Translations under genes and position numbers: made by a program
NCBI RefSeq assembly: GCF_000731675.1
Contig: NZ_JMIT01000001.1
Location: forward strand, 1,859,526 to 1,923,525
Length of the DNA: 64,000 nucleotides
From: Pseudomonas capeferrum
GTDB taxonomy: Bacteria > Pseudomonadota > Gammaproteobacteria > Pseudomonadales > Pseudomonadaceae
Reading direction: 5' to 3'
Shown here: positions 1 to 64,000 of the stretch, piece by piece
How positions within the stretch are numbered: the first letter of the stretch is position 1
Layout: each line of letters begins with the position of its first letter
Notes under the pieces: generated by a model
The model's database searches: none
Seen by the model: the letters and a program-made list of their open reading frames with translations, nothing else
What the model was told of the DNA's origin: nothing

Positions 1-237
1 GCGAATTCCGCTACCAAGGGCCGGCCGCCGACGCCCTGCAGCGCCTTGACCAACATGGCCTGGTCGCCTACGTCGGGACCTTCTCCAAGACCCTGTTGCA
101 GGAGTTGCGCCTGGGCTATGCGGTGCTGCCACCCGCCGTGCTGCAGGCCGCCTGCGTGGCCAAGCACCTCAGCGACTGGCACAGCCCGACCCTGCTGCAA
201 TGGGCCCTGGCCCGCTTCTTCAGCGATACTCTATAGT
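1..237 (+). pseudogene. MocR-family regulator, 5' piece (interrupted)
   Basis: The open frame from base 3 to the TAG at 235-237 encodes the late aminotransferase-like domain of a MocR/PdxR-type transcription factor (GntR DNA-binding head fused to a fold-type I aminotransferase). Visible marks are the segment VAYVGTFSKTLLQELRLGY, whose lysine in FSKT is the PLP-binding lysine of the family, and a following LLQWALARFF segment typical just before the final subdomain. After ARFFSD the frame runs into unrelated DNA and stops within two codons. The missing C-terminal end resumes at about 33,278 (ERILARLEGDL...). The gene head lies outside the window. Seen: the break. Known: family features. Inferred: disruption by the 33 kb insert. 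Confidence 0.85.
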
Positions 238-678
238 TAACAGCGAAAACCTTGTACTCTAGAGCTGCATGTGTACAGCCAGAAGATAGATATCTTAAAG
301 TGGCTGAGCATCAAATAGCTCGCCAAAACCTGACCATGGCATGACTCAAATGCCACCAACTTGGTTAGCTCAAGTGATTCATCAACCGAGAGAAATTAAA
401 CACTGGGTGCGGGCATCACGAACTGTGAGACTTCTGACTGTATAAGGCAGCCCTACTGGAGTAACGTATGAGTACTAAAGTCGCGGGGCTTTGGGCGGAA
501 ACTTCAAATTGCAGAGTAGTTTCTGAATAAGGCGACCTGATATGCAATCGACGAGCATATAGTTTTTTGTTGCTACCGAAATTTTGATTTAATAAAGGTC
601 AGGTGCGGCATGCACCATAACCATTCGTTAGATCACCATTACCCTCTCTAAGCGCTCTTGGCAAATTCCCAACTTCGG
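238..678. other. Non-coding left border of the insert
   Basis: This AT-richer stretch begins directly after the break in the MocR gene. I see no convincing gene. A 20-codon frame at 468 has a GGAG sequence before it but is too short to support. There is no tRNA, integrase or clear insertion-sequence end. The sequence change at about 230 marks the left edge of foreign DNA. Confidence 0.5.
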
Positions 679-1869
679 TTATTTTTTTGGAAATTTAACA
701 ATTCGTAGCCCCTCAAGCCGATCGATTTCTTTTTCAAGTTTTGCAACATGCCGTAACAACATGATTTCACGAGCAAGAATTTGGTCTACTTTTAATGGAT
801 CAAGCAGCTCGACTTGTTGTGTAGCCCAGCTAACCCACATTGCCAATGCCATTTGAGTTGCTTCGCCCGGAGGCGAAGCTTCGACTGCCGCCTGGATGAA
901 TGCTCGCAGCCCTTGAGCGCGCTCCCAGCTTTCCAGATTTCTCATCAGATTTTGACGCAGCTTCTCCAACCGACGCTGCTGGTCAATTCTCTCTGTGCGC
1001 ACTCGCTCCTCCTCTGCCCGTCGACGGCGACTAGCCTCATCGGATGATCGTTGGGCTTTCACGGAAGCGGCAATACGAACAAAGCCTGTAAGGATCTGAC
1101 CAAGCTTCGATTCGAGCGTCCCTGTTTTGCTGTCCGTCCAAGTTTTTTGAATCAGTACTTCGGATCGCGCGTCGACGATAAGGGAAAATACGCCAATGGG
1201 CTCCCGCCCAAAACGAGCGGCTCTCATCGCGGCAAAGTCAGGCTCCCATCGCTGCCCTGGCTTGAATGGTTTGGGAGGGGGCGGTGGAATATCGAAGCGT
1301 TTTATGCGCTCCTGGATCGTGATCAGTAGCTCTTCCCCGTCGACTCGCACGAAGCTAACGTTACTACCAATACCGCAGGTGTACCCCGACGACTCACTGG
1401 CTTTGATCAAGCTGTCGTAGAGAAGCGCGCAGCGATCCACCTCAGTCCGGGATATGTGCGAGTTCAATACCTTTGTTTTGTCGAATACCAGTGCATTGTT
1501 GAGCTCTTTGGCCTTCCTCGCTGCACTTAGGCATTTTTTTACCGACGGATGGGGGTCAGATAACTCCGTTGGCACGATCAACATCTTAGGGTTTTTGATC
1601 ACATTCTCTGGCTTCAGCCTGACAGCCTTCTCGACATTTAGAACGTGAAACGTGATTGGCGTGGTAGAGGTTGGAGGCTTTGGACGACGCGGGCGTTTCG
1701 GGGCTGGCTTGGCCCAGTGACCCCGGGTAGGCAACGTGATCCCCGCTTTGCGGTAGGCCTTCGATAAGCCCACATCCGAGATACCTATTTCCTTCGCGAT
1801 GATCTGAACGGGTCGCTCCCACACCATTTCAAATAGCTGCTGAGGTGTGAAGGTCTTTTCGACGTACAT
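679..1869 (-). CDS. Hypothetical protein with N-terminal HTH-like region
   Basis: A 396-residue protein of unknown function. The first 60 residues (LFEMVWERP...AKEIGISDVGLSKAYRK...LPTRGHWAK) match a recurring helix-turn-helix-like signature ending in a GYWAK-type motif, which I know from uncharacterised proteins of bacterial accessory regions. A basic proline-rich linker follows, and the C-terminal third is charged and probably coiled coil (residues about 280-330, RRRRAEEERVRTERIDQQRR). The start at 1869 is chosen because AAGGACGAG lies just upstream and the ATG overlaps the TAA of a preceding gene remnant (TAATG), indicating former translational coupling. It may be DNA-binding, but that is inferred from the N-terminus only. 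It does not resemble the catabolic genes to its right and may belong to a different ancestral element. Confidence 0.6.
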   Translation of the reverse strand: MYVEKTFTPQQLFEMVWERPVQIIAKEIGISDVGLSKAYRKAGITLPTRGHWAKPAPKRPRRPKPPTSTTPITFHVLNVEKAVRLKPENVIKNPKMLIVPTELSDPHPSVKKCLSAARKAKELNNALVFDKTKVLNSHISRTEVDRCALLYDSLIKASESSGYTCGIGSNVSFVRVDGEELLITIQERIKRFDIPPPPPKPFKPGQRWEPDFAAMRAARFGREPIGVFSLIVDARSEVLIQKTWTDSKTGTLESKLGQILTGFVRIAASVKAQRSSDEASRRRRAEEERVRTERIDQQRRLEKLRQNLMRNLESWERAQGLRAFIQAAVEASPPGEATQMALAMWVSWATQQVELLDPLKVDQILAREIMLLRHVAKLEKEIDRLEGLRIVKFPKK

Positions 1870-1976
1870 TACTCGTCCTTTGTGGCATCCAAAGCGTTGT
1901 ACCAATCAGCGTATGGCGAAAGGTCTACCCGACAGCGATTGTAGTCCGGGCTGCCGTCGTGCCACCAAACGGGCCA
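1869..1976 (-). pseudogene. C-terminal remnant of an unknown gene
   Basis: About 35 codons (WPVWWHDGSPDYNR...YADWYNALDATKDE, stop) run straight into the start codon of the HTH-like gene with a TAATG overlap. The composition, rich in W, Y and D, looks like a real protein tail rather than random sequence. Upstream of about 1976 it abuts a PQQ-dehydrogenase relic in another frame, so a recombination junction lies there. I do not recognise the parent protein. Confidence 0.4.
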
Positions 1977-2169
1977 ACCTTCCGACGTTTTGCGGAGTAA
2001 TCTGCTTGAGAGGACTGAAGCGCTGGGCATTATGGTCGCCCCCATAGAACGGCCAGTTTTGGCCAACTTGCGCTATTGATTGGGGCTGCTCCGCTTGAGC
2101 GAAGGATGCTAGCAATGCAGTGGAAATCGCGACGGCAAGGCCGCCGCTGCATGTGTAGGTGCAAGACAT
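1975..2169 (-). pseudogene. N-terminal relic of a PQQ-dependent dehydrogenase
   Basis: Translation from the ATG at 2169 gives a signal peptide (GGLAVAISTALLASFAQA) followed by NWPFYGGDHNAQRFSPLKQ and ITPQNVGRL. This matches almost residue for residue the N-terminus of the intact dehydrogenase at 30070-32100 (DWPFYGGDHNAQRFSPLKQ, then ITPANVGRL). Homology stops after GRL at about 1975, where unrelated DNA begins, so roughly 90 percent of the gene is gone. It lies in the opposite orientation to the intact copy. The two copies differ at many third codon positions, so this is an older homologue rather than a fresh duplication. Confidence 0.85.
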
Positions 2170-2180
2170 GAAATACCTCA

Positions 2181-2405
2181 TTACGCGTAACTGAGCGGGG
2201 CACGGCGCAAGGCCGGAGACAGGAGCAGAATCAACACCATGATGACAGTCATAGCGACCAGACGAGGTATCAGCCCCCACCAGTTCAGCCCTACCTCCCA
2301 CAGTGCCCACACTACGGTCAGGCCCTAGATCACTGCGAACAGATGGAGCGCGCCGCGCCGCCGCAGCGCGACCAACACCGGACATATCACTGAGCCGGTA
2401 CCAGG
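2181..2405 (-). pseudogene. Relic of PQQ-dehydrogenase membrane-anchor gene
   Basis: The minus strand encodes GALHLFAVI-stop-GLTVVWALWEVGLNWW, then GLIPRLVAMTVIM...SPALRRAPLSYA and a stop. This lines up with the C-terminal half of the intact 132-residue membrane protein at 29660-30058. A TAG replaces the conserved tryptophan codon of VIWGL, and the frame is disturbed further upstream, so it is a decayed copy. It sits immediately before the dehydrogenase relic, preserving the gene order of the intact locus. Confidence 0.8.
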
Positions 2406-2492
2406 CAATCGGGCCGTAGGTAGCAATGCTGAACCGTAATAGGAGTCTGCACCCTCTCCGGTTATCACCTGAAAATCTGCGGCAAACCTGCC

Positions 2493-2521
2493 TTGACAAA
2501 AAAACTGTGATCACATATCAC
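2493..2521 (+). promoter_or_regulatory. Promoter with embedded GntR operator (site 1)
   Basis: TTGACA (2493-2498), a 17-base spacer and TATCAC (2516-2521) form a sigma-70-like promoter reading toward the SDR gene at 2597. The palindrome TGTGATCACA (2506-2515) lies inside the spacer, where bound repressor would block polymerase. The same palindrome recurs at 4650, 4814 and 10704. Confidence 0.7.
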
Positions 2522-2596
2522 TTAATGAGTATTTCTTGTCTACGCACGTCGTAGCCAAGAAAACTCATTAACAAAAACAAGACAGGACGAATTGCT

Positions 2597-3385
2597 ATGA
2601 ACGTGATGAAGCGGCTAACACCCTATACCGGATTGAGGGTCTTGATTTCCGGTGGGGCAGCAGGCATTGGAGAATCGATCGCGGCTGCATATCTCGAAAT
2701 TGGGGCAAGAGTCCATGTATGTGATGTAAGCGAGCAGGCGATCGCAAAATTTCGTGAGTGCTATCCTGACGCTTTGGCCACGCTGGCTGATGTCTCCGAC
2801 TCTGCTCACGTGAAGCGCGTCTTCGAAATACAACAGGAGTGGGTGGGTGGACTCGATATACTGATCAACAACGCAGGCATCGCAGGGCCGACCGGGGGAA
2901 TCGACAAAATTAGCGATGCCGAGTGGGAACAGACAATAGACATCAACCTCAATGCACAGTATCGCTTCGCGCATCATGCTGTCCCCCTGCTGACGAAGTC
3001 AGAACACGCACACATCATTCACATCTCATCCGTCGCAGGGCGCCTAGGTTATGCTTGGCGGACTCCTTACGCGGCGACCAAATGGGCAATTGTAGGGCTG
3101 ATGAAGTCTCTGGCTGCAGAGTTGGGTGAAAGGGACATTCGAGTCAATGCACTACTACCAGGCATTGTCGAAGGCCCTCGACAGGATCGCGTCATCAGTG
3201 ATCGCGCCAGGCAGTTAGGAATCTCCGAGCCTGAAATGCTCGAACAAACGTTGAACAAAATATCATTACGCCGCATGACTCCACCGGAGGATGTGGCAGC
3301 AATGGCCTTATTTCTATGCTCTCCTGCCGCGCACAATGTGACAGGTCAAGCGATCAGCATCGACGGTAATGTCGAGTACCTGTGA
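2597..3385 (+). CDS. SDR-family oxidoreductase (module A)
   Basis: A 262-residue classical short-chain dehydrogenase. It shows the nucleotide-binding GGAAGIG (residues about 19-25), NNAG (about 92-95), a catalytic serine in ISSVAG, and YAATK as the YxxxK pair. It should oxidise a hydroxyl group or reduce a keto group with NAD(P)(H); the substrate is unknown. Start: ATG at 2597 with AGGA upstream. The promoter just upstream carries the GntR-type palindrome shared with the UxaA/BKACE operon, so I place it in the same pathway although it is 2 kb away and read from the other strand. Family assignment is firm; pathway role is inferred. Confidence 0.85.
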   Translation: MNVMKRLTPYTGLRVLISGGAAGIGESIAAAYLEIGARVHVCDVSEQAIAKFRECYPDALATLADVSDSAHVKRVFEIQQEWVGGLDILINNAGIAGPTGGIDKISDAEWEQTIDINLNAQYRFAHHAVPLLTKSEHAHIIHISSVAGRLGYAWRTPYAATKWAIVGLMKSLAAELGERDIRVNALLPGIVEGPRQDRVISDRARQLGISEPEMLEQTLNKISLRRMTPPEDVAAMALFLCSPAAHNVTGQAISIDGNVEYL

Positions 3386-3408
3386 TCAAGCTTTCGCAAT
3401 AGATTTAC

Positions 3409-3443
3409 AACGGCTCGCCCCTAGCCTAGTTGTCGAGCCGTTT
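3409..3443 (+). terminator. Hairpin after SDR
   Basis: AACGGCTCG and CGAGCCGTT form a 9-bp stem around a 16-base loop, followed by TTATT, shortly after the SDR stop codon. Probable rho-independent terminator. Confidence 0.6.
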
Positions 3444-3594
3444 ATTAAGCATGTGCATGTTTGAATGGCAAATTGCTTTCATACCACATCAGAACACTTA
3501 CACCGGATCACACCCCATTGAGCAGTGTGACACCGATAACGTCTGTTTCCTTTCCCGATGCCCAGAGGAATTTATTAATTCCTCATAGGCCAAT

Positions 3595-4137
3595 TTATTC
3601 TGTCGACCTCGAATCGCCGGCATCTACTGAAAGCTCTGCTAGAAAACGACTTGAATTAGCAACGTATCCCTGTGCGTTGGCCCGCAGTCCAGCTTGCTGT
3701 TCCTCGCTAAGTGTGCGAACCACCTTGGCAGGCGAGCCCAGCACCAATGACCCATCCGGGATGACCATTTTCTCGGTGACAAGCGCCTTGGCGCCAATGA
3801 GGCAGTTCGCACCTATGATTGCCCCATTCAAGACCACCGCTTGGATCCCGATCAAACTACCATCTCCGACTTGGCATCCATGGAGCATGGCCTGGTGGCC
3901 GACAGTGACATCCTTCCCCAGCGTCAACGGAAAACCAGGGTCGGTATGAAGAACTGCTCCATCCTGGATATTGGAGCCTGCACCGATGTGTATCAGTTCG
4001 TTGTCCCCACGAATCACTGCGCCGAACCAGACGCTGGATCCTTCTGCCAGATGCACTTGGCCAATGACTGCAGCCGTCGGTGCTATCCAACTCTGCGGAT
4101 GCGCTTGAACGCTGACGTCGCTCAATCGATATTTCAT
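3595..4137 (-). CDS. Gamma-carbonic-anhydrase-like hexapeptide protein
   Basis: A 180-residue left-handed beta-helix protein with repeated hexapeptide units ([55 protein letters not shown]). The spaced histidines of LHTDPG, VGHQ and LHGC occupy the zinc-ligand positions of gamma-carbonic anhydrases and of the PaaY/CaiE/YrdA group. Such proteins often sit in CoA-linked catabolic operons, where PaaY has thioesterase activity, so carbonic anhydrase activity should not be assumed. It lies between the SDR and the GntR regulator of module A; a copy of the operator palindrome lies about 510 bp upstream of its start. Start: ATG at 4137 after a GGGAGTGA sequence. Confidence 0.8.
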
Positions 4138-4649
4138 AGATCACTCCCATTTTTTGTGATTTAGGTCGGCGCGGTGACGCTTGTTTGCAATGGTGTTGCA
4201 AGCTACTGAAAAAACAACTCCTAAGCGCATGCCCAAACGAATGGGCGGTCTTAGGTTGATGAGAAAAAGCTAGGCTGGTCCCTGCGCAGGTAGTGTTGGT
4301 CGCGACTGAGAATGCCTGCGACAGAGGCCCACACTGCGACTCCGACTACCCATAAACGGCGTACTGCATTTCTGCGTGGGCAGTGCCTCATGCTCCACCC
4401 AATCTGGTGACCACTGGGATAGTTCTCCTCGATAGCACGTGTGCAAGTGCGCTGTGCAACGTAGAGATGTGTCGAGCGAGCGCATTCTTTGGAGAAAATT
4501 GCGCAGCAGTGTGGCGAGAAGGCTATCCACGATAGAGCCTGTCCAAGCGAACCCACAGCTGAAGTGCGCTCATGACCGTCCTCCAGTCCGATTTTTATTT
4601 ATGCCGATGCTATCGACTTGACTCTGAGCCTACCCTGCACACAGTGATA

Positions 4650-4659
4650 TGTGATCACA
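4650..4659. promoter_or_regulatory. GntR operator, site 2
   Basis: TGTGATCACA with flanks AGTGATA upstream and G downstream. With its flanks it is nearly the exact reverse complement of site 1 (ACTGTGATCACATATCACT against AGTGATATGTGATCACAGT), suggesting an inverted arrangement serving the minus-strand gene at 3595-4137. Confidence 0.65.
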
Positions 4660-4813
4660 GTATTGAGTGATAAACAAGAATGGTTTCGACGGTAAGAAGG
4701 CCGATGAGCTAGCTCCGGCATTTATCCACCCGGATAACGACGAACTCGAGCAAGACGCAGCTTCCTGTCGAAAAACGGGACAGCGCCTTACGATTTTATA
4801 GCGCCATCACTGC

Positions 4814-4823
4814 TGTGATCACA
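4814..4823. promoter_or_regulatory. GntR operator, site 3 (autoregulatory)
   Basis: CTGTGATCACAG (4813-4824), a perfect 12-base palindrome 50 bases before the GntR start codon. Its position suggests that the regulator controls its own gene. Confidence 0.65.
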
Positions 4824-4873
4824 GATGCCTTATTGTTCTATGCCCAAGGGTTGAATCTGCTTATACTCACTCC

Positions 4874-5593
4874 ATGAACATATCCACACTCGTAACGCCC
4901 ATGATCCGCCAGACCCTCAGTGCGGACGTTTATGCCCAGCTGCGTGATCTGCTGATAAGTGGACGCGTTATGCCTGGGGAAAAGCTCTCCCTCAGATCTC
5001 TCGCGGACGCTCTAGGTGTTAGCGTCATGCCTGTGCGAGAGGCTGTTCACAGGTTGGTCGCTGAGCAAGCGCTTGAAATGGCGGCTAATCGATATATTCG
5101 CGTTCCTGTACTGACAGTCAGCCAATTCCGGGAAATCACCAGTATCCGGTTGAATCTGGAGGGGCAAGCTGCCGCTCGTGCTGCCGAGCTTGTTGATTCG
5201 CAGACGCTGGCTGAGATAGAAAAGATACACGAGGCATTTTGCGCGGAGTTTGCAAAAGGCGCTCCCGATGAGTCACGGCTGATTACACTGAATAAAGAAT
5301 TGCATTTCGCAATTTATAACCAGGCGGACATGCCCATCCTGCTCCAGATAGTTGAGTCCTTGTGGCTGAGAATAGGGCCTATCATCAACTATGACCTACG
5401 ATCTGGCACTGAGCGTGTGGTTCAGCGAGTGCAAGCCAGTCATCACGCAGCGATGGTTGATGCTTTAAAGAAGGGGGACTCCGTTGCCGCCCGTGAATCG
5501 CTGCAAGATGACATCAAAAGTGCTGCCGAGTTTATCCTGAATACAGGGGCGCTGATCGTTGCCGATGCGCACAAACCTGTAGAAGCTGATTAA
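4874..5593 (+). CDS. GntR-family regulator, FCD subfamily
   Basis: A 239-residue regulator. The N-terminal winged helix (residues about 12-75: SADVYAQLRDLLISGRVMPG, then LSLRSLADALGVSVMPVREA) is typical GntR. The C-terminal all-helical FCD domain (about 85-225) shows the expected acid/histidine metal-ligand pattern, with HFAIYNQAD and SHHAAMVDAL. FCD regulators usually sense organic acids, often through a bound metal, and repress divergent catabolic operons. A perfect palindrome TGTGATCACA lies upstream of this gene and of three others in the module, so it is the natural candidate to bind them. It converges on the uxaA-like gene across a shared terminator. There is no strong Shine-Dalgarno before the ATG at 4874; a later in-frame ATG at 4901 is possible. 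Confidence 0.88.
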   Translation: MNISTLVTPMIRQTLSADVYAQLRDLLISGRVMPGEKLSLRSLADALGVSVMPVREAVHRLVAEQALEMAANRYIRVPVLTVSQFREITSIRLNLEGQAAARAAELVDSQTLAEIEKIHEAFCAEFAKGAPDESRLITLNKELHFAIYNQADMPILLQIVESLWLRIGPIINYDLRSGTERVVQRVQASHHAAMVDALKKGDSVAARESLQDDIKSAAEFILNTGALIVADAHKPVEAD

Positions 5594-5610
5594 ATCCACC
5601 AACATGTTTT

Positions 5611-5648
5611 AAAAAGAGTCGCCCTGGTATCAGGGCGACTCTTTTTTT
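5611..5648. terminator. Bidirectional terminator
   Basis: A 16-bp perfect stem (AAAAAGAGTCGCCCTG, loop GTAT, complementary arm) with A and T runs on both sides, placed between the convergent gntR and uxaA-like genes. It should stop transcription in both directions. Confidence 0.92.
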
Positions 5649-5657
5649 GCTCGCTTA

Positions 5658-7184
5658 TTACATCTGAGCGCCGATCATCCAAGGCACTGTTTCTTCATTG
5701 CCGACGCCCAACGCCTCGCTTTTAGATTTTTCCCCAGAAGCCACGCGTATGAGCATGTCGAAAATCTCTTTACCCTTCGATTCAAGGGTGGCACCGCCAT
5801 CCATGACATCCCCGCAGTTGATGTCCATATCATCCTTCATGCGAGTGTACATTTTGGTATTAGTCGCAAGCTTGATCGAAGGAGCAGGTTTGGCGCCAAA
5901 GCACGAGCCGCGTCCGGTGGTGAACGCAACGAGATTTGCGCCGCTGGCGATTTGGCCAGTGGCACCCATAGGATCATAGCCAGGCGCATCCATGAACACC
6001 AAGCCTCGGACTGTAATGGGCTCGGCATAACGATAAACGCCCATGAGTGCTGACGAACCACTTTTGGCAACTGCGCCTAGAGACTTTTCAAGAATGGTCG
6101 TCAGGCCGCCGGCCTTGTTACCAGGCGTGGGGTTGTTATCGATACTGCCTTTTTCGCGGTCTGCGTAGCTTTCCCACCATTTGATAAGGTCGACGATACC
6201 CTGGCCGACCTCACGGGTTGCAGCGCGACGAGTTAGCAGGTGTTCAGCACCGTAGATCTCCGGCGTTTCGCTAAGGATGGCCGTTCCACCTTGCGCTACG
6301 AGCATATCGACAGCCACACCGAGGGCGGGGTTGGCCGTGATGCCCGAATATCCGTCTGAACCGCCGCACTGGAGCGCAACGGTCAGGTGCCGCGCCGAGA
6401 CCGGCTCGCGTCGGCACTCGTTGGCAACCGGCAGCATCAATTCCACAGCGGCAATGGCGGCATCCGCTGCCTTGCGGGTTCCGCCAACGTCTTGGATGAC
6501 CACAGGAGCGATAAGCTTGCCGGTATCGATGCCCTGGGCCATGAACAGCGCGCCCATCTGGTTGGCTTCACAGCCAAGGCCGATGACAACCACGCCAGCG
6601 AAGTTGGCGTGCTTGATGAACCCGCCTAGCGTGCGCCGCAGTTGGTTCACCCCCTCGCCATTGTGCTCTATGCAGCAACCGAAGCTGTGGGTGATCGGCA
6701 CCACACCGTCCACGTTTGGGTAAGCATCCAGCACACCGTTTCGCGAGAAGTGTTCAACCACCATTTTGGTAACAGTGGAGGAGCAGTTCACCGTGCTTAC
6801 TACCCCAATGTAGTTTCGAGTTGCTACTCGCCCGTCAGCGCGGACGAAACCTTGGAATGTCACAGGAGAGGCTGCAGGCGACGCGACTTTGGCATCCTCG
6901 CCGAACGCGTAGTCTCGGTCGAACGTCGCCATCTCCAGATTGTGCGTATGCACATAATCGCCTGGCTCAATGGATTTAGTAGCAAAGCCAATAATCTGGC
7001 CGTAACGCAGAACAGGATCACCTGGGTTTACGTGTGCAAGGGCAATCTTGTGCGCTGCGGGGACATCGGCGAACACCACGATATTACCGAACTCCGTAAC
7101 CACGGTTCCTTGAGGTATCGAAGCACGTGCGATTGCAACGTTGTCGTCGGGATGTAGTTTAAGTACCAGGGATGTACTCTTCAT
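5658..7184 (-). CDS. UxaA/GarD-family sugar-acid dehydratase
   Basis: A 508-residue enzyme of the altronate/galactarate dehydratase family, full length: an N-terminal SAF-type domain (residues 1 to about 90) joined to the iron-dependent catalytic part. Family segments seen include GFVRADGRVATRNYIGV, ITHSFGCC, GLGCEANQ, LQCGGSDGYSGITANPA and TGRGSCFGAKPAPSIKL. Members remove water from C2/C3 of aldonic or aldaric acids to give 2-keto-3-deoxy acids. It is last of a minus-strand operon with a BKACE enzyme, a 3-hydroxyacid dehydrogenase and a transporter. Its start overlaps the stop of the transporter gene (ATGA), so the two are translationally coupled. The substrate is not determined. Confidence 0.88.
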   Translation of the reverse strand: MKSTSLVLKLHPDDNVAIARASIPQGTVVTEFGNIVVFADVPAAHKIALAHVNPGDPVLRYGQIIGFATKSIEPGDYVHTHNLEMATFDRDYAFGEDAKVASPAASPVTFQGFVRADGRVATRNYIGVVSTVNCSSTVTKMVVEHFSRNGVLDAYPNVDGVVPITHSFGCCIEHNGEGVNQLRRTLGGFIKHANFAGVVVIGLGCEANQMGALFMAQGIDTGKLIAPVVIQDVGGTRKAADAAIAAVELMLPVANECRREPVSARHLTVALQCGGSDGYSGITANPALGVAVDMLVAQGGTAILSETPEIYGAEHLLTRRAATREVGQGIVDLIKWWESYADREKGSIDNNPTPGNKAGGLTTILEKSLGAVAKSGSSALMGVYRYAEPITVRGLVFMDAPGYDPMGATGQIASGANLVAFTTGRGSCFGAKPAPSIKLATNTKMYTRMKDDMDINCGDVMDGGATLESKGKEIFDMLIRVASGEKSKSEALGVGNEETVPWMIGAQM

Positions 7185-8551
7185 TTTGTCCTCGCATTAT
7201 CAGTAATACACGGCGCAACCTGGGACAATACAATGTTGTCCCGCGTTTTTGTAGTAATCGTTTCTTGTGCCTGACGTAGTTTCAAACTCAGGAATGCGGC
7301 GAGCGTTAAAAGAGCCGCTACAATGATGAGTCCATTCTTCGTACTCCCAGTAGTTTGCTCAACGAAGCCAAGAAGTGAAGGGCCGAAGAAGCCACCAGTA
7401 ATACCAAAGGTATTCACTAACGCCAGACCCGCCGCCATACCTACTCCCGCCAGCCTTGAGCTGGCGAAGAGAAATATCACAGGCTGAACAACGAAAAACA
7501 TCGATGCCGTAAGGGTAAATCCTATTAGTGCTATCAGTGGAGTGGTATAGGCCGCGAGGGTCAATCCAGCCGACATCAGGAGCAGACCACCGAACATTAT
7601 TTTGCGTGAGATTTTCGGAGTAGTTGCATACTTTGGAAGAAACGCTGCGCCGAGTGCTGCTGCTATCCATGGGATTGAGTTTAACAATCCTATCTGTAGC
7701 GATGACAAGCCTCCATACGTGCCGATGATGCCGGGCAAGAAGAAAATTACTGAATAAACACTAACTTGGTGGAGGAAGTACACCGCAATAGCAAGCCAAA
7801 TTTGAGGGATTTTAAGAACACCCTTAAAAGAATGACCAACATTGCCGGAGGCGATTTCTTCATCATGTTCTTTTTTCAGAACTTGCTCTACTTCAGTGGC
7901 TTGTTCCTTTGATAGCCAAGTTGCCGTAGATGGGCCGTCCGGAAGCTTTCGCCAAATCACGACGGAGAATAGAACAGCTGGAATTCCCTCCAAGAAGAAC
8001 AGCCACTGCCAGCCGTGCCAACCCCAGATTCCATCCATCTCTAACAGCAGCCCGCCAACCGGCCCGCTGATGATGTTCGCGAGACAGACCCCGATTAGAA
8101 AATAGCCACTTGCACGTGCCCTTTGCTCACGACCAAACCAATAGGTTAAATAGAGCATTACACCTGGGAACAATCCGGCTTCAGCTGCGCCCAGTAGTGC
8201 GCGGGCAATGTAAAACGTAGTCTCATCGGTAATGAAGGCCATACCGGCAGACAACAACCCCCAGGTGATCATGATCCTGGTGATCCAGAGTCGGGCACCT
8301 ACCCGATGCATGATCAGGTTACTAGGTACCTCCATGAGTGCATAGGTAAGGAAGAAGAGCCCTGCACCGAAACCGTAGGCGGCAGCGGAAATACCCAAGT
8401 CTACTGCCATGTGTGTTTTGGCAAGTGAAATGTTAGTTCTGTCTAGAAAGCTTATAATGTAAGCAACAATTAACATCGGCATCAATTTGCGAAACATTAA
8501 AGCGTTCAGCGACTGTCCCTTTTGTGTTTTTGTATGGGTCGTAGCTAACAT
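7181..8551 (-). CDS. MFS transporter, anion:cation symporter type
   Basis: A 456-residue inner-membrane permease with about 12 hydrophobic segments. The beginning (LMPMLIVAYIISFLDRTNISLAK) and GAAEAGLFPGVMLYLTYWF are typical of the ACS family, which takes up organic acids such as phthalate, hexuronates, galactarate and 4-hydroxyphenylacetate. It lies between the BKACE gene and the uxaA-like gene on the minus strand and very probably imports the acid handled by module A. Start at 8551 follows GAGGAGAAC. Family and topology are clear; the substrate is inferred only from context. Confidence 0.88.
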   Translation of the reverse strand: MLATTHTKTQKGQSLNALMFRKLMPMLIVAYIISFLDRTNISLAKTHMAVDLGISAAAYGFGAGLFFLTYALMEVPSNLIMHRVGARLWITRIMITWGLLSAGMAFITDETTFYIARALLGAAEAGLFPGVMLYLTYWFGREQRARASGYFLIGVCLANIISGPVGGLLLEMDGIWGWHGWQWLFFLEGIPAVLFSVVIWRKLPDGPSTATWLSKEQATEVEQVLKKEHDEEIASGNVGHSFKGVLKIPQIWLAIAVYFLHQVSVYSVIFFLPGIIGTYGGLSSLQIGLLNSIPWIAAALGAAFLPKYATTPKISRKIMFGGLLLMSAGLTLAAYTTPLIALIGFTLTASMFFVVQPVIFLFASSRLAGVGMAAGLALVNTFGITGGFFGPSLLGFVEQTTGSTKNGLIIVAALLTLAAFLSLKLRQAQETITTKTRDNIVLSQVAPCITDNARTK

Positions 8552-8661
8552 GATTCATGTTCTCCTCATGAGGATAAATTGCTAAGGCGCGAGTGTTGTG
8601 CCGCGACCTTTAGTTATCAAAATATCCTCTAGATAGGCTTTACGGGGATGAATACCCGCGT

Positions 8662-9588
8662 TTAGAAATTGACGTTATCGCCACCTTTGAGCTTCAGGAT
8701 TTCCCTCGCGTCAGCAGGTGTCGCCACTTCAAGTGAAAGCCCTTCGAGAATTTTGCGCATACGCGAGACTTGATCGGCGTTGCTTTTTGCCAATTGGCCC
8801 GGCCCGTCCCAAAGCGAGTCTTCAAGACCCACACGCACGTGTCCTCCAAGCGTGGCTGATTGAGCACCAATGCTCATCTGCTGCTTTCCTGCTGGAAGAA
8901 CCGACCACTGATAGTCATCTCCGAAAAGACGATCAGCTGTGCGCCGCATATGCAGGACGTCCTCAGGGTGCCCGCCGATACCGCCCAAAATGCCGAAAAC
9001 CGATTGGATCAAAAACGGGGGTTTGATGAGGCCACGATCAATGAAATGTGCAGCGGTGTAGAGATGCCCAATGTCATAGCATTCGATTTCAAAACGGGTA
9101 CCGTTCTCACTGCATGACTCGAGGATGTGGGCTATGTCGGTAAATGTATTTTTGAAAATGCGGTCATGGCTGCCGGCGAGGTATGGTTCCTCCCAAGCGT
9201 GTTTGAACTCCTTAAACCGATTGAGCATTGGGTAAAGACCCATGTTCATCGTGCCCATGTTCAGTGAGGCCACTTCCGGTTTGAACTGATGTGCTGGACG
9301 AAGTCGATCTTCAAGCGACATTGTCGGTGCGCCACCTGTAGTCAGGTTGATCACCACATCGCTAGCCTCTTTGATAGCGGGTAGAAACTGCTTAAATAGT
9401 TCCGGATCCTGAGAGGGGCTGCCATCAATTGGATTACGAGCGTGTAGGTGAACAATTGAGGCACCAGCCTCAGCAGCACCAATCGCCGCTTCGGCAATTT
9501 GACCTGGTGTTACCGGCAGGTAACGGGACATAGAAGGCGTATGTATTGCGCCGGTGACCGCGCAAGTGATGATGACTTTACGAGCCAT
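8662..9588 (-). CDS. BKACE beta-keto acid cleavage enzyme
   Basis: A 308-residue protein of the BKACE family (formerly DUF849), whose founder is 3-keto-5-aminohexanoate cleavage enzyme. Characteristic segments are HLHARNP (zinc-ligand histidines near residue 48), EIECYD and GGHVRVGLEDSLW. The family performs a zinc-dependent, retro-Claisen-type exchange: a beta-keto acid plus acetyl-CoA gives acetoacetate and a shorter acyl-CoA. Next to it is a 3-hydroxyacid dehydrogenase, the obvious source of a beta-keto acid. Start: ATG at 9588 after AGGAGATC. BKACE specificity varies widely, so the substrate cannot be read from the family alone. Confidence 0.9.
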   Translation of the reverse strand: MARKVIITCAVTGAIHTPSMSRYLPVTPGQIAEAAIGAAEAGASIVHLHARNPIDGSPSQDPELFKQFLPAIKEASDVVINLTTGGAPTMSLEDRLRPAHQFKPEVASLNMGTMNMGLYPMLNRFKEFKHAWEEPYLAGSHDRIFKNTFTDIAHILESCSENGTRFEIECYDIGHLYTAAHFIDRGLIKPPFLIQSVFGILGGIGGHPEDVLHMRRTADRLFGDDYQWSVLPAGKQQMSIGAQSATLGGHVRVGLEDSLWDGPGQLAKSNADQVSRMRKILEGLSLEVATPADAREILKLKGGDNVNF

Positions 9589-9638
9589 GGTGATCTCCTG
9601 GTTACTTTTATTTTGGTGTTCAGGATGGAGTGATGTCG

Positions 9639-10601
9639 TCAGGAATTTGGTGCTTGACGCTTGTGCGCAGCGAGAGCCATAAGGCGGCGGTCACGCCAAG
9701 CGGATCGCAAGGCAATTCCTTCGAGTTCAAGTTTTTGGCGGCGCTCGTCATGTACTCGAGCGACTGCTGATTCCGACCAGTCAAAAGCATTTTCGGAATT
9801 GATCGTTTCGCGATTTTGCTGACCGTAGCGTTTGGCATAGTCAGATACGCCGGCAGGGGCGTTGAGATCGATGGTTTCGAAGGGGCCCATAAATGACCAG
9901 CGGAGGGCGAGTCCATCCTTGAGCACCCGATCAATGTCCTCCGAGCTAGCAAAGCCTTCCTCATGCAATTTGAAGCATTCGTTGAGGACTGCGGCTTGAA
10001 CTCGGTTCAACAAGAAGCCATGGATCTCTCGGGATAGAACGACAGGGCTCTGCCCAGCTGCGGTGTAGATCTCATGCGCTCGAACCATCACCTCAGATTC
10101 TGTCCACGGCGCAGGGCATAGCTCTACAAGAGGAACTAAGTAAGGCGGGTTGGTAGGGTGTGCAACTACGCAGCGCCCCCGACCTGGTAGATCTTTAGTG
10201 AACTCGGAGGCCGGTAACCATGAAGTTGAACTGGCAAGAATCGCGTCCTTGGGCGCCAACGCATCCATTCGACTGAAGATGTCGATTTTCGCCTCTACCG
10301 TTTCCCGAACGTTTTCCTGTACAAGCACCACGTCACGTAGCGCATCAGCCAAGTCGGGAACGCAAGTAATGCGTGCCAGTACGGTGAGAGGGGCGTCATT
10401 AAGAAGATCGAATTCTGCGAGCTCATTAAGTCTCGCTTCGATGTAGGCATGGCTGTTCTGCATTGTCTGCAGATCCATGTCGTGCAAACGCACCGGATGT
10501 CCTGCCCGAGCAAAAACAATCGCCCAAGCTCGCCCAATCAAGCCCGCGCCAACGATTGCAATGGGGCCACGCTCGGTCGCAGATGAAGCTGTAGTTCGCA
10601 T
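9639..10601 (-). CDS. 3-hydroxyacid dehydrogenase, L-gulonate-3-dehydrogenase-like
   Basis: A 320-residue member of the 3-hydroxyacyl-CoA dehydrogenase superfamily. The N-terminal Rossmann fold has IVGAGLIGRAW (about residue 17) and ends with SSTSWLPAS. The catalytic histidine lies in VVAHPTNPPYLVPLVEL, closest to lambda-crystallin/L-gulonate 3-dehydrogenase and to carnitine dehydrogenases, which act on free 3-hydroxy acids rather than CoA esters. The helical C-terminal domain follows. It is the first gene of the operon with BKACE, transporter and dehydratase; the operator palindrome at 10704 lies about 100 bp upstream. Start chosen at 10601 because GGAG sits 7 bases upstream. The BKACE partner suggests that it makes a 3-keto acid for retro-Claisen cleavage. 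Confidence 0.85.
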   Translation of the reverse strand: MRTTASSATERGPIAIVGAGLIGRAWAIVFARAGHPVRLHDMDLQTMQNSHAYIEARLNELAEFDLLNDAPLTVLARITCVPDLADALRDVVLVQENVRETVEAKIDIFSRMDALAPKDAILASSTSWLPASEFTKDLPGRGRCVVAHPTNPPYLVPLVELCPAPWTESEVMVRAHEIYTAAGQSPVVLSREIHGFLLNRVQAAVLNECFKLHEEGFASSEDIDRVLKDGLALRWSFMGPFETIDLNAPAGVSDYAKRYGQQNRETINSENAFDWSESAVARVHDERRQKLELEGIALRSAWRDRRLMALAAHKRQAPNS

Positions 10602-10703
10602 GATGTTCTCCAAATTTTGTATTTATGTTTAGGAGTAATCGTTTGAGCGGTTGGTGATCAAAGCTGACGCACAGATGCTCGCTCTGAGACAGATGCTAAC
10701 CAC

Positions 10704-10713
10704 TGTGATCACA
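10704..10713. promoter_or_regulatory. GntR operator, site 4
   Basis: CTGTGATCACAG (10703-10714), identical to site 3, followed by an additional half-like ATCACA. It lies about 100 bp upstream of the first gene of the dehydrogenase-BKACE-transporter-dehydratase operon. Confidence 0.7.
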
Positions 10714-10883
10714 GATCACAAGCAAATATTTCCGATTGTCAGACGATCGGCTATGCAGGCAATTTGAAGGTCGAGAGAGCACCTTCAGACGGCATGAGCC
10801 CCAGAGGCTCGACGCGCTTCAGGTTTGTTGTGCGGTAATTGAATAGGCTTTTCGGGATCGAATCTTCGCGTTCAATAAATGCA

Positions 10884-10908
10884 GAAAAGCCCGCTTGCCG
10901 AGCGGGCT
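10884..10908 (-). terminator. Terminator of SCP2-hydrolase gene
   Basis: On the minus strand AGCCCGCT, loop CGGCA and AGCGGGCT are followed by TTTTCTGC, directly after the stop codon at 10924. Rho-independent type. Confidence 0.85.
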
Positions 10909-10923
10909 CCTCAATCACATCGT

Positions 10924-12144
10924 TCAGTCGGCGTGGCCGTGACCCGCTTCACGAAGGAACGCGCGTACCGTGTCACAGAACTCCAGCGGGTTTTCAGTCA
11001 TTGGATAGTGGCCAGTACCTGCAAGCACGGCGATCTTACTGCCGGGAATGCGAGATGCTGTTTCCTCAACCTTCTCTTGGTACACCAACCAATCCGCGTC
11101 ACCGCGCAGAAGTAGAACAGGCGCTTTGATCTTTCCAACCTGTTGCCGCTGATCAAAGTTCGCATAACCTGTCAGGTCACCTTTCATCACCTGCGGCGTG
11201 GTGCGCGAAATCTGCCACACCACCTCCTTCGCACGATCTGGTGGAGTGCGATTGCCCGTCATCGAACGAGACCAGGCACCGATGATCTCTGGCCCATTCA
11301 TGAGCAACATATCGAGGAAGAACTCCGAAACCGTTGGGGTGAAATCTGCCCCTTCGGCTGAGATGATTGCACTGTACGCATCGGGTCGACGTGCCCCCAA
11401 TTCCAGCACCAGATTGCCGCCCATCGAGCATCCCATGATGGCGGGTTTCTCAAGTCCCAAGGCCTCCATAAGGTGCTCATTGAACTCCGCATGGCGAGTG
11501 AGGCTGTGAAATGGGCCTGATTCGGGTAGCTCTGATTTGCTGTGCCCGGGAGCGTCAATTGCAATGACGCGGAACTCATCTGACAGACCGTCCAGTACGT
11601 GCCTGTACATTAGAGAATCTTGTGATGCCGCGTGGAAGCAAACGAGTGGACGTCCCTCCCCTGCTTCTTCGTAGTAAACGCGAATCCCATCCACGGTGAT
11701 GTACCGTCCTACCGTCTCTTTGCCCGACGGCTTCGGCCCGGGAGAATAGGAGAGCGGAGGGTTTGTATCGGTTTTCCCTACACGCTTCATTGCGTCGAAC
11801 GCGCGAGCCATCACATCTACGTACTGCCATGCAGCGACCACGTTGCCCTCAAGTTCAAGTTTTCCCAATCCAGGGGACAACGCTTCAAACCAGTCGATCT
11901 TTCCGTCAAGAACGCGCTGCCACTCATCATCAGCACCAGACACGATGATGTCAGCGCCCAACGGGCTTCCTTCCGGGTAAACCGCAACGACTTTACCGGC
12001 GAGAACCGCAAGCGTTGAGAAACCTGTGCTGTGCTTGAATTGAATGCGCCCATCAAAATAGCGAGCAGCGGCAGTCCAATCAGCATCACCGTTTAACTCG
12101 TCGGCGAACTGGCCCAACCATTTGGCATCATTAATAAGGGTCAT
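10924..12144 (-). CDS. Alpha/beta hydrolase with N-terminal SCP2-like domain
   Basis: A 406-residue two-domain protein. Residues 1 to about 120 resemble a sterol-carrier-protein-2 fold (WTAAARYFDGRIQF, a central strand-rich part, KLELEGNVVAAWQYVDVMAR), which binds lipophilic ligands in other proteins. Residues about 145-400 form an alpha/beta hydrolase with the nucleophile elbow GCSMGG (about 238-243), an acid in LLRGDADWL and a histidine in GTGHYPM. The combination suggests hydrolysis or C-C cleavage of a hydrophobic substrate held by the N-terminal domain. It is the second gene after an MFS transporter on the same strand. Start: ATG at 12144 after TAGGAGAAAG. Domain calls are good for the hydrolase and moderate for SCP2; the reaction is unknown. 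Confidence 0.8.
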   Translation of the reverse strand: MTLINDAKWLGQFADELNGDADWTAAARYFDGRIQFKHSTGFSTLAVLAGKVVAVYPEGSPLGADIIVSGADDEWQRVLDGKIDWFEALSPGLGKLELEGNVVAAWQYVDVMARAFDAMKRVGKTDTNPPLSYSPGPKPSGKETVGRYITVDGIRVYYEEAGEGRPLVCFHAASQDSLMYRHVLDGLSDEFRVIAIDAPGHSKSELPESGPFHSLTRHAEFNEHLMEALGLEKPAIMGCSMGGNLVLELGARRPDAYSAIISAEGADFTPTVSEFFLDMLLMNGPEIIGAWSRSMTGNRTPPDRAKEVVWQISRTTPQVMKGDLTGYANFDQRQQVGKIKAPVLLLRGDADWLVYQEKVEETASRIPGSKIAVLAGTGHYPMTENPLEFCDTVRAFLREAGHGHAD

Positions 12145-12207
12145 GACTTTCTCCTAGCTTAGCTATCCCCAAGGGATTTTCTTGTAAATGCAGGTACGAT
12201 CGGTTCG

Positions 12208-13596
12208 TTACAAACCCATATTGCAAGAGGACTTCGATACCAGCGCTTTGTCGTACTTAAGAAACCAGCCGGTAGTTTCACGGGTGAAGAAAATGGTAAT
12301 GATGGCTGCCAGTACCATGAGGCCGGAAATAAAGTAGAGCGCGTAGTTGTAGCCCGCAGACTGCTCAAAGCCACCACCTGCGCCGATGAACATCCCGATC
12401 ACGAATGGCCCAAAACCACCGGCGTAAATACCGACGTTGACGATTGAGCCCGCCAGGCCAGTCGTGCCTTGCTTCGCAGAGTCAAACGCAATGGCATAGA
12501 CCAACGTGTAGGGCGCGTTCATTGCGAACCCAGCAAACAACTGAATCGCGATAAGCCAAGTCAGGCTGACGGATGAGTATTTGAAGAGGTACATGCCCAC
12601 CGCAAGCCACGCGAAAACAAGCACTAGGCAAAGTTTTCGGCCTGCACGGTCTGAGATCCATCCCCAAACGATCTGGCCGATACCACCGGTGATCGTGAAG
12701 AGCACCGAGTAAGCAGCCGCCTCTGCGAAGTTGTAATGGGCAACAAATGCCAGGTACTGGGGTAACCAGAAGCTGATGCCGAAGTAGCCAACGATTGCGA
12801 ACATCGAGATTAGAGCGATAGCTGAGATGTTCGGATTTTTCATTGCAGACTTGAACGCGCCTTTGGGCACCTCCACCACACCCTTTACAGCTTCCATTGA
12901 TGGAGGGGTCTCACCCACGGCTTGAGCGTGTTCAACAAAGGATTCGTAACGCTTCTTCGTACTGAACCACCAGTAGACCGAAAAGATGATGATCATCGGC
13001 ACAGGGAACAGCAGGAATGCCAAACGCCAATTTTCCGGGCCGTAAGCGTGGAGTAGAGCACTGATCGCCAAGCCACCGATCAATGTGCCCCAAGGGTATC
13101 CGGTGTGATGAAGTCCTAGGGCGAAACCACGGCGCTCCTTCGACCACCACTCAGACAAGGAGGTGACTTCGATGGCTTCGCCAGCACCGCCAAATGCGTG
13201 AGAGATCACTTGCAGCGCGACCAGCACTCCAAGGGAGCCGGTCAAGAAATTGAGGCCGGTCAGAAAGGTGAATAGCGTGTAAGCAATCACGATTGGCAGG
13301 TGGCGGTATTTTCGCATCCATCCCTGACCGCCTTTATCAGCCCAAATCATGCAAGGCACGGCTATCAAAGAGGTCGCGATCGTGATGAAAGCGGCAAGCA
13401 GCCCTGTCAGCTCAGCGCTTGTCTTGAACTCGCTGGTGATGGAGGGCAATACCATGAAGAACATCTGGCGGGAGTTGGCATCCATGGCATACACGAGCCA
13501 CAAAAGGGCCATCGCGCCCCACGAGGCTGCACCTGCTCCTTTTGGCACACGATTGACCGCAGGTAATGCTTCGATTTTGTCTTGAGCAAATCCCAT
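12208..13596 (-). CDS. MFS transporter (module B)
   Basis: A 462-residue permease with about 12 membrane segments, of the metabolite:H+ symporter/ACS-like branch (ALLWLVYAMDANSRQMFFMV near the start, GFALGLHHTGYPWGTLIGG in the middle). The conserved acidic residue of the first helix is in YAMDANSRQ. It precedes the SCP2-hydrolase gene by 63 bp on the same strand, so the pair is probably one operon: uptake, then hydrolysis. GGAG precedes the ATG at 13596. The substrate is unknown. Confidence 0.85.
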   Translation of the reverse strand: MGFAQDKIEALPAVNRVPKGAGAASWGAMALLWLVYAMDANSRQMFFMVLPSITSEFKTSAELTGLLAAFITIATSLIAVPCMIWADKGGQGWMRKYRHLPIVIAYTLFTFLTGLNFLTGSLGVLVALQVISHAFGGAGEAIEVTSLSEWWSKERRGFALGLHHTGYPWGTLIGGLAISALLHAYGPENWRLAFLLFPVPMIIIFSVYWWFSTKKRYESFVEHAQAVGETPPSMEAVKGVVEVPKGAFKSAMKNPNISAIALISMFAIVGYFGISFWLPQYLAFVAHYNFAEAAAYSVLFTITGGIGQIVWGWISDRAGRKLCLVLVFAWLAVGMYLFKYSSVSLTWLIAIQLFAGFAMNAPYTLVYAIAFDSAKQGTTGLAGSIVNVGIYAGGFGPFVIGMFIGAGGGFEQSAGYNYALYFISGLMVLAAIITIFFTRETTGWFLKYDKALVSKSSCNMGL

Positions 13597-13986
13597 GGGG
13601 ATATCTCCGGGTATTTATTTTTATTCTCCGGCTGAGGATCGGTGTTTTGCACACATACGCCTCAACATCCGAGATGATCCAGCACTTGTCGTACTGCTCA
13701 CCATGGACAGAGGTTATGGCTCAATTTCAGGGCTGAATATAGCTGGCAAAGCACACCTGCTGTGACCACCAGGAACAGGTCAGTGGCACAAAATCGGAGA
13801 GGTGCCAGCGAAGCATTTGGCTAAGTAATTACTGTGGAACAGGTCTCAAATTTTTGAGAGCTCTGTTGAGCACAGAGCAAGAGGGAAATTATCAGAGCGG
13901 TGGAGTATTGGCTCCCTTGTGCAGGAGCCAAAGTTGCACGCTTGCGCGGAGGTAGAGTGAAAGTAAGCGCCGAGCCGTAGTGGCTA
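13597..13986. promoter_or_regulatory. Upstream region of the MFS/hydrolase operon
   Basis: 390 bases between lysR (minus) and the MFS gene (minus). The decamer CTGTGACCAC (13760-13769) also occurs as half of a perfect inverted repeat before the cupin gene (15637-15646), so it may be a binding site for the local LysR regulator. No gene seen. Confidence 0.45.
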
Positions 13987-14913
13987 TCAAACCGCTCCGG
14001 GTAGTCGTCTCACGATTTTCCATGGATGAGCAATCCATTTTTCCTGAAAAAACTCGATGAACACCCGGATGCGAGGACTCAGATGCTTACGGTCTGAATA
14101 AAGCAGGTAAATAGGCTCCAAGATCTCCGCTTTGCACTCGTCAAGCAGGAGCACCAGCGATCCGTCCTGAATGTCTTTTCCAATGTGGAAATCTGCAAGG
14201 CGGACTATACCCGCGCCTGATTTGGCCATGTCCCTAAGCAGTTCGCCTTGGGTAAACGATCCTCGGGGCTTCACAGGGGTCGTCACACCCAGACCGTCCT
14301 GGATAAAGGCCCATTTGTTCCAAGGGCTGGCAAAACTGAAGTTAAAGCATCGATGATTCATCAGGTCTTGTGGCTGCTGCGGTGTTCCGTACTTTTCCAG
14401 ATAGTCAGGTGAAGCACACAGCAACCATTCACATTCGCCTATCTTCTTTGCGATTCTGGAAGAGCTCGGAAGAATCCCGCTATGGATGGCTATATCCAAT
14501 CCCTGCTCGAACTGGTCAACGAACTGAGCGCCTAACTGAATCTCGACATCAAGACCGGGATAAGTGTCGAGGAATTCCGGCAACCAAGGCACGATCTGCT
14601 GCTTCGCAAAAGAGGTCATCGTGTGGATCCGAAGCGTGCCACTGACCCTTGACGGAAGCCCTTCTGCCAGAGAGTCAGCTTCACTCATCGCCTCAACCAC
14701 AGCTTTCGCACTGCGCAGATAAGCAGCCCCCTCCTCCGTAAGGGTGAGGACTCGGGAACCCCTCTGGAAAAGTCGAACCCGAAGCCGATCCTCTAGCCGC
14801 GCTATCAATTTACTGATGGCCGACGGAGTCATCTCATGCGCCCTGGCGGCAGCAGAAAAACTTCCGCACTCTGTTGACCAGATGAAGGCTAGCATTTGAG
14901 AGTATTGATCCAT
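13987..14913 (-). CDS. LysR-family regulator (module B)
   Basis: A 308-residue LysR-type regulator: winged HTH in residues about 1-60 (CGSFSAAARAHEMTPSAISK, then LIARLEDRL) and the periplasmic-binding-protein-like effector domain from about 90. It lies 81 bp downstream of the cupin gene with a terminator between, and upstream of the MFS/hydrolase pair. It probably controls these module B operons, though no experimental link can be read from sequence. The repeat CTGTGACCAC found before both neighbouring operons is the best visible candidate target. Confidence 0.88.
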   Translation of the reverse strand: MDQYSQMLAFIWSTECGSFSAAARAHEMTPSAISKLIARLEDRLRVRLFQRGSRVLTLTEEGAAYLRSAKAVVEAMSEADSLAEGLPSRVSGTLRIHTMTSFAKQQIVPWLPEFLDTYPGLDVEIQLGAQFVDQFEQGLDIAIHSGILPSSSRIAKKIGECEWLLCASPDYLEKYGTPQQPQDLMNHRCFNFSFASPWNKWAFIQDGLGVTTPVKPRGSFTQGELLRDMAKSGAGIVRLADFHIGKDIQDGSLVLLLDECKAEILEPIYLLYSDRKHLSPRIRVFIEFFQEKWIAHPWKIVRRLPGAV

Positions 14914-14958
14914 TTCGGTACGCTCCTTACGCGACTGAATCTACCTGTTTATCTACAC

Positions 14959-14985
14959 AAAAAACGCGCCGTAGCGCGTTTTTTT
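14959..14985 (-). terminator. Terminator of cupin gene
   Basis: AAAAAACGCGC, loop CGTA and GCGCGTTTTTT form a strong hairpin with T tracts on either strand, immediately after the cupin stop codon at 14995. Confidence 0.9.
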
Positions 14986-14994
14986 GAACCAGAA

Positions 14995-15531
14995 TCAGCG
15001 AATGAACTGCTCGATATAATCGTCCGGCAAGCCCAAATTTTTGTAATGGCTGCGGGCAGCTTCCAGCTTGGTGAAAACGTCTTCATAGCCAACCGCGACA
15101 CCCTGCGGGTCGACGTAAGTGTAGCCACCCTGAACGTGGAACCAAGTAATCATTTCTTCGACATCTTCAGGGACGAAGAGAGTGTGGGTCTCCCCTGGCG
15201 GCTCGAATGCAAAGGAGCCCTCATCAGCAACCCAATCGTGTTCGAGGTAGTACCAGCGCCCCTTCAACACGATCGCATGCACTGCACCTGAGTGGCGGTG
15301 ACGTGACAAAACCCCGCTCTGCCGCACTCGAAGCAAGTTGATGTAGTACCCACCGCTAACGCTCAGCAGCAGTGGTTTGAAAGATACTGACTTGGTGACA
15401 GGCACCCAGAGACTATCGTCTTCGAGCCAAGTGGTCATAACGCCTGGATGCACCATGTCTGGAGACATGAAAGGCACCTGCGGCAAAGCATAGGGAATGG
15501 CAAGTTCATCAGGTTTAACGGGCGTATTCAT
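14995..15531 (-). CDS. Cupin dioxygenase, 2,4'-dihydroxyacetophenone dioxygenase-like
   Basis: A 178-residue single-domain cupin. The metal motif is in LSRHRHSGAVHAIVLKGRWYY followed by LEHDW, with the second motif PPGETHTLFVP. These match the 2,4'-dihydroxyacetophenone dioxygenase (DAD) group, a non-haem iron enzyme that cleaves the C-C bond between carbonyl and hydroxymethyl carbons of an aryl alpha-hydroxyketone, giving a carboxylic acid and formate. Start at 15531 is preferred, with GAGAGAAAA upstream. It stands alone between its terminator and the divergent luciferase-like operon. The family is fairly firm; whether the substrate is truly a hydroxyacetophenone is inferred. Confidence 0.75.
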   Translation of the reverse strand: MNTPVKPDELAIPYALPQVPFMSPDMVHPGVMTTWLEDDSLWVPVTKSVSFKPLLLSVSGGYYINLLRVRQSGVLSRHRHSGAVHAIVLKGRWYYLEHDWVADEGSFAFEPPGETHTLFVPEDVEEMITWFHVQGGYTYVDPQGVAVGYEDVFTKLEAARSHYKNLGLPDDYIEQFIR

Positions 15532-15883
15532 TATATTTTCTCTCAACGTGTGACTGGCGAGCGAGCCAGGATTTCAATCGCTGAGTGAGAGTAGGTGATG
15601 CTCTCGCACAGGAGAATACTCAGAAATTCACACCATCTGTGACCACTCGTCACAGCGCGTAGGGCTCATCCCGTTGAAGGCCGCGACTTATCTAAGACGC
15701 CTACTGCGCACGAGTTCAAGCGATTGACCCAGCAGATTTTTCATTGAGTGGATACCGGCCACCCGTGGATCGCGCCCCGTCAGAGGGGACACATTTTCCC
15801 CAATACCTTCACTACCATGCAGACCTGTTCATCTGAAAGCCGCTTACACAGTAGTAATCGGCTTAAAATAATGAGGTTTAGCA
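15532..15883. promoter_or_regulatory. Divergent control region, cupin / flavin enzyme
   Basis: 352 bases between divergent operons. It contains the perfect inverted repeat described at 15637. No gene seen. Confidence 0.55.
15637..15655. promoter_or_regulatory. Candidate LysR-type operator
   Basis: CTGTGAC, five bases CACTC, GTCACAG: a perfect 7-bp inverted repeat, 106 bp before the cupin start. The left ten bases recur at 13760-13769 before the MFS/hydrolase operon. Confidence 0.5.
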
Positions 15884-16888
15884 ATGACTTCTCTCAGCCC
15901 TTCCCTTGAGCTCAGTCCCGAGCTTGCAGCTCACCCGGCCTATTCGCGAGTGTTCCAGCCCGAAGGCCTCACCTTCGGATACATCATGCCTCTTGAAGGC
16001 TACCCAAATTCGCCGTTCCCTACTTTGCAGGATCATCAGCGCCTTGCTCGAATCGCAGATGAGGCTGGTTTTGCAAGTTTATGGATGAGGGACGTGCCCT
16101 TCTACGATCCAAGCTTTGGTGACACCGGGCAGATGATCGACCCCTTCGTCTACCTTGGATATTTGGCAGCCGTAACTAAAAAAATTGCTTTGGGAACGAC
16201 AGGAATCGTTCTTCCACTGCGCGAGCCGTTGATCGTTGCTAAACAATCTCTGTCGGTTGACCAGCTCACCGGTGGACGATTCTTGTTAGGGCTCTCCAGC
16301 GGAGATCGCCCGATTGAATACCCAGCATTCGGGATTGATTTCGAAGCGAGAGAAGAACGATACCGGGAAGGCTTCGAGCTGATTAAGACAGTCACTGAAA
16401 ACAGCTTCCCAAGCGTCTCAACCAAACTTTTCGGCCAGCTGGAAGGCTTGCTAGACATGGTACCCAAGCCAGTTGGCCCTCGACTCCCCATGATTGTCGT
16501 AGGCCGGGCCCGTCAGACGCTTGAGTGGATCGCCAATAATGCCGATGCCTGGATTTGGCATCTGAGCGACTTCAATCGTTTGCCCGGTCTCATCCGCGAG
16601 TTCCGTTCTGCCAGTCAGACCGGCAAGGCAAAACCATACGGCTACGCGACGTTTTTCGATCTGGCGAAGGATCCGAGCACACCGCTGGAACGCGGATACA
16701 ACGGAATAAGGATCGGGCGTAATGCTCTCGTGGATCTCTGGAAACGGCAACAGGATGAAGGTGTTTCACACGTCGCACTGAATATCAAACCTCTGCAGCG
16801 ACCAGCCGCTGATGTCCTGGAGGAGATGGCTGAGTATGTCATGCCACACTTTCCCATAGGCCAACCTGTCTCGCAGGTGACCCAGTGA
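15884..16888 (+). CDS. Luciferase-like flavin-dependent oxidoreductase
   Basis: A 334-residue member of the bacterial luciferase (LLM) superfamily: a TIM-barrel enzyme using reduced FMN/F420-type flavin. Segments include RIADEAGFASLWMRDVPFYD, KIALGTTGIVLPLREP, GGRFLLGLSSGDRP and LPMIVVGRARQT. It resembles the luciferase-type oxidoreductase subgroup rather than alkanesulfonate monooxygenases. No flavin reductase is encoded nearby, so it would have to borrow one. Its stop codon overlaps the GTG start of the next gene (GTGA), so both are made together. It may oxygenate a ketone or other substrate of module B; this is inference. Confidence 0.82.
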   Translation: MTSLSPSLELSPELAAHPAYSRVFQPEGLTFGYIMPLEGYPNSPFPTLQDHQRLARIADEAGFASLWMRDVPFYDPSFGDTGQMIDPFVYLGYLAAVTKKIALGTTGIVLPLREPLIVAKQSLSVDQLTGGRFLLGLSSGDRPIEYPAFGIDFEAREERYREGFELIKTVTENSFPSVSTKLFGQLEGLLDMVPKPVGPRLPMIVVGRARQTLEWIANNADAWIWHLSDFNRLPGLIREFRSASQTGKAKPYGYATFFDLAKDPSTPLERGYNGIRIGRNALVDLWKRQQDEGVSHVALNIKPLQRPAADVLEEMAEYVMPHFPIGQPVSQVTQ

Positions 16889-17832
16889 CCGGCTCAAGTG
16901 ATCGCACCGACATTAAGGGCGTTATAGCCACCTTTCTGGAAGCCTGGGAGAGCGGTTATTGGGAATCTGCTGGGGATATGTTCACTGACAATTGCCAGCT
17001 GGTTACAAGCCACATGTCCGCTCATGAGGGTGGACGCAAGATTGTCAGAGCTTTCCAGCAAGACCGTGCCAAGGCTGATGGCTTTTCAGTGAAGGCAACC
17101 AATCACTATGTGGGTGGTGGAGAAACCGACGCCAAATTCAGTTTCTACGCATATGGCCATATCAGCAAAGCCACAAAGTCGGCCACGCTCGGATTTGGAA
17201 TGACTGTCACAGGCTCTATGAAAAAGACAGCAGGCACCTGGCGCCTCGACAGCGTGCTGATTGCCTTGAATTGGATAACCGGGGACTACTCGCTTGCAAT
17301 TCACTGGCAGCTTCCACCTGGTGACGACGGATGGAGGATTGGCGACCCAGCCCCGACCATCGTTAGCGAGCTGAATTCGCCATGGCTTGCTTTCCCTAAC
17401 TCAACGGCTTCGGTGACCAGTGCGGAATGTATTGCTGAAACCTACGCTCGTTACTCGTGGGCGCTGGATCAAGCTGACATGCAGCTGCTTGCTCATTGCT
17501 TTACCAACGACGCCGCTGGCGACTTCCAACCGATGGGCCTTATTGAAGGGCGCCACGCGATCATCGGCTCCTTCAAAGAATTTCGCAGGCCCTGGCCGTG
17601 GATGCAGCATTTCGCGGACGTGCTGGAGATCAAGTCCGACGAGGAAAAGGGTGTAGCGGAAATGATTGTCGGCAGAGTCATTCCTGGAAACTCACACACG
17701 CAAGATGGCACGCCTCTCTATGGCGCGCATTACCGGATGCGACTTCGTCGCGAGCATGAGGGATTCTGGCAACTGACCTGGAGCGAGTACCGCCCAGGCT
17801 GGTTCAATGCCAATGAAGCACCAAGAGTTTAG
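16885..17832 (+). CDS. Tandem SnoaL/NTF2-fold protein
   Basis: A 315-residue protein built of two SnoaL-like (NTF2-superfamily) units. Unit 1 spans residues about 5-145 (VIATFLEAWESGYWESAGDM, then FTDNCQL...) and unit 2 about 175-310 (ECIAETYARYSWALDQADMQ, LLAHCFTND...). The repeated opening pattern (helix, WE/WA-D, then F-D/N) marks the same cone-shaped pocket twice. NTF2-fold enzymes in catabolic clusters act as cyclases, dehydratases, isomerases or lyases. Start is GTG at 16885, chosen because it overlaps the stop of the flavin-enzyme gene (GTGA); no other start fits as well. The two-unit form is less usual than single-domain SnoaL enzymes. Activity unknown. Confidence 0.75.
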   Translation: MTGSSDRTDIKGVIATFLEAWESGYWESAGDMFTDNCQLVTSHMSAHEGGRKIVRAFQQDRAKADGFSVKATNHYVGGGETDAKFSFYAYGHISKATKSATLGFGMTVTGSMKKTAGTWRLDSVLIALNWITGDYSLAIHWQLPPGDDGWRIGDPAPTIVSELNSPWLAFPNSTASVTSAECIAETYARYSWALDQADMQLLAHCFTNDAAGDFQPMGLIEGRHAIIGSFKEFRRPWPWMQHFADVLEIKSDEEKGVAEMIVGRVIPGNSHTQDGTPLYGAHYRMRLRREHEGFWQLTWSEYRPGWFNANEAPRV

Positions 17833-17850
17833 TCTCTTCCTGAAAACACT

Positions 17851-18867
17851 CTAGGGCCGTGGCGCCGTACTATCTCGGACGACGAGTTCGATTTGTATGC
17901 GCTCGCGGCGTGCAAGTTGGCGCCCCTCGATCAGCGCAACGATGTTGTTGGCGCTGCTGATACCAATTTTCGAAGTCGGCACCCGGACGGTCGTCAGGGC
18001 TGGCACGTAGGCAGCCGCGAACTCGATATCATCGAACCCGCTGACTGATAGTTCTTTGGGGACGTCGATCCCATTGGAGCGCGCTTCCGCCAACGCTCCG
18101 ATACAGGTGAGGTCAGTGCTGCAGACAATGGCTGTAGGCTTGGGGTTAAGCTCCATAGCAATCCGCAGCCCGGCGCGCCCTCCCTCAATCGTGAATGGCT
18201 GCTCAATAATCCGTTCACTTGAAAGCTCTATCCCGGACTCGAGTAGCTGAGCGGTGATTCCTTTCAGACGGTATTTTGCCCGTTCGTTGTTAGAGACAAC
18301 TCCACTGATCATCGCGATACTTTGATGACCAAGGCTAAGCAAGTGCTTGGCTATCAATCGACCACCCTCCTCATTGCTGAACCCCACGCAGTGATGGTCG
18401 TGAGCACCATCTAGCGACCACATGAGAATGAATGGGCATTGGGCGGCAGTTAGTGCTTCATAAATTTCAGGACTATGTTCAGTACCCACCAACAGTAGGC
18501 CTTCGACACCCCGCTCAATCATGTTCCTTACGTTCACCAGTTCTTGCGCCTGGTCGTATTCATGGGAAGAAATGATCAGGTGATACCCAAGCTCCGTTAG
18601 CCTTAACTGGAGGGCCTGGACAGCTTCAGCGAACGCAGGGTTGTTAAAAGTAGGAAACACGGCTCCAATGCTGTGCGTGCGCCTCGATGCCAAAGCACGC
18701 GCAGCCCCGTCTCGCACGTACCCTAGCTCTTGAACAGCTGCTTGTACTTTGGCCAGCGTTGTAGGTTTCACTAAGTGCGGGACAGCCAATGCTCTTGAAG
18801 CACTCCCCATCGAGACGCCCGCCAATTCAGCCACATCCTTGAGCTTCGGTTTCTCGATTTTTTTCAT
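17851..18867 (-). CDS. LacI-family regulator (module C)
   Basis: A 338-residue LacI/PurR-type repressor. The N-terminal HTH and hinge are visible (LKDVAELAGVSMGSASRALA), followed by a sugar-binding-protein-like domain (TNNERAKYR-like segment SNNERAKYRLKG, STDLTCIGALAEA, SVSGFDDIEFAAAYVPALTT). LacI regulators usually respond to sugars or sugar-like metabolites. It is last in line after three minus-strand enzyme genes. Two palindromes with the central-CG pattern expected for this family lie upstream of those enzymes (22241 and 22339), so they are its probable targets. Converges on the SnoaL-type gene with a 18-bp gap. Confidence 0.9.
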   Translation of the reverse strand: MKKIEKPKLKDVAELAGVSMGSASRALAVPHLVKPTTLAKVQAAVQELGYVRDGAARALASRRTHSIGAVFPTFNNPAFAEAVQALQLRLTELGYHLIISSHEYDQAQELVNVRNMIERGVEGLLLVGTEHSPEIYEALTAAQCPFILMWSLDGAHDHHCVGFSNEEGGRLIAKHLLSLGHQSIAMISGVVSNNERAKYRLKGITAQLLESGIELSSERIIEQPFTIEGGRAGLRIAMELNPKPTAIVCSTDLTCIGALAEARSNGIDVPKELSVSGFDDIEFAAAYVPALTTVRVPTSKIGISSANNIVALIEGRQLARRERIQIELVVRDSTAPRP

Positions 18868-18983
18868 TGGAGATTCAGCATCCTCGATCGTAGCGCGGAG
18901 ACAGGACGATCAGAAGAACGCCCTCGATTTTCACAGAGGATGATAAGCCAACAGCCTGCCGTTCGGGAGCCGTTAATTGGAGA

Positions 18984-19019
18984 GAAAAACCTGAGTGCAG
19001 CATTTCTGCTGCCCCCAGG
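18984..19019 (-). terminator. Terminator of cyclase gene
   Basis: On the minus strand CCTGGGGGCAGCA, loop GAAA and TGCTGCACTCAGG are followed by TTTTTC, just after the stop at 19029. The stem contains mismatches in its lower half. It separates the enzymes from lacI. Confidence 0.75.
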
Positions 19020-19028
19020 CAAAGACAC

Positions 19029-19991
19029 TTATTTAATGACGATTGGATTCACAGGAGCGCCGGTTCCACCTACGACCTTTAGAGGAGCTGCGGTGTACAG
19101 GAACGTCCACTGACCGTCCTCAGCGCAGTCCTCAGCGAGGGGATCAAGCTGAGCGATCTCAGTGAGAGTGATACCCAAGTTCCTCATGAGTGCGTTGTGC
19201 AACGGCAACGCAACCCCTGACACGGGATCGACGGTGACTTCGTTAGCGATGGTGTCGGTGACAATGTTCGGAATTTCCATCTCCTGAAACCACTTCACCA
19301 GCTCAGGGCTGTAAGTCAGGCCAGGCTCGATAAAGTCTTTGTAAAACTCTTCCGGATCGCGTTTATAAAACGAGCCAATCCATCCAGTGCGGATGATGAG
19401 AATGTCGCGCTTGTTGATAGAGACGCCTTGAGCCCGGGCCGCAGCCATTAGATCCTCATGGTTGAAAGTTTCACCTGCATCCAGCACGTCTTTACCACGG
19501 TGGCGCGCTATGTCGATCAGAATGCCTCGGCCAACGATGCCTTTTTCACCCAGCGGAGCAACGCTCGCCTTGGCCAGGGAGCCGATAGTGGTATCAGCGC
19601 TGTACCCATTCCAGATCTGGTCGTCGTACCAAACGTGGCCGAGCGCGTCGTATTGAGTTGAACCCTGAAGGTGGAAAAACATTACATCGTCGGCGAACTC
19701 GTACGAGCCTGGAAAGTGTGGGCCCTTGCCGCAGTTGTAGTGGCCACGATCCATGATATTCATGCGCTTTGACTGAGAGCGCCCAGGCCAGACCGGGTCA
19801 CCTGCAGGATCAGCCATCCGCACCTGCAAAGTAAATGTCTTGCCTTGCGTGACCTCTTTGACACCTTGGAGCACCTCGACACCTGTGAGGTAGTTGAGTG
19901 AGCCAACCTCATCATCCGGCCCCCACTTACCCCAGTTCTTAGGGGAGTCTTTGAGCAAGTCATGAATGTGCGGAACGGTCTTGTCTGTCAT
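19029..19991 (-). CDS. Cyclase-family metal-dependent hydrolase
   Basis: A 320-residue protein of the cyclase/kynurenine-formamidase-like superfamily (manganese or zinc hydrolases). Visible parts are WGKWGPDDEVGSLNYLT near the start, common to the longer members, and FHLQGSTQYDALGHVWYDD. The latter holds the usual HxGTxxDxxxH metal site, with Q in place of the first H and S for T. Relatives open cyclic amides or lactones (isatin hydrolase, formamidase). It follows the glycerol-dehydrogenase-like gene by 46 bp on the same strand. The altered first ligand position is real in the sequence; whether it changes metal binding cannot be told here. Confidence 0.8.
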   Translation of the reverse strand: MTDKTVPHIHDLLKDSPKNWGKWGPDDEVGSLNYLTGVEVLQGVKEVTQGKTFTLQVRMADPAGDPVWPGRSQSKRMNIMDRGHYNCGKGPHFPGSYEFADDVMFFHLQGSTQYDALGHVWYDDQIWNGYSADTTIGSLAKASVAPLGEKGIVGRGILIDIARHRGKDVLDAGETFNHEDLMAAARAQGVSINKRDILIIRTGWIGSFYKRDPEEFYKDFIEPGLTYSPELVKWFQEMEIPNIVTDTIANEVTVDPVSGVALPLHNALMRNLGITLTEIAQLDPLAEDCAEDGQWTFLYTAAPLKVVGGTGAPVNPIVIK

Positions 19992-20037
19992 TTTCTGAGC
20001 CTCTTTTATTATTGGATTAGCTGTACCGCATTAGCGG

Positions 20038-21141
20038 TTAGTTGAAACGTTCAAATCGTTGTCCCAGGTCGTCGGCACGAGCGAGTCCTCGGATGAGTCG
20101 TTCAGCGGTAAGGGCTGGCGCCATATTTTTCGCGTAAACCGCACCCAGTGTTGCCTGGACAACAATGTCCAGTTCCTCAGAGGTAAACGGAGACGTCTGG
20201 CCAAGGCCGTCGAGGGTGACGGGAAGATTCACATCATTCAGAAGCTGAGCGACCTCTAGGATGTCTGAGTCTGGGCGCTCTTCGACCGACATCTGCACCA
20301 GCGTCCCGAATGCGACAAGCTCACCATGTAGCATGGAAGTAATCGCAGGAATTGCCGTAAGACCTCGCACAAGCGCATGAGCTAGCGACAAGCCGCCACT
20401 CTCGAACCCAACGCCACTGATAAGGACGGTTCCTTCAACAACCCGCTCGACATCATCATTAACCTCGTGCCGGCCTACTGCTTGGTAAGCGCTGTACCCG
20501 TAGGTCATAAGCGTCTTAAACACTGCCTCTGTTAGCAACAATGCAGTGTTCAACGCTGGAGTACCAAATGAGTTATTGCCTCCGGCAGACTGACATTGTT
20601 GCGCCTCAAACTTTTTACTGATGGCGTCGCCGATGCCTGCGGCGAAAAACCTTGCAGGCGCACGGACAATCACTTCGGTGTCCACGACTACTGCAGAGGG
20701 GTTCATGTTCAGGTACTCGACACCAACGACCTTGTGCGTTTCGTCGTAAAGCACAATCAAACGGCTGGTTGGGGCGTCGCTGGAAGCGATGGTCGGGCAT
20801 ACGACAATGGGGACGTTGAGCTGAGCAGCCATCCCTTTAGCCGTGTCAATTGTCTTACCCCCGCCCAAAGCGATGATGGTGTCTGGCTTGTAATCTGCTG
20901 ATCGCTCACAGAGAGACGCAATTGCAGCTTTAGTGCATTCACCAGGAAAAACGATACTGTTCGCATCGAAGCCATGCTCTGACAATGCATTCCCTACCTC
21001 AGGCCACAGATGCCTCGAGACGAACTCGTCGCACAAGACCAAAGGGCGCGATTGCCCCATATCGGAAAGGATTCTGCCAAGCTGCTTTAGTGCGCCTGGC
21101 CCTTGCTCGTATCGGCCAGGAAAACCCATTGTTCGAACCAT
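20038..21141 (-). CDS. Glycerol-dehydrogenase-like alcohol dehydrogenase
   Basis: A 367-residue group III (iron/zinc) alcohol dehydrogenase, closest in layout to GldA. The NAD-binding segment is IIALGGGKTIDTAKGMA (about residue 92), and CPTIASSDAPTSRL follows. Metal ligands are expected from GIGDAISKKFEAQQC (Asp about 173) and from the histidines in SLAHALV and SMLHGELVAFGTLVQ. Members oxidise vicinal diols to hydroxyketones. The middle position between an SDR (64 bp upstream) and the cyclase-family hydrolase suggests consecutive oxidation and ring-opening steps. No clear Shine-Dalgarno for the ATG at 21141; a start at 21129 is possible. Confidence 0.85.
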   Translation of the reverse strand: MVRTMGFPGRYEQGPGALKQLGRILSDMGQSRPLVLCDEFVSRHLWPEVGNALSEHGFDANSIVFPGECTKAAIASLCERSADYKPDTIIALGGGKTIDTAKGMAAQLNVPIVVCPTIASSDAPTSRLIVLYDETHKVVGVEYLNMNPSAVVVDTEVIVRAPARFFAAGIGDAISKKFEAQQCQSAGGNNSFGTPALNTALLLTEAVFKTLMTYGYSAYQAVGRHEVNDDVERVVEGTVLISGVGFESGGLSLAHALVRGLTAIPAITSMLHGELVAFGTLVQMSVEERPDSDILEVAQLLNDVNLPVTLDGLGQTSPFTSEELDIVVQATLGAVYAKNMAPALTAERLIRGLARADDLGQRFERFN

Positions 21142-21204
21142 GCCATCACCCGCTGCTGAAAAACTGTGAGATAAATCGTTACGTTGAATACGAGCCCGGC
21201 TGGA

Positions 21205-21975
21205 TCAGCGCATCAACCAGCCACCAGCCACATCCACGACTTGGCCCGTGATGAAGTCGCTGTCGTTTGAAGTCAAAAAGCATGCTGCTTTAGCTACCTC
21301 AAGTGGCGTTCCAAGACGGCCCAACGGAGTCTCATCAACAACTGCCTGGTTCGCTTGCGCAGAAACGGTTTTCAGAAGCGGCGTTTCGATGCGTCCCGGG
21401 GCCAGCGCGTTTGCCGTAATCCCATAAGGCCCGAGCTCACCTGCCAGATGACGGGTAAAACCGATAATTGCGGCTTTGGTGGCGCTGTAATGCGCCGCAA
21501 CGATAGGGAGAAATGCGCTGCCAGCAACGGAAGACATGTTCACGATTCTCCCAAAGCGACGCTCGACCATCCCCGGTGCGAGTGCTCTAACCAAGTTGAA
21601 CGAGCCAGTGAGGTTGATGCCGACGACCCGATCCCACTCCAGGGGATCCATCTCCCAAATCGGTGCGGGTGCCCCCTGATGTTTGGGAGACACGCCTGCA
21701 TTGTTGATCAAGGTGTCGATAGGGCCGAGCTGCTCGCTAAACTCAGCACAGGCTCGACTGCATTGATCAAAATTTGCGACGTCAGCTTTAGCCCAAGCCA
21801 CCAAATGTCCGGCAGTACAGAGTTGCTGGGAAAGCTCAGAAACTGACTGTTCGTCGAAGTCTACCAAGGCAACCCGCGCGCCCTCCTCGCAGTACAGCCG
21901 GGCAATCGAGGCACCGATGCCCCCTCCTGCCCCGGTAATAAGAACTGTGCGACCTGTGTGTCGAAGATTCGTCAT
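21205..21975 (-). CDS. SDR-family oxidoreductase (module C)
   Basis: A 256-residue classical short-chain dehydrogenase: TGAGGGIG near the N-terminus, NNAG, NMSSVAG with the catalytic serine, YSATK as YxxxK, and a FabG-like tail (GQVVDVAGGWLMR). Start chosen at 21975 because GGGGAA lies upstream; a longer reading to 22008 lacks this. It is first of the three-enzyme unit SDR, GldA-like, cyclase-like, presumably under the LacI regulator through operators 270-380 bp upstream. Substrate unknown. Confidence 0.85.
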   Translation of the reverse strand: MTNLRHTGRTVLITGAGGGIGASIARLYCEEGARVALVDFDEQSVSELSQQLCTAGHLVAWAKADVANFDQCSRACAEFSEQLGPIDTLINNAGVSPKHQGAPAPIWEMDPLEWDRVVGINLTGSFNLVRALAPGMVERRFGRIVNMSSVAGSAFLPIVAAHYSATKAAIIGFTRHLAGELGPYGITANALAPGRIETPLLKTVSAQANQAVVDETPLGRLGTPLEVAKAACFLTSNDSDFITGQVVDVAGGWLMR

Positions 21976-22240
21976 GCCAAATTCCCCGCGCTGAACAAAC
22001 AGAAACAAGACGCGGTGATGCTCACACGCGTCCGATGCCGCACTGGCTCACCGAAAATTTCGGGTTCATGTAAGCGGGTGGTGTTAGGAGATTTGTGTGG
22101 CGAAGCCAGTGCCCCCGCGCCGGAGCGGTCGGTGACTCTAGATAAGAGAGTGGCGAGGGCTGCCCACGTGCTTGACCGAGCGCAGGCTAATGATGCAGTG
22201 ACCATCATGATCTCCAGATTTGCCTAGGAAAACGGCAAAT

Positions 22241-22254
22241 ATGAATCGTTTCAT
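22241..22254. promoter_or_regulatory. LacI-type operator 1
   Basis: ATGAATCGTTTCAT, an imperfect 14-base palindrome (6 of 7 pairs) with the central CG expected for LacI-family operators. Confidence 0.6.
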
Positions 22255-22338
22255 TCTCGCAGCCTGCGGACTTAAGCCAACAAAATCTGCGATCTTTTCA
22301 CGACTATATTTTTGTATTTATTCTCGAAAGAGATATTT

Positions 22339-22352
22339 ATGAAGCGCTTCAT
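22339..22352. promoter_or_regulatory. LacI-type operator 2
   Basis: ATGAAGCGCTTCAT, a perfect 14-base palindrome with central CG, 98 bases from operator 1. Shared pattern ATGAANCGNTTCAT. Paired spacing of this kind permits looping. Confidence 0.65.
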
Positions 22353-22629
22353 TTTTAGTCTGATATTTGACCGCTGTCAAGCGGTCTGCACGGTCACTTC
22401 CCCAGCAAGGAGCGCCAGTAGCTCCTACGAAACGCATTCATGAGCATCTGCGCCAATCCTATTGAGGATGCGAAAAACACCGGCGCACTAAGCCCCTGAC
22501 GCACTGGCCCCTTCGGCAGATGAGCTGAACACGGGCGCAGTGCTCACGCCTGGAAGTCGATGCTCAAGTGAAATGAATATGCGATGCATATGTTAGGTAT
22601 CGACTAGCCGCGCGGGCTTCGCTCACGGG

Positions 22630-23568
22630 TCAGACAGAGTGAATGCGTTCCGCAGAATGCTGCTCCCATGGTGGGCATGGTGACCAAGCCTCCACGAGCT
22701 TATCGATGAAGAGTCGAATTTTTGGAGAGAGGTGCCGCTTGCTAGGGTAGATCACCCGAATAGGCTCTGCGGCCTCTGCATACCCAGCGAGCAATTGAAC
22801 AAGCTTGCCGCTCCTCAAATCGTCGTTCACCACGTAGGAAGGAAGAGTCGCGATGCCCAGGCCAGCTACAGCTGACTGGTGTAATGACTCAGCACTGTCC
22901 ATCTGTAGCCTTCCACCATGAGTAACGGACACAGCGCTACCATTCTCGCGAAAATTCCAAGGAAGCAATCTCCCACCGCTCACGAAATGCAGGCACTGGT
23001 GCCCGGTTAAATCCTCAGGCGTTTTAGGCTCGGCATGCTCAGCCAAATATTTGGGGGAAGCGCAGGTAATCATTTGTTGGTAGGCCACAGTGCGCGTTAA
23101 CAACCGAGAATCTTCCTTCGGTGGCCCGATGCGCATGGCCAAATCAAATCCCTCATCAATCAAATCGACCAGCCTGTCAGAAAAGGTGATATCCACGCTC
23201 AGGGAGGGCCAATCCTTAAGGCAGTACTCAATGTGTTGAAGGACATGAAGTCTGCCAAGCGCAACCGGCAAACTCATCCGCAGTCGCCCACTGGGAGTCG
23301 AACGACGAAACGCAAGGGCATCCTCCACGTCGTCCAGATCCTGAAGAACGCCCACACAGCGCTCATACAGAACCTGGCCGTCATCCGTCATGCTTAAACT
23401 GCGCGTAGTGCGATTCAGTAAACGTACCTGTAAACGAGCCTCGAGCCTGACTATCGACTTCCCCACTGCAGAGCGCGTAAGGCCAAGCTGTTTTGCCGCC
23501 GCAGTGAAGCTTCCAGCGTTTACCGAGCTTACAAACGCGGCGATATCGTTCAGGTTGTGGAGTTCCAT
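22630..23568 (-). CDS. LysR-family regulator (module D)
   Basis: A 312-residue LysR regulator of the DsdC/CrgA-like branch: HTH in residues about 1-60 (AGSFTAAAKQLGLTRSAVGK, then SIVRLEARL) and effector domain beyond (SGRLRMSLPVALGRLHVLQ). It is divergently transcribed from the esterase gene at 23690 across 121 bp, the standard LysR layout, so it most likely activates that gene. The inverted repeat GGGGAA, CCCTA, TTCCCC in the gap is the visible candidate site. Confidence 0.88.
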   Translation of the reverse strand: MELHNLNDIAAFVSSVNAGSFTAAAKQLGLTRSAVGKSIVRLEARLQVRLLNRTTRSLSMTDDGQVLYERCVGVLQDLDDVEDALAFRRSTPSGRLRMSLPVALGRLHVLQHIEYCLKDWPSLSVDITFSDRLVDLIDEGFDLAMRIGPPKEDSRLLTRTVAYQQMITCASPKYLAEHAEPKTPEDLTGHQCLHFVSGGRLLPWNFRENGSAVSVTHGGRLQMDSAESLHQSAVAGLGIATLPSYVVNDDLRSGKLVQLLAGYAEAAEPIRVIYPSKRHLSPKIRLFIDKLVEAWSPCPPWEQHSAERIHSV

Positions 23569-23613
23569 ACGGCCTCAGTGATCTCAACGTTCGGGCGGCT
23601 TAGCACCAGTTAT

Positions 23614-23630
23614 GGGGAACCCTATTCCCC
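23614..23630. promoter_or_regulatory. Candidate LysR operator, esterase promoter
   Basis: GGGGAA, five bases CCCTA, TTCCCC: perfect inverted repeat in the divergent gap, 60-76 bases before the esterase start. Confidence 0.55.
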
Positions 23631-23689
23631 AATACTAAGCATAATATCTCAATTAGCTAATCCACTCCCAACGATCAATTGAGGTCATT

Positions 23690-24616
23690 ATGAACACCAA
23701 AGTCCAAGCAGCCGTCCAAACCTGGGCCAACAGCCTTAGCGATCTGGTACCCGTTCTTAAGGGAATCGATACCACCACAAAAATGAGCGACATTCGCGAC
23801 TCTTACGCAAAAATGCTCGCGCAAAATCCAGCGCCAGCTGGCGTTAAATTCGAAGCAGTCGACATGGGTGGCGTACCCGGCACACTGGTTACCCCGGACG
23901 AGATCAAGACTGACGCAGTAGTGATGTACATCCACGGCGGCGCTTACATTGTAGGTCGTCCAGACGGCTACCACGGCATCGGCGGCAACTACGCGAAAAT
24001 GCTCGGTGCTCGCGTGTACATGCCGGACTATCGCCTTGCCCCTGAGCACAAGTTCCCAGCCTCTATTGACGACACACTGCGCGCATACGAGTGGTTGCTT
24101 GAGCAGAAAATCCCAGCTAACAAAATTGCTTTCTCTGGCGAGTCGGCTGGCGGCGCGATGGTTGTCAGCGTCATGGTTGCGGCTAAATCGAAGGGGCTTC
24201 CATTGCCTGCGGTTGGCTCCTCCATCTCGCCATGGGCGAACCTGGAACACACCGGTGCTTCCATGAGCAACCGTGAAGGTCTGGATCCTCTGAACTCCAA
24301 GCCTGTCTTGGACATCCTCGCCAGAGCATTCCTAGGCGACACATTGGCCAATCATCCTCTGGCCTCACCTGTGTTCGCGGACGTCACCGGTCTTCCACCA
24401 ATCTTGGTGCAGATCGGCGAGAACGAGCTGATGTTGAGTGATGCAATGCGCCTTGCAACTCACCTGGCTGATAACCGAGTTCGCGTGAATTTGGAAGTAT
24501 GGCCTGCGATGTTCCACGCCTGGCACTTCTACGCCACCATGCTGCCAGAAGGTCAGCAGGCAATGGAGAGTTCGGTTCGCTTCATTGAGACTGGCCTAGC
24601 CGACGCTAACCGCTAA
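23690..24616 (+). CDS. HSL-type alpha/beta hydrolase (esterase)
   Basis: A 308-residue esterase of the hormone-sensitive-lipase family. The oxyanion motif is HGGAY (about residues 82-86), the nucleophile GESAGG (about 150-155), and the likely acid and base lie in the ENELMLSDA region and in FHAWHF (about 275). It lacks a signal peptide, so it acts in the cytoplasm on short-chain esters or lactones. Start follows TGAGGTCAT. It stands alone downstream of a divergent LysR gene and ends at a hairpin. An acetyl-ester or lactone step in one of the surrounding pathways is plausible, but nothing in the sequence fixes it. Confidence 0.88.
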   Translation: MNTKVQAAVQTWANSLSDLVPVLKGIDTTTKMSDIRDSYAKMLAQNPAPAGVKFEAVDMGGVPGTLVTPDEIKTDAVVMYIHGGAYIVGRPDGYHGIGGNYAKMLGARVYMPDYRLAPEHKFPASIDDTLRAYEWLLEQKIPANKIAFSGESAGGAMVVSVMVAAKSKGLPLPAVGSSISPWANLEHTGASMSNREGLDPLNSKPVLDILARAFLGDTLANHPLASPVFADVTGLPPILVQIGENELMLSDAMRLATHLADNRVRVNLEVWPAMFHAWHFYATMLPEGQQAMESSVRFIETGLADANR

Positions 24617-24625
24617 AACGCAGAT

Positions 24626-24658
24626 CAACCGCGACGGTTTTCCCGTCCGTCGCGGTTG
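24626..24658. terminator. Hairpin after esterase
   Basis: CAACCGCGACGG and CCGTCGCGGTTG form a perfect 12-bp stem around a T-rich loop, directly after the stop codon. There is no T tract, so it may act as an RNA-stabilising end or as a weak terminator. Confidence 0.6.
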
Positions 24659-24677
24659 AGCGATTGGCCATCGCACT

Positions 24678-24925
24678 CGCGAACGTCTAGGACTATTGCT
24701 CACCGAGTCAGTGGCAGTCCAAAGCTGATCTACCCGCGTATTGAAGCTCTGGCTCATCATCTCCCGACACATCCCCCATTGCGGATCGACCGGCACACTA
24801 GCCAACCTCACCGTACCTCTGCCCCAGCGCCCATTAATAGCGTCCAAGACCCCCATCATCTTCTCGGTAGCCACTGGCTGTGAAGCAGCAAACAAGTCAT
24901 AGGTGTATTCGCCTTGCGAGTTTGC
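24678..24925 (-). pseudogene. umuC/rulB C-terminal relic
   Basis: The minus strand encodes QGEYTYDLFAASQPVATEKM followed by MGVLDAINGRWGRGTVR, LASVPVDPQWGMCREMMSQS and FNTRVDQLWT. This is the unmistakable C-terminal tail of the translesion polymerase subunit UmuC (RulB in plasmids). Everything upstream of about 24,925, including the polymerase domain, is missing, with an in-frame stop at the edge. Plasmid and island rulB genes are well-known insertion targets in Pseudomonas, so this is a fossil of an earlier rearrangement. Confidence 0.85.
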
Positions 24926-24974
24926 TCAGAGTTTTGGTACCAGCGATGCCTACACCTACTGCTGGAAAAATTCA

Positions 24975-25201
24975 GTTGAGAGCCCGATGACATCAAAGCA
25001 GCTTACGAGGCTGGAATTGAGGGGCTGCTGGAGGTGTTACAGGGAGACGAGCCTAAAGTAAGCCGTGCGGTAATACTCGATACATTTGCGCACGTCCTCG
25101 GCGCCTTGATTCTGTCTCGAGCCTGCCCGGACGATTCTCCGCCTGCTGATGAAGTGCTAAGCGTGTGTCGTGAGCAGATCTTGGACAAATTGGCGCCATA
25201 A
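24975..25201 (+). pseudogene. TetR-family regulator, C-terminal relic
   Basis: About 72 codons read DDIKAAYEAGIEGLLEVLQG, then DEPKVSRAVILDTFAHVLGA, LILSRACPDD and VCREQILDKLAP before a TAA. This is the pattern of the last helices of a TetR/AcrR ligand-binding domain (F/Y-AGIEGLL, ALLA-MVGALVLARA-like, LxxCR). There is an in-frame TGA just upstream and no DNA-binding head, so only the tail survives. Confidence 0.65.
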
Positions 25202-25307
25202 GGGCGATAAAAAGCAGGTGCAGCAAGGCGGCCAGCCTGTCCGATATTACGAGCTGAACTTGAAGCTTGTCCCGAAATGACAGGAGTTCCGAGCCCCCAT
25301 CTAGCAT
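25202..25307. other. Spacer between tetR relic and lysR
   Basis: No feature recognised. Together with the two relics it makes the 24,617-25,307 stretch a debris zone between two functional modules. Confidence 0.4.
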
Positions 25308-26192
25308 TCAAGGGACAGCTAACTCGTTGAACAGCCACTGCTTGAACTGAGTCACTGCGTGCGGTTGCCTATGCCGCCGAGGATGCACGAGGTAGTGGCC
25401 AACGTAGCGGACACTGTTACTGACATGCCGAAGCGGGCTGACCAGCCGACCGCTTGCTAGCTCCTTCTCAGCCACCAGGTCAGACTCAAGTACTACTCCC
25501 AGGCCGCCAGCTGCTGCTGCAATACCCATGGAGCTTCGATCGAACGCCAAGCCATAGCTTTTCGGTGGATGCATTCCATTGGCCGCAAACCACCCTTTCC
25601 ATTGCACAGATTGCCCATCGCTCTGGATAAGAAACTGGGCGTACAGATCCTGCGGCGAGCGAAGATGCTGGGCAACTTCAGGACTGCATAGGGGCGTTAG
25701 CTCTTCGATACGCAGCGGCGTCTTTTCGTGCGAAGAGACCCTGGGTTCGCCATAGACGATGTCCAAGTCGAAATCATCGTTGTCGAACAGCGCATAGTCA
25801 GTACTGGCGGATATCCGCAGGTCGATGCCGGGATGATCACGCAGAAAGCCGGCTAGGCGCGGCACCAACCACTGGCTGGCGAACGTCGGTGCCACGTGAA
25901 GGCGCAGCGGCACTGCGGGCTCATTAGTCGCAATCGCCAATCCCCGGCTCATCTCCTCGAAACCACGCTGCACATGATCCAGCAGCATGGCGCCCTCGGT
26001 TGTCAGCGCCGTATGTCGCGTACTCCGAGTGAAAAGAGAGACTTCAGCGGCGACTTCCAATTTGCGTATGGCATGGCTTACCGCGCTTGACGACAGATCC
26101 AGCTCCTTTGCTGCTTCTACAAATGAGCAGGTTCGACCCGCCGCTTCGAACACCCTCAGGGCTGAGAGCGGTACCTTTTTCAAGATCTTCAT
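25308..26192 (-). CDS. LysR-family regulator, GcvA-like (module E)
   Basis: A 294-residue LysR regulator with the GcvA/AmpR-type opening (LSALRVFEAAGRTCSFVEAA, then KELDLSSSAVSHAIRKLE) and an effector domain of usual length. It is divergent to the transketolase gene at 26343 with a 150-bp gap, so it should control module E. A symmetric 13-base T-N11-A box lies immediately before its own start codon. Confidence 0.88.
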   Translation of the reverse strand: MKILKKVPLSALRVFEAAGRTCSFVEAAKELDLSSSAVSHAIRKLEVAAEVSLFTRSTRHTALTTEGAMLLDHVQRGFEEMSRGLAIATNEPAVPLRLHVAPTFASQWLVPRLAGFLRDHPGIDLRISASTDYALFDNDDFDLDIVYGEPRVSSHEKTPLRIEELTPLCSPEVAQHLRSPQDLYAQFLIQSDGQSVQWKGWFAANGMHPPKSYGLAFDRSSMGIAAAAGGLGVVLESDLVAEKELASGRLVSPLRHVSNSVRYVGHYLVHPRRHRQPHAVTQFKQWLFNELAVP

Positions 26193-26195
26193 TGG

Positions 26196-26208
26196 TGAAT
26201 CCGATTCA
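26196..26208. promoter_or_regulatory. Candidate LysR box (T-N11-A)
   Basis: TGAATC, C, GATTCA: perfect 13-base palindrome fitting the T-N11-A LysR rule. The related sequence ACTGATGAATCC...TCAGT at 26286-26308 may be a second contact site closer to the transketolase promoter. Confidence 0.55.
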
Positions 26209-26342
26209 TTAACTGACGAATTTAAACCTTTTGTCGACCCTGTATTTTTACCTGATCATCAAGGGGTTACTCAATACGACTGGGTACTGATGAATCCGTT
26301 GCGTCAGTAACTCCGGATCGCTGGTCACCAATGGAGAACAAT

Positions 26343-27200
26343 ATGACCGAGAGTCGCAATGAGCACTTTGCCCGGATGTCGAAGCACGCCTGGCGCATTC
26401 GTCGCTTCGCCCTACGCATGGGCGAGGTTCAGGGCCAAGGCTATGTTGGCCAGGCACTGGGCTGGGCCGACGTACTGGCTGTTGCCTACTGCCACGCCAT
26501 GAACATTCGCGCTGATCAACCTGAATGGGAAGGCCGCGATCGTTTCCTGCTTTCCCATGGGCACTACGCCATCGCGCTTTACGCAGCGCTGTTGGAGGCC
26601 GGCGTTCTGCCGGAGGAGGAGCTGGAAACTTATGGCTCCGATGATAGCCGCCTGCCGATGTCGGGCATGGCGACCTACACACCCGGCATGGAAATCTCTG
26701 GTGGCTCCCTTGGCCAAGGGTTGGCTATTGCTGTAGGCCAGGCGCTGGGCCTGCGCATGAAGGGCAACGATGCGTTCGTCTACAACTCGATGTCCGATGG
26801 CGAGCTGGACGAGGGAGCGGTGTGGGAAGCTGCCATGTCAGCCTCGCACCACAAGCTGGGCAACCTGATCAATCTGGTGGACATCAACCGCCAGCAGGCA
26901 GACGGCCCTTCCCACGACATCCTCCAATTCGAACCCCTCGTCGATAAGTGGGCAGCGTTCGGTTGGCACGTGCAGCGCGTCGACGGCAATGACCTGCAGG
27001 CTGTGATCCAGGCCTTCGACCTCGCGCGGTCGGTACAGGGCGACAAGCCGCGAGTCATTCTCTTCGACACCCTCATGGGTAAAGGTGTCCCGTTCCTTGA
27101 GCAACGTGACAAGAACCACTTCATCCGGGTCGAGCCACAGGAGTGGCAGCATGCACTTGCAGACCTCGATGAGATCCACGCGCCAAGGAGCCCACAATGA
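26343..27200 (+). CDS. Transketolase, N-terminal (TPP-binding) subunit
   Basis: A 285-residue protein equal to the first domain of transketolase. It has HGHYAIALYAALLEAGVL (substrate/TPP histidines), GGSLGQGLAIAVGQALG, and the thiamine-diphosphate motif SDGELDEG...LINLVDINRQQADG. Two-subunit transketolases are common in archaea and in catabolic clusters, where they move a C2 ketol unit between unusual sugars. Start chosen at 26343 (ATGACC) with GGAG 7 bases upstream. The second subunit starts within the stop codon of this gene (ATGA). It is the first gene of a plus-strand run: transketolase, transporter, PQQ dehydrogenase, SDR. Confidence 0.9.
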   Translation: MTESRNEHFARMSKHAWRIRRFALRMGEVQGQGYVGQALGWADVLAVAYCHAMNIRADQPEWEGRDRFLLSHGHYAIALYAALLEAGVLPEEELETYGSDDSRLPMSGMATYTPGMEISGGSLGQGLAIAVGQALGLRMKGNDAFVYNSMSDGELDEGAVWEAAMSASHHKLGNLINLVDINRQQADGPSHDILQFEPLVDKWAAFGWHVQRVDGNDLQAVIQAFDLARSVQGDKPRVILFDTLMGKGVPFLEQRDKNHFIRVEPQEWQHALADLDEIHAPRSPQ

Positions 27201-28198
27201 CCGCCGCTTCTCCAGTCAAGCCGAAACTCACCACGTCGTCGATGATCGCATCCATCGCCAGCGAGGGTCAGCGCACCACATCTGCGCCCTTTGGGCACAC
27301 CTTGGTAAAGGCCGGCCAGAAAAATCCACGCATCGTCGGGATGACTGCGGATCTGGCCAAGTACACCGACTTACATATCTTCGCCCAACGTTATCCAGAG
27401 CGATTCCTGCAGATGGGTATGGCAGAGCAACTGCTCATGGCTGCGGCTGGAGGCATGGCAAAAGAAGGTTTCGTACCGTTCGCCACCACCTATGCGGTAT
27501 TCGCCACTCGCCGAGCTTATGACTTCATTCATCAGGTAATCGCTGAAGAGAACCTGAACGTGAAGATCTGTGCGGCGCTGCCGGGCCTGACTACCGGCTA
27601 TGGCCCAAGCCATCAAGCCACCGAAGACTTGGCGATGATGCGAGCAATCCCCCAGATGACGGTCATCGATCCTTGTGATGCACTGGAGACGGAGCAATGT
27701 GTAGCCGCGATAGCGGAGCACAACGGCCCGGTCTACATGCGCCTACCCCGCGGACGCGTGCCCCTCGTCCTCGATGAGTACGACTACAAATTCGAGTTGG
27801 GCAAAGCCAGGTTGCTGCGTGACGGCAAGGATGTGCTGATCATCTCCTCGGGCCTCATGACCATGCGCGCCCTTGAAGTAGCAGACGAACTGGCCAAAAA
27901 CACAATCGACACCGCGGTCTTGCACGTGCCGACGATCAAGCCGCTCGATGTCGAGACCGTCCTGGAACAATGTCGCCGCGAAGGCCGGCTGGTTGTCATC
28001 GCGGAAAACCACACCCAGATCGGTGGCCTCGGTGAGGCCATAGCCATGGCGTTGCTACTAGCCCGCGTGCAACCGGAGGTTCGCCACGTGGCGCTCCCTG
28101 ACCAGTTCCTGGATGCAGGTGCGCTGCCGACCCTCCATGACCGCTACGGCATTTCCAAAGAAGTCATGGTCGCAAACATCCAGCGTTGGCTGGGCTGA
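27197..28198 (+). CDS. Transketolase, C-terminal subunit
   Basis: A 333-residue partner subunit carrying the pyrimidine-binding domain (IVGMTADLAKYTDLHIFAQR, ERFLQMGMAEQLLMAAAGGM with the catalytic glutamate in AEQ, and KICAALPGLTTGYGPSHQAT) and the C-terminal transketolase domain (VLIISSGLMTMRALEVADEL). With the upstream subunit it makes a complete transketolase. The C-terminal part ends close to the usual length. Chromosomal tktA, expected elsewhere in the genome, would be a single polypeptide, so this is an accessory enzyme. Confidence 0.9.
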   Translation: MTAASPVKPKLTTSSMIASIASEGQRTTSAPFGHTLVKAGQKNPRIVGMTADLAKYTDLHIFAQRYPERFLQMGMAEQLLMAAAGGMAKEGFVPFATTYAVFATRRAYDFIHQVIAEENLNVKICAALPGLTTGYGPSHQATEDLAMMRAIPQMTVIDPCDALETEQCVAAIAEHNGPVYMRLPRGRVPLVLDEYDYKFELGKARLLRDGKDVLIISSGLMTMRALEVADELAKNTIDTAVLHVPTIKPLDVETVLEQCRREGRLVVIAENHTQIGGLGEAIAMALLLARVQPEVRHVALPDQFLDAGALPTLHDRYGISKEVMVANIQRWLG

Positions 28199-28326
28199 TC
28201 GACTGCTGATGTGCGATGGCCGCTCACACCGCGTTGCCCACTGCCTGGGCAAGGTGAGCGAGCCATTGTGCCGGCAGCCCTCGTTTCTCGTCCCTGGATC
28301 GTCCCTATAACTACAAGGTGATGGCG

Positions 28327-29628
28327 ATGCACAAAGACACCAGTCTCCTGAAGAAAAAACGTGTTTGGATCTACGCGTTTCTCTTCACCCTGACTCTGAT
28401 CAACTACGTTGACCGAGTTTCGCTTTCGGTTGCCTCCAAAGTGCTCAAGGAAGAATTCGATATCTCGCCGGTTGCGATGGGCTACCTTTTCTCGTCATTC
28501 GTATGGCTCTACTTTCTGGCCCTCATCCCCATGGGCTACCTCGTAGGCCGCTTTGGCCCTAAAAAGGTCAACGGTTACGGCATAGGGGTATGGTCGGTAG
28601 CCACGGCCTGCACCGCATTGTCGACCGGGTTCATTTCTTTGCTCAGCTGCCGACTAATCATGGGCATGGGCGAAGCCACCACCTACCCTGCCGGCGCGCG
28701 TGTAATCCGCGAATGGATGCCACTCAAAGAGCGTGGCATGGCTACTGCTGTATTCCACAGCGGCAGCTTGGTAGGCCCAGCCATCGGCGCCATTGGCTTT
28801 GGCTGGCTGATCAGCGCGTTTGGCTGGCGCATCGCCTTTGTCGTAGCCGGCGCGTTGGGCTTCCTTTGGCTAGCTGCCTGGTTGAAGTGGTACAGCCACC
28901 CTGCAAAAGCTCCATGGCTTGAGGATGCCGAACGCGCGGAGATTGCTGAAGGTAGCGTCTCACACGGGGCAGAGCCGGCGCAGGCTGTGTCGCTTGGCCT
29001 CAAGGGCCTGGCACGCTCCAGCAGCATGTGGGCGATTGCCCTGTCGCATGGGTGCGCAGTGTATGCCACCTACTTTTTCCTGACCTGGCTGCCGACCTAC
29101 CTCCAGGCTGAAAAAGGCCTGACGGTGATGTCCAGCGGCATCTACACCGCCATTCCGTACCTTGGTGCGGCCATTCTCGCCATCGTCATTGGCCGCCTGA
29201 GTGACAAGGCGATGCGCCCAGGTGCAGCCGAAACCGGACAGCGTCGCATGGTGGTGGCAAGTGTGTTGCTCGCCTCCTCGGTCATCTTTCTGGTGCCAGC
29301 GATCGACAGCACCTGGTCAATTCTCTTCGTGATCACGCTGTCGTTGGCGACCTGCGCTTCGGCGATTTCTCTGAACCTCTCGCTTGTGAATGACTTGGTG
29401 CGCTCTGAAGACGACGTCGGCACTGCAGCTGGCTTTATCACTGCAGTCGGCAATCTGTTCGGTCTCCTCGCTCCGATCGTGACTGGCTACGTGGTGGCCG
29501 GCTCTGGCAGCTTCGCCTTGGCCTTCGTCGTCGTCGGCGCATTACTTGTGATCGGCTCAGTCCTCTCGATGTTCTGCACGCGTCGGCCCATCGGCTTTGC
29601 AGCCTCCGGCAAACAGGCCATAGCCTGA
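28327..29628 (+). CDS. MFS transporter, ACS-like (module E)
   Basis: A 433-residue permease with 12 predicted membrane segments. The opening TLTLINYVDRVSLSVASKVL and GMGEATTYPAGARVIREWMP are typical of the sugar-acid branch of the anion:cation symporters. Start at 28327 is preferred because AAGGTG lies 8 bases before it; an ATG at 28321 is too close to that site. It lies between transketolase and the PQQ dehydrogenase pair and would import the acid formed in the periplasm by the dehydrogenase. Confidence 0.86.
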   Translation: MHKDTSLLKKKRVWIYAFLFTLTLINYVDRVSLSVASKVLKEEFDISPVAMGYLFSSFVWLYFLALIPMGYLVGRFGPKKVNGYGIGVWSVATACTALSTGFISLLSCRLIMGMGEATTYPAGARVIREWMPLKERGMATAVFHSGSLVGPAIGAIGFGWLISAFGWRIAFVVAGALGFLWLAAWLKWYSHPAKAPWLEDAERAEIAEGSVSHGAEPAQAVSLGLKGLARSSSMWAIALSHGCAVYATYFFLTWLPTYLQAEKGLTVMSSGIYTAIPYLGAAILAIVIGRLSDKAMRPGAAETGQRRMVVASVLLASSVIFLVPAIDSTWSILFVITLSLATCASAISLNLSLVNDLVRSEDDVGTAAGFITAVGNLFGLLAPIVTGYVVAGSGSFALAFVVVGALLVIGSVLSMFCTRRPIGFAASGKQAIA

Positions 29629-29659
29629 ATCAATAGCAAATTAAGGAAGTAGTAGCGTC

Positions 29660-30058
29660 ATGAATCAACGTAGTAGTGAATCCCGCAGCAACGGCCGGGC
29701 CTCGGCTGGTCACAGCGGGAAATGGCGGCTGGCGACCGTCGTTTTAGCCCTGGCGCTGGGGGCATTTGGCATGGCCCTTTTTGGCGGCGGGGTATGGCTG
29801 ATGGCTTTGGGCGGTAGCTGGTATTACACCCTCACCGGGGCCGGCTGTGTAATCACAGCTGTCATGCTGTGGCGGCAACGATTTGGCGCCTTGTACCTGT
29901 TCGCCGTGATCTGGGGCCTGACACTGATCTGGGCTTTATGGGAAGTCGGACTCAACTGGTGGGGGCTTGTACCACGTCTGGTGGCAATCACCGTCATCCT
30001 GTTGTTGATCCTTGCCGTGTCGCCGTCACTGCGTCGCGCCCCCCGCTCTGCTGCGTAA
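29660..30058 (+). CDS. Membrane anchor of PQQ dehydrogenase
   Basis: A 132-residue protein with four hydrophobic helices (VVLALALGAFGMALFGGGVW, YYTLTGAGCVITAVML, ALYLFAVIWGLTLIWALWEV, LVAITVILLLILAV). The segment LIWALWEVGLNWWGLVPR is the signature of the membrane domain at the front of glucose/quinate dehydrogenases (GCD, QuiA). Here that domain is a separate gene, 11 bp before the catalytic gene, so the normal one-chain enzyme is split into two polypeptides. A decayed homologue exists at 2181-2405. Confidence 0.85.
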   Translation: MNQRSSESRSNGRASAGHSGKWRLATVVLALALGAFGMALFGGGVWLMALGGSWYYTLTGAGCVITAVMLWRQRFGALYLFAVIWGLTLIWALWEVGLNWWGLVPRLVAITVILLLILAVSPSLRRAPRSAA

Positions 30059-30069
30059 AGAGGTTTGTC

Positions 30070-32100
30070 ATGTTCCTATCAGTCAAATGCAGAAGCGCAC
30101 TGGCGCTCGCCGTTTCTTGCGCGCTTCAGGTGCAGATCGCTCAAGCTCAGGGTATGCCGCAGGTCGGCAGCGATTGGCCGTTCTATGGCGGTGATCACAA
30201 CGCTCAGCGCTTTAGCCCCCTCAAGCAGATCACCCCAGCAAACGTTGGGCGCCTGGAGCGCGCATTTGTGTATCACACACGGGACTTACCGAATCCGGGC
30301 AGTCGCTACTCGCCTGAAACAACCCCGGTCAAGGTCGGCAACGACCTGCTGATGTGCTCTGCTAAAAACATCCTTATTTCGATCAATGCTGCAACCGGCA
30401 AGGAAAACTGGCGTCACGACCCTGGAGTACCTGATCAGGCAATTCCTCACGCAGCAGCATGCCGCGGCGTGGCGGTGTACACCGCGCCAGAGATCCCTGA
30501 GTCCGCACAATGCCGCAGCCGTGTGGTAGAGGCGACACTGGATGCGAGGCTGGTAGCTGTAGATCTGCGCACGGGCGAGCCTTGCAAGGACTTCGGACAG
30601 AACGGCACTGTGGATCTTTGGGAAGGTCTGGGCAAAAAAGTCCCCGGCTGGTACGCGGTTACAGCTCCTCCTACTATCGTCAATGGCGTGGTGGTCACAG
30701 GAGCACAAATTCGTGACGGTCAGGATGAGGACGCACCTTCTGGGGTGATTCGCGGCTACGACGCGGTCAACGGGAAAATGGCCTGGGCTTGGGATCTGGG
30801 TAACCCTGAAAACGTTCATGGCCCAGCCGAAGGCAGCACCTACACCCGTGGCACCCCGAATATGTGGACGGCTGCAGTGGGCGATGAGCAGCTTGGCTAC
30901 GTCTACCTGCCGATCAGCAACTCCTCAATTGATTACTACGGCTCCAACCGTAGCGAGGAAGAAAACAAGTATTCGACCTCACTGGTGGCCGTCGACGTGA
31001 AGACGGGCAAGGACGTATGGCACTTCCAGACCATCCGCCATGATGTGTGGGATTATGATCTGGGCAGTCAGCCAACCCTTCTTGATTTCCCTGATAAGGA
31101 CGGAAAACCAGTGGCTGCAGTGCTGCTGCCGACGAAGCAGGGTGACATCTACATCCTGGATCGCGCAACTGGCGAGCCTCTGGTTCCGATTGGTGAAGTC
31201 AAGGCACCAAAAGGCGGCTCCGTTGAACCCCAATTCCTGGCTAATACTCAACCTACCTCCGAGTGGCACACTCTACGCAAGGCGCCGAAAACCGAAGCGG
31301 ACATGTGGGGCTTCTCACCACTCGATCAGTTGATGTGCCGCATCCAGTTCCGCCAGGCCAACTACGAAGGCTACCTGACGCCGCCATCGGTGGATCGTCC
31401 CTGGATTCAATACCCGGGCTACAACGGTGGCTCCGATTGGGGCTCGGTCGCGATCGACCCAGTTCGACGACTTCTAATCGCCAACTACAACGACATCCCC
31501 AACCTTAACCAGCTCATACCACGTGTACAGGCGGACAAGTTGGGGCTCAAACCTATCTATGCGCCAAAGGTTGATGAGACCTCGCTGAACAAGGCTGGCA
31601 GCAAATCGGGCAAGGGCGAAGGTGGGGCATCGGCCTATCCGCAGGTCAACGCGCCTTACGCGATCAGTGTGAATGCGGGATGGCGTAACTGGGGCACCGG
31701 CGTACCGTGCTCGGCACCACCGTATGGCGGAATTCGTGCAATCAGCCTGGATACCGGCAAGACCGTGTGGGACGAGCCGCTGGGTACCGCACGTCGCAAC
31801 GGGCCTTTCGGCATCCCGTCGCATCTGCCACTGAATATCGGCTTGCCAAACAATGGCGGAACGGTGGTCACCGCAGGTGGACTCACCTTCGTCGGCGCGG
31901 CGACTGACAACTTGTTCCGTGCCATCGACACAGCTACCGGTGAGGTGCTGTGGGAAGACGTATTGACGGCAGGCGCCCAAGCCAACCCGATCTCGTACGA
32001 GGTTGATGGTGAGCAGTATGTGCTCGTCTCAGCGTCTGGCCACGCCTTCATGGAAACCGGCACCAGCGACGAAATCATCGCATACAAGCTGCGTAAGTAA
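30070..32100 (+). CDS. PQQ-dependent dehydrogenase, GCD/quinate type
   Basis: A 676-residue periplasmic quinoprotein. A signal peptide (about residues 1-26, ALALAVSCALQVQIAQA) is followed by WPFYGGDHNAQRFSPLKQIT and an eight-bladed propeller with family segments PTIVNGVVVTGAQIRDGQDE, AWAWDLG, QTIRHDVWDYDLGSQPTLLD and the PQQ-contact region GGIRAISLDTGK...NGPFGIPSHLPLNIG. Known members oxidise glucose, quinate, inositol or other polyols and pass electrons to ubiquinone. The membrane part comes from the preceding gene. The enzyme needs PQQ made elsewhere in the genome. The C-terminus (GTSDEIIAYKL) is intact. Substrate unknown; context suggests a polyol or sugar later handled by transketolase. 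Confidence 0.9.
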   Translation: MFLSVKCRSALALAVSCALQVQIAQAQGMPQVGSDWPFYGGDHNAQRFSPLKQITPANVGRLERAFVYHTRDLPNPGSRYSPETTPVKVGNDLLMCSAKNILISINAATGKENWRHDPGVPDQAIPHAAACRGVAVYTAPEIPESAQCRSRVVEATLDARLVAVDLRTGEPCKDFGQNGTVDLWEGLGKKVPGWYAVTAPPTIVNGVVVTGAQIRDGQDEDAPSGVIRGYDAVNGKMAWAWDLGNPENVHGPAEGSTYTRGTPNMWTAAVGDEQLGYVYLPISNSSIDYYGSNRSEEENKYSTSLVAVDVKTGKDVWHFQTIRHDVWDYDLGSQPTLLDFPDKDGKPVAAVLLPTKQGDIYILDRATGEPLVPIGEVKAPKGGSVEPQFLANTQPTSEWHTLRKAPKTEADMWGFSPLDQLMCRIQFRQANYEGYLTPPSVDRPWIQYPGYNGGSDWGSVAIDPVRRLLIANYNDIPNLNQLIPRVQADKLGLKPIYAPKVDETSLNKAGSKSGKGEGGASAYPQVNAPYAISVNAGWRNWGTGVPCSAPPYGGIRAISLDTGKTVWDEPLGTARRNGPFGIPSHLPLNIGLPNNGGTVVTAGGLTFVGAATDNLFRAIDTATGEVLWEDVLTAGAQANPISYEVDGEQYVLVSASGHAFMETGTSDEIIAYKLRK

Positions 32101-32106
32101 TGCCTT

Positions 32107-32130
32107 GACGGGGCCCGCTTGGGCCCCGTC
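32107..32130. terminator. Hairpin between dehydrogenase and SDR
   Basis: GACGGGGCCC, loop GCTT, GGGCCCCGTC: a perfect 10-bp stem 7 bases after the stop codon, followed by TTGACA. Terminator, or a structure that lowers expression of the SDR. Confidence 0.7.
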
Positions 32131-32159
32131 TTGACACTGATTCACAGAGGAGTTTAATC

Positions 32160-32912
32160 ATGGATTTGGGCTTGCAAGGTAAACGCGTACTGGTGAGCGG
32201 CGCTTCCAGGGGTATCGGGCGGGCAATTGCCAAATTGTTTCTCGATGAGGGCGCCAAGGTGGCCTTCTGTGCTCGGGGTACCGCAGGCGTCCAAACGACG
32301 CAACAAGCACTCGGTCATGACGCCATCGGTACCGCCGTTGATGTCACCCAGCCCGAACAGGTGCAGGCCTGGGTCACGGATGCAGCGCAGCGTCTTGGAG
32401 GAATCGATATCGTCGTGCCGAACGTCAGTGCTTTGGCTGGCGGAGATGACTTGCAGACATGGCGACGAGCCTTCGACACCGATTTACTGGGAAGTGCGAC
32501 GATGGTCAAAGCCGCCTTGCCCGCCCTGCGTCAATCGCAAGCCGCATCGGTTGTCCTAATTTCCAGCGTATCGGGCCGCGAAGTCGATATGTTCGCGGAG
32601 CCATACGGTGTACTGAAAGCAGCATTGCTGCACTACAGTAAAACGCTTTCTGCACGCCATGCGCGCGAAGGTATTCGGGTGAACTCTGTCTCCCCAGGAA
32701 ACGTGTATTTTCCGGAGGGCGTATGGGGTGACATAAAGCGCGACCAGCCCGAGACCTTCGCGAAATGCCTAGCTGAAAACCCGTTGGGCCGCATGGCTAC
32801 ACCCGAGGAAGTAGCCAAAGCAGTCGTATTCCTGGCCAGCCCTGCTGCAAGCTTTACCACCGGCACGAACTTGCTCGTGGATGGCGGGCTGACACGCTCG
32901 GTTCAGTTCTGA
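32160..32912 (+). CDS. SDR-family oxidoreductase (module E)
   Basis: A 250-residue short-chain dehydrogenase: SGASRGIG at the N-terminus, PNVSAL where most members have NNAG, ISSVSG with the catalytic serine, and YGVLKAA as YxxxK. The strong site GAGGAGT precedes the ATG. Last catabolic gene of the insert, separated from the PQQ dehydrogenase by a hairpin. Substitution of NNAG by PNVS is found in several SDR subgroups and does not itself imply loss of function. Confidence 0.85.
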   Translation: MDLGLQGKRVLVSGASRGIGRAIAKLFLDEGAKVAFCARGTAGVQTTQQALGHDAIGTAVDVTQPEQVQAWVTDAAQRLGGIDIVVPNVSALAGGDDLQTWRRAFDTDLLGSATMVKAALPALRQSQAASVVLISSVSGREVDMFAEPYGVLKAALLHYSKTLSARHAREGIRVNSVSPGNVYFPEGVWGDIKRDQPETFAKCLAENPLGRMATPEEVAKAVVFLASPAASFTTGTNLLVDGGLTRSVQF

Positions 32913-32976
32913 GCACCCAGGCCCAACGGTAGTAATCTGAATAAGATTTGAATGATGAAACTCTATATCTACGAAC

Positions 32977-33277
32977 TGAATCGCCCCTGGTTTCCTAGAC
33001 ACCTCCAAGCCTCATAATGAGGCCCAAATAGGAGGTGCCATGAGTCGTCAGCGTTAAGATCGAAGCGGTCAAGCAAGTGACCGAGAAAGGCAAACCCGTC
33101 GCCGATGTCGCCCAGCGCCTGGGCATGTCCGTGCACAGCCTTTATGCCTGGATCAAGGTCTACAGCAAGCCCCAAGAGCAGCGTCAGCAAGACGACGATC
33201 AGCAGGCCGAACTGCGCAAGCTGCGCGCTGAACTCAAGCGCGTGACGGAAGAGCGAGACATCTTAAAAAAGGCCGCC
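32977..33277 (+). mobile_element. IS3-family insertion sequence remnant
   Basis: The remnant begins with a terminal-repeat-like TGAATCGCCCCTGGTTTCCT at 32977, resembling the TGAACCGCCCCGGGTTTCCTG ends of IS3-family elements in pseudomonads. It runs through a partial orfA up to about 33,277, where chromosomal MocR sequence resumes. The orfB transposase and the right end are gone, so it cannot move by itself. It marks the right border of the foreign DNA. Confidence 0.8.
33040..33277 (+). pseudogene. IS3-family orfA, broken at both ends
   Basis: The original start is ATG at 33040 (MSRQR), but TAA follows at once. After a frame shift the protein continues as KIEAVKQVTEKGKPVADVAQ, RLGMSVHSLYAWIKVYSKP and LRAELKRVTEERDILKKAAA, the HTH and leucine-zipper parts of an IS3 OrfA. 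A few codons between MSRQR and KIEAV are missing, consistent with a small deletion. At the C-terminus the expected YFAK tail is replaced by MocR sequence. Non-functional. Confidence 0.85.
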
Positions 33278-33561
33278 GCGAACGCATCCTCGCGCGCCTG
33301 GAGGGCGACCTGGCGCCTTGGTTCAGCGCCATACCGGCCAGCGCCGGTTTCCACCTGAGTGCGCTGGCAAAGCCTGGGGTGGATGTCGAACTGCTGGCCA
33401 ACCTCGCACGCAAGGTGGAGGTCGGCCTCTATTCGCTGGCACCGTTTTTCAGCGAGGTGCCGGTGCGTCCCGGGCTGGTGCTAGGCTTTGGCGCCATCGA
33501 GCTGCTCGACATCGACACCGCGCTCGACCGCGTCCGCGATACCCTGCAACGCCTCAGTTGA
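33278..33561 (+). pseudogene. MocR-family regulator, 3' piece
   Basis: The frame reads (R)ERILARLEGDLAPWFSAI, SAGFHLSALAKPGVDVELLA, VEVGLYSLAPFFSEV, GLVLGFGAIELLDIDTALDR and RDTLQRLS with a TGA at 33559. This is the small C-terminal subdomain of a MocR regulator and continues the piece at 1-237. Comparing with family members, roughly 15-20 residues are missing between the pieces, so insertion was accompanied by a small deletion. There is no start codon of its own. Confidence 0.85.
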
Positions 33562-34750
33562 CCGGCGCCGCCTGGCCCTTGCCCGCCGGCCGTGCGATGG
33601 CGGCGGCATAGCCGCGTGGCGCGAAACACACTGTCACCAGCAGCATTGCCAGCACCGTCACCGTCAACAGCGTCCATGACGCCTGAAAGTCGCCACTGAC
33701 ATCGCGCAGCCAACCGGTGATGTACGGCACGATACCGGTGATGATAAAGCCGATACCCTGGACAAAGGCCGCTAGGCTGCCAGCCTCGGCGGGCGTTTTC
33801 AGGTGCTCCAGGGTCAGCGTCAGGCTCTGGCTGAAACAGGCCCCCAGGCCGAAACCGATCATCGCGACCCACAGGCCCATCGACAGCGTTGGCGCCAGCA
33901 ACAGGCCAAGGAAACCTGCCAGCTGGATCGATAGCGCCAGCCACAACCCAGGCCGACGATCTACCCAGCGACGCAGCAACAACGGCAGGCCCAGCGCGCC
34001 GGCAACCTGAAAGATCGTCATCAGCCCCACCAGGTCGCCGCCGCCTTGGGCAGTACCGCCATGCTCCAGGTGATAGGCCGGCAGCCAGGCGACCATGCTG
34101 GTGTAGCCGCCATTGATCAGGCCGAAATACAACGCCAGCAACCAGGCACGCCGCGTACCGAACCAGTGCCCGCCCGCGGCGCCCGCCAGCCTGGGCGCAT
34201 CCTGGCGCGGCCGCAGCAGCGTCCAGGCCAGCATCGCCAGCAATGCCGGGATGGCCCACAGGCCCAGCCCGGCCTGCCAGTGGCCAAAGTACCCGCTTAT
34301 ATGCGGCCCAAGCACCGCCGCCAGGCCACCACCACTCATCAGCGCCGCGGAATACATGCCCATGGCGCCCGCCAGGCGACCCGGGAACCAGCGGTTGACC
34401 AGCCCCGGCATCATGCCTTGGACTACCGCGACGCCGAGGCCGGCGACCACTGCGCTGGCAATGAGCGCCCACGCGCTGCCCAGTTGCAGCCGCCACAGGC
34501 AGGCCAGCGCGATCGCCGCAAGGCCCGCGAGCATGCCGCCATGCTCGCTGATCCAGCGCCGCAGCCAGGGTTGCAACAACGGCACCAGGCCCATGCACAG
34601 CACCGGCAGCGCGGTCAGTAGCGCCGCCTGCTGGTAACCCAGGCCCGTGCTGGCGCGCATGGGTTCGAGCAGCGGCCCGATGCTGGTAAGGATCGGCCGC
34701 AGGTTCAGTGCCAGCAGCATCACCAGCAACAGGTTCAAGGCCGCTCTCAT
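33554..34750 (-). CDS. MFS transporter, CynX/NimT type
   Basis: A 398-residue 12-helix permease with the CynX/NimT-like opening ALNLLLVMLLALNLRPILTS and the segment ALLTALPVLCMGLVPLLQP. Relatives transport cyanate, nitroimidazoles or small organics. The start is set at 34750 (MRAALN), whose ATG overlaps the deaminase stop (ATGA), so the two form an operon. Its 3' end overlaps the end of the MocR piece by 8 bases, suggesting that MocR once controlled this convergent pair's neighbourhood. GC-rich core-genome codon use. Confidence 0.88.
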   Translation of the reverse strand: MRAALNLLLVMLLALNLRPILTSIGPLLEPMRASTGLGYQQAALLTALPVLCMGLVPLLQPWLRRWISEHGGMLAGLAAIALACLWRLQLGSAWALIASAVVAGLGVAVVQGMMPGLVNRWFPGRLAGAMGMYSAALMSGGGLAAVLGPHISGYFGHWQAGLGLWAIPALLAMLAWTLLRPRQDAPRLAGAAGGHWFGTRRAWLLALYFGLINGGYTSMVAWLPAYHLEHGGTAQGGGDLVGLMTIFQVAGALGLPLLLRRWVDRRPGLWLALSIQLAGFLGLLLAPTLSMGLWVAMIGFGLGACFSQSLTLTLEHLKTPAEAGSLAAFVQGIGFIITGIVPYITGWLRDVSGDFQASWTLLTVTVLAMLLVTVCFAPRGYAAAIARPAGKGQAAPVN

Positions 34751-35205
34751 TGCGCGTTGGCCTGCTGCCACTCAAGGTACAGGTCGGCTTCGCCACTCGG
34801 TTTCAGCGCCCGCAATGGCAGGCTCTGCTGCTGCGGTGGGCGTGCCATCTGCGCGTAGACAGCGGCCGTGGATAACCCATAGGGCTCGCCCTCATCGTTG
34901 CCATAGGCGAACCAAGCCCGTTCGATGCCGCACAGGTGCATGGCCGCCAGGCACATCGGGCACGGGTGGCCGCTGGCATAGATTTCGGCGCCGTCCAGGC
35001 GCGCCTGGCCCAGGGCATGCGCGGCCTTGCGAATGGCCAGCAGTTCGGCATGGGCGGTCGGGTCCTGGCTGCTGTGGATCTCGTTGACCGCGCGTGCCAC
35101 CACGCGCCCCTGATACACCAGCACGGCGCCAAAAGGCCGACCACCGGCCTTGATGTTGGCACGGGCCAGATCGAGCGCTTCGCGCATGTAGCGTGCTTCG
35201 GACAT
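34747..35205 (-). CDS. Cytidine/guanine deaminase-like nucleoside deaminase
   Basis: A 152-residue member of the cytidine-deaminase superfamily (TadA/guanine deaminase branch). The zinc site is complete: HAELLAI (His and catalytic Glu) and PCPMCLAA (two Cys). GGRPFGAVLV precedes it. It should deaminate a purine or pyrimidine base. Start at 35205 has CAGGAGC upstream; a longer reading to 35295 has no such support. Coupled to the downstream MFS gene. Confidence 0.88.
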   Translation of the reverse strand: MSEARYMREALDLARANIKAGGRPFGAVLVYQGRVVARAVNEIHSSQDPTAHAELLAIRKAAHALGQARLDGAEIYASGHPCPMCLAAMHLCGIERAWFAYGNDEGEPYGLSTAAVYAQMARPPQQQSLPLRALKPSGEADLYLEWQQANAQ

Positions 35206-35404
35206 GAATCGGTGCTCCTGTTGCAAGACCTGGCCATTATCCCGGCTTGCTGGCGTTGACAGAAATGAAGAGATTGGATGCACGTCAGTGGCCACCTGAA
35301 TGCACCGATTGGCCTCCCGGCAAACGCTGCGATTGGCTATCGGGCCGATCGACGGGCAGCGCTAAGGTAGCGCCATGTCCACCCCACACCTTCTGGAGAA
35401 CACC

Positions 35405-35842
35405 ATGAACACGCGTATCGAATGGGCCAAGCACGCACCGGAAGCCTACAAAGCCATGGTTGGCCTGGAACAGGCGCTGGCCAAGAGCGGCCTGGAAAGC
35501 TCGTTGCTCGAACTGGTGCGCCTGCGCGCTTCGCAGATCAACGGCTGCGCCTACTGCATCAACATGCATGCCAATGACGCACGCCAGGCCGGCGAAACCG
35601 AAGCACGCCTGCAGACGCTGAGCGTGTGGCAGGAAACCGCCTACTTCACCCCGCGCGAACGTGCCGCGCTGGCCTGGGTAGAAAACCTGACCCGCTTGCC
35701 GGAGCGCGGTGCGCCACAGCCTGAGTACGAGGCGCTACAAGCCCATTTCGAGCCGCAGGAAGTGGTCAACCTGACACTGGCCATCGCCACCATCAATGCC
35801 TGGAACCGCTTCGGCGTCGGGTTTGCCATGGTTCCGGCGTAA
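35405..35842 (+). CDS. AhpD-like carboxymuconolactone-decarboxylase-family protein
   Basis: A 145-residue CMD-family protein with the peroxidase-type motif INGCAYCINMHANDAR: the CxxC pair plus histidine is the AhpD active site, rather than that of true decarboxylases. LVRLRASQ and RERAALAWVENLTRL are the usual flanking helices. Probably an alkylhydroperoxidase-like antioxidant protein. Start at 35405 with CTGGAG upstream. Single gene. Confidence 0.88.
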   Translation: MNTRIEWAKHAPEAYKAMVGLEQALAKSGLESSLLELVRLRASQINGCAYCINMHANDARQAGETEARLQTLSVWQETAYFTPRERAALAWVENLTRLPERGAPQPEYEALQAHFEPQEVVNLTLAIATINAWNRFGVGFAMVPA

Positions 35843-35892
35843 ACGATTGCTGATTGCCTATACCGGCCCGTTTGCGGCCGGTACTGGCACAC

Positions 35893-36903
35893 CTACCGCG
35901 CAACCAACCTGGCGCGATAGCTGCCCGGGCTCTGCCCCGTCCATTTCTTGAACGCCCGGTGAAACGCGCTGGGTTCCTGAAACCCCGCCAGCTCAGCCAC
36001 TTCGGCGATGCTCAGTACCCCTTCGCGCAGGTGTTCAAACGCCATTGCCCGGCGCACTTCGTCCTTGATTTGCTGGTACGAACGCCCTTCCCGCTCCAAC
36101 TGCCGGCGGAAGGTGCTGGCGCTGATACCCTGCAGCTGCGCCAACGCCGCCAAGGTCGGCCACTGCCCATAGCGCCGCGCACGCAGGTGGCGATAGACCT
36201 CGGCCACCAGGCCATTCTGGTTGCGAAAGCGAATCACCAGGCCTTGGGGCGCGCTACGCAAGAAGCCCTTCAAAGCTTGCAGGTTCTGCACCACGGGCAG
36301 GCGCAAGTAAGCGCTGTCGAACTCCACTTCGGTACGCCCACTGCCCAGGCGCAGGTCAGGCCCCCACAGCAGCAGGTCGTCGTCCTGGGCAGGGCGCGAC
36401 ACCGCCAGTTCGGTGCGGTCGATGCCAATGCGCCGCCCCGCCAGCCAGCACAGCAGGCCGATCATCAGCACCAGGTAGGTTTCCTCGGCGTATACCCGGG
36501 TCAGCGGGTCGGCGATGCTCGACTGCACGCTGATCACTGCCCTGCCCGCGCGCACCGTGAGGCTGCCACGCAGGTCACGCAGGAACAAGCCAAAACCGCC
36601 CATGCACTGACGCAGGGCTTTTTCCAGGTTCGGCTCTAGAATCAGGCCGCGGCAGATCAAGGCAAAGCTGCCCAGCGGCATGCCGTGGCTGTCGAGGCGG
36701 AAGAACTCATCGTCCAACCGTTGAATCAGCGCCAGCCACAGCTGGGCGAATGCCTTGGCCGGCACGCGGGCCTGGGGCTGGTCGAGCAGCTGTGGATCGA
36801 TGCCGACCGCACGCAGGTGTGCATCGCGCACGTCCGGGCGGTCGCGCAGGGCGTGCAGCATGGCCTTGAGGAAGTACACGGCGACCGTATCGCTATCGCG
36901 CAT
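35893..36903 (-). CDS. AraC-family regulator (OruR-like)
   Basis: A 336-residue regulator with a long N-terminal arabinose-binding-type sensor domain and a C-terminal double HTH (LAQLQGISASTFRRQLEREG and IAEVAELAGFQEPSAFHRAF, then KKWTGQSPGSYR). It is divergently placed to the thiolase/dehydrogenase genes across a 168-bp gap, so it probably regulates them. Position and orientation fit my memory of the P. putida KT2440 order. Confidence 0.88.
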   Translation of the reverse strand: MRDSDTVAVYFLKAMLHALRDRPDVRDAHLRAVGIDPQLLDQPQARVPAKAFAQLWLALIQRLDDEFFRLDSHGMPLGSFALICRGLILEPNLEKALRQCMGGFGLFLRDLRGSLTVRAGRAVISVQSSIADPLTRVYAEETYLVLMIGLLCWLAGRRIGIDRTELAVSRPAQDDDLLLWGPDLRLGSGRTEVEFDSAYLRLPVVQNLQALKGFLRSAPQGLVIRFRNQNGLVAEVYRHLRARRYGQWPTLAALAQLQGISASTFRRQLEREGRSYQQIKDEVRRAMAFEHLREGVLSIAEVAELAGFQEPSAFHRAFKKWTGQSPGSYRARLVAR

Positions 36904-37071
36904 GGCGGGTTTCGCTGTCTATGCTGAGTGGCAAAAACTGCCAGGTTGAATGAACAGATCCGGCATAGGCTCTGGCAGAGCCTTTGCCTAGACTCGGGTG
37001 GACAAAGGGATCGCCGGCCATTCTCGCAGAGCCAGGCCCGGTCCCGCCATGCCTTCGCAATCGGAGCCCTT

Positions 37072-38256
37072 ATGAGCAGCGCAGAAATCTACGTCGTCAG
37101 TGCCGTCCGTTCAGCCATTGGTGGCTTTGGCGGCTCTCTCAAGGACCTGCCGCTGGCAGACCTCGCCACCGCCGTGACCCGCGCCGCCATCGAGCGTGCC
37201 GGCGTGGATGCCGGGCAGATCGGCCACATGGTGATGGGCAGCGTGATCCCCACCGAGCCGCGTGATGCCTACCTGGCCCGGGTGGCGGCGATGAACGCCG
37301 GCATCCCCAAGGAAACCCCGGCTTTCAACGTCAACCGCCTGTGCGGCTCGGGCTTGCAAGCCATTGTTTCGGCAGCGCAGTGCCTGCTGCTGGGCGACAC
37401 CGACGTGGCCCTGGCGGCGGGCGCCGAGTCCATGAGCCGCGGCCCGTACTTGCTGCCACAGGCTCGCTGGGGCGCGCGCATGGGCGACTTGCAAGGCATC
37501 GACTACACCGTCGGCGTGCTGCAGGACCCCTTCGAACACTTCCACATGGGCATCACCGCCGAGAACGTTTCGGCCAAGCACGGCATCACCCGTGAAATGC
37601 AGGACGAGCTGGCCCTGACCAGCCAACGCCGCGCCGCACGCGCCATCGCCGAAGGCCGCTTCACCAGCCAGATCGTCCCGCTGGAACTGAAAACCCGCAA
37701 AGGCAGCGTGCAGTTCAGCGTCGATGAGCACGTGCGTGGCGATGTCACCGCAGAACAACTGGCCGCCATGAAGACCGTGTTCAAGAAAGACGGCACCGTC
37801 ACCGCCGGCAATGCCAGTGGCATCAACGACGGCGCTGCCGGCCTGGTGCTGGCCAGCGGTGACGCCGTGCGCCGTCTGGGCCTGAAGCCGCTGGCACGCC
37901 TGGTGGCTTACGCCCATGCCGGCGTCGAGCCCGAGCTCATGGGCCTGGGCCCGATCCCGGCGACCCGCAAGGTGCTGGAAAAAACCGGCCTGCGTGTGCA
38001 GGACCTGGACGTGATCGAGTCCAACGAGGCCTTCGCCGCCCAGGCCTGCGCCGTAGCCCGTGCGCTGGACTTCGACCCGGAAAAGGTCAACCCGAACGGT
38101 TCGGGTATCTCCCTTGGCCACCCGGTCGGCGCCACCGGAGCGATCATCGCCACCAAGGCCATCCATGAGCTGCACCGCATTCAGGGCCGCTACGCCCTGG
38201 CGACCATGTGCATCGGCGGCGGCCAAGGCATCGCCGTGGTCTTCGAGCGCGTCTGA
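37072..38256 (+). CDS. bktB: Acetyl-CoA C-acyltransferase (beta-ketothiolase)
   Basis: A 394-residue thiolase. The nucleophilic cysteine is in NRLCGSGLQAIVSAAQ (about residue 90), the histidine in NPNGSGISLGHPVGATGA (about 350) and the second cysteine in ATMCIGGGQGIAV (about 380). It condenses or cleaves acyl-CoA and acetyl-CoA. Start at 37072 follows GGAGCCC. It is followed 13 bp later by a 3-hydroxyacyl-CoA dehydrogenase and then a TetR gene, a beta-oxidation or PHA-precursor type set. The symbol rests on resemblance to the gene I recall under this name in P. putida. Confidence 0.88.
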   Translation: MSSAEIYVVSAVRSAIGGFGGSLKDLPLADLATAVTRAAIERAGVDAGQIGHMVMGSVIPTEPRDAYLARVAAMNAGIPKETPAFNVNRLCGSGLQAIVSAAQCLLLGDTDVALAAGAESMSRGPYLLPQARWGARMGDLQGIDYTVGVLQDPFEHFHMGITAENVSAKHGITREMQDELALTSQRRAARAIAEGRFTSQIVPLELKTRKGSVQFSVDEHVRGDVTAEQLAAMKTVFKKDGTVTAGNASGINDGAAGLVLASGDAVRRLGLKPLARLVAYAHAGVEPELMGLGPIPATRKVLEKTGLRVQDLDVIESNEAFAAQACAVARALDFDPEKVNPNGSGISLGHPVGATGAIIATKAIHELHRIQGRYALATMCIGGGQGIAVVFERV

Positions 38257-38269
38257 GGGAAACTGCCCC

Positions 38270-39118
38270 ATGAACATTGAACAAATTGCCGTGATCGGCG
38301 CAGGCACCATGGGCAACGGTATCGCTCAAGTGTGCGCGGTGGCGGGCTACCAGGTGCTGCTGGTGGACGTGTCCGATGCCGCGCTGGAGCGTGGCGTGGC
38401 GACCTTGAGCAAAAACCTGGAGCGCCAGGTCAGCAAAGGCACGCTCGACGCCGACAAGGCCGAGGCAGCGAAAACCCGCATCCGCACCAGCACCGACTAT
38501 GCCCAGCTCAGTGGCGCGCAGTTGGTGATCGAGGCGGCCACCGAAAACCTGCAGCTCAAGCAGCGCATTCTGCAGCAAGTGGCCGGCAACGTTGCCGCCG
38601 ACTGCCTGATTGCCACCAACACCTCGTCGCTGTCGGTGACGCAACTGGCCGCGAGCATCGAGCACCCGGAGCGTTTCATCGGCGTGCACTTCTTCAACCC
38701 GGTGCCAATGATGGCCCTGGTCGAGATCATCCGTGGCCTGCAGACCAGTGACAGCACCTATGCCCAGGCCTTGCTGGTGACCGAAAAGGTCGGCAAGACC
38801 CCGATTACCGCCGGCAACCGCCCAGGCTTCGTGGTCAACCGCATCCTGGTGCCGATGATCAACGAAGCGATCTTCGTGCGCCAAGAGGGCCTGGCCAGTG
38901 CCGAGGACATCGACACCGGCATGCGCCTAGGCTGCAACCAGCCGATCGGCCCCTTGGCACTGGCCGACCTGATTGGCCTGGATACCCTGCTGGCGATCAT
39001 GGAGGCCTTCCATGAGGGTTTCAATGACAGCAAGTACCGCCCTGCCCCGTTGCTCAAGGAAATGGTCGCGGCCGGTTGGCTGGGGCGCAAAAGCGGCCGC
39101 GGTTTCTTCACCTACTGA
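38270..39118 (+). CDS. hbd: 3-hydroxybutyryl-CoA dehydrogenase
   Basis: A 282-residue dehydrogenase of standard length: IAVIGAGTMGNGIAQVCAVA (NAD-binding) at the N-terminus, ATNTSSLSVTQLA, catalytic histidine region GVHFFNPVPMMALVEII, and RPGFVVNRILVPMINEA for the helical domain. It oxidises (S)-3-hydroxyacyl-CoA to the keto form that the preceding thiolase cleaves. Start at 38270; close spacing to the thiolase indicates one transcript. Confidence 0.9.
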   Translation: MNIEQIAVIGAGTMGNGIAQVCAVAGYQVLLVDVSDAALERGVATLSKNLERQVSKGTLDADKAEAAKTRIRTSTDYAQLSGAQLVIEAATENLQLKQRILQQVAGNVAADCLIATNTSSLSVTQLAASIEHPERFIGVHFFNPVPMMALVEIIRGLQTSDSTYAQALLVTEKVGKTPITAGNRPGFVVNRILVPMINEAIFVRQEGLASAEDIDTGMRLGCNQPIGPLALADLIGLDTLLAIMEAFHEGFNDSKYRPAPLLKEMVAAGWLGRKSGRGFFTY

Positions 39119-39130
39119 GGAGCGATTGCC

Positions 39131-39712
39131 ATGCCTCCGGTCAACGCTGCGATGCGCTGTGCCAGCTTTGAAGAGCGACGTGACCAGGCCATGGCGCTGT
39201 TTGCCGAAAAGGGTTTTGGCCAGGTCAGCATGCGTGAACTGGCAGCCCACGTGGGGTTGACCGCCGGTTCGCTGTATCACCATTTCCCGAGCAAGCAGGA
39301 CCTGCTGTACGACTTGATCGAAGAGTTGTACGAGGAGCTGCAGGCCACCCTGGACCAAGGCCGCCGCGCCATGGCCCGGGGGGCATCGGCGTTGTCGTGC
39401 CTGATCGCGGCGCATTGGCAGTTGCATGCCGAGCGGCCCTTGCAGTTTCGCCTGGCAGAGCGGGATTTATGTTGTTTGAGCGATGCGCAACAGGTGCAGC
39501 TGGCGTCGTTACGCAAGCGCTATGAGGCAGGGTTGCTGCGTTTGATTGCACCGCAGGCGAAACTGCCAGGGCAAGCGCTGGAGGCTACTGCGCATGTGCT
39601 GGCGACGTTGCTCAACCAACTGCCGGGGTTGCTCAAGGCATTGCCTCAAGAGCAAGGCTTGGAGCTGATGGAGAACTTGCTGATCGGTGGGATCGAGCGG
39701 ACGCTGCGATAG
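39131..39712 (+). CDS. TetR-family regulator
   Basis: A 193-residue TetR/AcrR regulator. HTH: AMALFAEKGFGQVSMRELAA, HVGLTAGSLYHHFPSKQDLL. It lies 12 bp after the hydroxyacyl-CoA dehydrogenase on the same strand and may control this small operon, together with the divergent AraC regulator. Typical C-terminal all-helical ligand domain, sequence not diagnostic. Confidence 0.88.
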   Translation: MPPVNAAMRCASFEERRDQAMALFAEKGFGQVSMRELAAHVGLTAGSLYHHFPSKQDLLYDLIEELYEELQATLDQGRRAMARGASALSCLIAAHWQLHAERPLQFRLAERDLCCLSDAQQVQLASLRKRYEAGLLRLIAPQAKLPGQALEATAHVLATLLNQLPGLLKALPQEQGLELMENLLIGGIERTLR

Positions 39713-39720
39713 CCTGCCAG

Positions 39721-39766
39721 GGCCTCTTCGCGGGGCACAGCGGATCGCCGCACCGCCGCGAAGGCC
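39721..39766. repeat. REP-like palindrome 1
   Basis: GGCCTCTTCGCGG and CCGCGAAGGCC form inverted arms with an intervening GC-rich loop, just after the TetR stop. The CTTCGCGG/CCGCGAAG core is shared with the elements at 46884 and 50858. Confidence 0.6.
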
Positions 39767-39773
39767 AGCTGCC

Positions 39774-40151
39774 TCAGCGCAACAGCAATTGAATCTGTTC
39801 GTGCAGGGTATCCAGGTCGAACGGCTTGGCCAGGATCGGCGCCTTGCGCGTGATCGGGCTGCCAGATTCGAGAATCTCCGCCGGGTAGCCACTGATGAAA
39901 ATCACCTTGAGCTCCGGTCGCAGTTTTACCGCGGGCTCGGCGATCTCTACCCCCGAGATGCCCCCTGGCAATCGAAAATCAGTGACCATCAAGTCCAGGT
40001 GCGGCTTGCTCGCCAGGATCTTGAAGGCCTGTTCACCGTCTTCGGCCACCAGTACGTGATAACCCTCGCCTGCCAGGTAATCACGCAAAATCATGCGAAT
40101 GGCCGGTTCATCCTCGACCACCAGCACCACATCTTGTGCATCTTCACTCAT
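39774..40151 (-). CDS. Single-domain response regulator
   Basis: A 125-residue stand-alone receiver domain (CheY-like): acidic pair VVEDEP, phosphorylation aspartate in LMVTDFRLPG (about residue 54), and the lysine in ILAKPFDLD. No output domain. It is the last gene of a minus-strand operon after a hybrid kinase and should receive phosphate from one of the two kinases. Confidence 0.88.
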   Translation of the reverse strand: MSEDAQDVVLVVEDEPAIRMILRDYLAGEGYHVLVAEDGEQAFKILASKPHLDLMVTDFRLPGGISGVEIAEPAVKLRPELKVIFISGYPAEILESGSPITRKAPILAKPFDLDTLHEQIQLLLR

Positions 40152-40195
40152 GATAACGCCTTGAAATTCTTACAGTTGGCCATCTGACCCCAGGC

Positions 40196-41422
40196 TTACG
40201 CAGAGGTTGCCCGCGCCTGGTCGTTTTGTTGTTGGAACGTTGCCAGCGGCAATTGCAGGGTGAATGTGGCGCCCTGGCCTTCCTCGCTGTCAACCAGAAT
40301 CCGCCCACCGTGGGCCTGGACGATCTGCTCGGAGATGAACAGCCCCAACCCCAGCCCACCGCTGGCCTGCTGTGCAGCGACCCGCTCGAACTGCTGGAAG
40401 ATCCGCTGCTGGTTGGCGGCGCTGATACCGATGCCCTGATCCTGCACCTGTACCCAGGCCATGCCATCCTGCTCGAACACGCGAACCTCCACCGGCTTGC
40501 GTTCGCCGTAACGCATGGCATTGGACAACAGGTTGGCCACCACTTGTTCAATCCGAAACTCGTCCCACTCGCCCAGCAACGTTTCGCAGCACTGCAGCAC
40601 AATGTGCGTTTCCAGCGCCGTGGCCTGGGCCGTGAAGTTTTCCACCAGGCCACGCACCAACTGGCTGATGTCAAACACCTTGGGGCGCAACGACAACTTG
40701 CCGGTACGGATACGCGAGACGTCGAGCATGTCCTCGATCAAGCGGATCAGGCTGTTGATCTGCCGTTCGTCACGCTCGACCATGGCCTGTAGCTTGTCAG
40801 CGCTGAAAGCCTCCAGGTTGCCCCGTGCCAGGTGCATCTTGCGCAGCTGGGTTTCCAGGATCAGGCCATTGAGCGGGGTGCGCACCTCGTGCGAAACGAT
40901 CGACATGAAGTCGTCGCGCATGCGCACGGCATGCTCCAGCTCGCCCCGCGCCAGTTGCAGTTGGCTCAGCAATACCTCCTGCTCCTGGCGGCTGCGCTCC
41001 AGGGCTTCGAGCTGCCGACCTAGCACCTTGCGCTGGCGAAACAGGTCGACGAACACCGAGACCTTGCTTTTTACCGCCAGGGTGTCGAGCGGCTTGTGCA
41101 GAAAGTCCACCGCCCCGCTCTCATAGCCCTTGAAGGCGTAGTTCATCTCGCGCCCCGCCGCACTGACGAACACGATCGGGATGTTCTTGGTCTTGTCGGT
41201 GCCGCGCATCAACTCGGCCAGCTCGAAGCCGTTCATGCCCGGCATCTGCACATCGAGAATGGCCAGCGCGAATTCGTGCTCCAGCAGCAGCGACAACGCA
41301 GCTTCGGCAGACTGGGCCTGGTGCACCTCGCGGTCTTCGCCCTGGATCAGGGCATCGAGCGCCAGCAGGTTTTCCGGCAGATCGTCGACGATCAGCAGTT
41401 TGGCGATGGTGTGGCTTAGCAT
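40196..41422 (-). CDS. Hybrid receiver-histidine kinase
   Basis: A 408-residue soluble kinase. The N-terminal receiver (about 8-125) has LIVDDLPENL, Asp in AILDVQMPG and KPLD. A short coiled coil follows. The dimerisation/phospho-acceptor domain has SIVSHEVRTPLNG (His about 185) and the ATPase domain has NLLSNAMRYGE, DQGIGI and GGLGLGLFI. There are no membrane segments. Its start overlaps the end of cheB by 7 bases. The arrangement receiver-then-kinase suggests that it takes phosphate from the large kinase upstream and passes it on. Confidence 0.88.
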   Translation of the reverse strand: MLSHTIAKLLIVDDLPENLLALDALIQGEDREVHQAQSAEAALSLLLEHEFALAILDVQMPGMNGFELAELMRGTDKTKNIPIVFVSAAGREMNYAFKGYESGAVDFLHKPLDTLAVKSKVSVFVDLFRQRKVLGRQLEALERSRQEQEVLLSQLQLARGELEHAVRMRDDFMSIVSHEVRTPLNGLILETQLRKMHLARGNLEAFSADKLQAMVERDERQINSLIRLIEDMLDVSRIRTGKLSLRPKVFDISQLVRGLVENFTAQATALETHIVLQCCETLLGEWDEFRIEQVVANLLSNAMRYGERKPVEVRVFEQDGMAWVQVQDQGIGISAANQQRIFQQFERVAAQQASGGLGLGLFISEQIVQAHGGRILVDSEEGQGATFTLQLPLATFQQQNDQARATSA

Positions 41423-41991
41423 GCGCGGGTTTCCAAGGTCGCGAGCAGTTGCCCGATACCGCTCAGAGTAAGGATATGGTCGGGCTGATGCAGGGCCAGG
41501 GCGGCCTCTGGCATCAGGGCGACCTGTGCGTCGCGAGGGTCCTGGACAATTGTGCGGCCCCCATTGTTCTTGATGTAGGCAAGGCCCTTGGCGCCGTCTT
41601 CGTTGGCACCGGTGAGCAGCACGCCAAGCAGGCCGTCGCCATAGGCATCGGCCGCCGAAATGAACAGAAAATCGATCGCCGGGCGGGAGAAATGCACAGG
41701 TGCCTCCTGGCTCAGCGACAGCGTCAGGTCGTGCTCCACCGACAAGTGATAGCTCGGCCCCGCCACGTAGACCTGCCCGGCACTGATCCGTTCCTTGTCG
41801 CACGCCTCGCGCACCGGCCGGTGCAAGCGCCGCTGCAGCACTTCGGCCAGTTGGCTGTGGCGGTCGTCCGGCAGGTGCAGCACGCACAGCACCGGGAGGC
41901 TGAACGCCGGTGGCAGCGCGCCGAGCACCTCGAACAGTGCCGCCACCCCGCCCGCCGAGGCGCCAATCACCACTGCACGTACGCCGTTCAT
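41416..41991 (-). CDS. CheB-type methylesterase (no receiver domain)
   Basis: A 191-residue CheB catalytic domain: serine in VIGASAGGVAAL, histidine in CVLHLPDDRHSQ and aspartate in LTGANEDGAKGL. The usual N-terminal receiver is absent. It forms a tight operon with cheR and two hybrid kinases, but no chemoreceptor gene is near, so the methylation pair may act on a distant receptor or within a non-motility signalling system. Confidence 0.9.
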   Translation of the reverse strand: MNGVRAVVIGASAGGVAALFEVLGALPPAFSLPVLCVLHLPDDRHSQLAEVLQRRLHRPVREACDKERISAGQVYVAGPSYHLSVEHDLTLSLSQEAPVHFSRPAIDFLFISAADAYGDGLLGVLLTGANEDGAKGLAYIKNNGGRTIVQDPRDAQVALMPEAALALHQPDHILTLSGIGQLLATLETRAC

Positions 41992-42809
41992 GATTTGCGG
42001 TAGATCCGTTCGGGCTTGACCAGCGGCTCGAAGCGCTCGCTGTAGGCCGAAAAATCTACCGACTCCTTGCTGCCCAGCACCAGGAACCCCCGATGGCAGA
42101 GCGACTCATGGAACAGCCCCAAGGCCCGATCCTGCAGCTCCTTGTTGAAGTAGATCAGCACGTTGCGGCACGACACCAGCTGGGTTTCGGAGAACACGCT
42201 GTCGGTGGCCAGGCTGTGGTCGGCGAAGGTCACGTTGTCGCGCAGGCTGCTGTCCATGATGGCGTTGCCATAGGCCGCGGTGTAGTACTCGGCGAAGTCG
42301 CGACGGCCACCGGCCAGGCGGTAGTTTTCTTCATACTCGCGCATGCTCTGCATCGAGTAGATACCTTGCTTGGCCTTGTCCAGCGAATGCGGGTTGATGT
42401 CGGTGGCATAGAGGATGGTGCGCTCGAGCAGGCCTTCCTCTCGCAGCAGGATGGCCATCGAGTACACCTCTTCACCAGTGCTGCAGCCGGCGACCCAGAT
42501 CTTGATCGACGGCCATGTGCGCAGCAGCGGCACCACTTCATTGCGCAGCGCCAGGAAGTGGCTTGGGTCACGGAACATCTCGCTGACCGGGATCGTCAGG
42601 AACTGCAGCAACTGCATGAACATGCCCGGGTCGTGCAGCACCCGCTCCTGCAGCGCCGAGACTGTCAGGCAGTCGAACTGGCGCAGGGCATGAAGGATCC
42701 GGCGTTTGATCGAAGCGCCGGAATAGTTGCGAAAATCGTAGCTGTACTTGAGGTAGATCGCCTCGATCAGCAGCCGGATCTCGATGTCGGTGTTGCGCTC
42801 GCTAGTCAA
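41988..42809 (-). CDS. CheR-type methyltransferase
   Basis: A 273-residue CheR with the N-terminal helical domain (IEAIYLKYSYDFRNYSGASI, KRRI...) and the SAM-binding domain (IKIWVAGCSTGEEVYSMAIL, ATDINPHSLDKAKQGIYSM, CRNVLIYF). The start is taken as TTG at 42809: it overlaps the kinase stop (TTGA) and has GGAG six bases upstream. The only upstream alternative is a GTG at 42833 without a ribosome site. Its own stop overlaps the cheB start. Confidence 0.88.
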   Translation of the reverse strand: MTSERNTDIEIRLLIEAIYLKYSYDFRNYSGASIKRRILHALRQFDCLTVSALQERVLHDPGMFMQLLQFLTIPVSEMFRDPSHFLALRNEVVPLLRTWPSIKIWVAGCSTGEEVYSMAILLREEGLLERTILYATDINPHSLDKAKQGIYSMQSMREYEENYRLAGGRRDFAEYYTAAYGNAIMDSSLRDNVTFADHSLATDSVFSETQLVSCRNVLIYFNKELQDRALGLFHESLCHRGFLVLGSKESVDFSAYSERFEPLVKPERIYRKS

Positions 42810-45800
42810 ATTCGCTCCAGTTGCGGCAGCCACACCCGGATCAACGAGAACAAGCGGTCCAGGTCGATCGGTTTGGCCAGGTAATCATTGGCGCCAGCCT
42901 GCAGGCAACGCTGCTGGTCATCCTTCATCGCCTTGGCGGTCACGGCGATGATCGGCAGCTTGCGCCAGCGCGCTTGCTGGCGGATCAGCCGGGTCGCCTC
43001 GAAGCCGTCCATCTCCGGCATCATCACATCCATCAACACCAGGTCGATGTCGTCGTGCTGCTCCAGGCGCTCGATGGCCTCGCGCCCGTTTCGGCCGATC
43101 TCGACGATGGCGCCCTTGTGCTCCAGGGCACTGGTGAGGGCGAAGATATTACGCACATCGTCGTCCACCAGCAGCACTTTGCGGCCCTCGAACACCTTGT
43201 CGCGGCTGCGAGCGGTCTTGAGCATGCGCTGGCGCTCATGGGACAGCTGCGATTCGACTTTGTGCAGGAACAACGTCACTTCGTCGAGCAGGCGCTCAGG
43301 CGAGCGAGCGCCCTTGATGATGATCGAGCGCGAATACTTGAGCAGGTCGGCCTCTTCTTCACGGGTGAGGTTGCGCCCGGTGTAGACGATCACGGGTGGG
43401 AATGAACGGATGTCCTCTGCGGTCATGCGCTTGAGCAGCTCGTTGCCAAGCATGTCGGGCAGTTTGAGGTCGATGATCATGCAGTCGTAGATGTTCTCTC
43501 GCAGCAGCGCCAGGGCGTCCTGTGCCATGGCCACGGCGGTGATCTCGACATCGTCGTCGCCGATCAGGCGGGCGATGCTTTCACGCTGCAGGTCGTCATC
43601 TTCCACCAGCAGGATGTGCTTGAGCTTCTGGGTCAGTTTGGCTTCCAGGCGGGCGAACACTTCCTTGAGCTCTTCGCGGCTGGTCGGCTTGACCGCGTAA
43701 CCCACCGCGCCCATGTGCATGGCCGCCTCGACGCGGTCTTCGACCGAAATGATGTGCACCGGAATGTGCCGGGTGCCGGCCAGCTCCTTGAGGCGCTGTA
43801 GCACGGTAAGGCCGGAGTGGTCGGGCAGGCGCATGTCCAGCAGCACGGCATCGGGAATGTAGCGCGCGGCCAGCTCGAAGCCTTCGTCGGCGCCCTGGGC
43901 CACCAGGCAGCTGTAGCCCAGTTCGTGGGCCAGGTCGAAGAGGATCCGGGCGAAGTTCGGCTCGTCTTCGATCACCAGGATGCAGCGGTTGTCGAACGGC
44001 GCCCGGTCGCGGTCATCGGCGAAGGTAAGCGCCGGCAGTTTCGGTGCCGTGGCGGTGGAAACCTTGGGCGCCGGCGGCAGTGTGTCGACCGCAGGCCGCA
44101 GGCTGAGCGCCTCGACCTCCTCGCTTTCAACCTCGTAGCGCTCCGGTACGATCAGGCTGAACACGCTGCCTTGGCCCGGGCTGCTGTCGACGCTGATCTG
44201 CCCACCCAGCAAATGCGCCAGGTCGCGGGAAATCGACAGGCCCAGCCCAGTGCCGCCATAGCGGCGGTTGCTGCTGCCGTCGACCTGGTGGAAAGCGCCG
44301 AAGATCGCCTGCTGCTGGTCGGCGGCGATGCCGATGCCAGAGTCGCGGACGGCGAACACGATGCCGGTGCCGGCCTGGTAGCTGATGGTCATGTCGACCT
44401 GGCCCTGGTCGGTGAACTTGATGGCGTTGGACAACAGGTTCTTGAGGATCTGCTCCAGCCGTTGCCGATCGGTGAACAGTGTCACCGGCACCTGGGGTTC
44501 GAGCTTGACCTCGAAGGCCAGCCCCTTGTGCTCGGCCAGTGGCAGGAACATGCCGCGCAGGCCTTCGACCAGGCGCGCCAGCTGGGTGGTTTCTGGCCGC
44601 ACTTCAAGCTTGCCGGCCTCGACCTTGGCGATGTCGAGGATATCGTTGATCAGGTTGAGCAGGTCGTTGCCAGCCGAATAGATGGATTCGGCGAACTTGA
44701 TCTGCTCCCCGGTGAGGTTGCCCTCGCCGTTTTCCGCCAGCAGCTTGGCCAGGATCAGCGAGCTGTTGAGGGGCGTGCGCAGCTCGTGGGACATGTTGGC
44801 AAGGAATTCGGACTTGTACTTGCTTGAACGCTGCAGGTCATCAGCACGGGCCTGCAGCTCTTGCTGGGCCTGGCTGAGCTCGTCGTTCTTGCGGTCCAGG
44901 GCATCGGTGCGTTCGGACAACTGCTCGTTGGTCTGCTCCAGTTCGGCCTGCTGGGTCTCCAGGTGAGCCTGGGACTCCTTGAGCACGCGGGACTGTTCTT
45001 CGAGCTCTTCGTTGGCGGTTTTCAGCTCTTCTTGCTGCACTTGCAGCTCTTCGTTCAACTGCTGGGTCTCGGCCAGCACTTCCTGCAGACGCTGGCGATA
45101 ACGCGCACTTTCGATGGACATGCCAAGGTTGCCGCCAACCCGCTCCATCAGCTCTTCATCGCGCGCCTGCAACGGGCGCAGGAACCCCAGTTCGATCACG
45201 CCGTTGATCTGCCCATCATCGGTGGCGGGCATCAGCAGTGCGCTGCGCGGCAGGCCATTGCCAAGGCCGGAACTCAAGCGGTAATAGTCGTCGGGCAGGT
45301 CCTCCAGGCGCAACAGCCGACCTTCACGCACAGCTTGGGCCAGCAAGCCATCGTGGTCGCCCTTGATCTGCTCGCGGGCCTGCTCTTCGGCGCTCAGGCC
45401 ATAGCTGGCCACGCGCACCAGGCTGCCATGCTCATCGCGCACATACACCGCGCCGACCACGCTGCCCAGCGCCGCCGCGAAGAAGCGCAGGATGTTGTCG
45501 CCGAGCATCGGCAGGGTCAGTTGCCCCAGTACCTGCTGGGCCAGTTGGGTCTGGCCGTTGCGCAGCCAGGCCTGGTGTTCCAGACGCTCAGCGGCGCGCC
45601 GCTGGGCCTCGAGGTTTTCCGCGTAGCTGCTCGACAGCGCCAGCAGGTCGCGGCGCCCGAGGTAGGCCAGCAAGGCACTGAGGCCGACGATGAGCAGCAC
45701 GAAAACCGAGATCGCGGTCACGGTGACCGAGCTGACTTTCTCGTTACGGGCCATGCGCAGTTGCTGCTCGGTGCTGATCAGGCCGTCGAATTCCTTGCGG

Positions 45801-46273
45801 ATCTCGTCGGTGATGCGCTTGCCCCGCCCGTTGCCGATCGATGCCTGGTAGTCGCCCTGGTTACGGCGCAGGGTAATCATCTGGTTGCCGAAGTCGTTCC
45901 AGGCCTGCTGCAATGCCATCAGCCGGTCGATACGGTCAACCTGCTGCGGGTTGTCCTCGACCATTGCGCGCAGGCTCTGAAGGCTGCCGAGAATTTTCGG
46001 CTTGGCCACCTCGTAGGGGTCGAGAAAGCGTTCGTCCCCGGTGATCAGGAAGCCGCGCATGCCGGTTTCCATGTCGATCGACAGCTTGACCGTCTCGTTG
46101 GCATTGCCGATCACCCGATCGGTATGCTCGACCCATTGCATGGCCGAGAGCAGGTAGTTGATCACCGCGACAAACGCCACGGCCCCGAAAAGCCCTACCC
46201 CAAGGGGCAGGCCGATGTTGCGGCTCAACAGCTTGCGGAAGCTTTGCTGGTCTATCGAGGCTGCTTGAATCAT
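42806..46273 (-). CDS. CHASE3-GAF hybrid kinase with three receivers
   Basis: A 1155-residue sensor. Membrane helix about 20-44, CHASE3-type periplasmic domain about 45-180, second helix about 184-205, GAF domain about 240-390, long coiled coil 395-485, then the histidine domain (MSHELRTPLNS, His 496). The ATPase domain follows (NLLSNAIKFT, RDSGIGI, GGTGLGLS to about 710), with receivers at about 764-880 (LLDMRLPD), 886-1005 (IIDLKLPD) and 1030-1150 (LMDVMMPEMDG). All three phospho-acceptor aspartates are present. It is first in the operon with cheR, cheB, a second kinase and a receiver, so it is likely the input point. Similar large kinases govern stress or biofilm behaviour in other bacteria; the signal here is unknown. 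Confidence 0.92.
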   Translation of the reverse strand: MIQAASIDQQSFRKLLSRNIGLPLGVGLFGAVAFVAVINYLLSAMQWVEHTDRVIGNANETVKLSIDMETGMRGFLITGDERFLDPYEVAKPKILGSLQSLRAMVEDNPQQVDRIDRLMALQQAWNDFGNQMITLRRNQGDYQASIGNGRGKRITDEIRKEFDGLISTEQQLRMARNEKVSSVTVTAISVFVLLIVGLSALLAYLGRRDLLALSSSYAENLEAQRRAAERLEHQAWLRNGQTQLAQQVLGQLTLPMLGDNILRFFAAALGSVVGAVYVRDEHGSLVRVASYGLSAEEQAREQIKGDHDGLLAQAVREGRLLRLEDLPDDYYRLSSGLGNGLPRSALLMPATDDGQINGVIELGFLRPLQARDEELMERVGGNLGMSIESARYRQRLQEVLAETQQLNEELQVQQEELKTANEELEEQSRVLKESQAHLETQQAELEQTNEQLSERTDALDRKNDELSQAQQELQARADDLQRSSKYKSEFLANMSHELRTPLNSSLILAKLLAENGEGNLTGEQIKFAESIYSAGNDLLNLINDILDIAKVEAGKLEVRPETTQLARLVEGLRGMFLPLAEHKGLAFEVKLEPQVPVTLFTDRQRLEQILKNLLSNAIKFTDQGQVDMTISYQAGTGIVFAVRDSGIGIAADQQQAIFGAFHQVDGSSNRRYGGTGLGLSISRDLAHLLGGQISVDSSPGQGSVFSLIVPERYEVESEEVEALSLRPAVDTLPPAPKVSTATAPKLPALTFADDRDRAPFDNRCILVIEDEPNFARILFDLAHELGYSCLVAQGADEGFELAARYIPDAVLLDMRLPDHSGLTVLQRLKELAGTRHIPVHIISVEDRVEAAMHMGAVGYAVKPTSREELKEVFARLEAKLTQKLKHILLVEDDDLQRESIARLIGDDDVEITAVAMAQDALALLRENIYDCMIIDLKLPDMLGNELLKRMTAEDIRSFPPVIVYTGRNLTREEEADLLKYSRSIIIKGARSPERLLDEVTLFLHKVESQLSHERQRMLKTARSRDKVFEGRKVLLVDDDVRNIFALTSALEHKGAIVEIGRNGREAIERLEQHDDIDLVLMDVMMPEMDGFEATRLIRQQARWRKLPIIAVTAKAMKDDQQRCLQAGANDYLAKPIDLDRLFSLIRVWLPQLERI

Positions 46274-46520
46274 GTGATGACGCCCGAGCGAAAAAGTCCA
46301 TTAAGAAGTGCGGCGAAAGACCGTTATTATTGCCTGCCACTGTGCTCACTGATAACAGCGAGTCTAACCAGCTTTGCCGAGCCTGGCAGGGCATTTAGCC
46401 AGTATTTGAAGGCTGGGTTTGCCAATCGTTCCATCTGATTGCAAGGATCGGTATCCTCGGGAACTTCTGCCGGCGTGCAGCGTACAGATTAAAGACATTC
46501 ATTTGCACAGGAACCCAACC

Positions 46521-46871
46521 ATGCACCTTCTGGTAGTCGAAGACGACGACATCGTACGCATGCTGATGGTCGAAGTGCTCGCCGACTTGGGCTACGAAGT
46601 CATCGAAGCGCAAGACGCCACCACCGCCTTGCGGGTGCTCGAAGATGCTTCGCAGGCCTTGGCGCTGATGATGACAGACGTGGGCCTGCCGGACATGCGC
46701 GGCGAAGAGCTGGCGCACCGTGCACGCGCACTGCGCCCGTTACTGCCGGTACTGTTTGCCAGTGGCTATGCCGAGAATGTCAACGTGCCGGAGGGCATGC
46801 ACATGATCAGCAAGCCGTTCGGCATTGACCAGTTGCGCGACAAGGTCATGCAGATACTGACCCCGCCCTGA
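46521..46871 (+). CDS. Single-domain response regulator (divergent)
   Basis: A 116-residue receiver: VVEDDD, Asp in MMTDVGLPD (about residue 54), SGYAEN and lysine in ISKPFG. No output domain. Divergent to the large kinase across 247 bp. Start at 46521 has CAGG upstream. A likely phospho-acceptor of the neighbouring kinases; its target is unknown. Confidence 0.86.
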   Translation: MHLLVVEDDDIVRMLMVEVLADLGYEVIEAQDATTALRVLEDASQALALMMTDVGLPDMRGEELAHRARALRPLLPVLFASGYAENVNVPEGMHMISKPFGIDQLRDKVMQILTPP

Positions 46872-46883
46872 ACCCTGCGCGCA

Positions 46884-46909
46884 CTCTTCGCGGCCACCCG
46901 CGAAGAGGC
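46884..46909. repeat. REP-like palindrome 2
   Basis: CTCTTCGCG, loop, CGCGAAGAG between the convergent receiver and cobF genes. Same core as the elements at 39721 and 50858; may also help termination. Confidence 0.65.
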
Positions 46910-46927
46910 CCGCTCCCCAGCAATCGA

Positions 46928-47677
46928 TTACAGCGTTCGGCGCAACAGGTAGGTGTCCATGATCCACCCCTTGCGCAATCTCTCCTGCGCCCGCACCTGC
47001 AAAATCCTCGCCTTCACCGCCTGCAACGGCCCGGCAATCAACACCTCGTCCGCGGTCCCCAGGTAGGCCCCCCAGTAAATTATCAGGTCAGGGTCATCGA
47101 GCGCAGCAAACGCGCCCTGCCCGTCGAGCATCACCACCACATTGTCGATGCGCGCCTGCTCGGCCAGGCGACGCCCCGGCAGCACGGTCAGCGGTTCACC
47201 GATACGGTTGAGCGGCACCTGATGCCGAGCGGCCAGGGCCTGGACGCTACTGATGCCGGGGACCACCTGCAGGCGCACTGCCAACCCGCCTTCGCGGACA
47301 AGGTCGAGAATGCGCAGGGTGCTGTCGTACAGGCCAGGTTCGCCCCACAACAGAAAGGCACCGGTTTCGCCGACAGCCACCTCGTCTTCGATCATGCGGG
47401 CATACAGCGCGGCGCGCTGGCGGTGCCAGTCCTGCACCGCGCCCACGTAATCCGCCGCCTGGCCGTCGCGCGAAGGGTCGGCCAGCTGCACCAGCCGGTA
47501 GCCACCCTCGGGTCGATAGCGTTCGAGAATCGCCTTGCGCAAGCGCACCAGCTCGTCCTTCTGCGCGCCCTTGTCGAGCACGAAGAAAACGCTGGCGCGA
47601 CGTAGCGCCTCGACCGCTTCATAGGTGATCTGACGCGGATCACCCGGGCCGATGCCAATCAACAACAGGTCTTTCAT
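46928..47677 (-). CDS. cobF: Precorrin-6A synthase (deacetylating)
   Basis: A 249-residue SAM-dependent methylase of the cobalamin tetrapyrrole family: LLIGIGPGDPRQITYEAVEA at the N-terminus, GEPGLYDSTLRILD, VVPGISSVQALAARHQVPLN and the tail RKGWIMDTYLLRRTL typical of CobF. It methylates precorrin-5 at C1 with loss of acetate in aerobic vitamin B12 synthesis. No other cob gene is adjacent. Start at 47677 is set by alignment with the family opening (MKDLLLIG). Confidence 0.9.
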   Translation of the reverse strand: MKDLLLIGIGPGDPRQITYEAVEALRRASVFFVLDKGAQKDELVRLRKAILERYRPEGGYRLVQLADPSRDGQAADYVGAVQDWHRQRAALYARMIEDEVAVGETGAFLLWGEPGLYDSTLRILDLVREGGLAVRLQVVPGISSVQALAARHQVPLNRIGEPLTVLPGRRLAEQARIDNVVVMLDGQGAFAALDDPDLIIYWGAYLGTADEVLIAGPLQAVKARILQVRAQERLRKGWIMDTYLLRRTL

Positions 47678-47744
47678 TGCCCTGCCCTTTGCCACTACCC
47701 GTGGCCATTCTCGGCCAGCCATGGGTCTTTGGCAAAGCCACCGG

Positions 47745-49046
47745 TTAGAAGATGGAGAAGTTGTAACTGACGATGACGCGAGTCTCGTCCATGTCACGTG
47801 CCCACTTCTCATAGTTGCTGCGGTAAGTGGAGTTGCGCAGACGTACGCTGACATCCTTGAATGTGCCACTTTGCACCTGGTACTTGAACTCGGTGTCGCG
47901 TTCCCATTCCTTGCCTTCGCCCGTGCTGCCCGGGACCTTGATATGGTCGCCATTGATGTAACGGGTGAAGAAGGTCAGGCCGGGGACACCCAGCGCTTTG
48001 AAGTCATAGTCATAACGCAGTTGCCAGGAACGTTCCTGGGCGGCGGCGAAGTCGTTGACCTGGGCGTAGTTGACCAGATAAGGGTTGCTGCCATCCAGGT
48101 ACGGCATGGCGCTGTCACCGTACATGCGCTGCCAGCCGGCGCTGACCTTGTGGCCCCCCAGGCTGTAGCCGAGCATACCGCTGAAGGCACGGTGGTCGAT
48201 GGCGCCTGCGCGGGCATTGCCGATGTCGTCGCTCTTGATCAGGCGCAGGTCGGCCGACAGGCTGCCCACCGCCAGCGGCTGGCTCGCCACCAGGCCGAGA
48301 AAGTGCTGGCGATAGATGTTCTCCAGCTTGGCCACCTGGTACTGGGCGCTGACACGGTCACTGAAACGGTAGTCGAGGCCCGCCAGGTCGAAGTGGTCGG
48401 CTTCAATATCGCAGGCATAGCGCTTGTTCTTGCAGTGCACGCGAATGTCCTGGCGGTCAGTGGAGTCCCGTGCGGTGTACTTGTTCAGACGCGCCAGGGT
48501 GAACTTCAGATCGTGTATTTCTTCGGAGGTCAACAGCGCGCCGTGGAACAGGGTGGGCAGCAGCCGGCCATCGTTGTATTTGATCAGCGGCATGTCCGGC
48601 ATCATCGAGCCGTACTTGAAGACCGTGTTGGACACTTTGACCTTGGCCGCCAAGCCCATCTTCGCGTATTGATCCGCCGAATGCCGCGGGTCGTGGCCAG
48701 AAGACGGCAGCAGGCCGCTGTTACTGTCCGCCGGGCTGGAATCGAGCTTTACCCCGAACAGGCCGATTGCATCAACGCCAACGCCTACCGGCCCCTGGGT
48801 AAAGCCGGACTGCACATTGAGGATAAAACCTTGCGCCCACTCTTCGCGCTTGGAGGCGCCCTGGCTGGAACTGCTGTGGCCATCACGGAAGTCGCGGTTG
48901 AAGTAGACATTCCGCGCTTCGACCTTGGCGCTGCTGTCTTCAAGAAAACCGGCGGCCTGGGCATTGACGCCGGCACACAAAAGGAACAAGCCGGCAACAC
49001 GGCGCCCAGGGGCGTGAGGGAGGGGGGCAAACATGCGTGGAAACAT
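47745..49046 (-). CDS. OprD-family outer-membrane porin
   Basis: About 433 residues. A signal peptide (VAGLFLLCAGVNAQA) is followed by AGFLEDSSAKVEARNVYFNR, the standard OprD N-terminus. Then come alternating beta strands and the C-terminal strand RVIVSYNFSIF ending in an aromatic residue. OprD-type channels admit small carboxylates, amino acids or aromatics. The start is ambiguous: ATG 49046 preferred, with ATG 49034 and TTG 49070 possible. Divergent to turB. Confidence 0.88.
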   Translation of the reverse strand: MFPRMFAPLPHAPGRRVAGLFLLCAGVNAQAAGFLEDSSAKVEARNVYFNRDFRDGHSSSSQGASKREEWAQGFILNVQSGFTQGPVGVGVDAIGLFGVKLDSSPADSNSGLLPSSGHDPRHSADQYAKMGLAAKVKVSNTVFKYGSMMPDMPLIKYNDGRLLPTLFHGALLTSEEIHDLKFTLARLNKYTARDSTDRQDIRVHCKNKRYACDIEADHFDLAGLDYRFSDRVSAQYQVAKLENIYRQHFLGLVASQPLAVGSLSADLRLIKSDDIGNARAGAIDHRAFSGMLGYSLGGHKVSAGWQRMYGDSAMPYLDGSNPYLVNYAQVNDFAAAQERSWQLRYDYDFKALGVPGLTFFTRYINGDHIKVPGSTGEGKEWERDTEFKYQVQSGTFKDVSVRLRNSTYRSNYEKWARDMDETRVIVSYNFSIF

Positions 49047-49394
49047 CCAGAAAGAAAGGCAAAAAAACAACCTGCAGCAAACACCTGCTGCGGTACTGCG
49101 ACACGCCCGAACAGTCGCCGGGCATCATCTGAAATGATCGCGCAAAGGCTCTGGCTCAGGCCATTGGACCTTGGTCTAGAACCGTTCGCGATGGCCCTCG
49201 AACTCCTCACGAAATAGCGCCCGGAAAACCTGTAAAGTTCCGTGCTTACTTATTAAAAGTTTGCAGTTTACCCAGTAGCAATGAATGACTACACTCGATG
49301 TCAGCGAACAGCGGAACCCACCCCGTGGCCGGCGTTTTGTACTACTTCAATGTTCGTCACGCCCTGCCACGAAAGACGTACAGGAGTGATTACA
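49047..49394. promoter_or_regulatory. OprD / turB divergent control region
   Basis: 348 AT-richer bases in an otherwise GC-rich region, holding promoters for both genes. The T-rich tract near 49,240-49,260 could serve as an H-NS-type autoregulatory site; no precise motif identified. Confidence 0.5.
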
Positions 49395-49754
49395 GTGTCC
49401 AGACTTGCAGAGTTTCGTGCTGCCGAAAAAGCGCTTCAGGAACAAATGGCTCAACTGGAAGCGCTGAAAAAGGATGCCGGCCTCAAACGCGAAATCGAAT
49501 TCGAGCAGAAACTAGTCGGCCTGATGAAAAGCTATGACAAGGGTCTGCGCGATATCATCGCCATCCTCGACCCCAAGGCGGCAACCCGGGCCACCAGTAC
49601 TGCCCCCAAACAACAGCGCCGCCCGCGCGTGGTCAAGGTGTACGAGAACCCCCACACCGGCGAGCTGATTGAAACCAAAGGGGGTAACCATCGTGGGCTG
49701 AAGGCCTGGAAGGAAGAGTACGGCGCCGCCACGGTAGAAAGTTGGGTACGCTGA
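49395..49754 (+). CDS. turB: MvaT-family H-NS-like DNA-binding protein
   Basis: A 119-residue xenogeneic silencer. The N-terminal oligomerisation coiled coil (RLAEFRAAEKALQEQMAQLE) leads through a basic linker (KQQRRPRVVKVYENP) to the AT-hook-like DNA-binding part NPHTGELIETKGGNHRGLKA with the conserved KGGNHRGLK loop. Members silence AT-rich foreign DNA such as the insert at the left of this window. Start is GTG at 49395 with CAGGAGTGAT upstream. The name follows the P. putida gene I recall between cobF/oprD and gloA; MvaU would be the P. aeruginosa analogue. Confidence 0.88.
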   Translation: MSRLAEFRAAEKALQEQMAQLEALKKDAGLKREIEFEQKLVGLMKSYDKGLRDIIAILDPKAATRATSTAPKQQRRPRVVKVYENPHTGELIETKGGNHRGLKAWKEEYGAATVESWVR

Positions 49755-49861
49755 TGAAACGTCCACATGTACTTCACACTTTTTTCACAAGGGCTGGCTC
49801 ACTATCGAGACAGCTAAAGGACTAGCGACCCCACGCGCCCGCACATGCGGGCCTCTCTTCC

Positions 49862-49890
49862 AGCGCCCTGCCTCGTGCAGGGCGCTTTCA
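49862..49890 (+). terminator. Terminator of turB
   Basis: AGCGCCCTGC, loop CTCGT, GCAGGGCGCT followed by TTCATTT. A smaller hairpin, CCCGCACATGCGGG, precedes it at 49839-49852. Confidence 0.85.
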
Positions 49891-49975
49891 TTTGCGCAAT
49901 CGCTTCACTGCCGTATCATGGCCAGCCTGTCTGTTTTGCCGGTGCCTCGCGCCCGGCCCCGTCTCAGGAGTTCCC

Positions 49976-50503
49976 ATGAGCCTGCACGATCTGCAAACCC
50001 TGCCTGGCGTCACCGCGCAGCCCGATACCGCCACCGCCAAATTCGTCTTCAACCACACCATGCTGCGGGTCAAGGACATCGAGAAGTCGCTGGACTTCTA
50101 CACACGCGTCCTGGGCTTCCGCCTGGTGGACAAGCGCGACTTCCCCGAAGCCGCCTTCAGCCTGTACTTCCTGGCCCTGGTCGACCCGGCGCAGATCCCT
50201 GCCGATGACGCCGCGCGCCACCAGTGGATGAAGTCGATCCCAGGTGTTCTGGAGCTGACCCACAACCACGGCACCGAGCACGACGCCGACTTTGCCTACC
50301 ACAACGGCAACACCGACCCACGCGGTTTCGGCCACATCTGCATTTCGGTGCCAGACGTGCGCGAAGCCTGCGCGCGCTTCGAAGCACTCGAAGTCCCCTT
50401 CCAGAAACGCCTGGCAGATGGGCGCATGAACCACCTGGCCTTCGTCAAGGACCCGGATGGCTACTGGGTCGAAGTGATTCAGCCGACTGAACTCAAGGGC
50501 TGA
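49976..50503 (+). CDS. gloA: Lactoylglutathione lyase (glyoxalase I)
   Basis: A 175-residue glyoxalase I. The metal ligands are in FNHTMLRVKDIEKSLDFY (His), VLELTHNHGTE (Glu), GFGHICISV (His) and DPDGYWVEVIQ (Glu). The longer eukaryotic-like form with FVFNHTM indicates the zinc-type GloA subgroup. It converts the methylglyoxal-glutathione hemithioacetal to lactoylglutathione. Start at 49976 after TCAGGAG. Confidence 0.93.
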   Translation: MSLHDLQTLPGVTAQPDTATAKFVFNHTMLRVKDIEKSLDFYTRVLGFRLVDKRDFPEAAFSLYFLALVDPAQIPADDAARHQWMKSIPGVLELTHNHGTEHDADFAYHNGNTDPRGFGHICISVPDVREACARFEALEVPFQKRLADGRMNHLAFVKDPDGYWVEVIQPTELKG

Positions 50504-50598
50504 GCCTCAACGCTATTCGCTCGTCGGGCCGGGAACTCTCGGCCCCTTGCTGTGGTATATGAAAGTAACGGTTTCATAAGCACAGCGAGGTAAGGACG

Positions 50599-50841
50599 AT
50601 GCAATCTCTTCACTGTGAACACCGCAAGTACACCATCACCGCCAGCGTGATGCCCCACCCTGACTCCCCCCTACCCTACGCCGCCGGGTGCCTGATCACC
50701 GACCCTGAAGGGCATACCAGCAAGCGCATCCCCATGCCGATGAAGTTCTTCTCGGACCTTGAGAACGCCCAGCATGTGTCACTGGCGCATGGGCGTGCCT
50801 TGGTGGATCAGCAGTTGGACAAAGGCCACAAGGCGTTCTGA
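50599..50841 (+). CDS. Conserved small hypothetical protein
   Basis: An 80-residue soluble protein (MQSLHCEHRKYTITASVMPH..., FFSDLENAQHVSLAHGRALV) preceded by GAGGTAAGG. No recognised domain. A single gene between gloA and a REP-like element. Function unknown. Confidence 0.7.
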   Translation: MQSLHCEHRKYTITASVMPHPDSPLPYAAGCLITDPEGHTSKRIPMPMKFFSDLENAQHVSLAHGRALVDQQLDKGHKAF

Positions 50842-50857
50842 TTGCTAACCGGTGCTG

Positions 50858-50886
50858 GCCCCTTCGCGGCTACCCGCGAAGAGGCC
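50858..50886. repeat. REP-like palindrome 3
   Basis: GCCCCTTCGCGG, CTAC, CCGCGAAGAGGC: imperfect palindrome between convergent genes, sharing the core of the other two elements. Confidence 0.7.
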
Positions 50887-50932
50887 GGTAAAGAAGAGGC
50901 TGGTGAAGAAGAACCCGGTCAAGACGACCTAG

Positions 50933-51754
50933 CTAGATATCCCTGGCATATACCACAGCAGCTTCAACCTGCTCACGTGTCGGCCGCACGCCGGTATACA
51001 GCACGAACTGCTCCAGTGCCTGCAATGCAATCACCTCCAGGCCTGTGATCACCGGCTTGCCCAACGCCTGCGCCCGCTTGATCAAGGGCGTCTGCGCCGG
51101 CATCGCCACCACATCGAATACCCGCTCTGCCGCTGCAATGGCGTTCTCGGAAAACGCCAGCACGTCGGCCTCCGGGCCACCGGCCATGCCAATGGGTGTC
51201 ACGTTCACCAGCATCGGCGGGCACAGGTCACCGAGTTCGGCAACCCACCGATAACCACAGACATCCGCCAGTTGCCGCCCAGCCTGCTCGTTGCGCGCCA
51301 CGATCATGCCCTCGTTGAAGCCCGCATCACGCAGGGCGCTGGCCACCGCCTTAGCCATGCCGCCACTGCCGCGCAGGGCAAAGGCGGTGGCCGGGTCGAC
51401 CTGATGCTGCTCCAGCAATTGACGCACCGCCAGGTAATCGGTGTTGTACGCCTTCAGATGGCCGCCGGTATTGACCAGCGTGTTGACCGACTCGATGGCA
51501 GCGGCGGAGGGGTCAACCTCATCGACCAGGGCCATGCAGGCCTCCTTGTAGGGCATCGACACCCCACACCCGCGAATCCCTAGAGCACGAATGCCCGCCA
51601 CCGCCGCCGGCAGGTCGTCGGTGCTCATGGCCTTGTAGTAGAAGTCCAGGCCCAACTGCTGATACAGGTGGTTATGGAAACGCACGCCGAAGGTACCGGG
51701 CCGGCCGGCCAGGGAGATGCACAGCTGCGTGTCTCTGCTGGGAGTCGTCGACAT
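50933..51754 (-). CDS. Shikimate-dehydrogenase-like protein
   Basis: A 273-residue AroE-family enzyme. Substrate part: CISLAGRPGTFGVRFHN, GCGVSMPYKEACMALVDEVD (catalytic Lys in MPYK) and AYNTDYLAV (Asp). NADP-binding part: ALRGSGGMAKAVASAL in place of the usual GAGGAARA. The departures suggest a secondary (AroE-like, YdiB-like) role rather than the housekeeping AroE. Start at 51754 with AAGGAGCAG upstream. Confidence 0.85.
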   Translation of the reverse strand: MSTTPSRDTQLCISLAGRPGTFGVRFHNHLYQQLGLDFYYKAMSTDDLPAAVAGIRALGIRGCGVSMPYKEACMALVDEVDPSAAAIESVNTLVNTGGHLKAYNTDYLAVRQLLEQHQVDPATAFALRGSGGMAKAVASALRDAGFNEGMIVARNEQAGRQLADVCGYRWVAELGDLCPPMLVNVTPIGMAGGPEADVLAFSENAIAAAERVFDVVAMPAQTPLIKRAQALGKPVITGLEVIALQALEQFVLYTGVRPTREQVEAAVVYARDI

Positions 51755-51993
51755 AACCTGCTCCTTTTTCAGAACTGAATCGTTTTTTCAGCGTATCAGA
51801 CGCAGCCGCTTGTCGTCCCTTACACAACGGTTTATGGCGGGCGTGATCGCACCGTCCTGGGAGCGCCAGCTGGTGTAGGACGGCCCGCCACGCTAGTGAT
51901 CGTTGATAAAACTAATGACCACTATCGAGCAAGTTGATTTCAAACCACCGAGGCTGCTGCGTAAGGTAGGGCCATGTTCCACAGGAGGTCCCC

Positions 51994-52176
51994 ATGGCCA
52001 CTATCCAGATCATGTCCGTTGTTGGCAGCGCCGTCCCCCCTTCACTGCGTCAGCAGGGCCAGCTGGCGTGCTGGTACCTGGTGCGCAACGGCGAGCCCGT
52101 GAGCGGCCCCCTGCTGACCCGCGCCTCGGCCCAAGCCCTGGCTGAGCAGTTGCAGCCAGGTACCCTGGTCGCTTGA
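51994..52176 (+). CDS. Small hypothetical protein
   Basis: A 60-residue protein (MATIQIMSVVGSAVPPSLRQ..., TRASAQALAEQL) with a strong ACAGGAGGT ribosome site 5 bases before its ATG and a clean terminator downstream, which support real expression. No domain recognised. Confidence 0.65.
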   Translation: MATIQIMSVVGSAVPPSLRQQGQLACWYLVRNGEPVSGPLLTRASAQALAEQLQPGTLVA

Positions 52177-52707
52177 CCTGAACGTGTTGTGCGTTGCTCC
52201 CTCTCCCTTTTGCGGCCCGCCTTTTGGCGGGCCTTTTTTTCTTCACGGAATGTTGGGGAAGTGGGGCTGCTATGTGCTTGTCGGGAGATAGGGTGATGGC
52301 GGCTAGCTGCCATCACCGTGTGCGGTAACCGAACGATTGTTGCCGACGCCTTGCATGTGCCAGCGCATACGTGCAAGGGTAAAAAAGGAACGTCAGCCAC
52401 CAAAAAGGAAGATAAGCACCTTATGCTTGGAATCACACGTATCCATCGCTACGTGCGCCCATTGCCTGCAAGCCAAGCTGCAGCCAGTGGGCGTGACGTC
52501 AACGGCAAACCAGGCGCCCGCCTGGCCGCAAAGCTTACCGCCCTCCTCTGCACACCCCGCGCCGTCCCGCCCTACCTCTGGGTCGACCCCGAGCGCTCCC
52601 CTGTTGATCGCCTGCCCCCTACCTGACCGCCCATGCGCCGTCATACCGCACTCGCCATTCAGTGACTGAAGGTGGGATGTTTCACGCAAGAAAAGGGGCA
52701 ACACCCA
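52177..52707. other. Intergenic region before mtlD-like gene
   Basis: 531 bases. A terminator at 52214-52240; after that I see no supported gene. The TTTTT-rich and AAAAAGGAA parts near 52,380-52,420 may be leader or promoter sequence for the gene at 52708. Confidence 0.45.
52214..52240 (+). terminator. Rho-independent terminator
   Basis: GGCCCGCC, loop TTTT, GGCGGGCC followed by seven T. Confidence 0.95.
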
Positions 52708-54897
52708 ATGATCATGTTTCAGGGCAAGAAAATTCACAGCGCCATCTTCGACATGGATGGCACGATGTTCGACACCGAGCGCCTGCGTTTCAGGACGCTA
52801 AAACAGGCCTCGCTGGAAATCTTCGGCAAAGCCTTGAGTGAGCAGACGCTGATCGGCTCGCTGGGCCTGAGCGCGAAAAGGGCCGAGGCCCTCGCCAAGG
52901 CCCACAACGGCGATGACTTCCCTTATGCGCAGATCCGCCAGCGCGCCGACGAGCTTGAGCTGGAGCACGTGCGCAACCATGGCGTGCCGATCAAGGCCGG
53001 CCTGCTCGAGGTGCTGGAGCGCCTGCGCAAGTCCGGCCTGACCCTGGCGGTCGCCACTTCCAGCCGCCGTGCCATCGCCGAGGAGTACCTGATCAATGCC
53101 AACGTGCTCAAGTACTTCGACATCACCGTCTGCGGCGACGAAGTCAGCCAAGGCAAACCCCACCCGGAAATCTTCCTGCGCGCCGCCCGCGCGCTCAATT
53201 GCCAACCCGGCCAGTGCTTCATGGTCGAGGACTCGGAAAACGGCTTGCTCTCGGCGATCCGCGCCGAGGGCCAGGCAATCCTGATCGAAGACATCAAGCC
53301 GCCCGCGCCCGAGGTCAAGGCCGGCGCGCTTAAAGCCTACCCTGGCATGCACGCCTTCCTCGCCGACTTGAGCGAGTGCGTGCCCGACCTGGGCATGCCG
53401 GCGCTCGACGATTCGTTCCCTGCTTCACTGAACCAGTTCCGTGTCGGCATCCACGGCTTCGGCGCTATCGGTGGAGGCTACCTGACCCAGGTGTTGTCCC
53501 ATTGGGACGGCTACACGCGTCCCTGTGAAATCATTGCCGCGACCCGTTCACGCATGCTCCGGGAATCAGTCGCTGCGTTCGGCCGCTACAGTGTGCGCTA
53601 CGGCGCCAGCGCGTTCGACCAGACCATCGACAATGTGCGCATGATCGACATGGACGACGAGGAGGCGGTGATCGAGATGTACAACGCCGCCGAAGTGGTC
53701 GGCATGAGTCTGCCCGAACAGGCAATCCATCATCAGGCCAGGGTCATTGCCAAGGGCTTGCTGCGACGCTTCGAACGCAGGGGGCGCGAGCTGACGCTCC
53801 TGATCGTGTTGAACAAGATCGGCGGTGCGGCGTTCGTCCGGCGCCAGGTGCAAGCGCAGTTGGCATTGCTGTGCACGCCACAGGTGTGCAAGCAGGTGCT
53901 GGAAAAGACCCACTTCGCCGAAACGGTAGTCAGCCGCATCGTTTCCAAGATCAGCAATGACGCGCTGGTTCGGCAGTTGCGCATCAAGTCGCAGATCTTC
54001 AGGAACAGCCTGGAGGACGAACCCACGGTCACCCGCAAACCCGCCACGCCGGCCCCTGAGTACGAACGGCTGATTGGGCACTTCAGGCCTTTTGCGCAGT
54101 CCAGCAGCGCCATGAGCCAGTTGCACCTGATCCTGTTCAACAGCGAGCCCGACATGCCGCTGTACGTGGAGCGTGGCAGTGATTTGCTGGAGCGGCTGCG
54201 CCAGGTGAAAACGGTCGCGGACATTACTCAGATCCAGATCATCAAGAACCGTTTGTGGAATGGGCCGCATGCAATCATCGCCTGGTATGCCAGCCTGCTG
54301 GGGCATACCTGGGTTGGCCAGGGGATGGGGGACGCCCGTGTCAGTGCGCTGGCAGAGCGTCTCATTCACCAGGAAGTGGCGCCGGCATTGATGGCCGAGT
54401 ACCCGCAGATGTCAGAGGTTGTCAGCAGCTTTGCCAATGCCTTTCTCGAACGGTGCAAAACGTCGTTCAAGGACCCTTGCGTGCGGGTCGGGCGCGATCC
54501 GATGCGTAAATTGCAGCGTAACGAGCGCATCCTCAGCAGCATCGACCTGGCGCGCAAGCATGGCATTCAGACGCCTGCGCTGGCGTTTGGGGCGGCGTTG
54601 GCCATTCACTATGCGCTGCACGGCAACGCCAGCAAGGACCGGGAAGCCCAATTGATGAAGGCGCTGTACAAGGCCAGTGACGAACGTGTCGAGGCGGTGT
54701 TGACCCATGACGGGGACTATCACGGCAAGCCTTACCTGGGACTGGACCCGGTCAGTGATGCGGACCTGGTCGAAAGCATTTCGGCCAACTTCCGGCTGTT
54801 GCAGCAACGGGACAGGGCTGACTGGACCCTACCCTCTGCGTTGACGCGCGGATCATCTCCATCCCACCTCTGCGAAGTGACGGAATGCGACCGGTGA
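52708..54897 (+). CDS. mtlD: Bifunctional mannitol-1-phosphate dehydrogenase/phosphatase
   Basis: A 729-residue fusion. Residues about 8-215 form a HAD phosphatase (DMDGTMFDTE with nucleophile Asp about 15, ATSSRRAIAEEYL, SQGKPHPEIFL, MVEDSENGL). From about residue 245 a Rossmann domain (RVGIHGFGAIGGGYLTQVL) starts a mannitol-dehydrogenase-like part with a helical C-terminus (ILFNSEPDMPLYVERG, QIQIIKNRLWNGPHAIIAWY). This layout matches the Acinetobacter baylyi MtlD, which reduces fructose-6-phosphate and then removes the phosphate to give mannitol as osmoprotectant. Start at 52708 has AGGGGC upstream. The assignment rests on domain order; osmotic regulation cannot be seen here. Confidence 0.85.
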   Translation: MIMFQGKKIHSAIFDMDGTMFDTERLRFRTLKQASLEIFGKALSEQTLIGSLGLSAKRAEALAKAHNGDDFPYAQIRQRADELELEHVRNHGVPIKAGLLEVLERLRKSGLTLAVATSSRRAIAEEYLINANVLKYFDITVCGDEVSQGKPHPEIFLRAARALNCQPGQCFMVEDSENGLLSAIRAEGQAILIEDIKPPAPEVKAGALKAYPGMHAFLADLSECVPDLGMPALDDSFPASLNQFRVGIHGFGAIGGGYLTQVLSHWDGYTRPCEIIAATRSRMLRESVAAFGRYSVRYGASAFDQTIDNVRMIDMDDEEAVIEMYNAAEVVGMSLPEQAIHHQARVIAKGLLRRFERRGRELTLLIVLNKIGGAAFVRRQVQAQLALLCTPQVCKQVLEKTHFAETVVSRIVSKISNDALVRQLRIKSQIFRNSLEDEPTVTRKPATPAPEYERLIGHFRPFAQSSSAMSQLHLILFNSEPDMPLYVERGSDLLERLRQVKTVADITQIQIIKNRLWNGPHAIIAWYASLLGHTWVGQGMGDARVSALAERLIHQEVAPALMAEYPQMSEVVSSFANAFLERCKTSFKDPCVRVGRDPMRKLQRNERILSSIDLARKHGIQTPALAFGAALAIHYALHGNASKDREAQLMKALYKASDERVEAVLTHDGDYHGKPYLGLDPVSDADLVESISANFRLLQQRDRADWTLPSALTRGSSPSHLCEVTECDR

Positions 54898-55088
54898 TGG
54901 CCACGAGTTGGCCACGCTTGAAACGAGGGTAATGGGTACAGGATGGGTACAGGATTAAATTTCGTTCACGTTGCGCCCTTTAGTCATAAGGCATTCGACA
55001 GCAATTCAGCCATACTCCAGAATGCAGCGGTTTTTGGGGGAAAACCCTTGCACAGCCAACGACATACCAACCTTTAGTGAGCCTCAAC

Positions 55089-56015
55089 GTGAAAACATCC
55101 CTGTCTATCCTCAGCCTGCTGCTGTTGCTCACAGGTACCGCGACCCTCCCGTCGACTGCTGCTGCACAACCCCCGACCCAGGTGCAACGCGACCCGGCCA
55201 AATTGCACCTGGCCTCTGGCAGCGCGCTGCTGATCGACCTGAATACCAATCGGGAACTGTATTCGAGCCATGCCGATCGCGTGGTCCCTATCGCTTCGGT
55301 CACCAAACTGATGACGGCGATGGTGGTGCTGGACGCCAAGCTGCCGATGAACGAAATGCTCACCATGACCATCGCCAACAACCCGGAGATGAAGGGCGTG
55401 TATTCACGCGTGCGCCTGGGCAGCCAGCTCGACCGCCATGAAACGTTGCTGATCACGTTGATGTCTTCGGAGAACCGCGCCGCCAACACCCTGGCCAACC
55501 ATTACCCGGGCGGTTACCCGGCGTTCATCAAGGCCATGAATGCCAAGGCGCGTAGCCTGGGCATGGCGCATACCCGCTATGTCGAGCCGACTGGCCTGTC
55601 GACGCTGAACGTGTCCACTGCCCGCGACCTGTCCAAGCTGCTGATGGCGTCGCGCAAGTATCCGATGCTGAGCGAGCTGTCGACCACCCGCGAGAAGACT
55701 GTGGCGTTCCGCAAGCCCAATTACACCCTGGGCTTCCGTAACACCGACCACCTGGTGAACAAGAGCAACTGGGACATCAAGCTGACCAAGACCGGCTTCA
55801 CCAATGAAGCCGGCCATTGCCTGGTGCTGCTGACCCGAATGGACAACCGCCCGGTAGCCATGGTGATCCTCGATGCGTTCGGCAAATACACCCACTTCGC
55901 CGATGCCAGCCGCATGCGTCAGTGGCTGGAAACCGGGGCAGCCAAGCCAGCGCCAGCAGTGGCCATGCAGTACAAGGCCGATCGGCAGGTCAAGGGCCGC
56001 CTGGCGTCCGAGTAA
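55089..56015 (+). CDS. pbpG: D-alanyl-D-alanine endopeptidase (PBP7)
   Basis: A 308-residue secreted penicillin-binding protein. A signal peptide ([16 protein letters not shown]...AA) is followed by the serine peptidase motifs SVTKLM (SxxK), [10 protein letters not shown] (SxN) and KTGFTNEAG (KTG). It cleaves D,D-cross-links in periplasmic peptidoglycan. GTG at 55089 taken as start from the usual KTSLSIL opening; GTG at 55077 is an alternative. Confidence 0.92.
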
Positions 56016-56044
56016 CCAGCCATAACCCAAGGCTGCACGGCCTG

Positions 56045-56488
56045 CTAGGCCGTGCCGCTGACCATGCCGCCCGCGCTGCTGCCACCCTCTTGCTGCAGCA
56101 GCTCCAGCAACTGCGCCGTGGCAGCCATGATCTGCCCGTTGAGGGTGGCAATGCTTGCCTGCTTGGCGCCCACAGCAGCCGCCTTGGCAGCCTCGTCCAT
56201 CTTGCTGTTCTGCAGCGCGGCCAGCTGCTTCTGCTCCTCGACCAATTGCTTTTGCAGGTCCTTGATCAGCTGACGCAGCTCCTTCACGGTGTCCGAGTCG
56301 CCGTTGTCAGCCTCCGTGGATTGCGCCTGCCCAGCCCCGGCAATCTTCATGCTGTCGCTACTGATGCTCAAGGGCCCCAGTGCCTCACCGGCCTCTTGTG
56401 CCTGCGCGCGTTCGGTGGCTGCGTTGGCACTCAGCGTCTGCGCCGAGACGCCGTTGATCATCAGGTTGCTTGCCGTTATCCCGCTCAT
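56045..56488 (-). CDS. FlxA-like protein
   Basis: A 147-residue protein with a central charged coiled coil (VKELRQLIKDLQKQLVEEQK, QLAALQ...) and a glycine/serine-rich tail (EGGSSAGGMVSGTA). The layout resembles the FlxA-like family, some members of which are linked to flagellar regulons. No signal peptide. Function unknown; convergent to pbpG and divergent to pvdA. Confidence 0.65.
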   Translation of the reverse strand: MSGITASNLMINGVSAQTLSANAATERAQAQEAGEALGPLSISSDSMKIAGAGQAQSTEADNGDSDTVKELRQLIKDLQKQLVEEQKQLAALQNSKMDEAAKAAAVGAKQASIATLNGQIMAATAQLLELLQQEGGSSAGGMVSGTA

Positions 56489-56564
56489 GTCGATTCCCTG
56501 CCTGAAAGATAGGTCCTTACCGTAACCCCCCTATCGGCCGCCCCATGCAGTTCTTTAGCCCGCT

Positions 56565-56588
56565 TAAATTCCCCCCTGCCTGGCTCGT
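56565..56588 (+). promoter_or_regulatory. PvdS (iron-starvation sigma) promoter
   Basis: TAAAT (56565-56569), exactly 16 bases, then CGT (56586-56588): an exact match to the IS-box of PvdS-dependent pyoverdine promoters, 75 bp before the pvdA start. Confidence 0.88.
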
Positions 56589-56662
56589 TCCAAGAAATGT
56601 ACTTGCGCAGGAGCCGGAGCCCCGGCGGGCGTCCACATTCGACCATTCAGGGAATCGCAGCC

Positions 56663-57997
56663 ATGAGCCAGTCCTCACACCAGGAAACAATCAAAGATCT
56701 GATCGGCGTGGGCTTCGGCCCTTCCAACCTGGCCTTGGCCATCGCCCTGGAAGAACTCGCTCAGTCCCAGGGCCACGCCCTGGACGCGCTGTTCATCGAC
56801 AAGCAGAAAGACTACCGCTGGCACGGCGAAACCCTGGCCACCCAGAGCGAGCTGCAGATTTCGTTCCTCAAGGACTTGGTTTCCCTGCGCAACCCGACCA
56901 GCCCCTACAGCTTCGTCAACTACCTGCACCAGAAGCAGCGCCTGGCCGACTTCATCAACCTCGGCACCTTCTACCCCTGCCGCCTGGAGTACAACGACTA
57001 CCTGCGCTGGGCCGCAGAGCACTTCGCCACCCAGGCGGTGTATGGCGAGGAAGTGGTGCGCATCGAACCCGAGGTGAATGCCGGCCGGGTCGAACACCTG
57101 CGCCTGGTATCGCGTGACCAGCAGGGCCGCGAATACAGCCGCCGCACCCGCTCGGTGGTGGTCGGCAGCGGCGGCACGCCGAAAATCCCGGAAAAATTCG
57201 GCGCGTTCAAGGACGACCCGCGCGTCTTCCACCACTCCCAATACCTGAGCAGCCTGAACAAGCTGCCGTGCACCGAAGGCAAGCCGATGCGCATCGCGGT
57301 GATCGGCTCCGGCCAGAGCGCCGCCGAGGCGTTCATCGACCTCAACGACAGCTACCCGTCGGTCAAGGTAGACATGATTCTGCGTGGCTCGGCCCTCAAG
57401 CCTGCCGACGACAGCCCGTTCGTCAACGAGATCTTCTCGCCGGGCTACACCGACCTGGTCTACAACGAGCCGGCCGATCAACGCAGCAAGCTGTTGGGCG
57501 AGTACCACAACACCAACTACTCGGTGGTCGACCTGAACTTGATCGAGCGCATCTACGGCATCCTCTATCGCCAGAAGGTCGCGCACCAGTTCCGCCACAA
57601 CGTGCTGTGCCGACGCCAGGTAGAAGCGGTGGTGGCCACCCGTGAAGGCCTGGAACTGACCCTGCGCGACCTGGCCACCGGCCAGCAGCAGACCCACCGC
57701 TATGACGCGGTGATCCTGGCCACCGGCTACGAGCGTCGCTCGCACCGCGACCTGCTGGCGCCGCTGGCGGGCTTCCTGGACGACTTCAGCGTCGACCGCA
57801 ACTATCGGGTCCTGGCCAGCCCAGACCTGCAGGCCTCGGTTTACCTGCAAGGCTTCTGCGAAAACAGCCACGGCCTGAGCGATACCTTGCTCTCGGTGCT
57901 GCCCTCCCGCGCTGCCGAAATCGGCCAGTCGCTGTACCAGGACCTGTCGCGCCTGAACGGCCGTTCGCAGCCGGCTGTCGCCTTGACCCGCGCCTGA
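56663..57997 (+). CDS. pvdA: L-ornithine N5-monooxygenase
   Basis: A 444-residue flavin monooxygenase: FAD motif GVGFGPSNLALA (about 15-26), NADPH motif IGSGQSAAEAF (about 212-222) and ATGYERR near the C-terminus (about 352). It hydroxylates ornithine at N5 for pyoverdine synthesis. The start is set at 56663 (MSQSSHQ), in line with PvdA length. Expression should be under PvdS from the IS-box upstream. A hairpin follows the gene and separates it from the fpv operon. Confidence 0.95.
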   Translation: MSQSSHQETIKDLIGVGFGPSNLALAIALEELAQSQGHALDALFIDKQKDYRWHGETLATQSELQISFLKDLVSLRNPTSPYSFVNYLHQKQRLADFINLGTFYPCRLEYNDYLRWAAEHFATQAVYGEEVVRIEPEVNAGRVEHLRLVSRDQQGREYSRRTRSVVVGSGGTPKIPEKFGAFKDDPRVFHHSQYLSSLNKLPCTEGKPMRIAVIGSGQSAAEAFIDLNDSYPSVKVDMILRGSALKPADDSPFVNEIFSPGYTDLVYNEPADQRSKLLGEYHNTNYSVVDLNLIERIYGILYRQKVAHQFRHNVLCRRQVEAVVATREGLELTLRDLATGQQQTHRYDAVILATGYERRSHRDLLAPLAGFLDDFSVDRNYRVLASPDLQASVYLQGFCENSHGLSDTLLSVLPSRAAEIGQSLYQDLSRLNGRSQPAVALTRA

Positions 57998-58011
57998 TTG
58001 CCCGCCTCTTC

Positions 58012-58045
58012 AAGCCGGCCTGACGCCTCGCGCGAAGGCCGGCTT
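58012..58045 (+). terminator. Hairpin after pvdA
   Basis: AAGCCGGCCT and AGGCCGGCTT form a 10-bp stem 14 bases after the pvdA stop. No long T tract; also resembles REP-type palindromes. Confidence 0.6.
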
Positions 58046-58080
58046 ACGCCTCCTGAAACATTTGCTTGCATTTAAAACGG

Positions 58081-58103
58081 CAGGATTTCCATTCTCATTC
58101 GTC
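58081..58103. promoter_or_regulatory. Possible Fur site before fpvG
   Basis: GATTTCCATTCTCATTCG resembles part of the Fur box, mainly in the ATTCTCATT half, 65-85 bp before fpvG. A weak match; iron control of this operon is expected from its role. Confidence 0.35.
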
Positions 58104-58165
58104 TTTATAGGTGCAGCCCTCTAGGTTGGGCATAAGCTCGACTACACATTTCAGAAGACGATCAG

Positions 58166-59359
58166 ATGGCCAAATCACCGAAAAAATCCAAATCCAAGCT
58201 GTGGTTCCTAGTCCACAGCTGGCTCGCCCTACCGATCTGGTTCTTTGTGCTGATCGTCTGTTTTACCGGCATGCTCGCCGTGGTCAGCCAGGAGATCGTC
58301 TGGCTGGCCAACTCGGACGTGCGCGCCAGCAAGCCTGACGGCGATGCCGAACGCTTGAGTTATCAGCAGGTGCTCGACGCTTTGCACAAGGCCGAGCCGG
58401 ACATGGCCGTGGAGTCGCTCAGGCAGCCGGATGGCTCGCACTTCGCGCTGACCGCCGATGTGACCTTCCCTGACGGCACCAGCCCAACGCTCTACGTCAA
58501 CCCCTACACCGGGGCCATCCAGGGCAAGAGCCCGGACTTCAACTTCGAAGGCTTCACCCGCGCCTTGCATGGCTGGTGGCTGGTGCCCTTCACCAATGGT
58601 TTCAGTTGGGGTTGGTACCTCGTCTCGATCCTCGGCCTGCCGATGCTGGCCTCGCTGGTCACGGGCCTGGTGGTCTACAAGAAATTCTGGAAGGGCTTCT
58701 TCAAGCCAGTCCGCACCGGCCATGGTTCGCGTATCTTCTGGGGCGACCTGCACCGGCTGGCCGGGGTCTGGTCGATCTGGTTCATTGCGGTCATTTCCAT
58801 TACCGGTACCTGGTTCCTGATCCAGGCGATCCTGTTCGACAACAACATCAGCATCTCCAGCCGACCTATCGTGCCGGTCATCGCCCGTGAGGATGTGCCG
58901 CAAACAGCCGATGGTAGCCAGGCGCCGCGCATTGATGTGGATGAAGCGGCGCGCATCGCCGGCTTGGCGATCCCGGGCCTGGAGATCAGCTCCGTCTCAC
59001 TGCCTGCTACTGCCTACAGCCATGTCACCCTGGGTGGCCGCGGCTGGTACCCGCTGATGTTCCAGTCCGCCGCCGTCAACCCCTACACCCGCACCGTCGA
59101 CAGCCAGTTCTTGATCAGCGACCGCTCTGCCCTGGAGTTTGTCACCGAGTCCATGCGCCCCCTGCACACCGGCGACTTTGGCGGCCTACCGATCAAGCTG
59201 ATCTGGTTCTTCTTCGGCCTGGTCCTCACCCTGATGGTATTCAGCGGCCTGCTGATCTGGACAAAACGCACCGCCCAGGCGACCGCCGCTGCCCTCAAGC
59301 GCAGCGAGCGTGCGCCACGCGTGGCAAGCCGTGAAACCACCGTGGAGATCCGCCCATGA
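58166..59359 (+). CDS. fpvG: PepSY-type membrane reductase of ferripyoverdine
   Basis: A 397-residue inner-membrane protein of the PepSY_TM family. Membrane segments lie at about 14-36, 145-170, 200-225 and 345-368, with conserved histidines in VHSWLALP, ALHGWW, DLHRLAG and LHTGDFGG suited to haem or electron transfer. It matches FpvG, the periplasm-facing reductase that turns Fe(III) in ferripyoverdine to Fe(II). First of a compact operon whose start and stop codons overlap at nearly every junction. Confidence 0.9.
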   Translation: MAKSPKKSKSKLWFLVHSWLALPIWFFVLIVCFTGMLAVVSQEIVWLANSDVRASKPDGDAERLSYQQVLDALHKAEPDMAVESLRQPDGSHFALTADVTFPDGTSPTLYVNPYTGAIQGKSPDFNFEGFTRALHGWWLVPFTNGFSWGWYLVSILGLPMLASLVTGLVVYKKFWKGFFKPVRTGHGSRIFWGDLHRLAGVWSIWFIAVISITGTWFLIQAILFDNNISISSRPIVPVIAREDVPQTADGSQAPRIDVDEAARIAGLAIPGLEISSVSLPATAYSHVTLGGRGWYPLMFQSAAVNPYTRTVDSQFLISDRSALEFVTESMRPLHTGDFGGLPIKLIWFFFGLVLTLMVFSGLLIWTKRTAQATAAALKRSERAPRVASRETTVEIRP

Positions 59360-59895
59360 GCCAGGCCCAGACCCTGCCCGCCAGCCCGCTCAAACAGTGG
59401 TGGCTGAAGTGGCGCTTTCACCTGAACATCCTGCTGATCCTCATCCCGCTGGGGTTCATGCCCAAGTACTTCGCCGACGCCAAGCTGTTTCGCGGCGACG
59501 CGGGGCTTGGGGTGAACGTGATCAGCGACATCCAGGTCGGCCCCTACAGCCTGGACCTGGCCGAAATGCGCGACGAGGCACCACGCGCCGACGGCCCGGC
59601 GGGCCACTTCAAGTCGTTCAATGCTTCGCTGTGCAAGGCGTGCATCAATGACGTCAAGGCGGTCTACCTGCGCATTGGCAAACCGCGCAGCCTGCGCGCC
59701 GCTGGCACCATCTTCTTCGGCGCACCGTATCGCATGGGCACCAACCTGCCGATACCGCCACGCACTCAGCCTGATGCACAAATCTGGATCACCCTCGAAG
59801 GCTGGGACGGCAGCATGCACCAAGCTTCAGTGCCACTGGCCAAGGCTTCGCCCGCCACCGTGGCGTGGCTCGAAAAACAAGGAGGCAAGAAATGA
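59356..59895 (+). CDS. fpvH: FpvH-like inner-membrane protein
   Basis: A 179-residue protein with one N-terminal membrane helix (FHLNILLILIPLGFMPKYFA) and a periplasmic domain containing CKACIND. Position after fpvG with an ATGA overlap, and its size, fit FpvH, which assists iron reduction. Function beyond that is not known to me. Confidence 0.82.
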   Translation: MSQAQTLPASPLKQWWLKWRFHLNILLILIPLGFMPKYFADAKLFRGDAGLGVNVISDIQVGPYSLDLAEMRDEAPRADGPAGHFKSFNASLCKACINDVKAVYLRIGKPRSLRAAGTIFFGAPYRMGTNLPIPPRTQPDAQIWITLEGWDGSMHQASVPLAKASPATVAWLEKQGGKK

Positions 59896-60212
59896 AACAC
59901 CTGATGCGCAAGCTCGCCCTGCCCTTGCTGGTGCTGGCCGCCGGCCCCGCCCTGGCACACAACCCGATGTGCGAATGCGAAGAGGTCGCCAGCGGCCAGG
60001 TCAAATGCACCGGCGGCTTCTCGGATGGCAGCGGCGCCCCTGGGGTGACCCTGGATGTGATCGGCTACGACGAGCAGGTGCTGGTTGGCGGCAAGCTCGG
60101 CGACGACTCGACCCTCACCTTCAAGCGCCCCGACGGTGAGTTCTACGTGCTGTTCGATGCCGGCCCTGGGCACGTTGTCGAAGTCGACTACGCCGACATT
60201 GGCCAACCATGA
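59892..60212 (+). CDS. fpvJ: FpvJ-like periplasmic protein
   Basis: A 106-residue exported protein: signal peptide LALPLLVLAAGPALA followed by HNPMCECEEVASGQVKCTGG, with three cysteines in the first part. Matches FpvJ in order and layout. ATGA overlaps on both sides. Confidence 0.82.
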   Translation: MKHLMRKLALPLLVLAAGPALAHNPMCECEEVASGQVKCTGGFSDGSGAPGVTLDVIGYDEQVLVGGKLGDDSTLTFKRPDGEFYVLFDAGPGHVVEVDYADIGQP

Positions 60213-60793
60213 GCACGCCTACCATGAGCCGTGCCCAGGTCGTACGCCCGGCTGGCGCTGGGCACGAAACCCTGTACGTGCTGCTGGTCAGCCTGCTGAT
60301 CGTGATTCTTGCCGCTACCGTGGTGATGCTGCGCGGCGAACGCGAGGACGAGCAGGCCATCGCCAGCCACCAGATCGACGCCCGCCGCGACCTCACCGCC
60401 GCTGAACAGGGGCTTTACACCGACCTGCGCGTGGCCTTCGACGAGATCCAGCTGCTGCGTGAAGAAACCGCCGCCGTGCCCAGTGTGCAAGCCCTGGCCG
60501 ACGAAGGCCTGCCACCCTTCGTGGTCGACGCAGGCAGCCAGAGCCGCGGTAGCCACCAGTGGTCATGGCTGGAAACCGGCGCCTACCTGGGCCGCAGCCA
60601 GGCCCCGCAGGTAGCGGGCAGCCTGCTGCTGATCCTGCCGGGCGACAGCAGCGGCCAGGCAGATGTCTGGCTACGCCGCGACAGCGCTGCCGTCACGCCG
60701 GATGACCTGGGCCACGCCGCCCTGATCGCCGCCGGCTGGCAACAGGTGGTCAGCCACTACGACGCCGGGGTCACCCGCGAACACCGTCACTGA
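60209..60793 (+). CDS. fpvK: FpvK-like membrane protein
   Basis: A 194-residue protein with one N-terminal membrane helix (VLLVSLLIVILAATVVML) and a periplasmic rest (DLTAAEQGLYTDLRVAFDEI). Overlaps fpvJ by ATGA. Assigned by operon position to FpvK of the ferripyoverdine iron-release system. Confidence 0.8.
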   Translation: MSTPTMSRAQVVRPAGAGHETLYVLLVSLLIVILAATVVMLRGEREDEQAIASHQIDARRDLTAAEQGLYTDLRVAFDEIQLLREETAAVPSVQALADEGLPPFVVDAGSQSRGSHQWSWLETGAYLGRSQAPQVAGSLLLILPGDSSGQADVWLRRDSAAVTPDDLGHAALIAAGWQQVVSHYDAGVTREHRH

Positions 60794-60809
60794 ACCCAAG
60801 GACTTCCCC

Positions 60810-61712
60810 ATGTTCCGCTCCGCCCTCGCCCTGCTTCTGGCCCTTGCCCTGCCGGCAATGGCCCTGGCCGATAACGGCAAGCCGTTGCGCATCGGCATTA
60901 CCTTGCACCCGTATTACAGCTACGTAAGCAACATTGTCGGCGACAAGGCCGAAGTGGTGCCGCTGATTCCGGCGGGGTTCAACCCGCATGCCTACGAACC
61001 GCGGGCCGAAGACATCAAACGCATCGGTACGCTAGATGTGGTGGTACTCAACGGTGTCGGCCATGATGATTTCGCCGACCGCATGATCGCTGCCAGCGAA
61101 AAGCCCGGCATCGCCACCATTGAAGCCAACCAGAACGTGCCTTTGCTGGCCGCCACCGGTATCGCCGCCCGGGGTGCCGGCAAGGTGGTCAACCCGCACA
61201 CGTTCCTGTCGATCAGCACCACCATCGCCCAGGTCAACAACATTGCCCGGGAGCTGGGCAAGCTCGACCCCGACAACGCCAAGCTCTACACGCAGAATGC
61301 CCGCGCCTATGCCAAGCGCCTGCGTGCCCTGCGTGCCGAAGCCCTGGCCAAGGTCACCGAAGCACCCAGCGCCACCTTCCGCGTAGCGACCATCCATGCG
61401 GCCTACGACTACCTGGTGCGTGACTTCGGCCTGGAGGTCACAGCGGTGGTCGAGCCGGCCCATGGCATCGAACCCAGCCCGGCCCAGCTGAAAAAAACCA
61501 TCGACCAGCTCAAGGCGCTGGACGTCAAGGTGATCTTCTCGGAAATGGACTTCCCGTCCGCCTATGTCGAAACCATCCAGCGCGAGTCGGGCGTGCGCCT
61601 GTACCCGCTGACGCACATTTCCTACGGCGACTACACCAAGGAGAAGTACGAGGTAGAGATGAAGCGCAACCTCGATACCGTGGTCCGCGCCATCCAGGAG
61701 AACCGCGCATGA
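60810..61712 (+). CDS. fpvC: Periplasmic metal-binding protein of ABC transporter
   Basis: A 300-residue cluster-9-type substrate-binding protein: signal peptide ALALLLALALPAMALA, histidine ligands in TLHPYYSY and NPHTFLSIS, and an acidic ligand near the C-terminus (EMDFPSAYVE). It matches FpvC, which takes released Fe(II) together with FpvF and hands it to FpvDE. Only 16 bp after fpvK. Confidence 0.9.
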   Translation: MFRSALALLLALALPAMALADNGKPLRIGITLHPYYSYVSNIVGDKAEVVPLIPAGFNPHAYEPRAEDIKRIGTLDVVVLNGVGHDDFADRMIAASEKPGIATIEANQNVPLLAATGIAARGAGKVVNPHTFLSISTTIAQVNNIARELGKLDPDNAKLYTQNARAYAKRLRALRAEALAKVTEAPSATFRVATIHAAYDYLVRDFGLEVTAVVEPAHGIEPSPAQLKKTIDQLKALDVKVIFSEMDFPSAYVETIQRESGVRLYPLTHISYGDYTKEKYEVEMKRNLDTVVRAIQENRA

Positions 61713-62455
61713 CCGCCGCCGCCCACCTCGACGCGCCCAGTGGCCCGCGCATCGAATTCGCCGGCATCGACCTGACCCTCGGGCGTACCCGCATTCTTGA
61801 GCAGGTCAGCTTCAACGTGGCGGCCGGCAGCGTGCATGCGATCGTCGGCCCCAACGGCGGCGGCAAGAGTTCGCTGATCAAGACCCTGCTCGGGCAGATG
61901 CCCCACCAAGGCCAGTTGACTTTGCACTGGCCCAGCGCCCTTGAGGTGATCGGCTATGTACCCCAGGCGTTGGAGTTCGACCGGGGCCTGCCGATGACCG
62001 TGGACGATTTCATGGCCGCGATGTGCCAGCGCCGGCCGGCCTTTCTGGGGCTGTCGCGCCGCGTGCAACCGGCTATCGATGCCGCCTTGGCGCGAGTCGG
62101 CATGCTCGACAAGCGCAAACGGCGCATGGGCGCGTTGTCTGGCGGTGAGCGTCAGCGGGTGCTACTGGCCCAGGGCCTGATCCCCGAGCCGCAACTGCTG
62201 GTGCTGGATGAACCCATGTCGGCCCTCGATGAAGCGGGCATCCAGGTCTTCGAACAACTGCTGCACAGTTGGCGCCAGTCCGGCACCACCGTGCTATGGA
62301 TCGAGCACGACCTGCAAGCCGTGCTGCGCCTGGCCGACCGGGTCACCGGCCTGAGCCGCCAGGTATTGTTCGACGCCCCACCGGTACAGGCCCTGACCCC
62401 GGAGCGCCTGCTCAGCCTGTTCTCCGTTCACCCGCGCAGCGAGAGCCTTGCCTGA
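61709..62455 (+). CDS. fpvD: ABC transporter ATPase
   Basis: A 248-residue ATPase: Walker A GPNGGGKSS (about 47-55), signature LSGGERQRV (about 143-151), Walker B LLVLDEPMSALDEAG and switch histidine in WIEHDLQ. Energises iron uptake through FpvE. ATGA overlap with fpvC. Confidence 0.93.
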   Translation: MTAAAHLDAPSGPRIEFAGIDLTLGRTRILEQVSFNVAAGSVHAIVGPNGGGKSSLIKTLLGQMPHQGQLTLHWPSALEVIGYVPQALEFDRGLPMTVDDFMAAMCQRRPAFLGLSRRVQPAIDAALARVGMLDKRKRRMGALSGGERQRVLLAQGLIPEPQLLVLDEPMSALDEAGIQVFEQLLHSWRQSGTTVLWIEHDLQAVLRLADRVTGLSRQVLFDAPPVQALTPERLLSLFSVHPRSESLA

Positions 62456-63354
62456 TGAGTTTTGAAGCATTTCGCCAACTGGTCCAGGAATGGGCCAACG
62501 CCGGCTACCTGCCCGAGGCACTGGCCTACGGCTTCGTGGTCAATGCCCTGCTGGCCGGCCTGATGATCGGCCCGGTGCTGGGCGGCCTGGGCACCCTGGT
62601 GGTGGTCAAGCGCTTTGCCTTCTTCTCCGAGGCGGTCGGCCATGCCGCGCTCACCGGCGTGGCTATCGGCATCCTGCTGGGCGAGCCCTATACCGGCCCC
62701 TACGGCAGCCTGTTCGGCTACTGCCTGCTGTTCGGCATCCTGCTCAACTTCCTGCGCAACCGCACCGGGCTGTCGCCGGATACGCTGATCGGCGTGTTCC
62801 TGTCGGTGTCCCTGGCCCTGGGCGCCAGCCTGCTGCTGATGCTGGCGGGCAAGATCAACGTGCATATCCTTGAGAACGTGCTGTTCGGCTCGGTACTGAC
62901 CGTCAGTGCCCAGGACCTTATGGTGCTGGGTATCGTCGCGGTGCTGGTACTGGCCCTGGCCTTGCCCCTGTACAACCGCATCATGCTGGCCAGTTTCAAC
63001 CCGCAACTGGCGGCGGTGCGCGGGGTAGCGGTAAAGACCCTGGACTACCTGTTCGTGGTGCTGGTAACGCTGGTCACCGTGGCTTCGGTGAAGGTGATCG
63101 GGGCGATTCTGGTCGGCGCGCTGCTGGTGATACCGGCGGCGGCCGCACGCCTGGTCAGCCAGTCACTGAAGGGCTTTTTCTTCATTTCGGTGCTGATCGC
63201 CACGCTGAGCACCCTGCTCGGCATTCTGCTGCCAATCGTCTACGACCTGCCGGTGCCCTCGGGCGCGGCAATCATCCTGGTGGCCGGTATCTGCTTCGCC
63301 TTGGCCGCGCTGGCCCGCGCCCTCGTTCCACGCCTGCAAGGAAACCCGGCATGA
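62455..63354 (+). CDS. fpvE: ABC-3 family metal permease
   Basis: A 299-residue membrane permease with 8-9 helices (VVNALLAGLMIGPVLGGLGT, FFSEAVGHAALTGVAIGI, VIGAILVGALLVIPAAAARL) typical of the zinc/manganese/iron ABC-3 family. Start at 62455 shares a base with the fpvD stop (TGATG). Confidence 0.93.
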   Translation: MSFEAFRQLVQEWANAGYLPEALAYGFVVNALLAGLMIGPVLGGLGTLVVVKRFAFFSEAVGHAALTGVAIGILLGEPYTGPYGSLFGYCLLFGILLNFLRNRTGLSPDTLIGVFLSVSLALGASLLLMLAGKINVHILENVLFGSVLTVSAQDLMVLGIVAVLVLALALPLYNRIMLASFNPQLAAVRGVAVKTLDYLFVVLVTLVTVASVKVIGAILVGALLVIPAAAARLVSQSLKGFFFISVLIATLSTLLGILLPIVYDLPVPSGAAIILVAGICFALAALARALVPRLQGNPA

Positions 63355-64000
63355 ACCTGAAACAGCTGACCTTGGCACTGGCCCTGGCGGGCCTGCCCTC
63401 GCTCTCTTTCGCTACGCAAGTGCTGACCACCCTGCCCGTCACCCACAGCCTGGCCACGGCGTTGCTCGACGGTACCTCGGTGCAACTCAAGCGCGCCGCA
63501 CCCGCCAACCTGCCGGCCAGCCGCCAGCCGTCCTACTTCAGTGGCCGCGGCGGCGCCACCCTGGAGAAGGCCGCGCAACAGGCAGACGCCGTCATTGGCG
63601 TACGCTCGATCTGGCGTGACGACCCGCTGTACCCGATGGCGCGGCGCAGCAACATCCGCATCGTCGAAATTGATGCGGCGCGGCCGGTGGACGGTGCCTT
63701 GCCGGGGATTGCAGTGACCGGTGACGATGCCTACGGCGCGTACCCGTGGCTCAACCCGACCAACCTCGGGCGCATGGCCGATGTGGTGGCCAATGACCTT
63801 GAGCGCTTGTCGCCGGCTGACAAGGCGAAGATCCAAGGCAACCTGGCAGGCCTCAAGCGCCAGTTGCTGGAGTTGACGGCCAACAGCCAGACCCAGCTGG
63901 CCGAGGTCGACAACCTTACGGTGGTGAGCCTGTCCGAGCGCTTGGGGTACCTGGCCAGCGGGTTGAACCTGGATGTGGTGGAGCAGGCGCTACCGGCCGA
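63351..64000 (+). CDS. fpvF: Second periplasmic metal-binding protein (cut by window end)
   Basis: From the ATG at 63351 (overlapping the fpvE stop, ATGA) the frame is open to base 64000. A signal peptide (LTLALALAGLPSLSFA) is followed by a cluster-9-like domain (AVTGDDAYGAYPWLNPTNLG, RMADVVANDLERLSPADK). The first metal histidine of FpvC-type proteins is replaced here (LPVTHSL carries the nearest histidine). Matches FpvF, partner of FpvC. Confidence 0.85.
   Translation, partial: MNLKQLTLALALAGLPSLSFATQVLTTLPVTHSLATALLDGTSVQLKRAAPANLPASRQPSYFSGRGGATLEKAAQQADAVIGVRSIWRDDPLYPMARRSNIRIVEIDAARPVDGALPGIAVTGDDAYGAYPWLNPTNLGRMADVVANDLERLSPADKAKIQGNLAGLKRQLLELTANSQTQLAEVDNLTVVSLSERLGYLASGLNLDVVEQALPA

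Follow-up and report, generated by a model that had tools for sequence, protein, structure and literature searches.

A MocR-type regulator gene in the 64-kb window that we analysed (G000:C1:1859526-1923525; positions below are counted from its first base) is split by 33,046 bp of inserted DNA, and 48 bp of the gene are absent. It is ordinary for a foreign island to split a gene; what is unusual here is that the block is a mosaic without mobility genes, that target DNA was lost, and that the right join overlaps the stump of an insertion sequence (IS). In Pseudomonas, catabolic clusters often recur from one species to another with no vehicle to be seen; the present locus offers base-exact target boundaries, an apparently dispensable target gene, a readable overlap at the right join, and modules that are found apart elsewhere, so the entry route of integrase-less islands becomes testable at one site.

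The window starts within the GntR/aminotransferase gene, whose beginning lies upstream (at about L082:13656); the part inside the window (1-226, forward strand) belongs to the N-terminal and middle piece. According to Pfam, this left piece has the architecture of MocR-type regulators, in which GntR is fused to an aminotransferase domain of class I/II. Similarity to intact MocR genes extends to position 226, and the frame runs into a TAG codon at 234-236, inside the insert; an earlier sequence-only reading of the window had rightly seen the frame end abruptly, although it placed the end at 237. The C-terminal piece (33,273-33,561, forward strand; 95 residues) is similar to the same genes from 33,273 onward and closes with a TGA codon at 33,559-33,561; it has the orientation that the reading gave it, and begins slightly before the position of about 33,278 proposed there. 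Since the 95 residues by themselves matched no family in a Pfam search, we name this piece from its DNA similarity and position. The gene resembles other MocR regulators in its two domains and in being a single gene in relatives, but differs from them in being cut past the middle of the aminotransferase domain, with a predicted product that is about 110 C-terminal residues short.

To compare the pieces with intact MocR genes, as the sequence-only reading had suggested, we fetched 80 loci via the neighbouring MFS gene, and 54 of them match both pieces. In all 54 the two pieces form one gene; the stretch between them measures 48 bp in 51 loci and 47 bp in three (alignment ends were extrapolated), so the idea of a single gene split by about 33 kb holds, as does the estimate of 15 to 20 missing codons (16 codons are absent); the opposite outcome, that no relative has a gene spanning both ends, was not observed in any of the 54. 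None of these 54 relatives has an insertion at the site. The other 26 loci, most of which are more distant or lie at the end of a contig, match neither piece (24 loci) or the right piece only (L018 and L053). Over the MocR region, identity to the nearest relatives found is about 84-87%, and no same-species empty site is among these relatives. In L018, the middle of its own MocR gene seems to be absent.

We also compared the pieces with 10 relatives chosen from the 54. The dN/dS ratios are 0.04-0.10 for the left piece and 0.03-0.08 for the right piece, close to the 0.06-0.08 of the intact MFS neighbour against the same 10 relatives; no decay is thus detectable in the pieces, and this suggests that the event was recent, in a comparison where most of the measured divergence is older than the insertion. 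Loss of the MocR gene is apparently tolerable in this lineage.

The insert is, judging by its matches, a mosaic, its pieces having their counterparts in different genomes of Pseudomonas (a sample of 398 from the genus, including the strain's own; one or two candidate places were scored per genome, and weaker second copies could be missed). The sequence-only reading had taken it for a single, uniform catabolic block; instead we find modules with scraps between them, and the inner boundaries end in gene scraps. Computed per 1 kb, the GC content lies at 0.48-0.60 up to 33 kb and at 0.57-0.69 beyond that point. From the left, the insert opens with a spacer (227-784) for which we found no counterpart in the 397 other genomes, elsewhere in the strain's own genome or in plasmids, followed by a segment of a hypothetical gene of the P. 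putida group (785-1975, reverse strand; ORF 679-1905), which has protein relatives and DNA matches of 74-90% in four genomes; the native end of this gene is replaced beyond the break at 785. Next to it is the start of a gene for a PQQ-dependent dehydrogenase, which is broken (1982-2345, reverse strand).

Module B (2407-24,634) has six main carriers (G062, G101, G247, G337, G365, and G373) and two partial ones: G277, which matches at 75-94% over most of the module, and G275, which matches 2407-3386 and 4815-10,220. Its left part, an SDR gene (2407-3386, forward strand), is 88-90% identical in six other genomes and in G275; its main part (4815-24,634) is 95% identical in six genomes and 87-94% identical in G277. 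Between the two lies a stretch (3387-4814) without a match in the six main carriers, which contains a hexapeptide-transferase-like ORF (3595-4137) and is partially matched in G277. The gene families of the main part include an altronate/galactarate-dehydratase-like protein, a beta-keto acid cleavage enzyme, a 3-hydroxyacyl-CoA dehydrogenase, hydrolases, a luciferase-like oxidoreductase, a cyclase, a glycerol-dehydrogenase-like protein, an SDR, two MFS transporters, a GntR protein and regulators. A mostly unmatched spacer (24,635-25,317) separates it from module C (25,318-32,976), which consists of a LysR gene on the reverse strand, then a transketolase in two genes, MFS, PQQ dehydrogenase and SDR genes on the forward strand, and which matches G245 at 88%, G009 at 80% and G308 at 75%. 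With one or two places scored per genome, no other genome in the 398-genome sample matches both modules, and the carrier sets do not overlap. When the B-C boundary was used as query against 331 genomes from this pool, 22 other genomes matched one side or the other (E < 1e-150) and none matched both. Plasmid records searched with 228-25,000 and with 200-2420 gave no match.

Products of the cargo that score above the cut-offs of curated models include the beta-keto acid cleavage enzyme, of the 3,5-dioxohexanoate type (536 bits, cut-off 430), the 3-hydroxyacyl-CoA dehydrogenase (476 bits, cut-off 347), the luciferase-like oxidoreductase (TIGR03571; 393 bits, cut-off 304) and the member of the glycerol-dehydrogenase subfamily (403 bits, cut-off 336). 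Because of these scores, we predict that 3-oxo acids or related lactones are degraded by module B. For module C, with its divided transketolase, PQQ dehydrogenase, MFS and SDR genes, the prediction is use of a compound resembling a sugar or polyol.

Exactly at the right junction lies the 5′ stump of an IS3-family element (32,977-33,280, forward strand), which the sequence-only reading had overlooked. The stump corresponds to positions 1-318 of a 1,232-bp element; it is 94% identical to a plasmid copy over these positions and shares its left end and the first reading frame of the intact copy. It differs from an IS3-family element with both ends in that 914 of the 1,232 bp are missing and 14 bp are deleted internally, so it is not expected to move by itself. 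The match of module C to G245 stops at 32,976, the last base before the IS; about 1 kb downstream of module C, G245 itself carries the 5′ end of this IS in decayed form. A second stump of this IS lies about 880 kb away in the strain's genome; of the 3′ part of the element we found nothing in the genome except end-repeat matches at the two stumps and 26 bases at the right junction.

The last eight bases of the stump, CCGCCGCG (33,273-33,280, forward strand), fit both the IS and the MocR gene. As a stand-in for the ancestral letters of this strain, we used 56 relatives and measured in each the run of bases, up to IS position 318, that MocR and IS have in common: it is 10 bp long in five of them, 8 bp in 16, 7 bp in 10, 4 bp in 17, 1 bp in six and 0 bp in two, that is, 4-10 bp in 48 relatives and 0-1 bp in eight. 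Random joins of the same IS with the MocR gene of one relative (L007) share at least 4 bp in 2.0% of cases and at least 8 bp in 0.02%.

No integrase or transposase family was found among the 29 longer, non-overlapping ORFs of the insert that were scanned with Pfam, and there is no tRNA in the 64-kb window. When 181-1000 was compared with 32,901-33,340, the only repeats linking the ends of the insert were four matches of 9-10 bp, and a scan of 1-1000 gave two 12-nt inverted pairs and no direct repeat. The sequence-only reading is thus supported in that there is no tRNA, no end repeat and, among the ORFs scanned, no integrase. It shares with ICEclc-type islands and other ICEs of Pseudomonas that it is a large foreign catabolic block of deviating GC content in the chromosome; unlike them, it has no integrase or recombinase gene among the scanned ORFs, no att direct repeat and no tRNA target, and it lies within a protein gene from which DNA was lost. 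Neither is it flanked by two IS copies, as the cargo of a composite transposon would be; the single stump is at the right end.

We also considered ORF 679-1905 as a mobility gene of the island, and dropped it: its named protein relatives are mostly hypothetical proteins, and the copy in the window is broken at 785. It has 149 protein relatives, and among the 120 listed three carry the UniRef name "Transposase" (P0017, P0018, and P0030); among 10 neighbouring ORFs scanned in L145 and L147, the sole mobility gene is a DDE transposase in L147.

Homology-facilitated illegitimate recombination and end-joining insertions are a known class of events, which leave a short overlap at the join and a loss of target bases. 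Our leading reading, which we hold tentatively, is that the block was joined into the MocR gene by illegitimate recombination of this kind, through microhomology or Ku/LigD end joining, and not by a site-specific integrase. We favour it because there is no integrase or transposase hit among the ORFs scanned and no tRNA, because the ends share matches of 9-10 bp only, and because genes for both Ku and LigD are present in the same genome. The 54 uninterrupted relatives, the overlap lengths set against random joins, the scraps at the inner boundaries and the low dN/dS of both pieces also count in its favour. Bacterial end joining is described as consisting mainly of Ku and LigD (PMC7719229), and the reference list of that article cites work on the two proteins in P. 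putida. In such a scenario, a chromosomal break in the MocR gene would have lost 48 bp and acquired a linear piece of foreign DNA that ended, on its right, within the IS; the right join would have formed at CCGCCGCG; the mosaic would have been assembled before entry; and the block would have been kept as new carbon sources became usable and the loss of MocR was tolerated.

The insert is like the known class in the loss of target bases and, judged against most but not all of the relatives, in a short overlap, readable at the right join only. It differs in that no homologous anchor was found on either side and that 33 kb would, in our judgement, be very large for such an event; in a literature search at the level of titles and abstract beginnings, we found no description of a one-step end-joining capture of 33 kb, and none of the best matches in a search at the same level concerned integrase-less catabolic islands with microhomology. 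It also speaks against capture that the overlap is just 1 bp in six and 0 bp in two of the 56 relatives, and that an IS stump at the join fits the trimming of a larger element by a later deletion as well. The fuller version, in which one end-joining event sewed 33 kb of already patchworked catabolic DNA into the broken gene, with no integrase, transposase or homologous anchor, and in which the inner scraps stem from earlier captures of the same kind, we consider rather unlikely. Should end joining be able to insert tens of kilobases, a pathway could be transferred without need of a mobile element.

A history in two steps fits nearly as well as end-joining capture, and we regard it as a real possibility: a larger mobile element carrying the mosaic would first have integrated into MocR at the left join; its right part, with the integrase or transposase, and the 48 bp of MocR would then have gone in a deletion between IS and MocR. 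One ordinary deletion would then account for the IS stump, the short overlap, the target loss and the missing mobility genes. An entry other than by simple ICE integration, as the sequence-only reading concluded, agrees with the data but does not follow from them, since the right part lost from a larger element could have included its integrase. However, the left end shows no recognizable element terminus and no repeat common to the right end, the insert has no match in the plasmid records searched, and no remainder of an element was seen.

That the IS itself drove the entry, by homologous recombination between a copy in MocR and one on the incoming DNA, with deletions then leaving one stump, seems improbable to us. 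In its favour are the stump at the junction and the decayed 5′ end downstream of module C in G245; but we found no copy or remnant of the IS at the left join, the genome lacks the IS 3′ part apart from the end-repeat matches at the two stumps, and the MocR site is free of inserted DNA in all 54 relatives. A mis-assembled join between MocR and insert is very improbable: the right join does lie in an IS, a common place for assembly errors, and was judged from the assembly, but the junctions are midway in a 2.8-Mb contig of an eight-contig assembly, the MocR pieces flank the insert in the correct order and orientation, and neither the missing MocR stretch (a 26-base pattern with up to three mismatches) nor the remainder of the IS occurs elsewhere in the assembly.

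Among the relatives of the IS, plasmid copies are up to 94% identical to the stump, and records named ISPsy29 are 75-76% identical. Of two plasmid copies inspected for flanking repeats, one has a 3-bp repeat (AAG) and the other has none. Other stumps of the element end near its A6 motif, and we considered a truncation hotspot there; the idea was dropped, as one of those stumps, in L204, looks as if it was split by the insertion of an ISL3-family element, with the IS resuming beyond it, and the rest end at different bases.

Module B (window positions 2407-24634) is included in a recurring unit of about 25.7 kb, carried by its six main carriers (G062, G101, G247, G337, G365, and G373) and by G277, which has module B in part. 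Pairwise identity among the carriers of the whole unit is about 94-99%, with the left part of G277 lower (81-88%), and the flanks of the unit mostly differ from one carrier to another. In the six genomes that retain the right end, the unit terminates with the final ∼45 bp (HGSxTVESWLT) of an mvaT-like gene; the adjoining body of this gene is retained in only some of them. Within module B, the stretch at 3387-4814 of the window, which contains a hexapeptide-transferase-like ORF (3595-4137), is absent from the six main carriers; in G277, portions of this stretch are matched at 75-78%.

An IS3-type left end (TGAATCGCCCC...TCTAGACACC) starts 20 bases past the right end of module B in both G062 (position 36720 of the G062 stretch) and G337. 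We also observed a second stump of the IS3-family element found at the right join of the insert, elsewhere in the same P. capeferrum genome (G000:C1:1014876-1015163; locus L144); it is truncated at IS position 300, at most 20 bases from the end point of the window stump. In G245, a decayed copy of the 5′-end of this element is located roughly 1 kb downstream of module C (G245:C1, L158:10187-10416).

In P. monteilii NBRC 103158 (locus L018), the middle of the same MocR gene was apparently lost, independently of the split in the window, which suggests that this gene is dispensable in the group.
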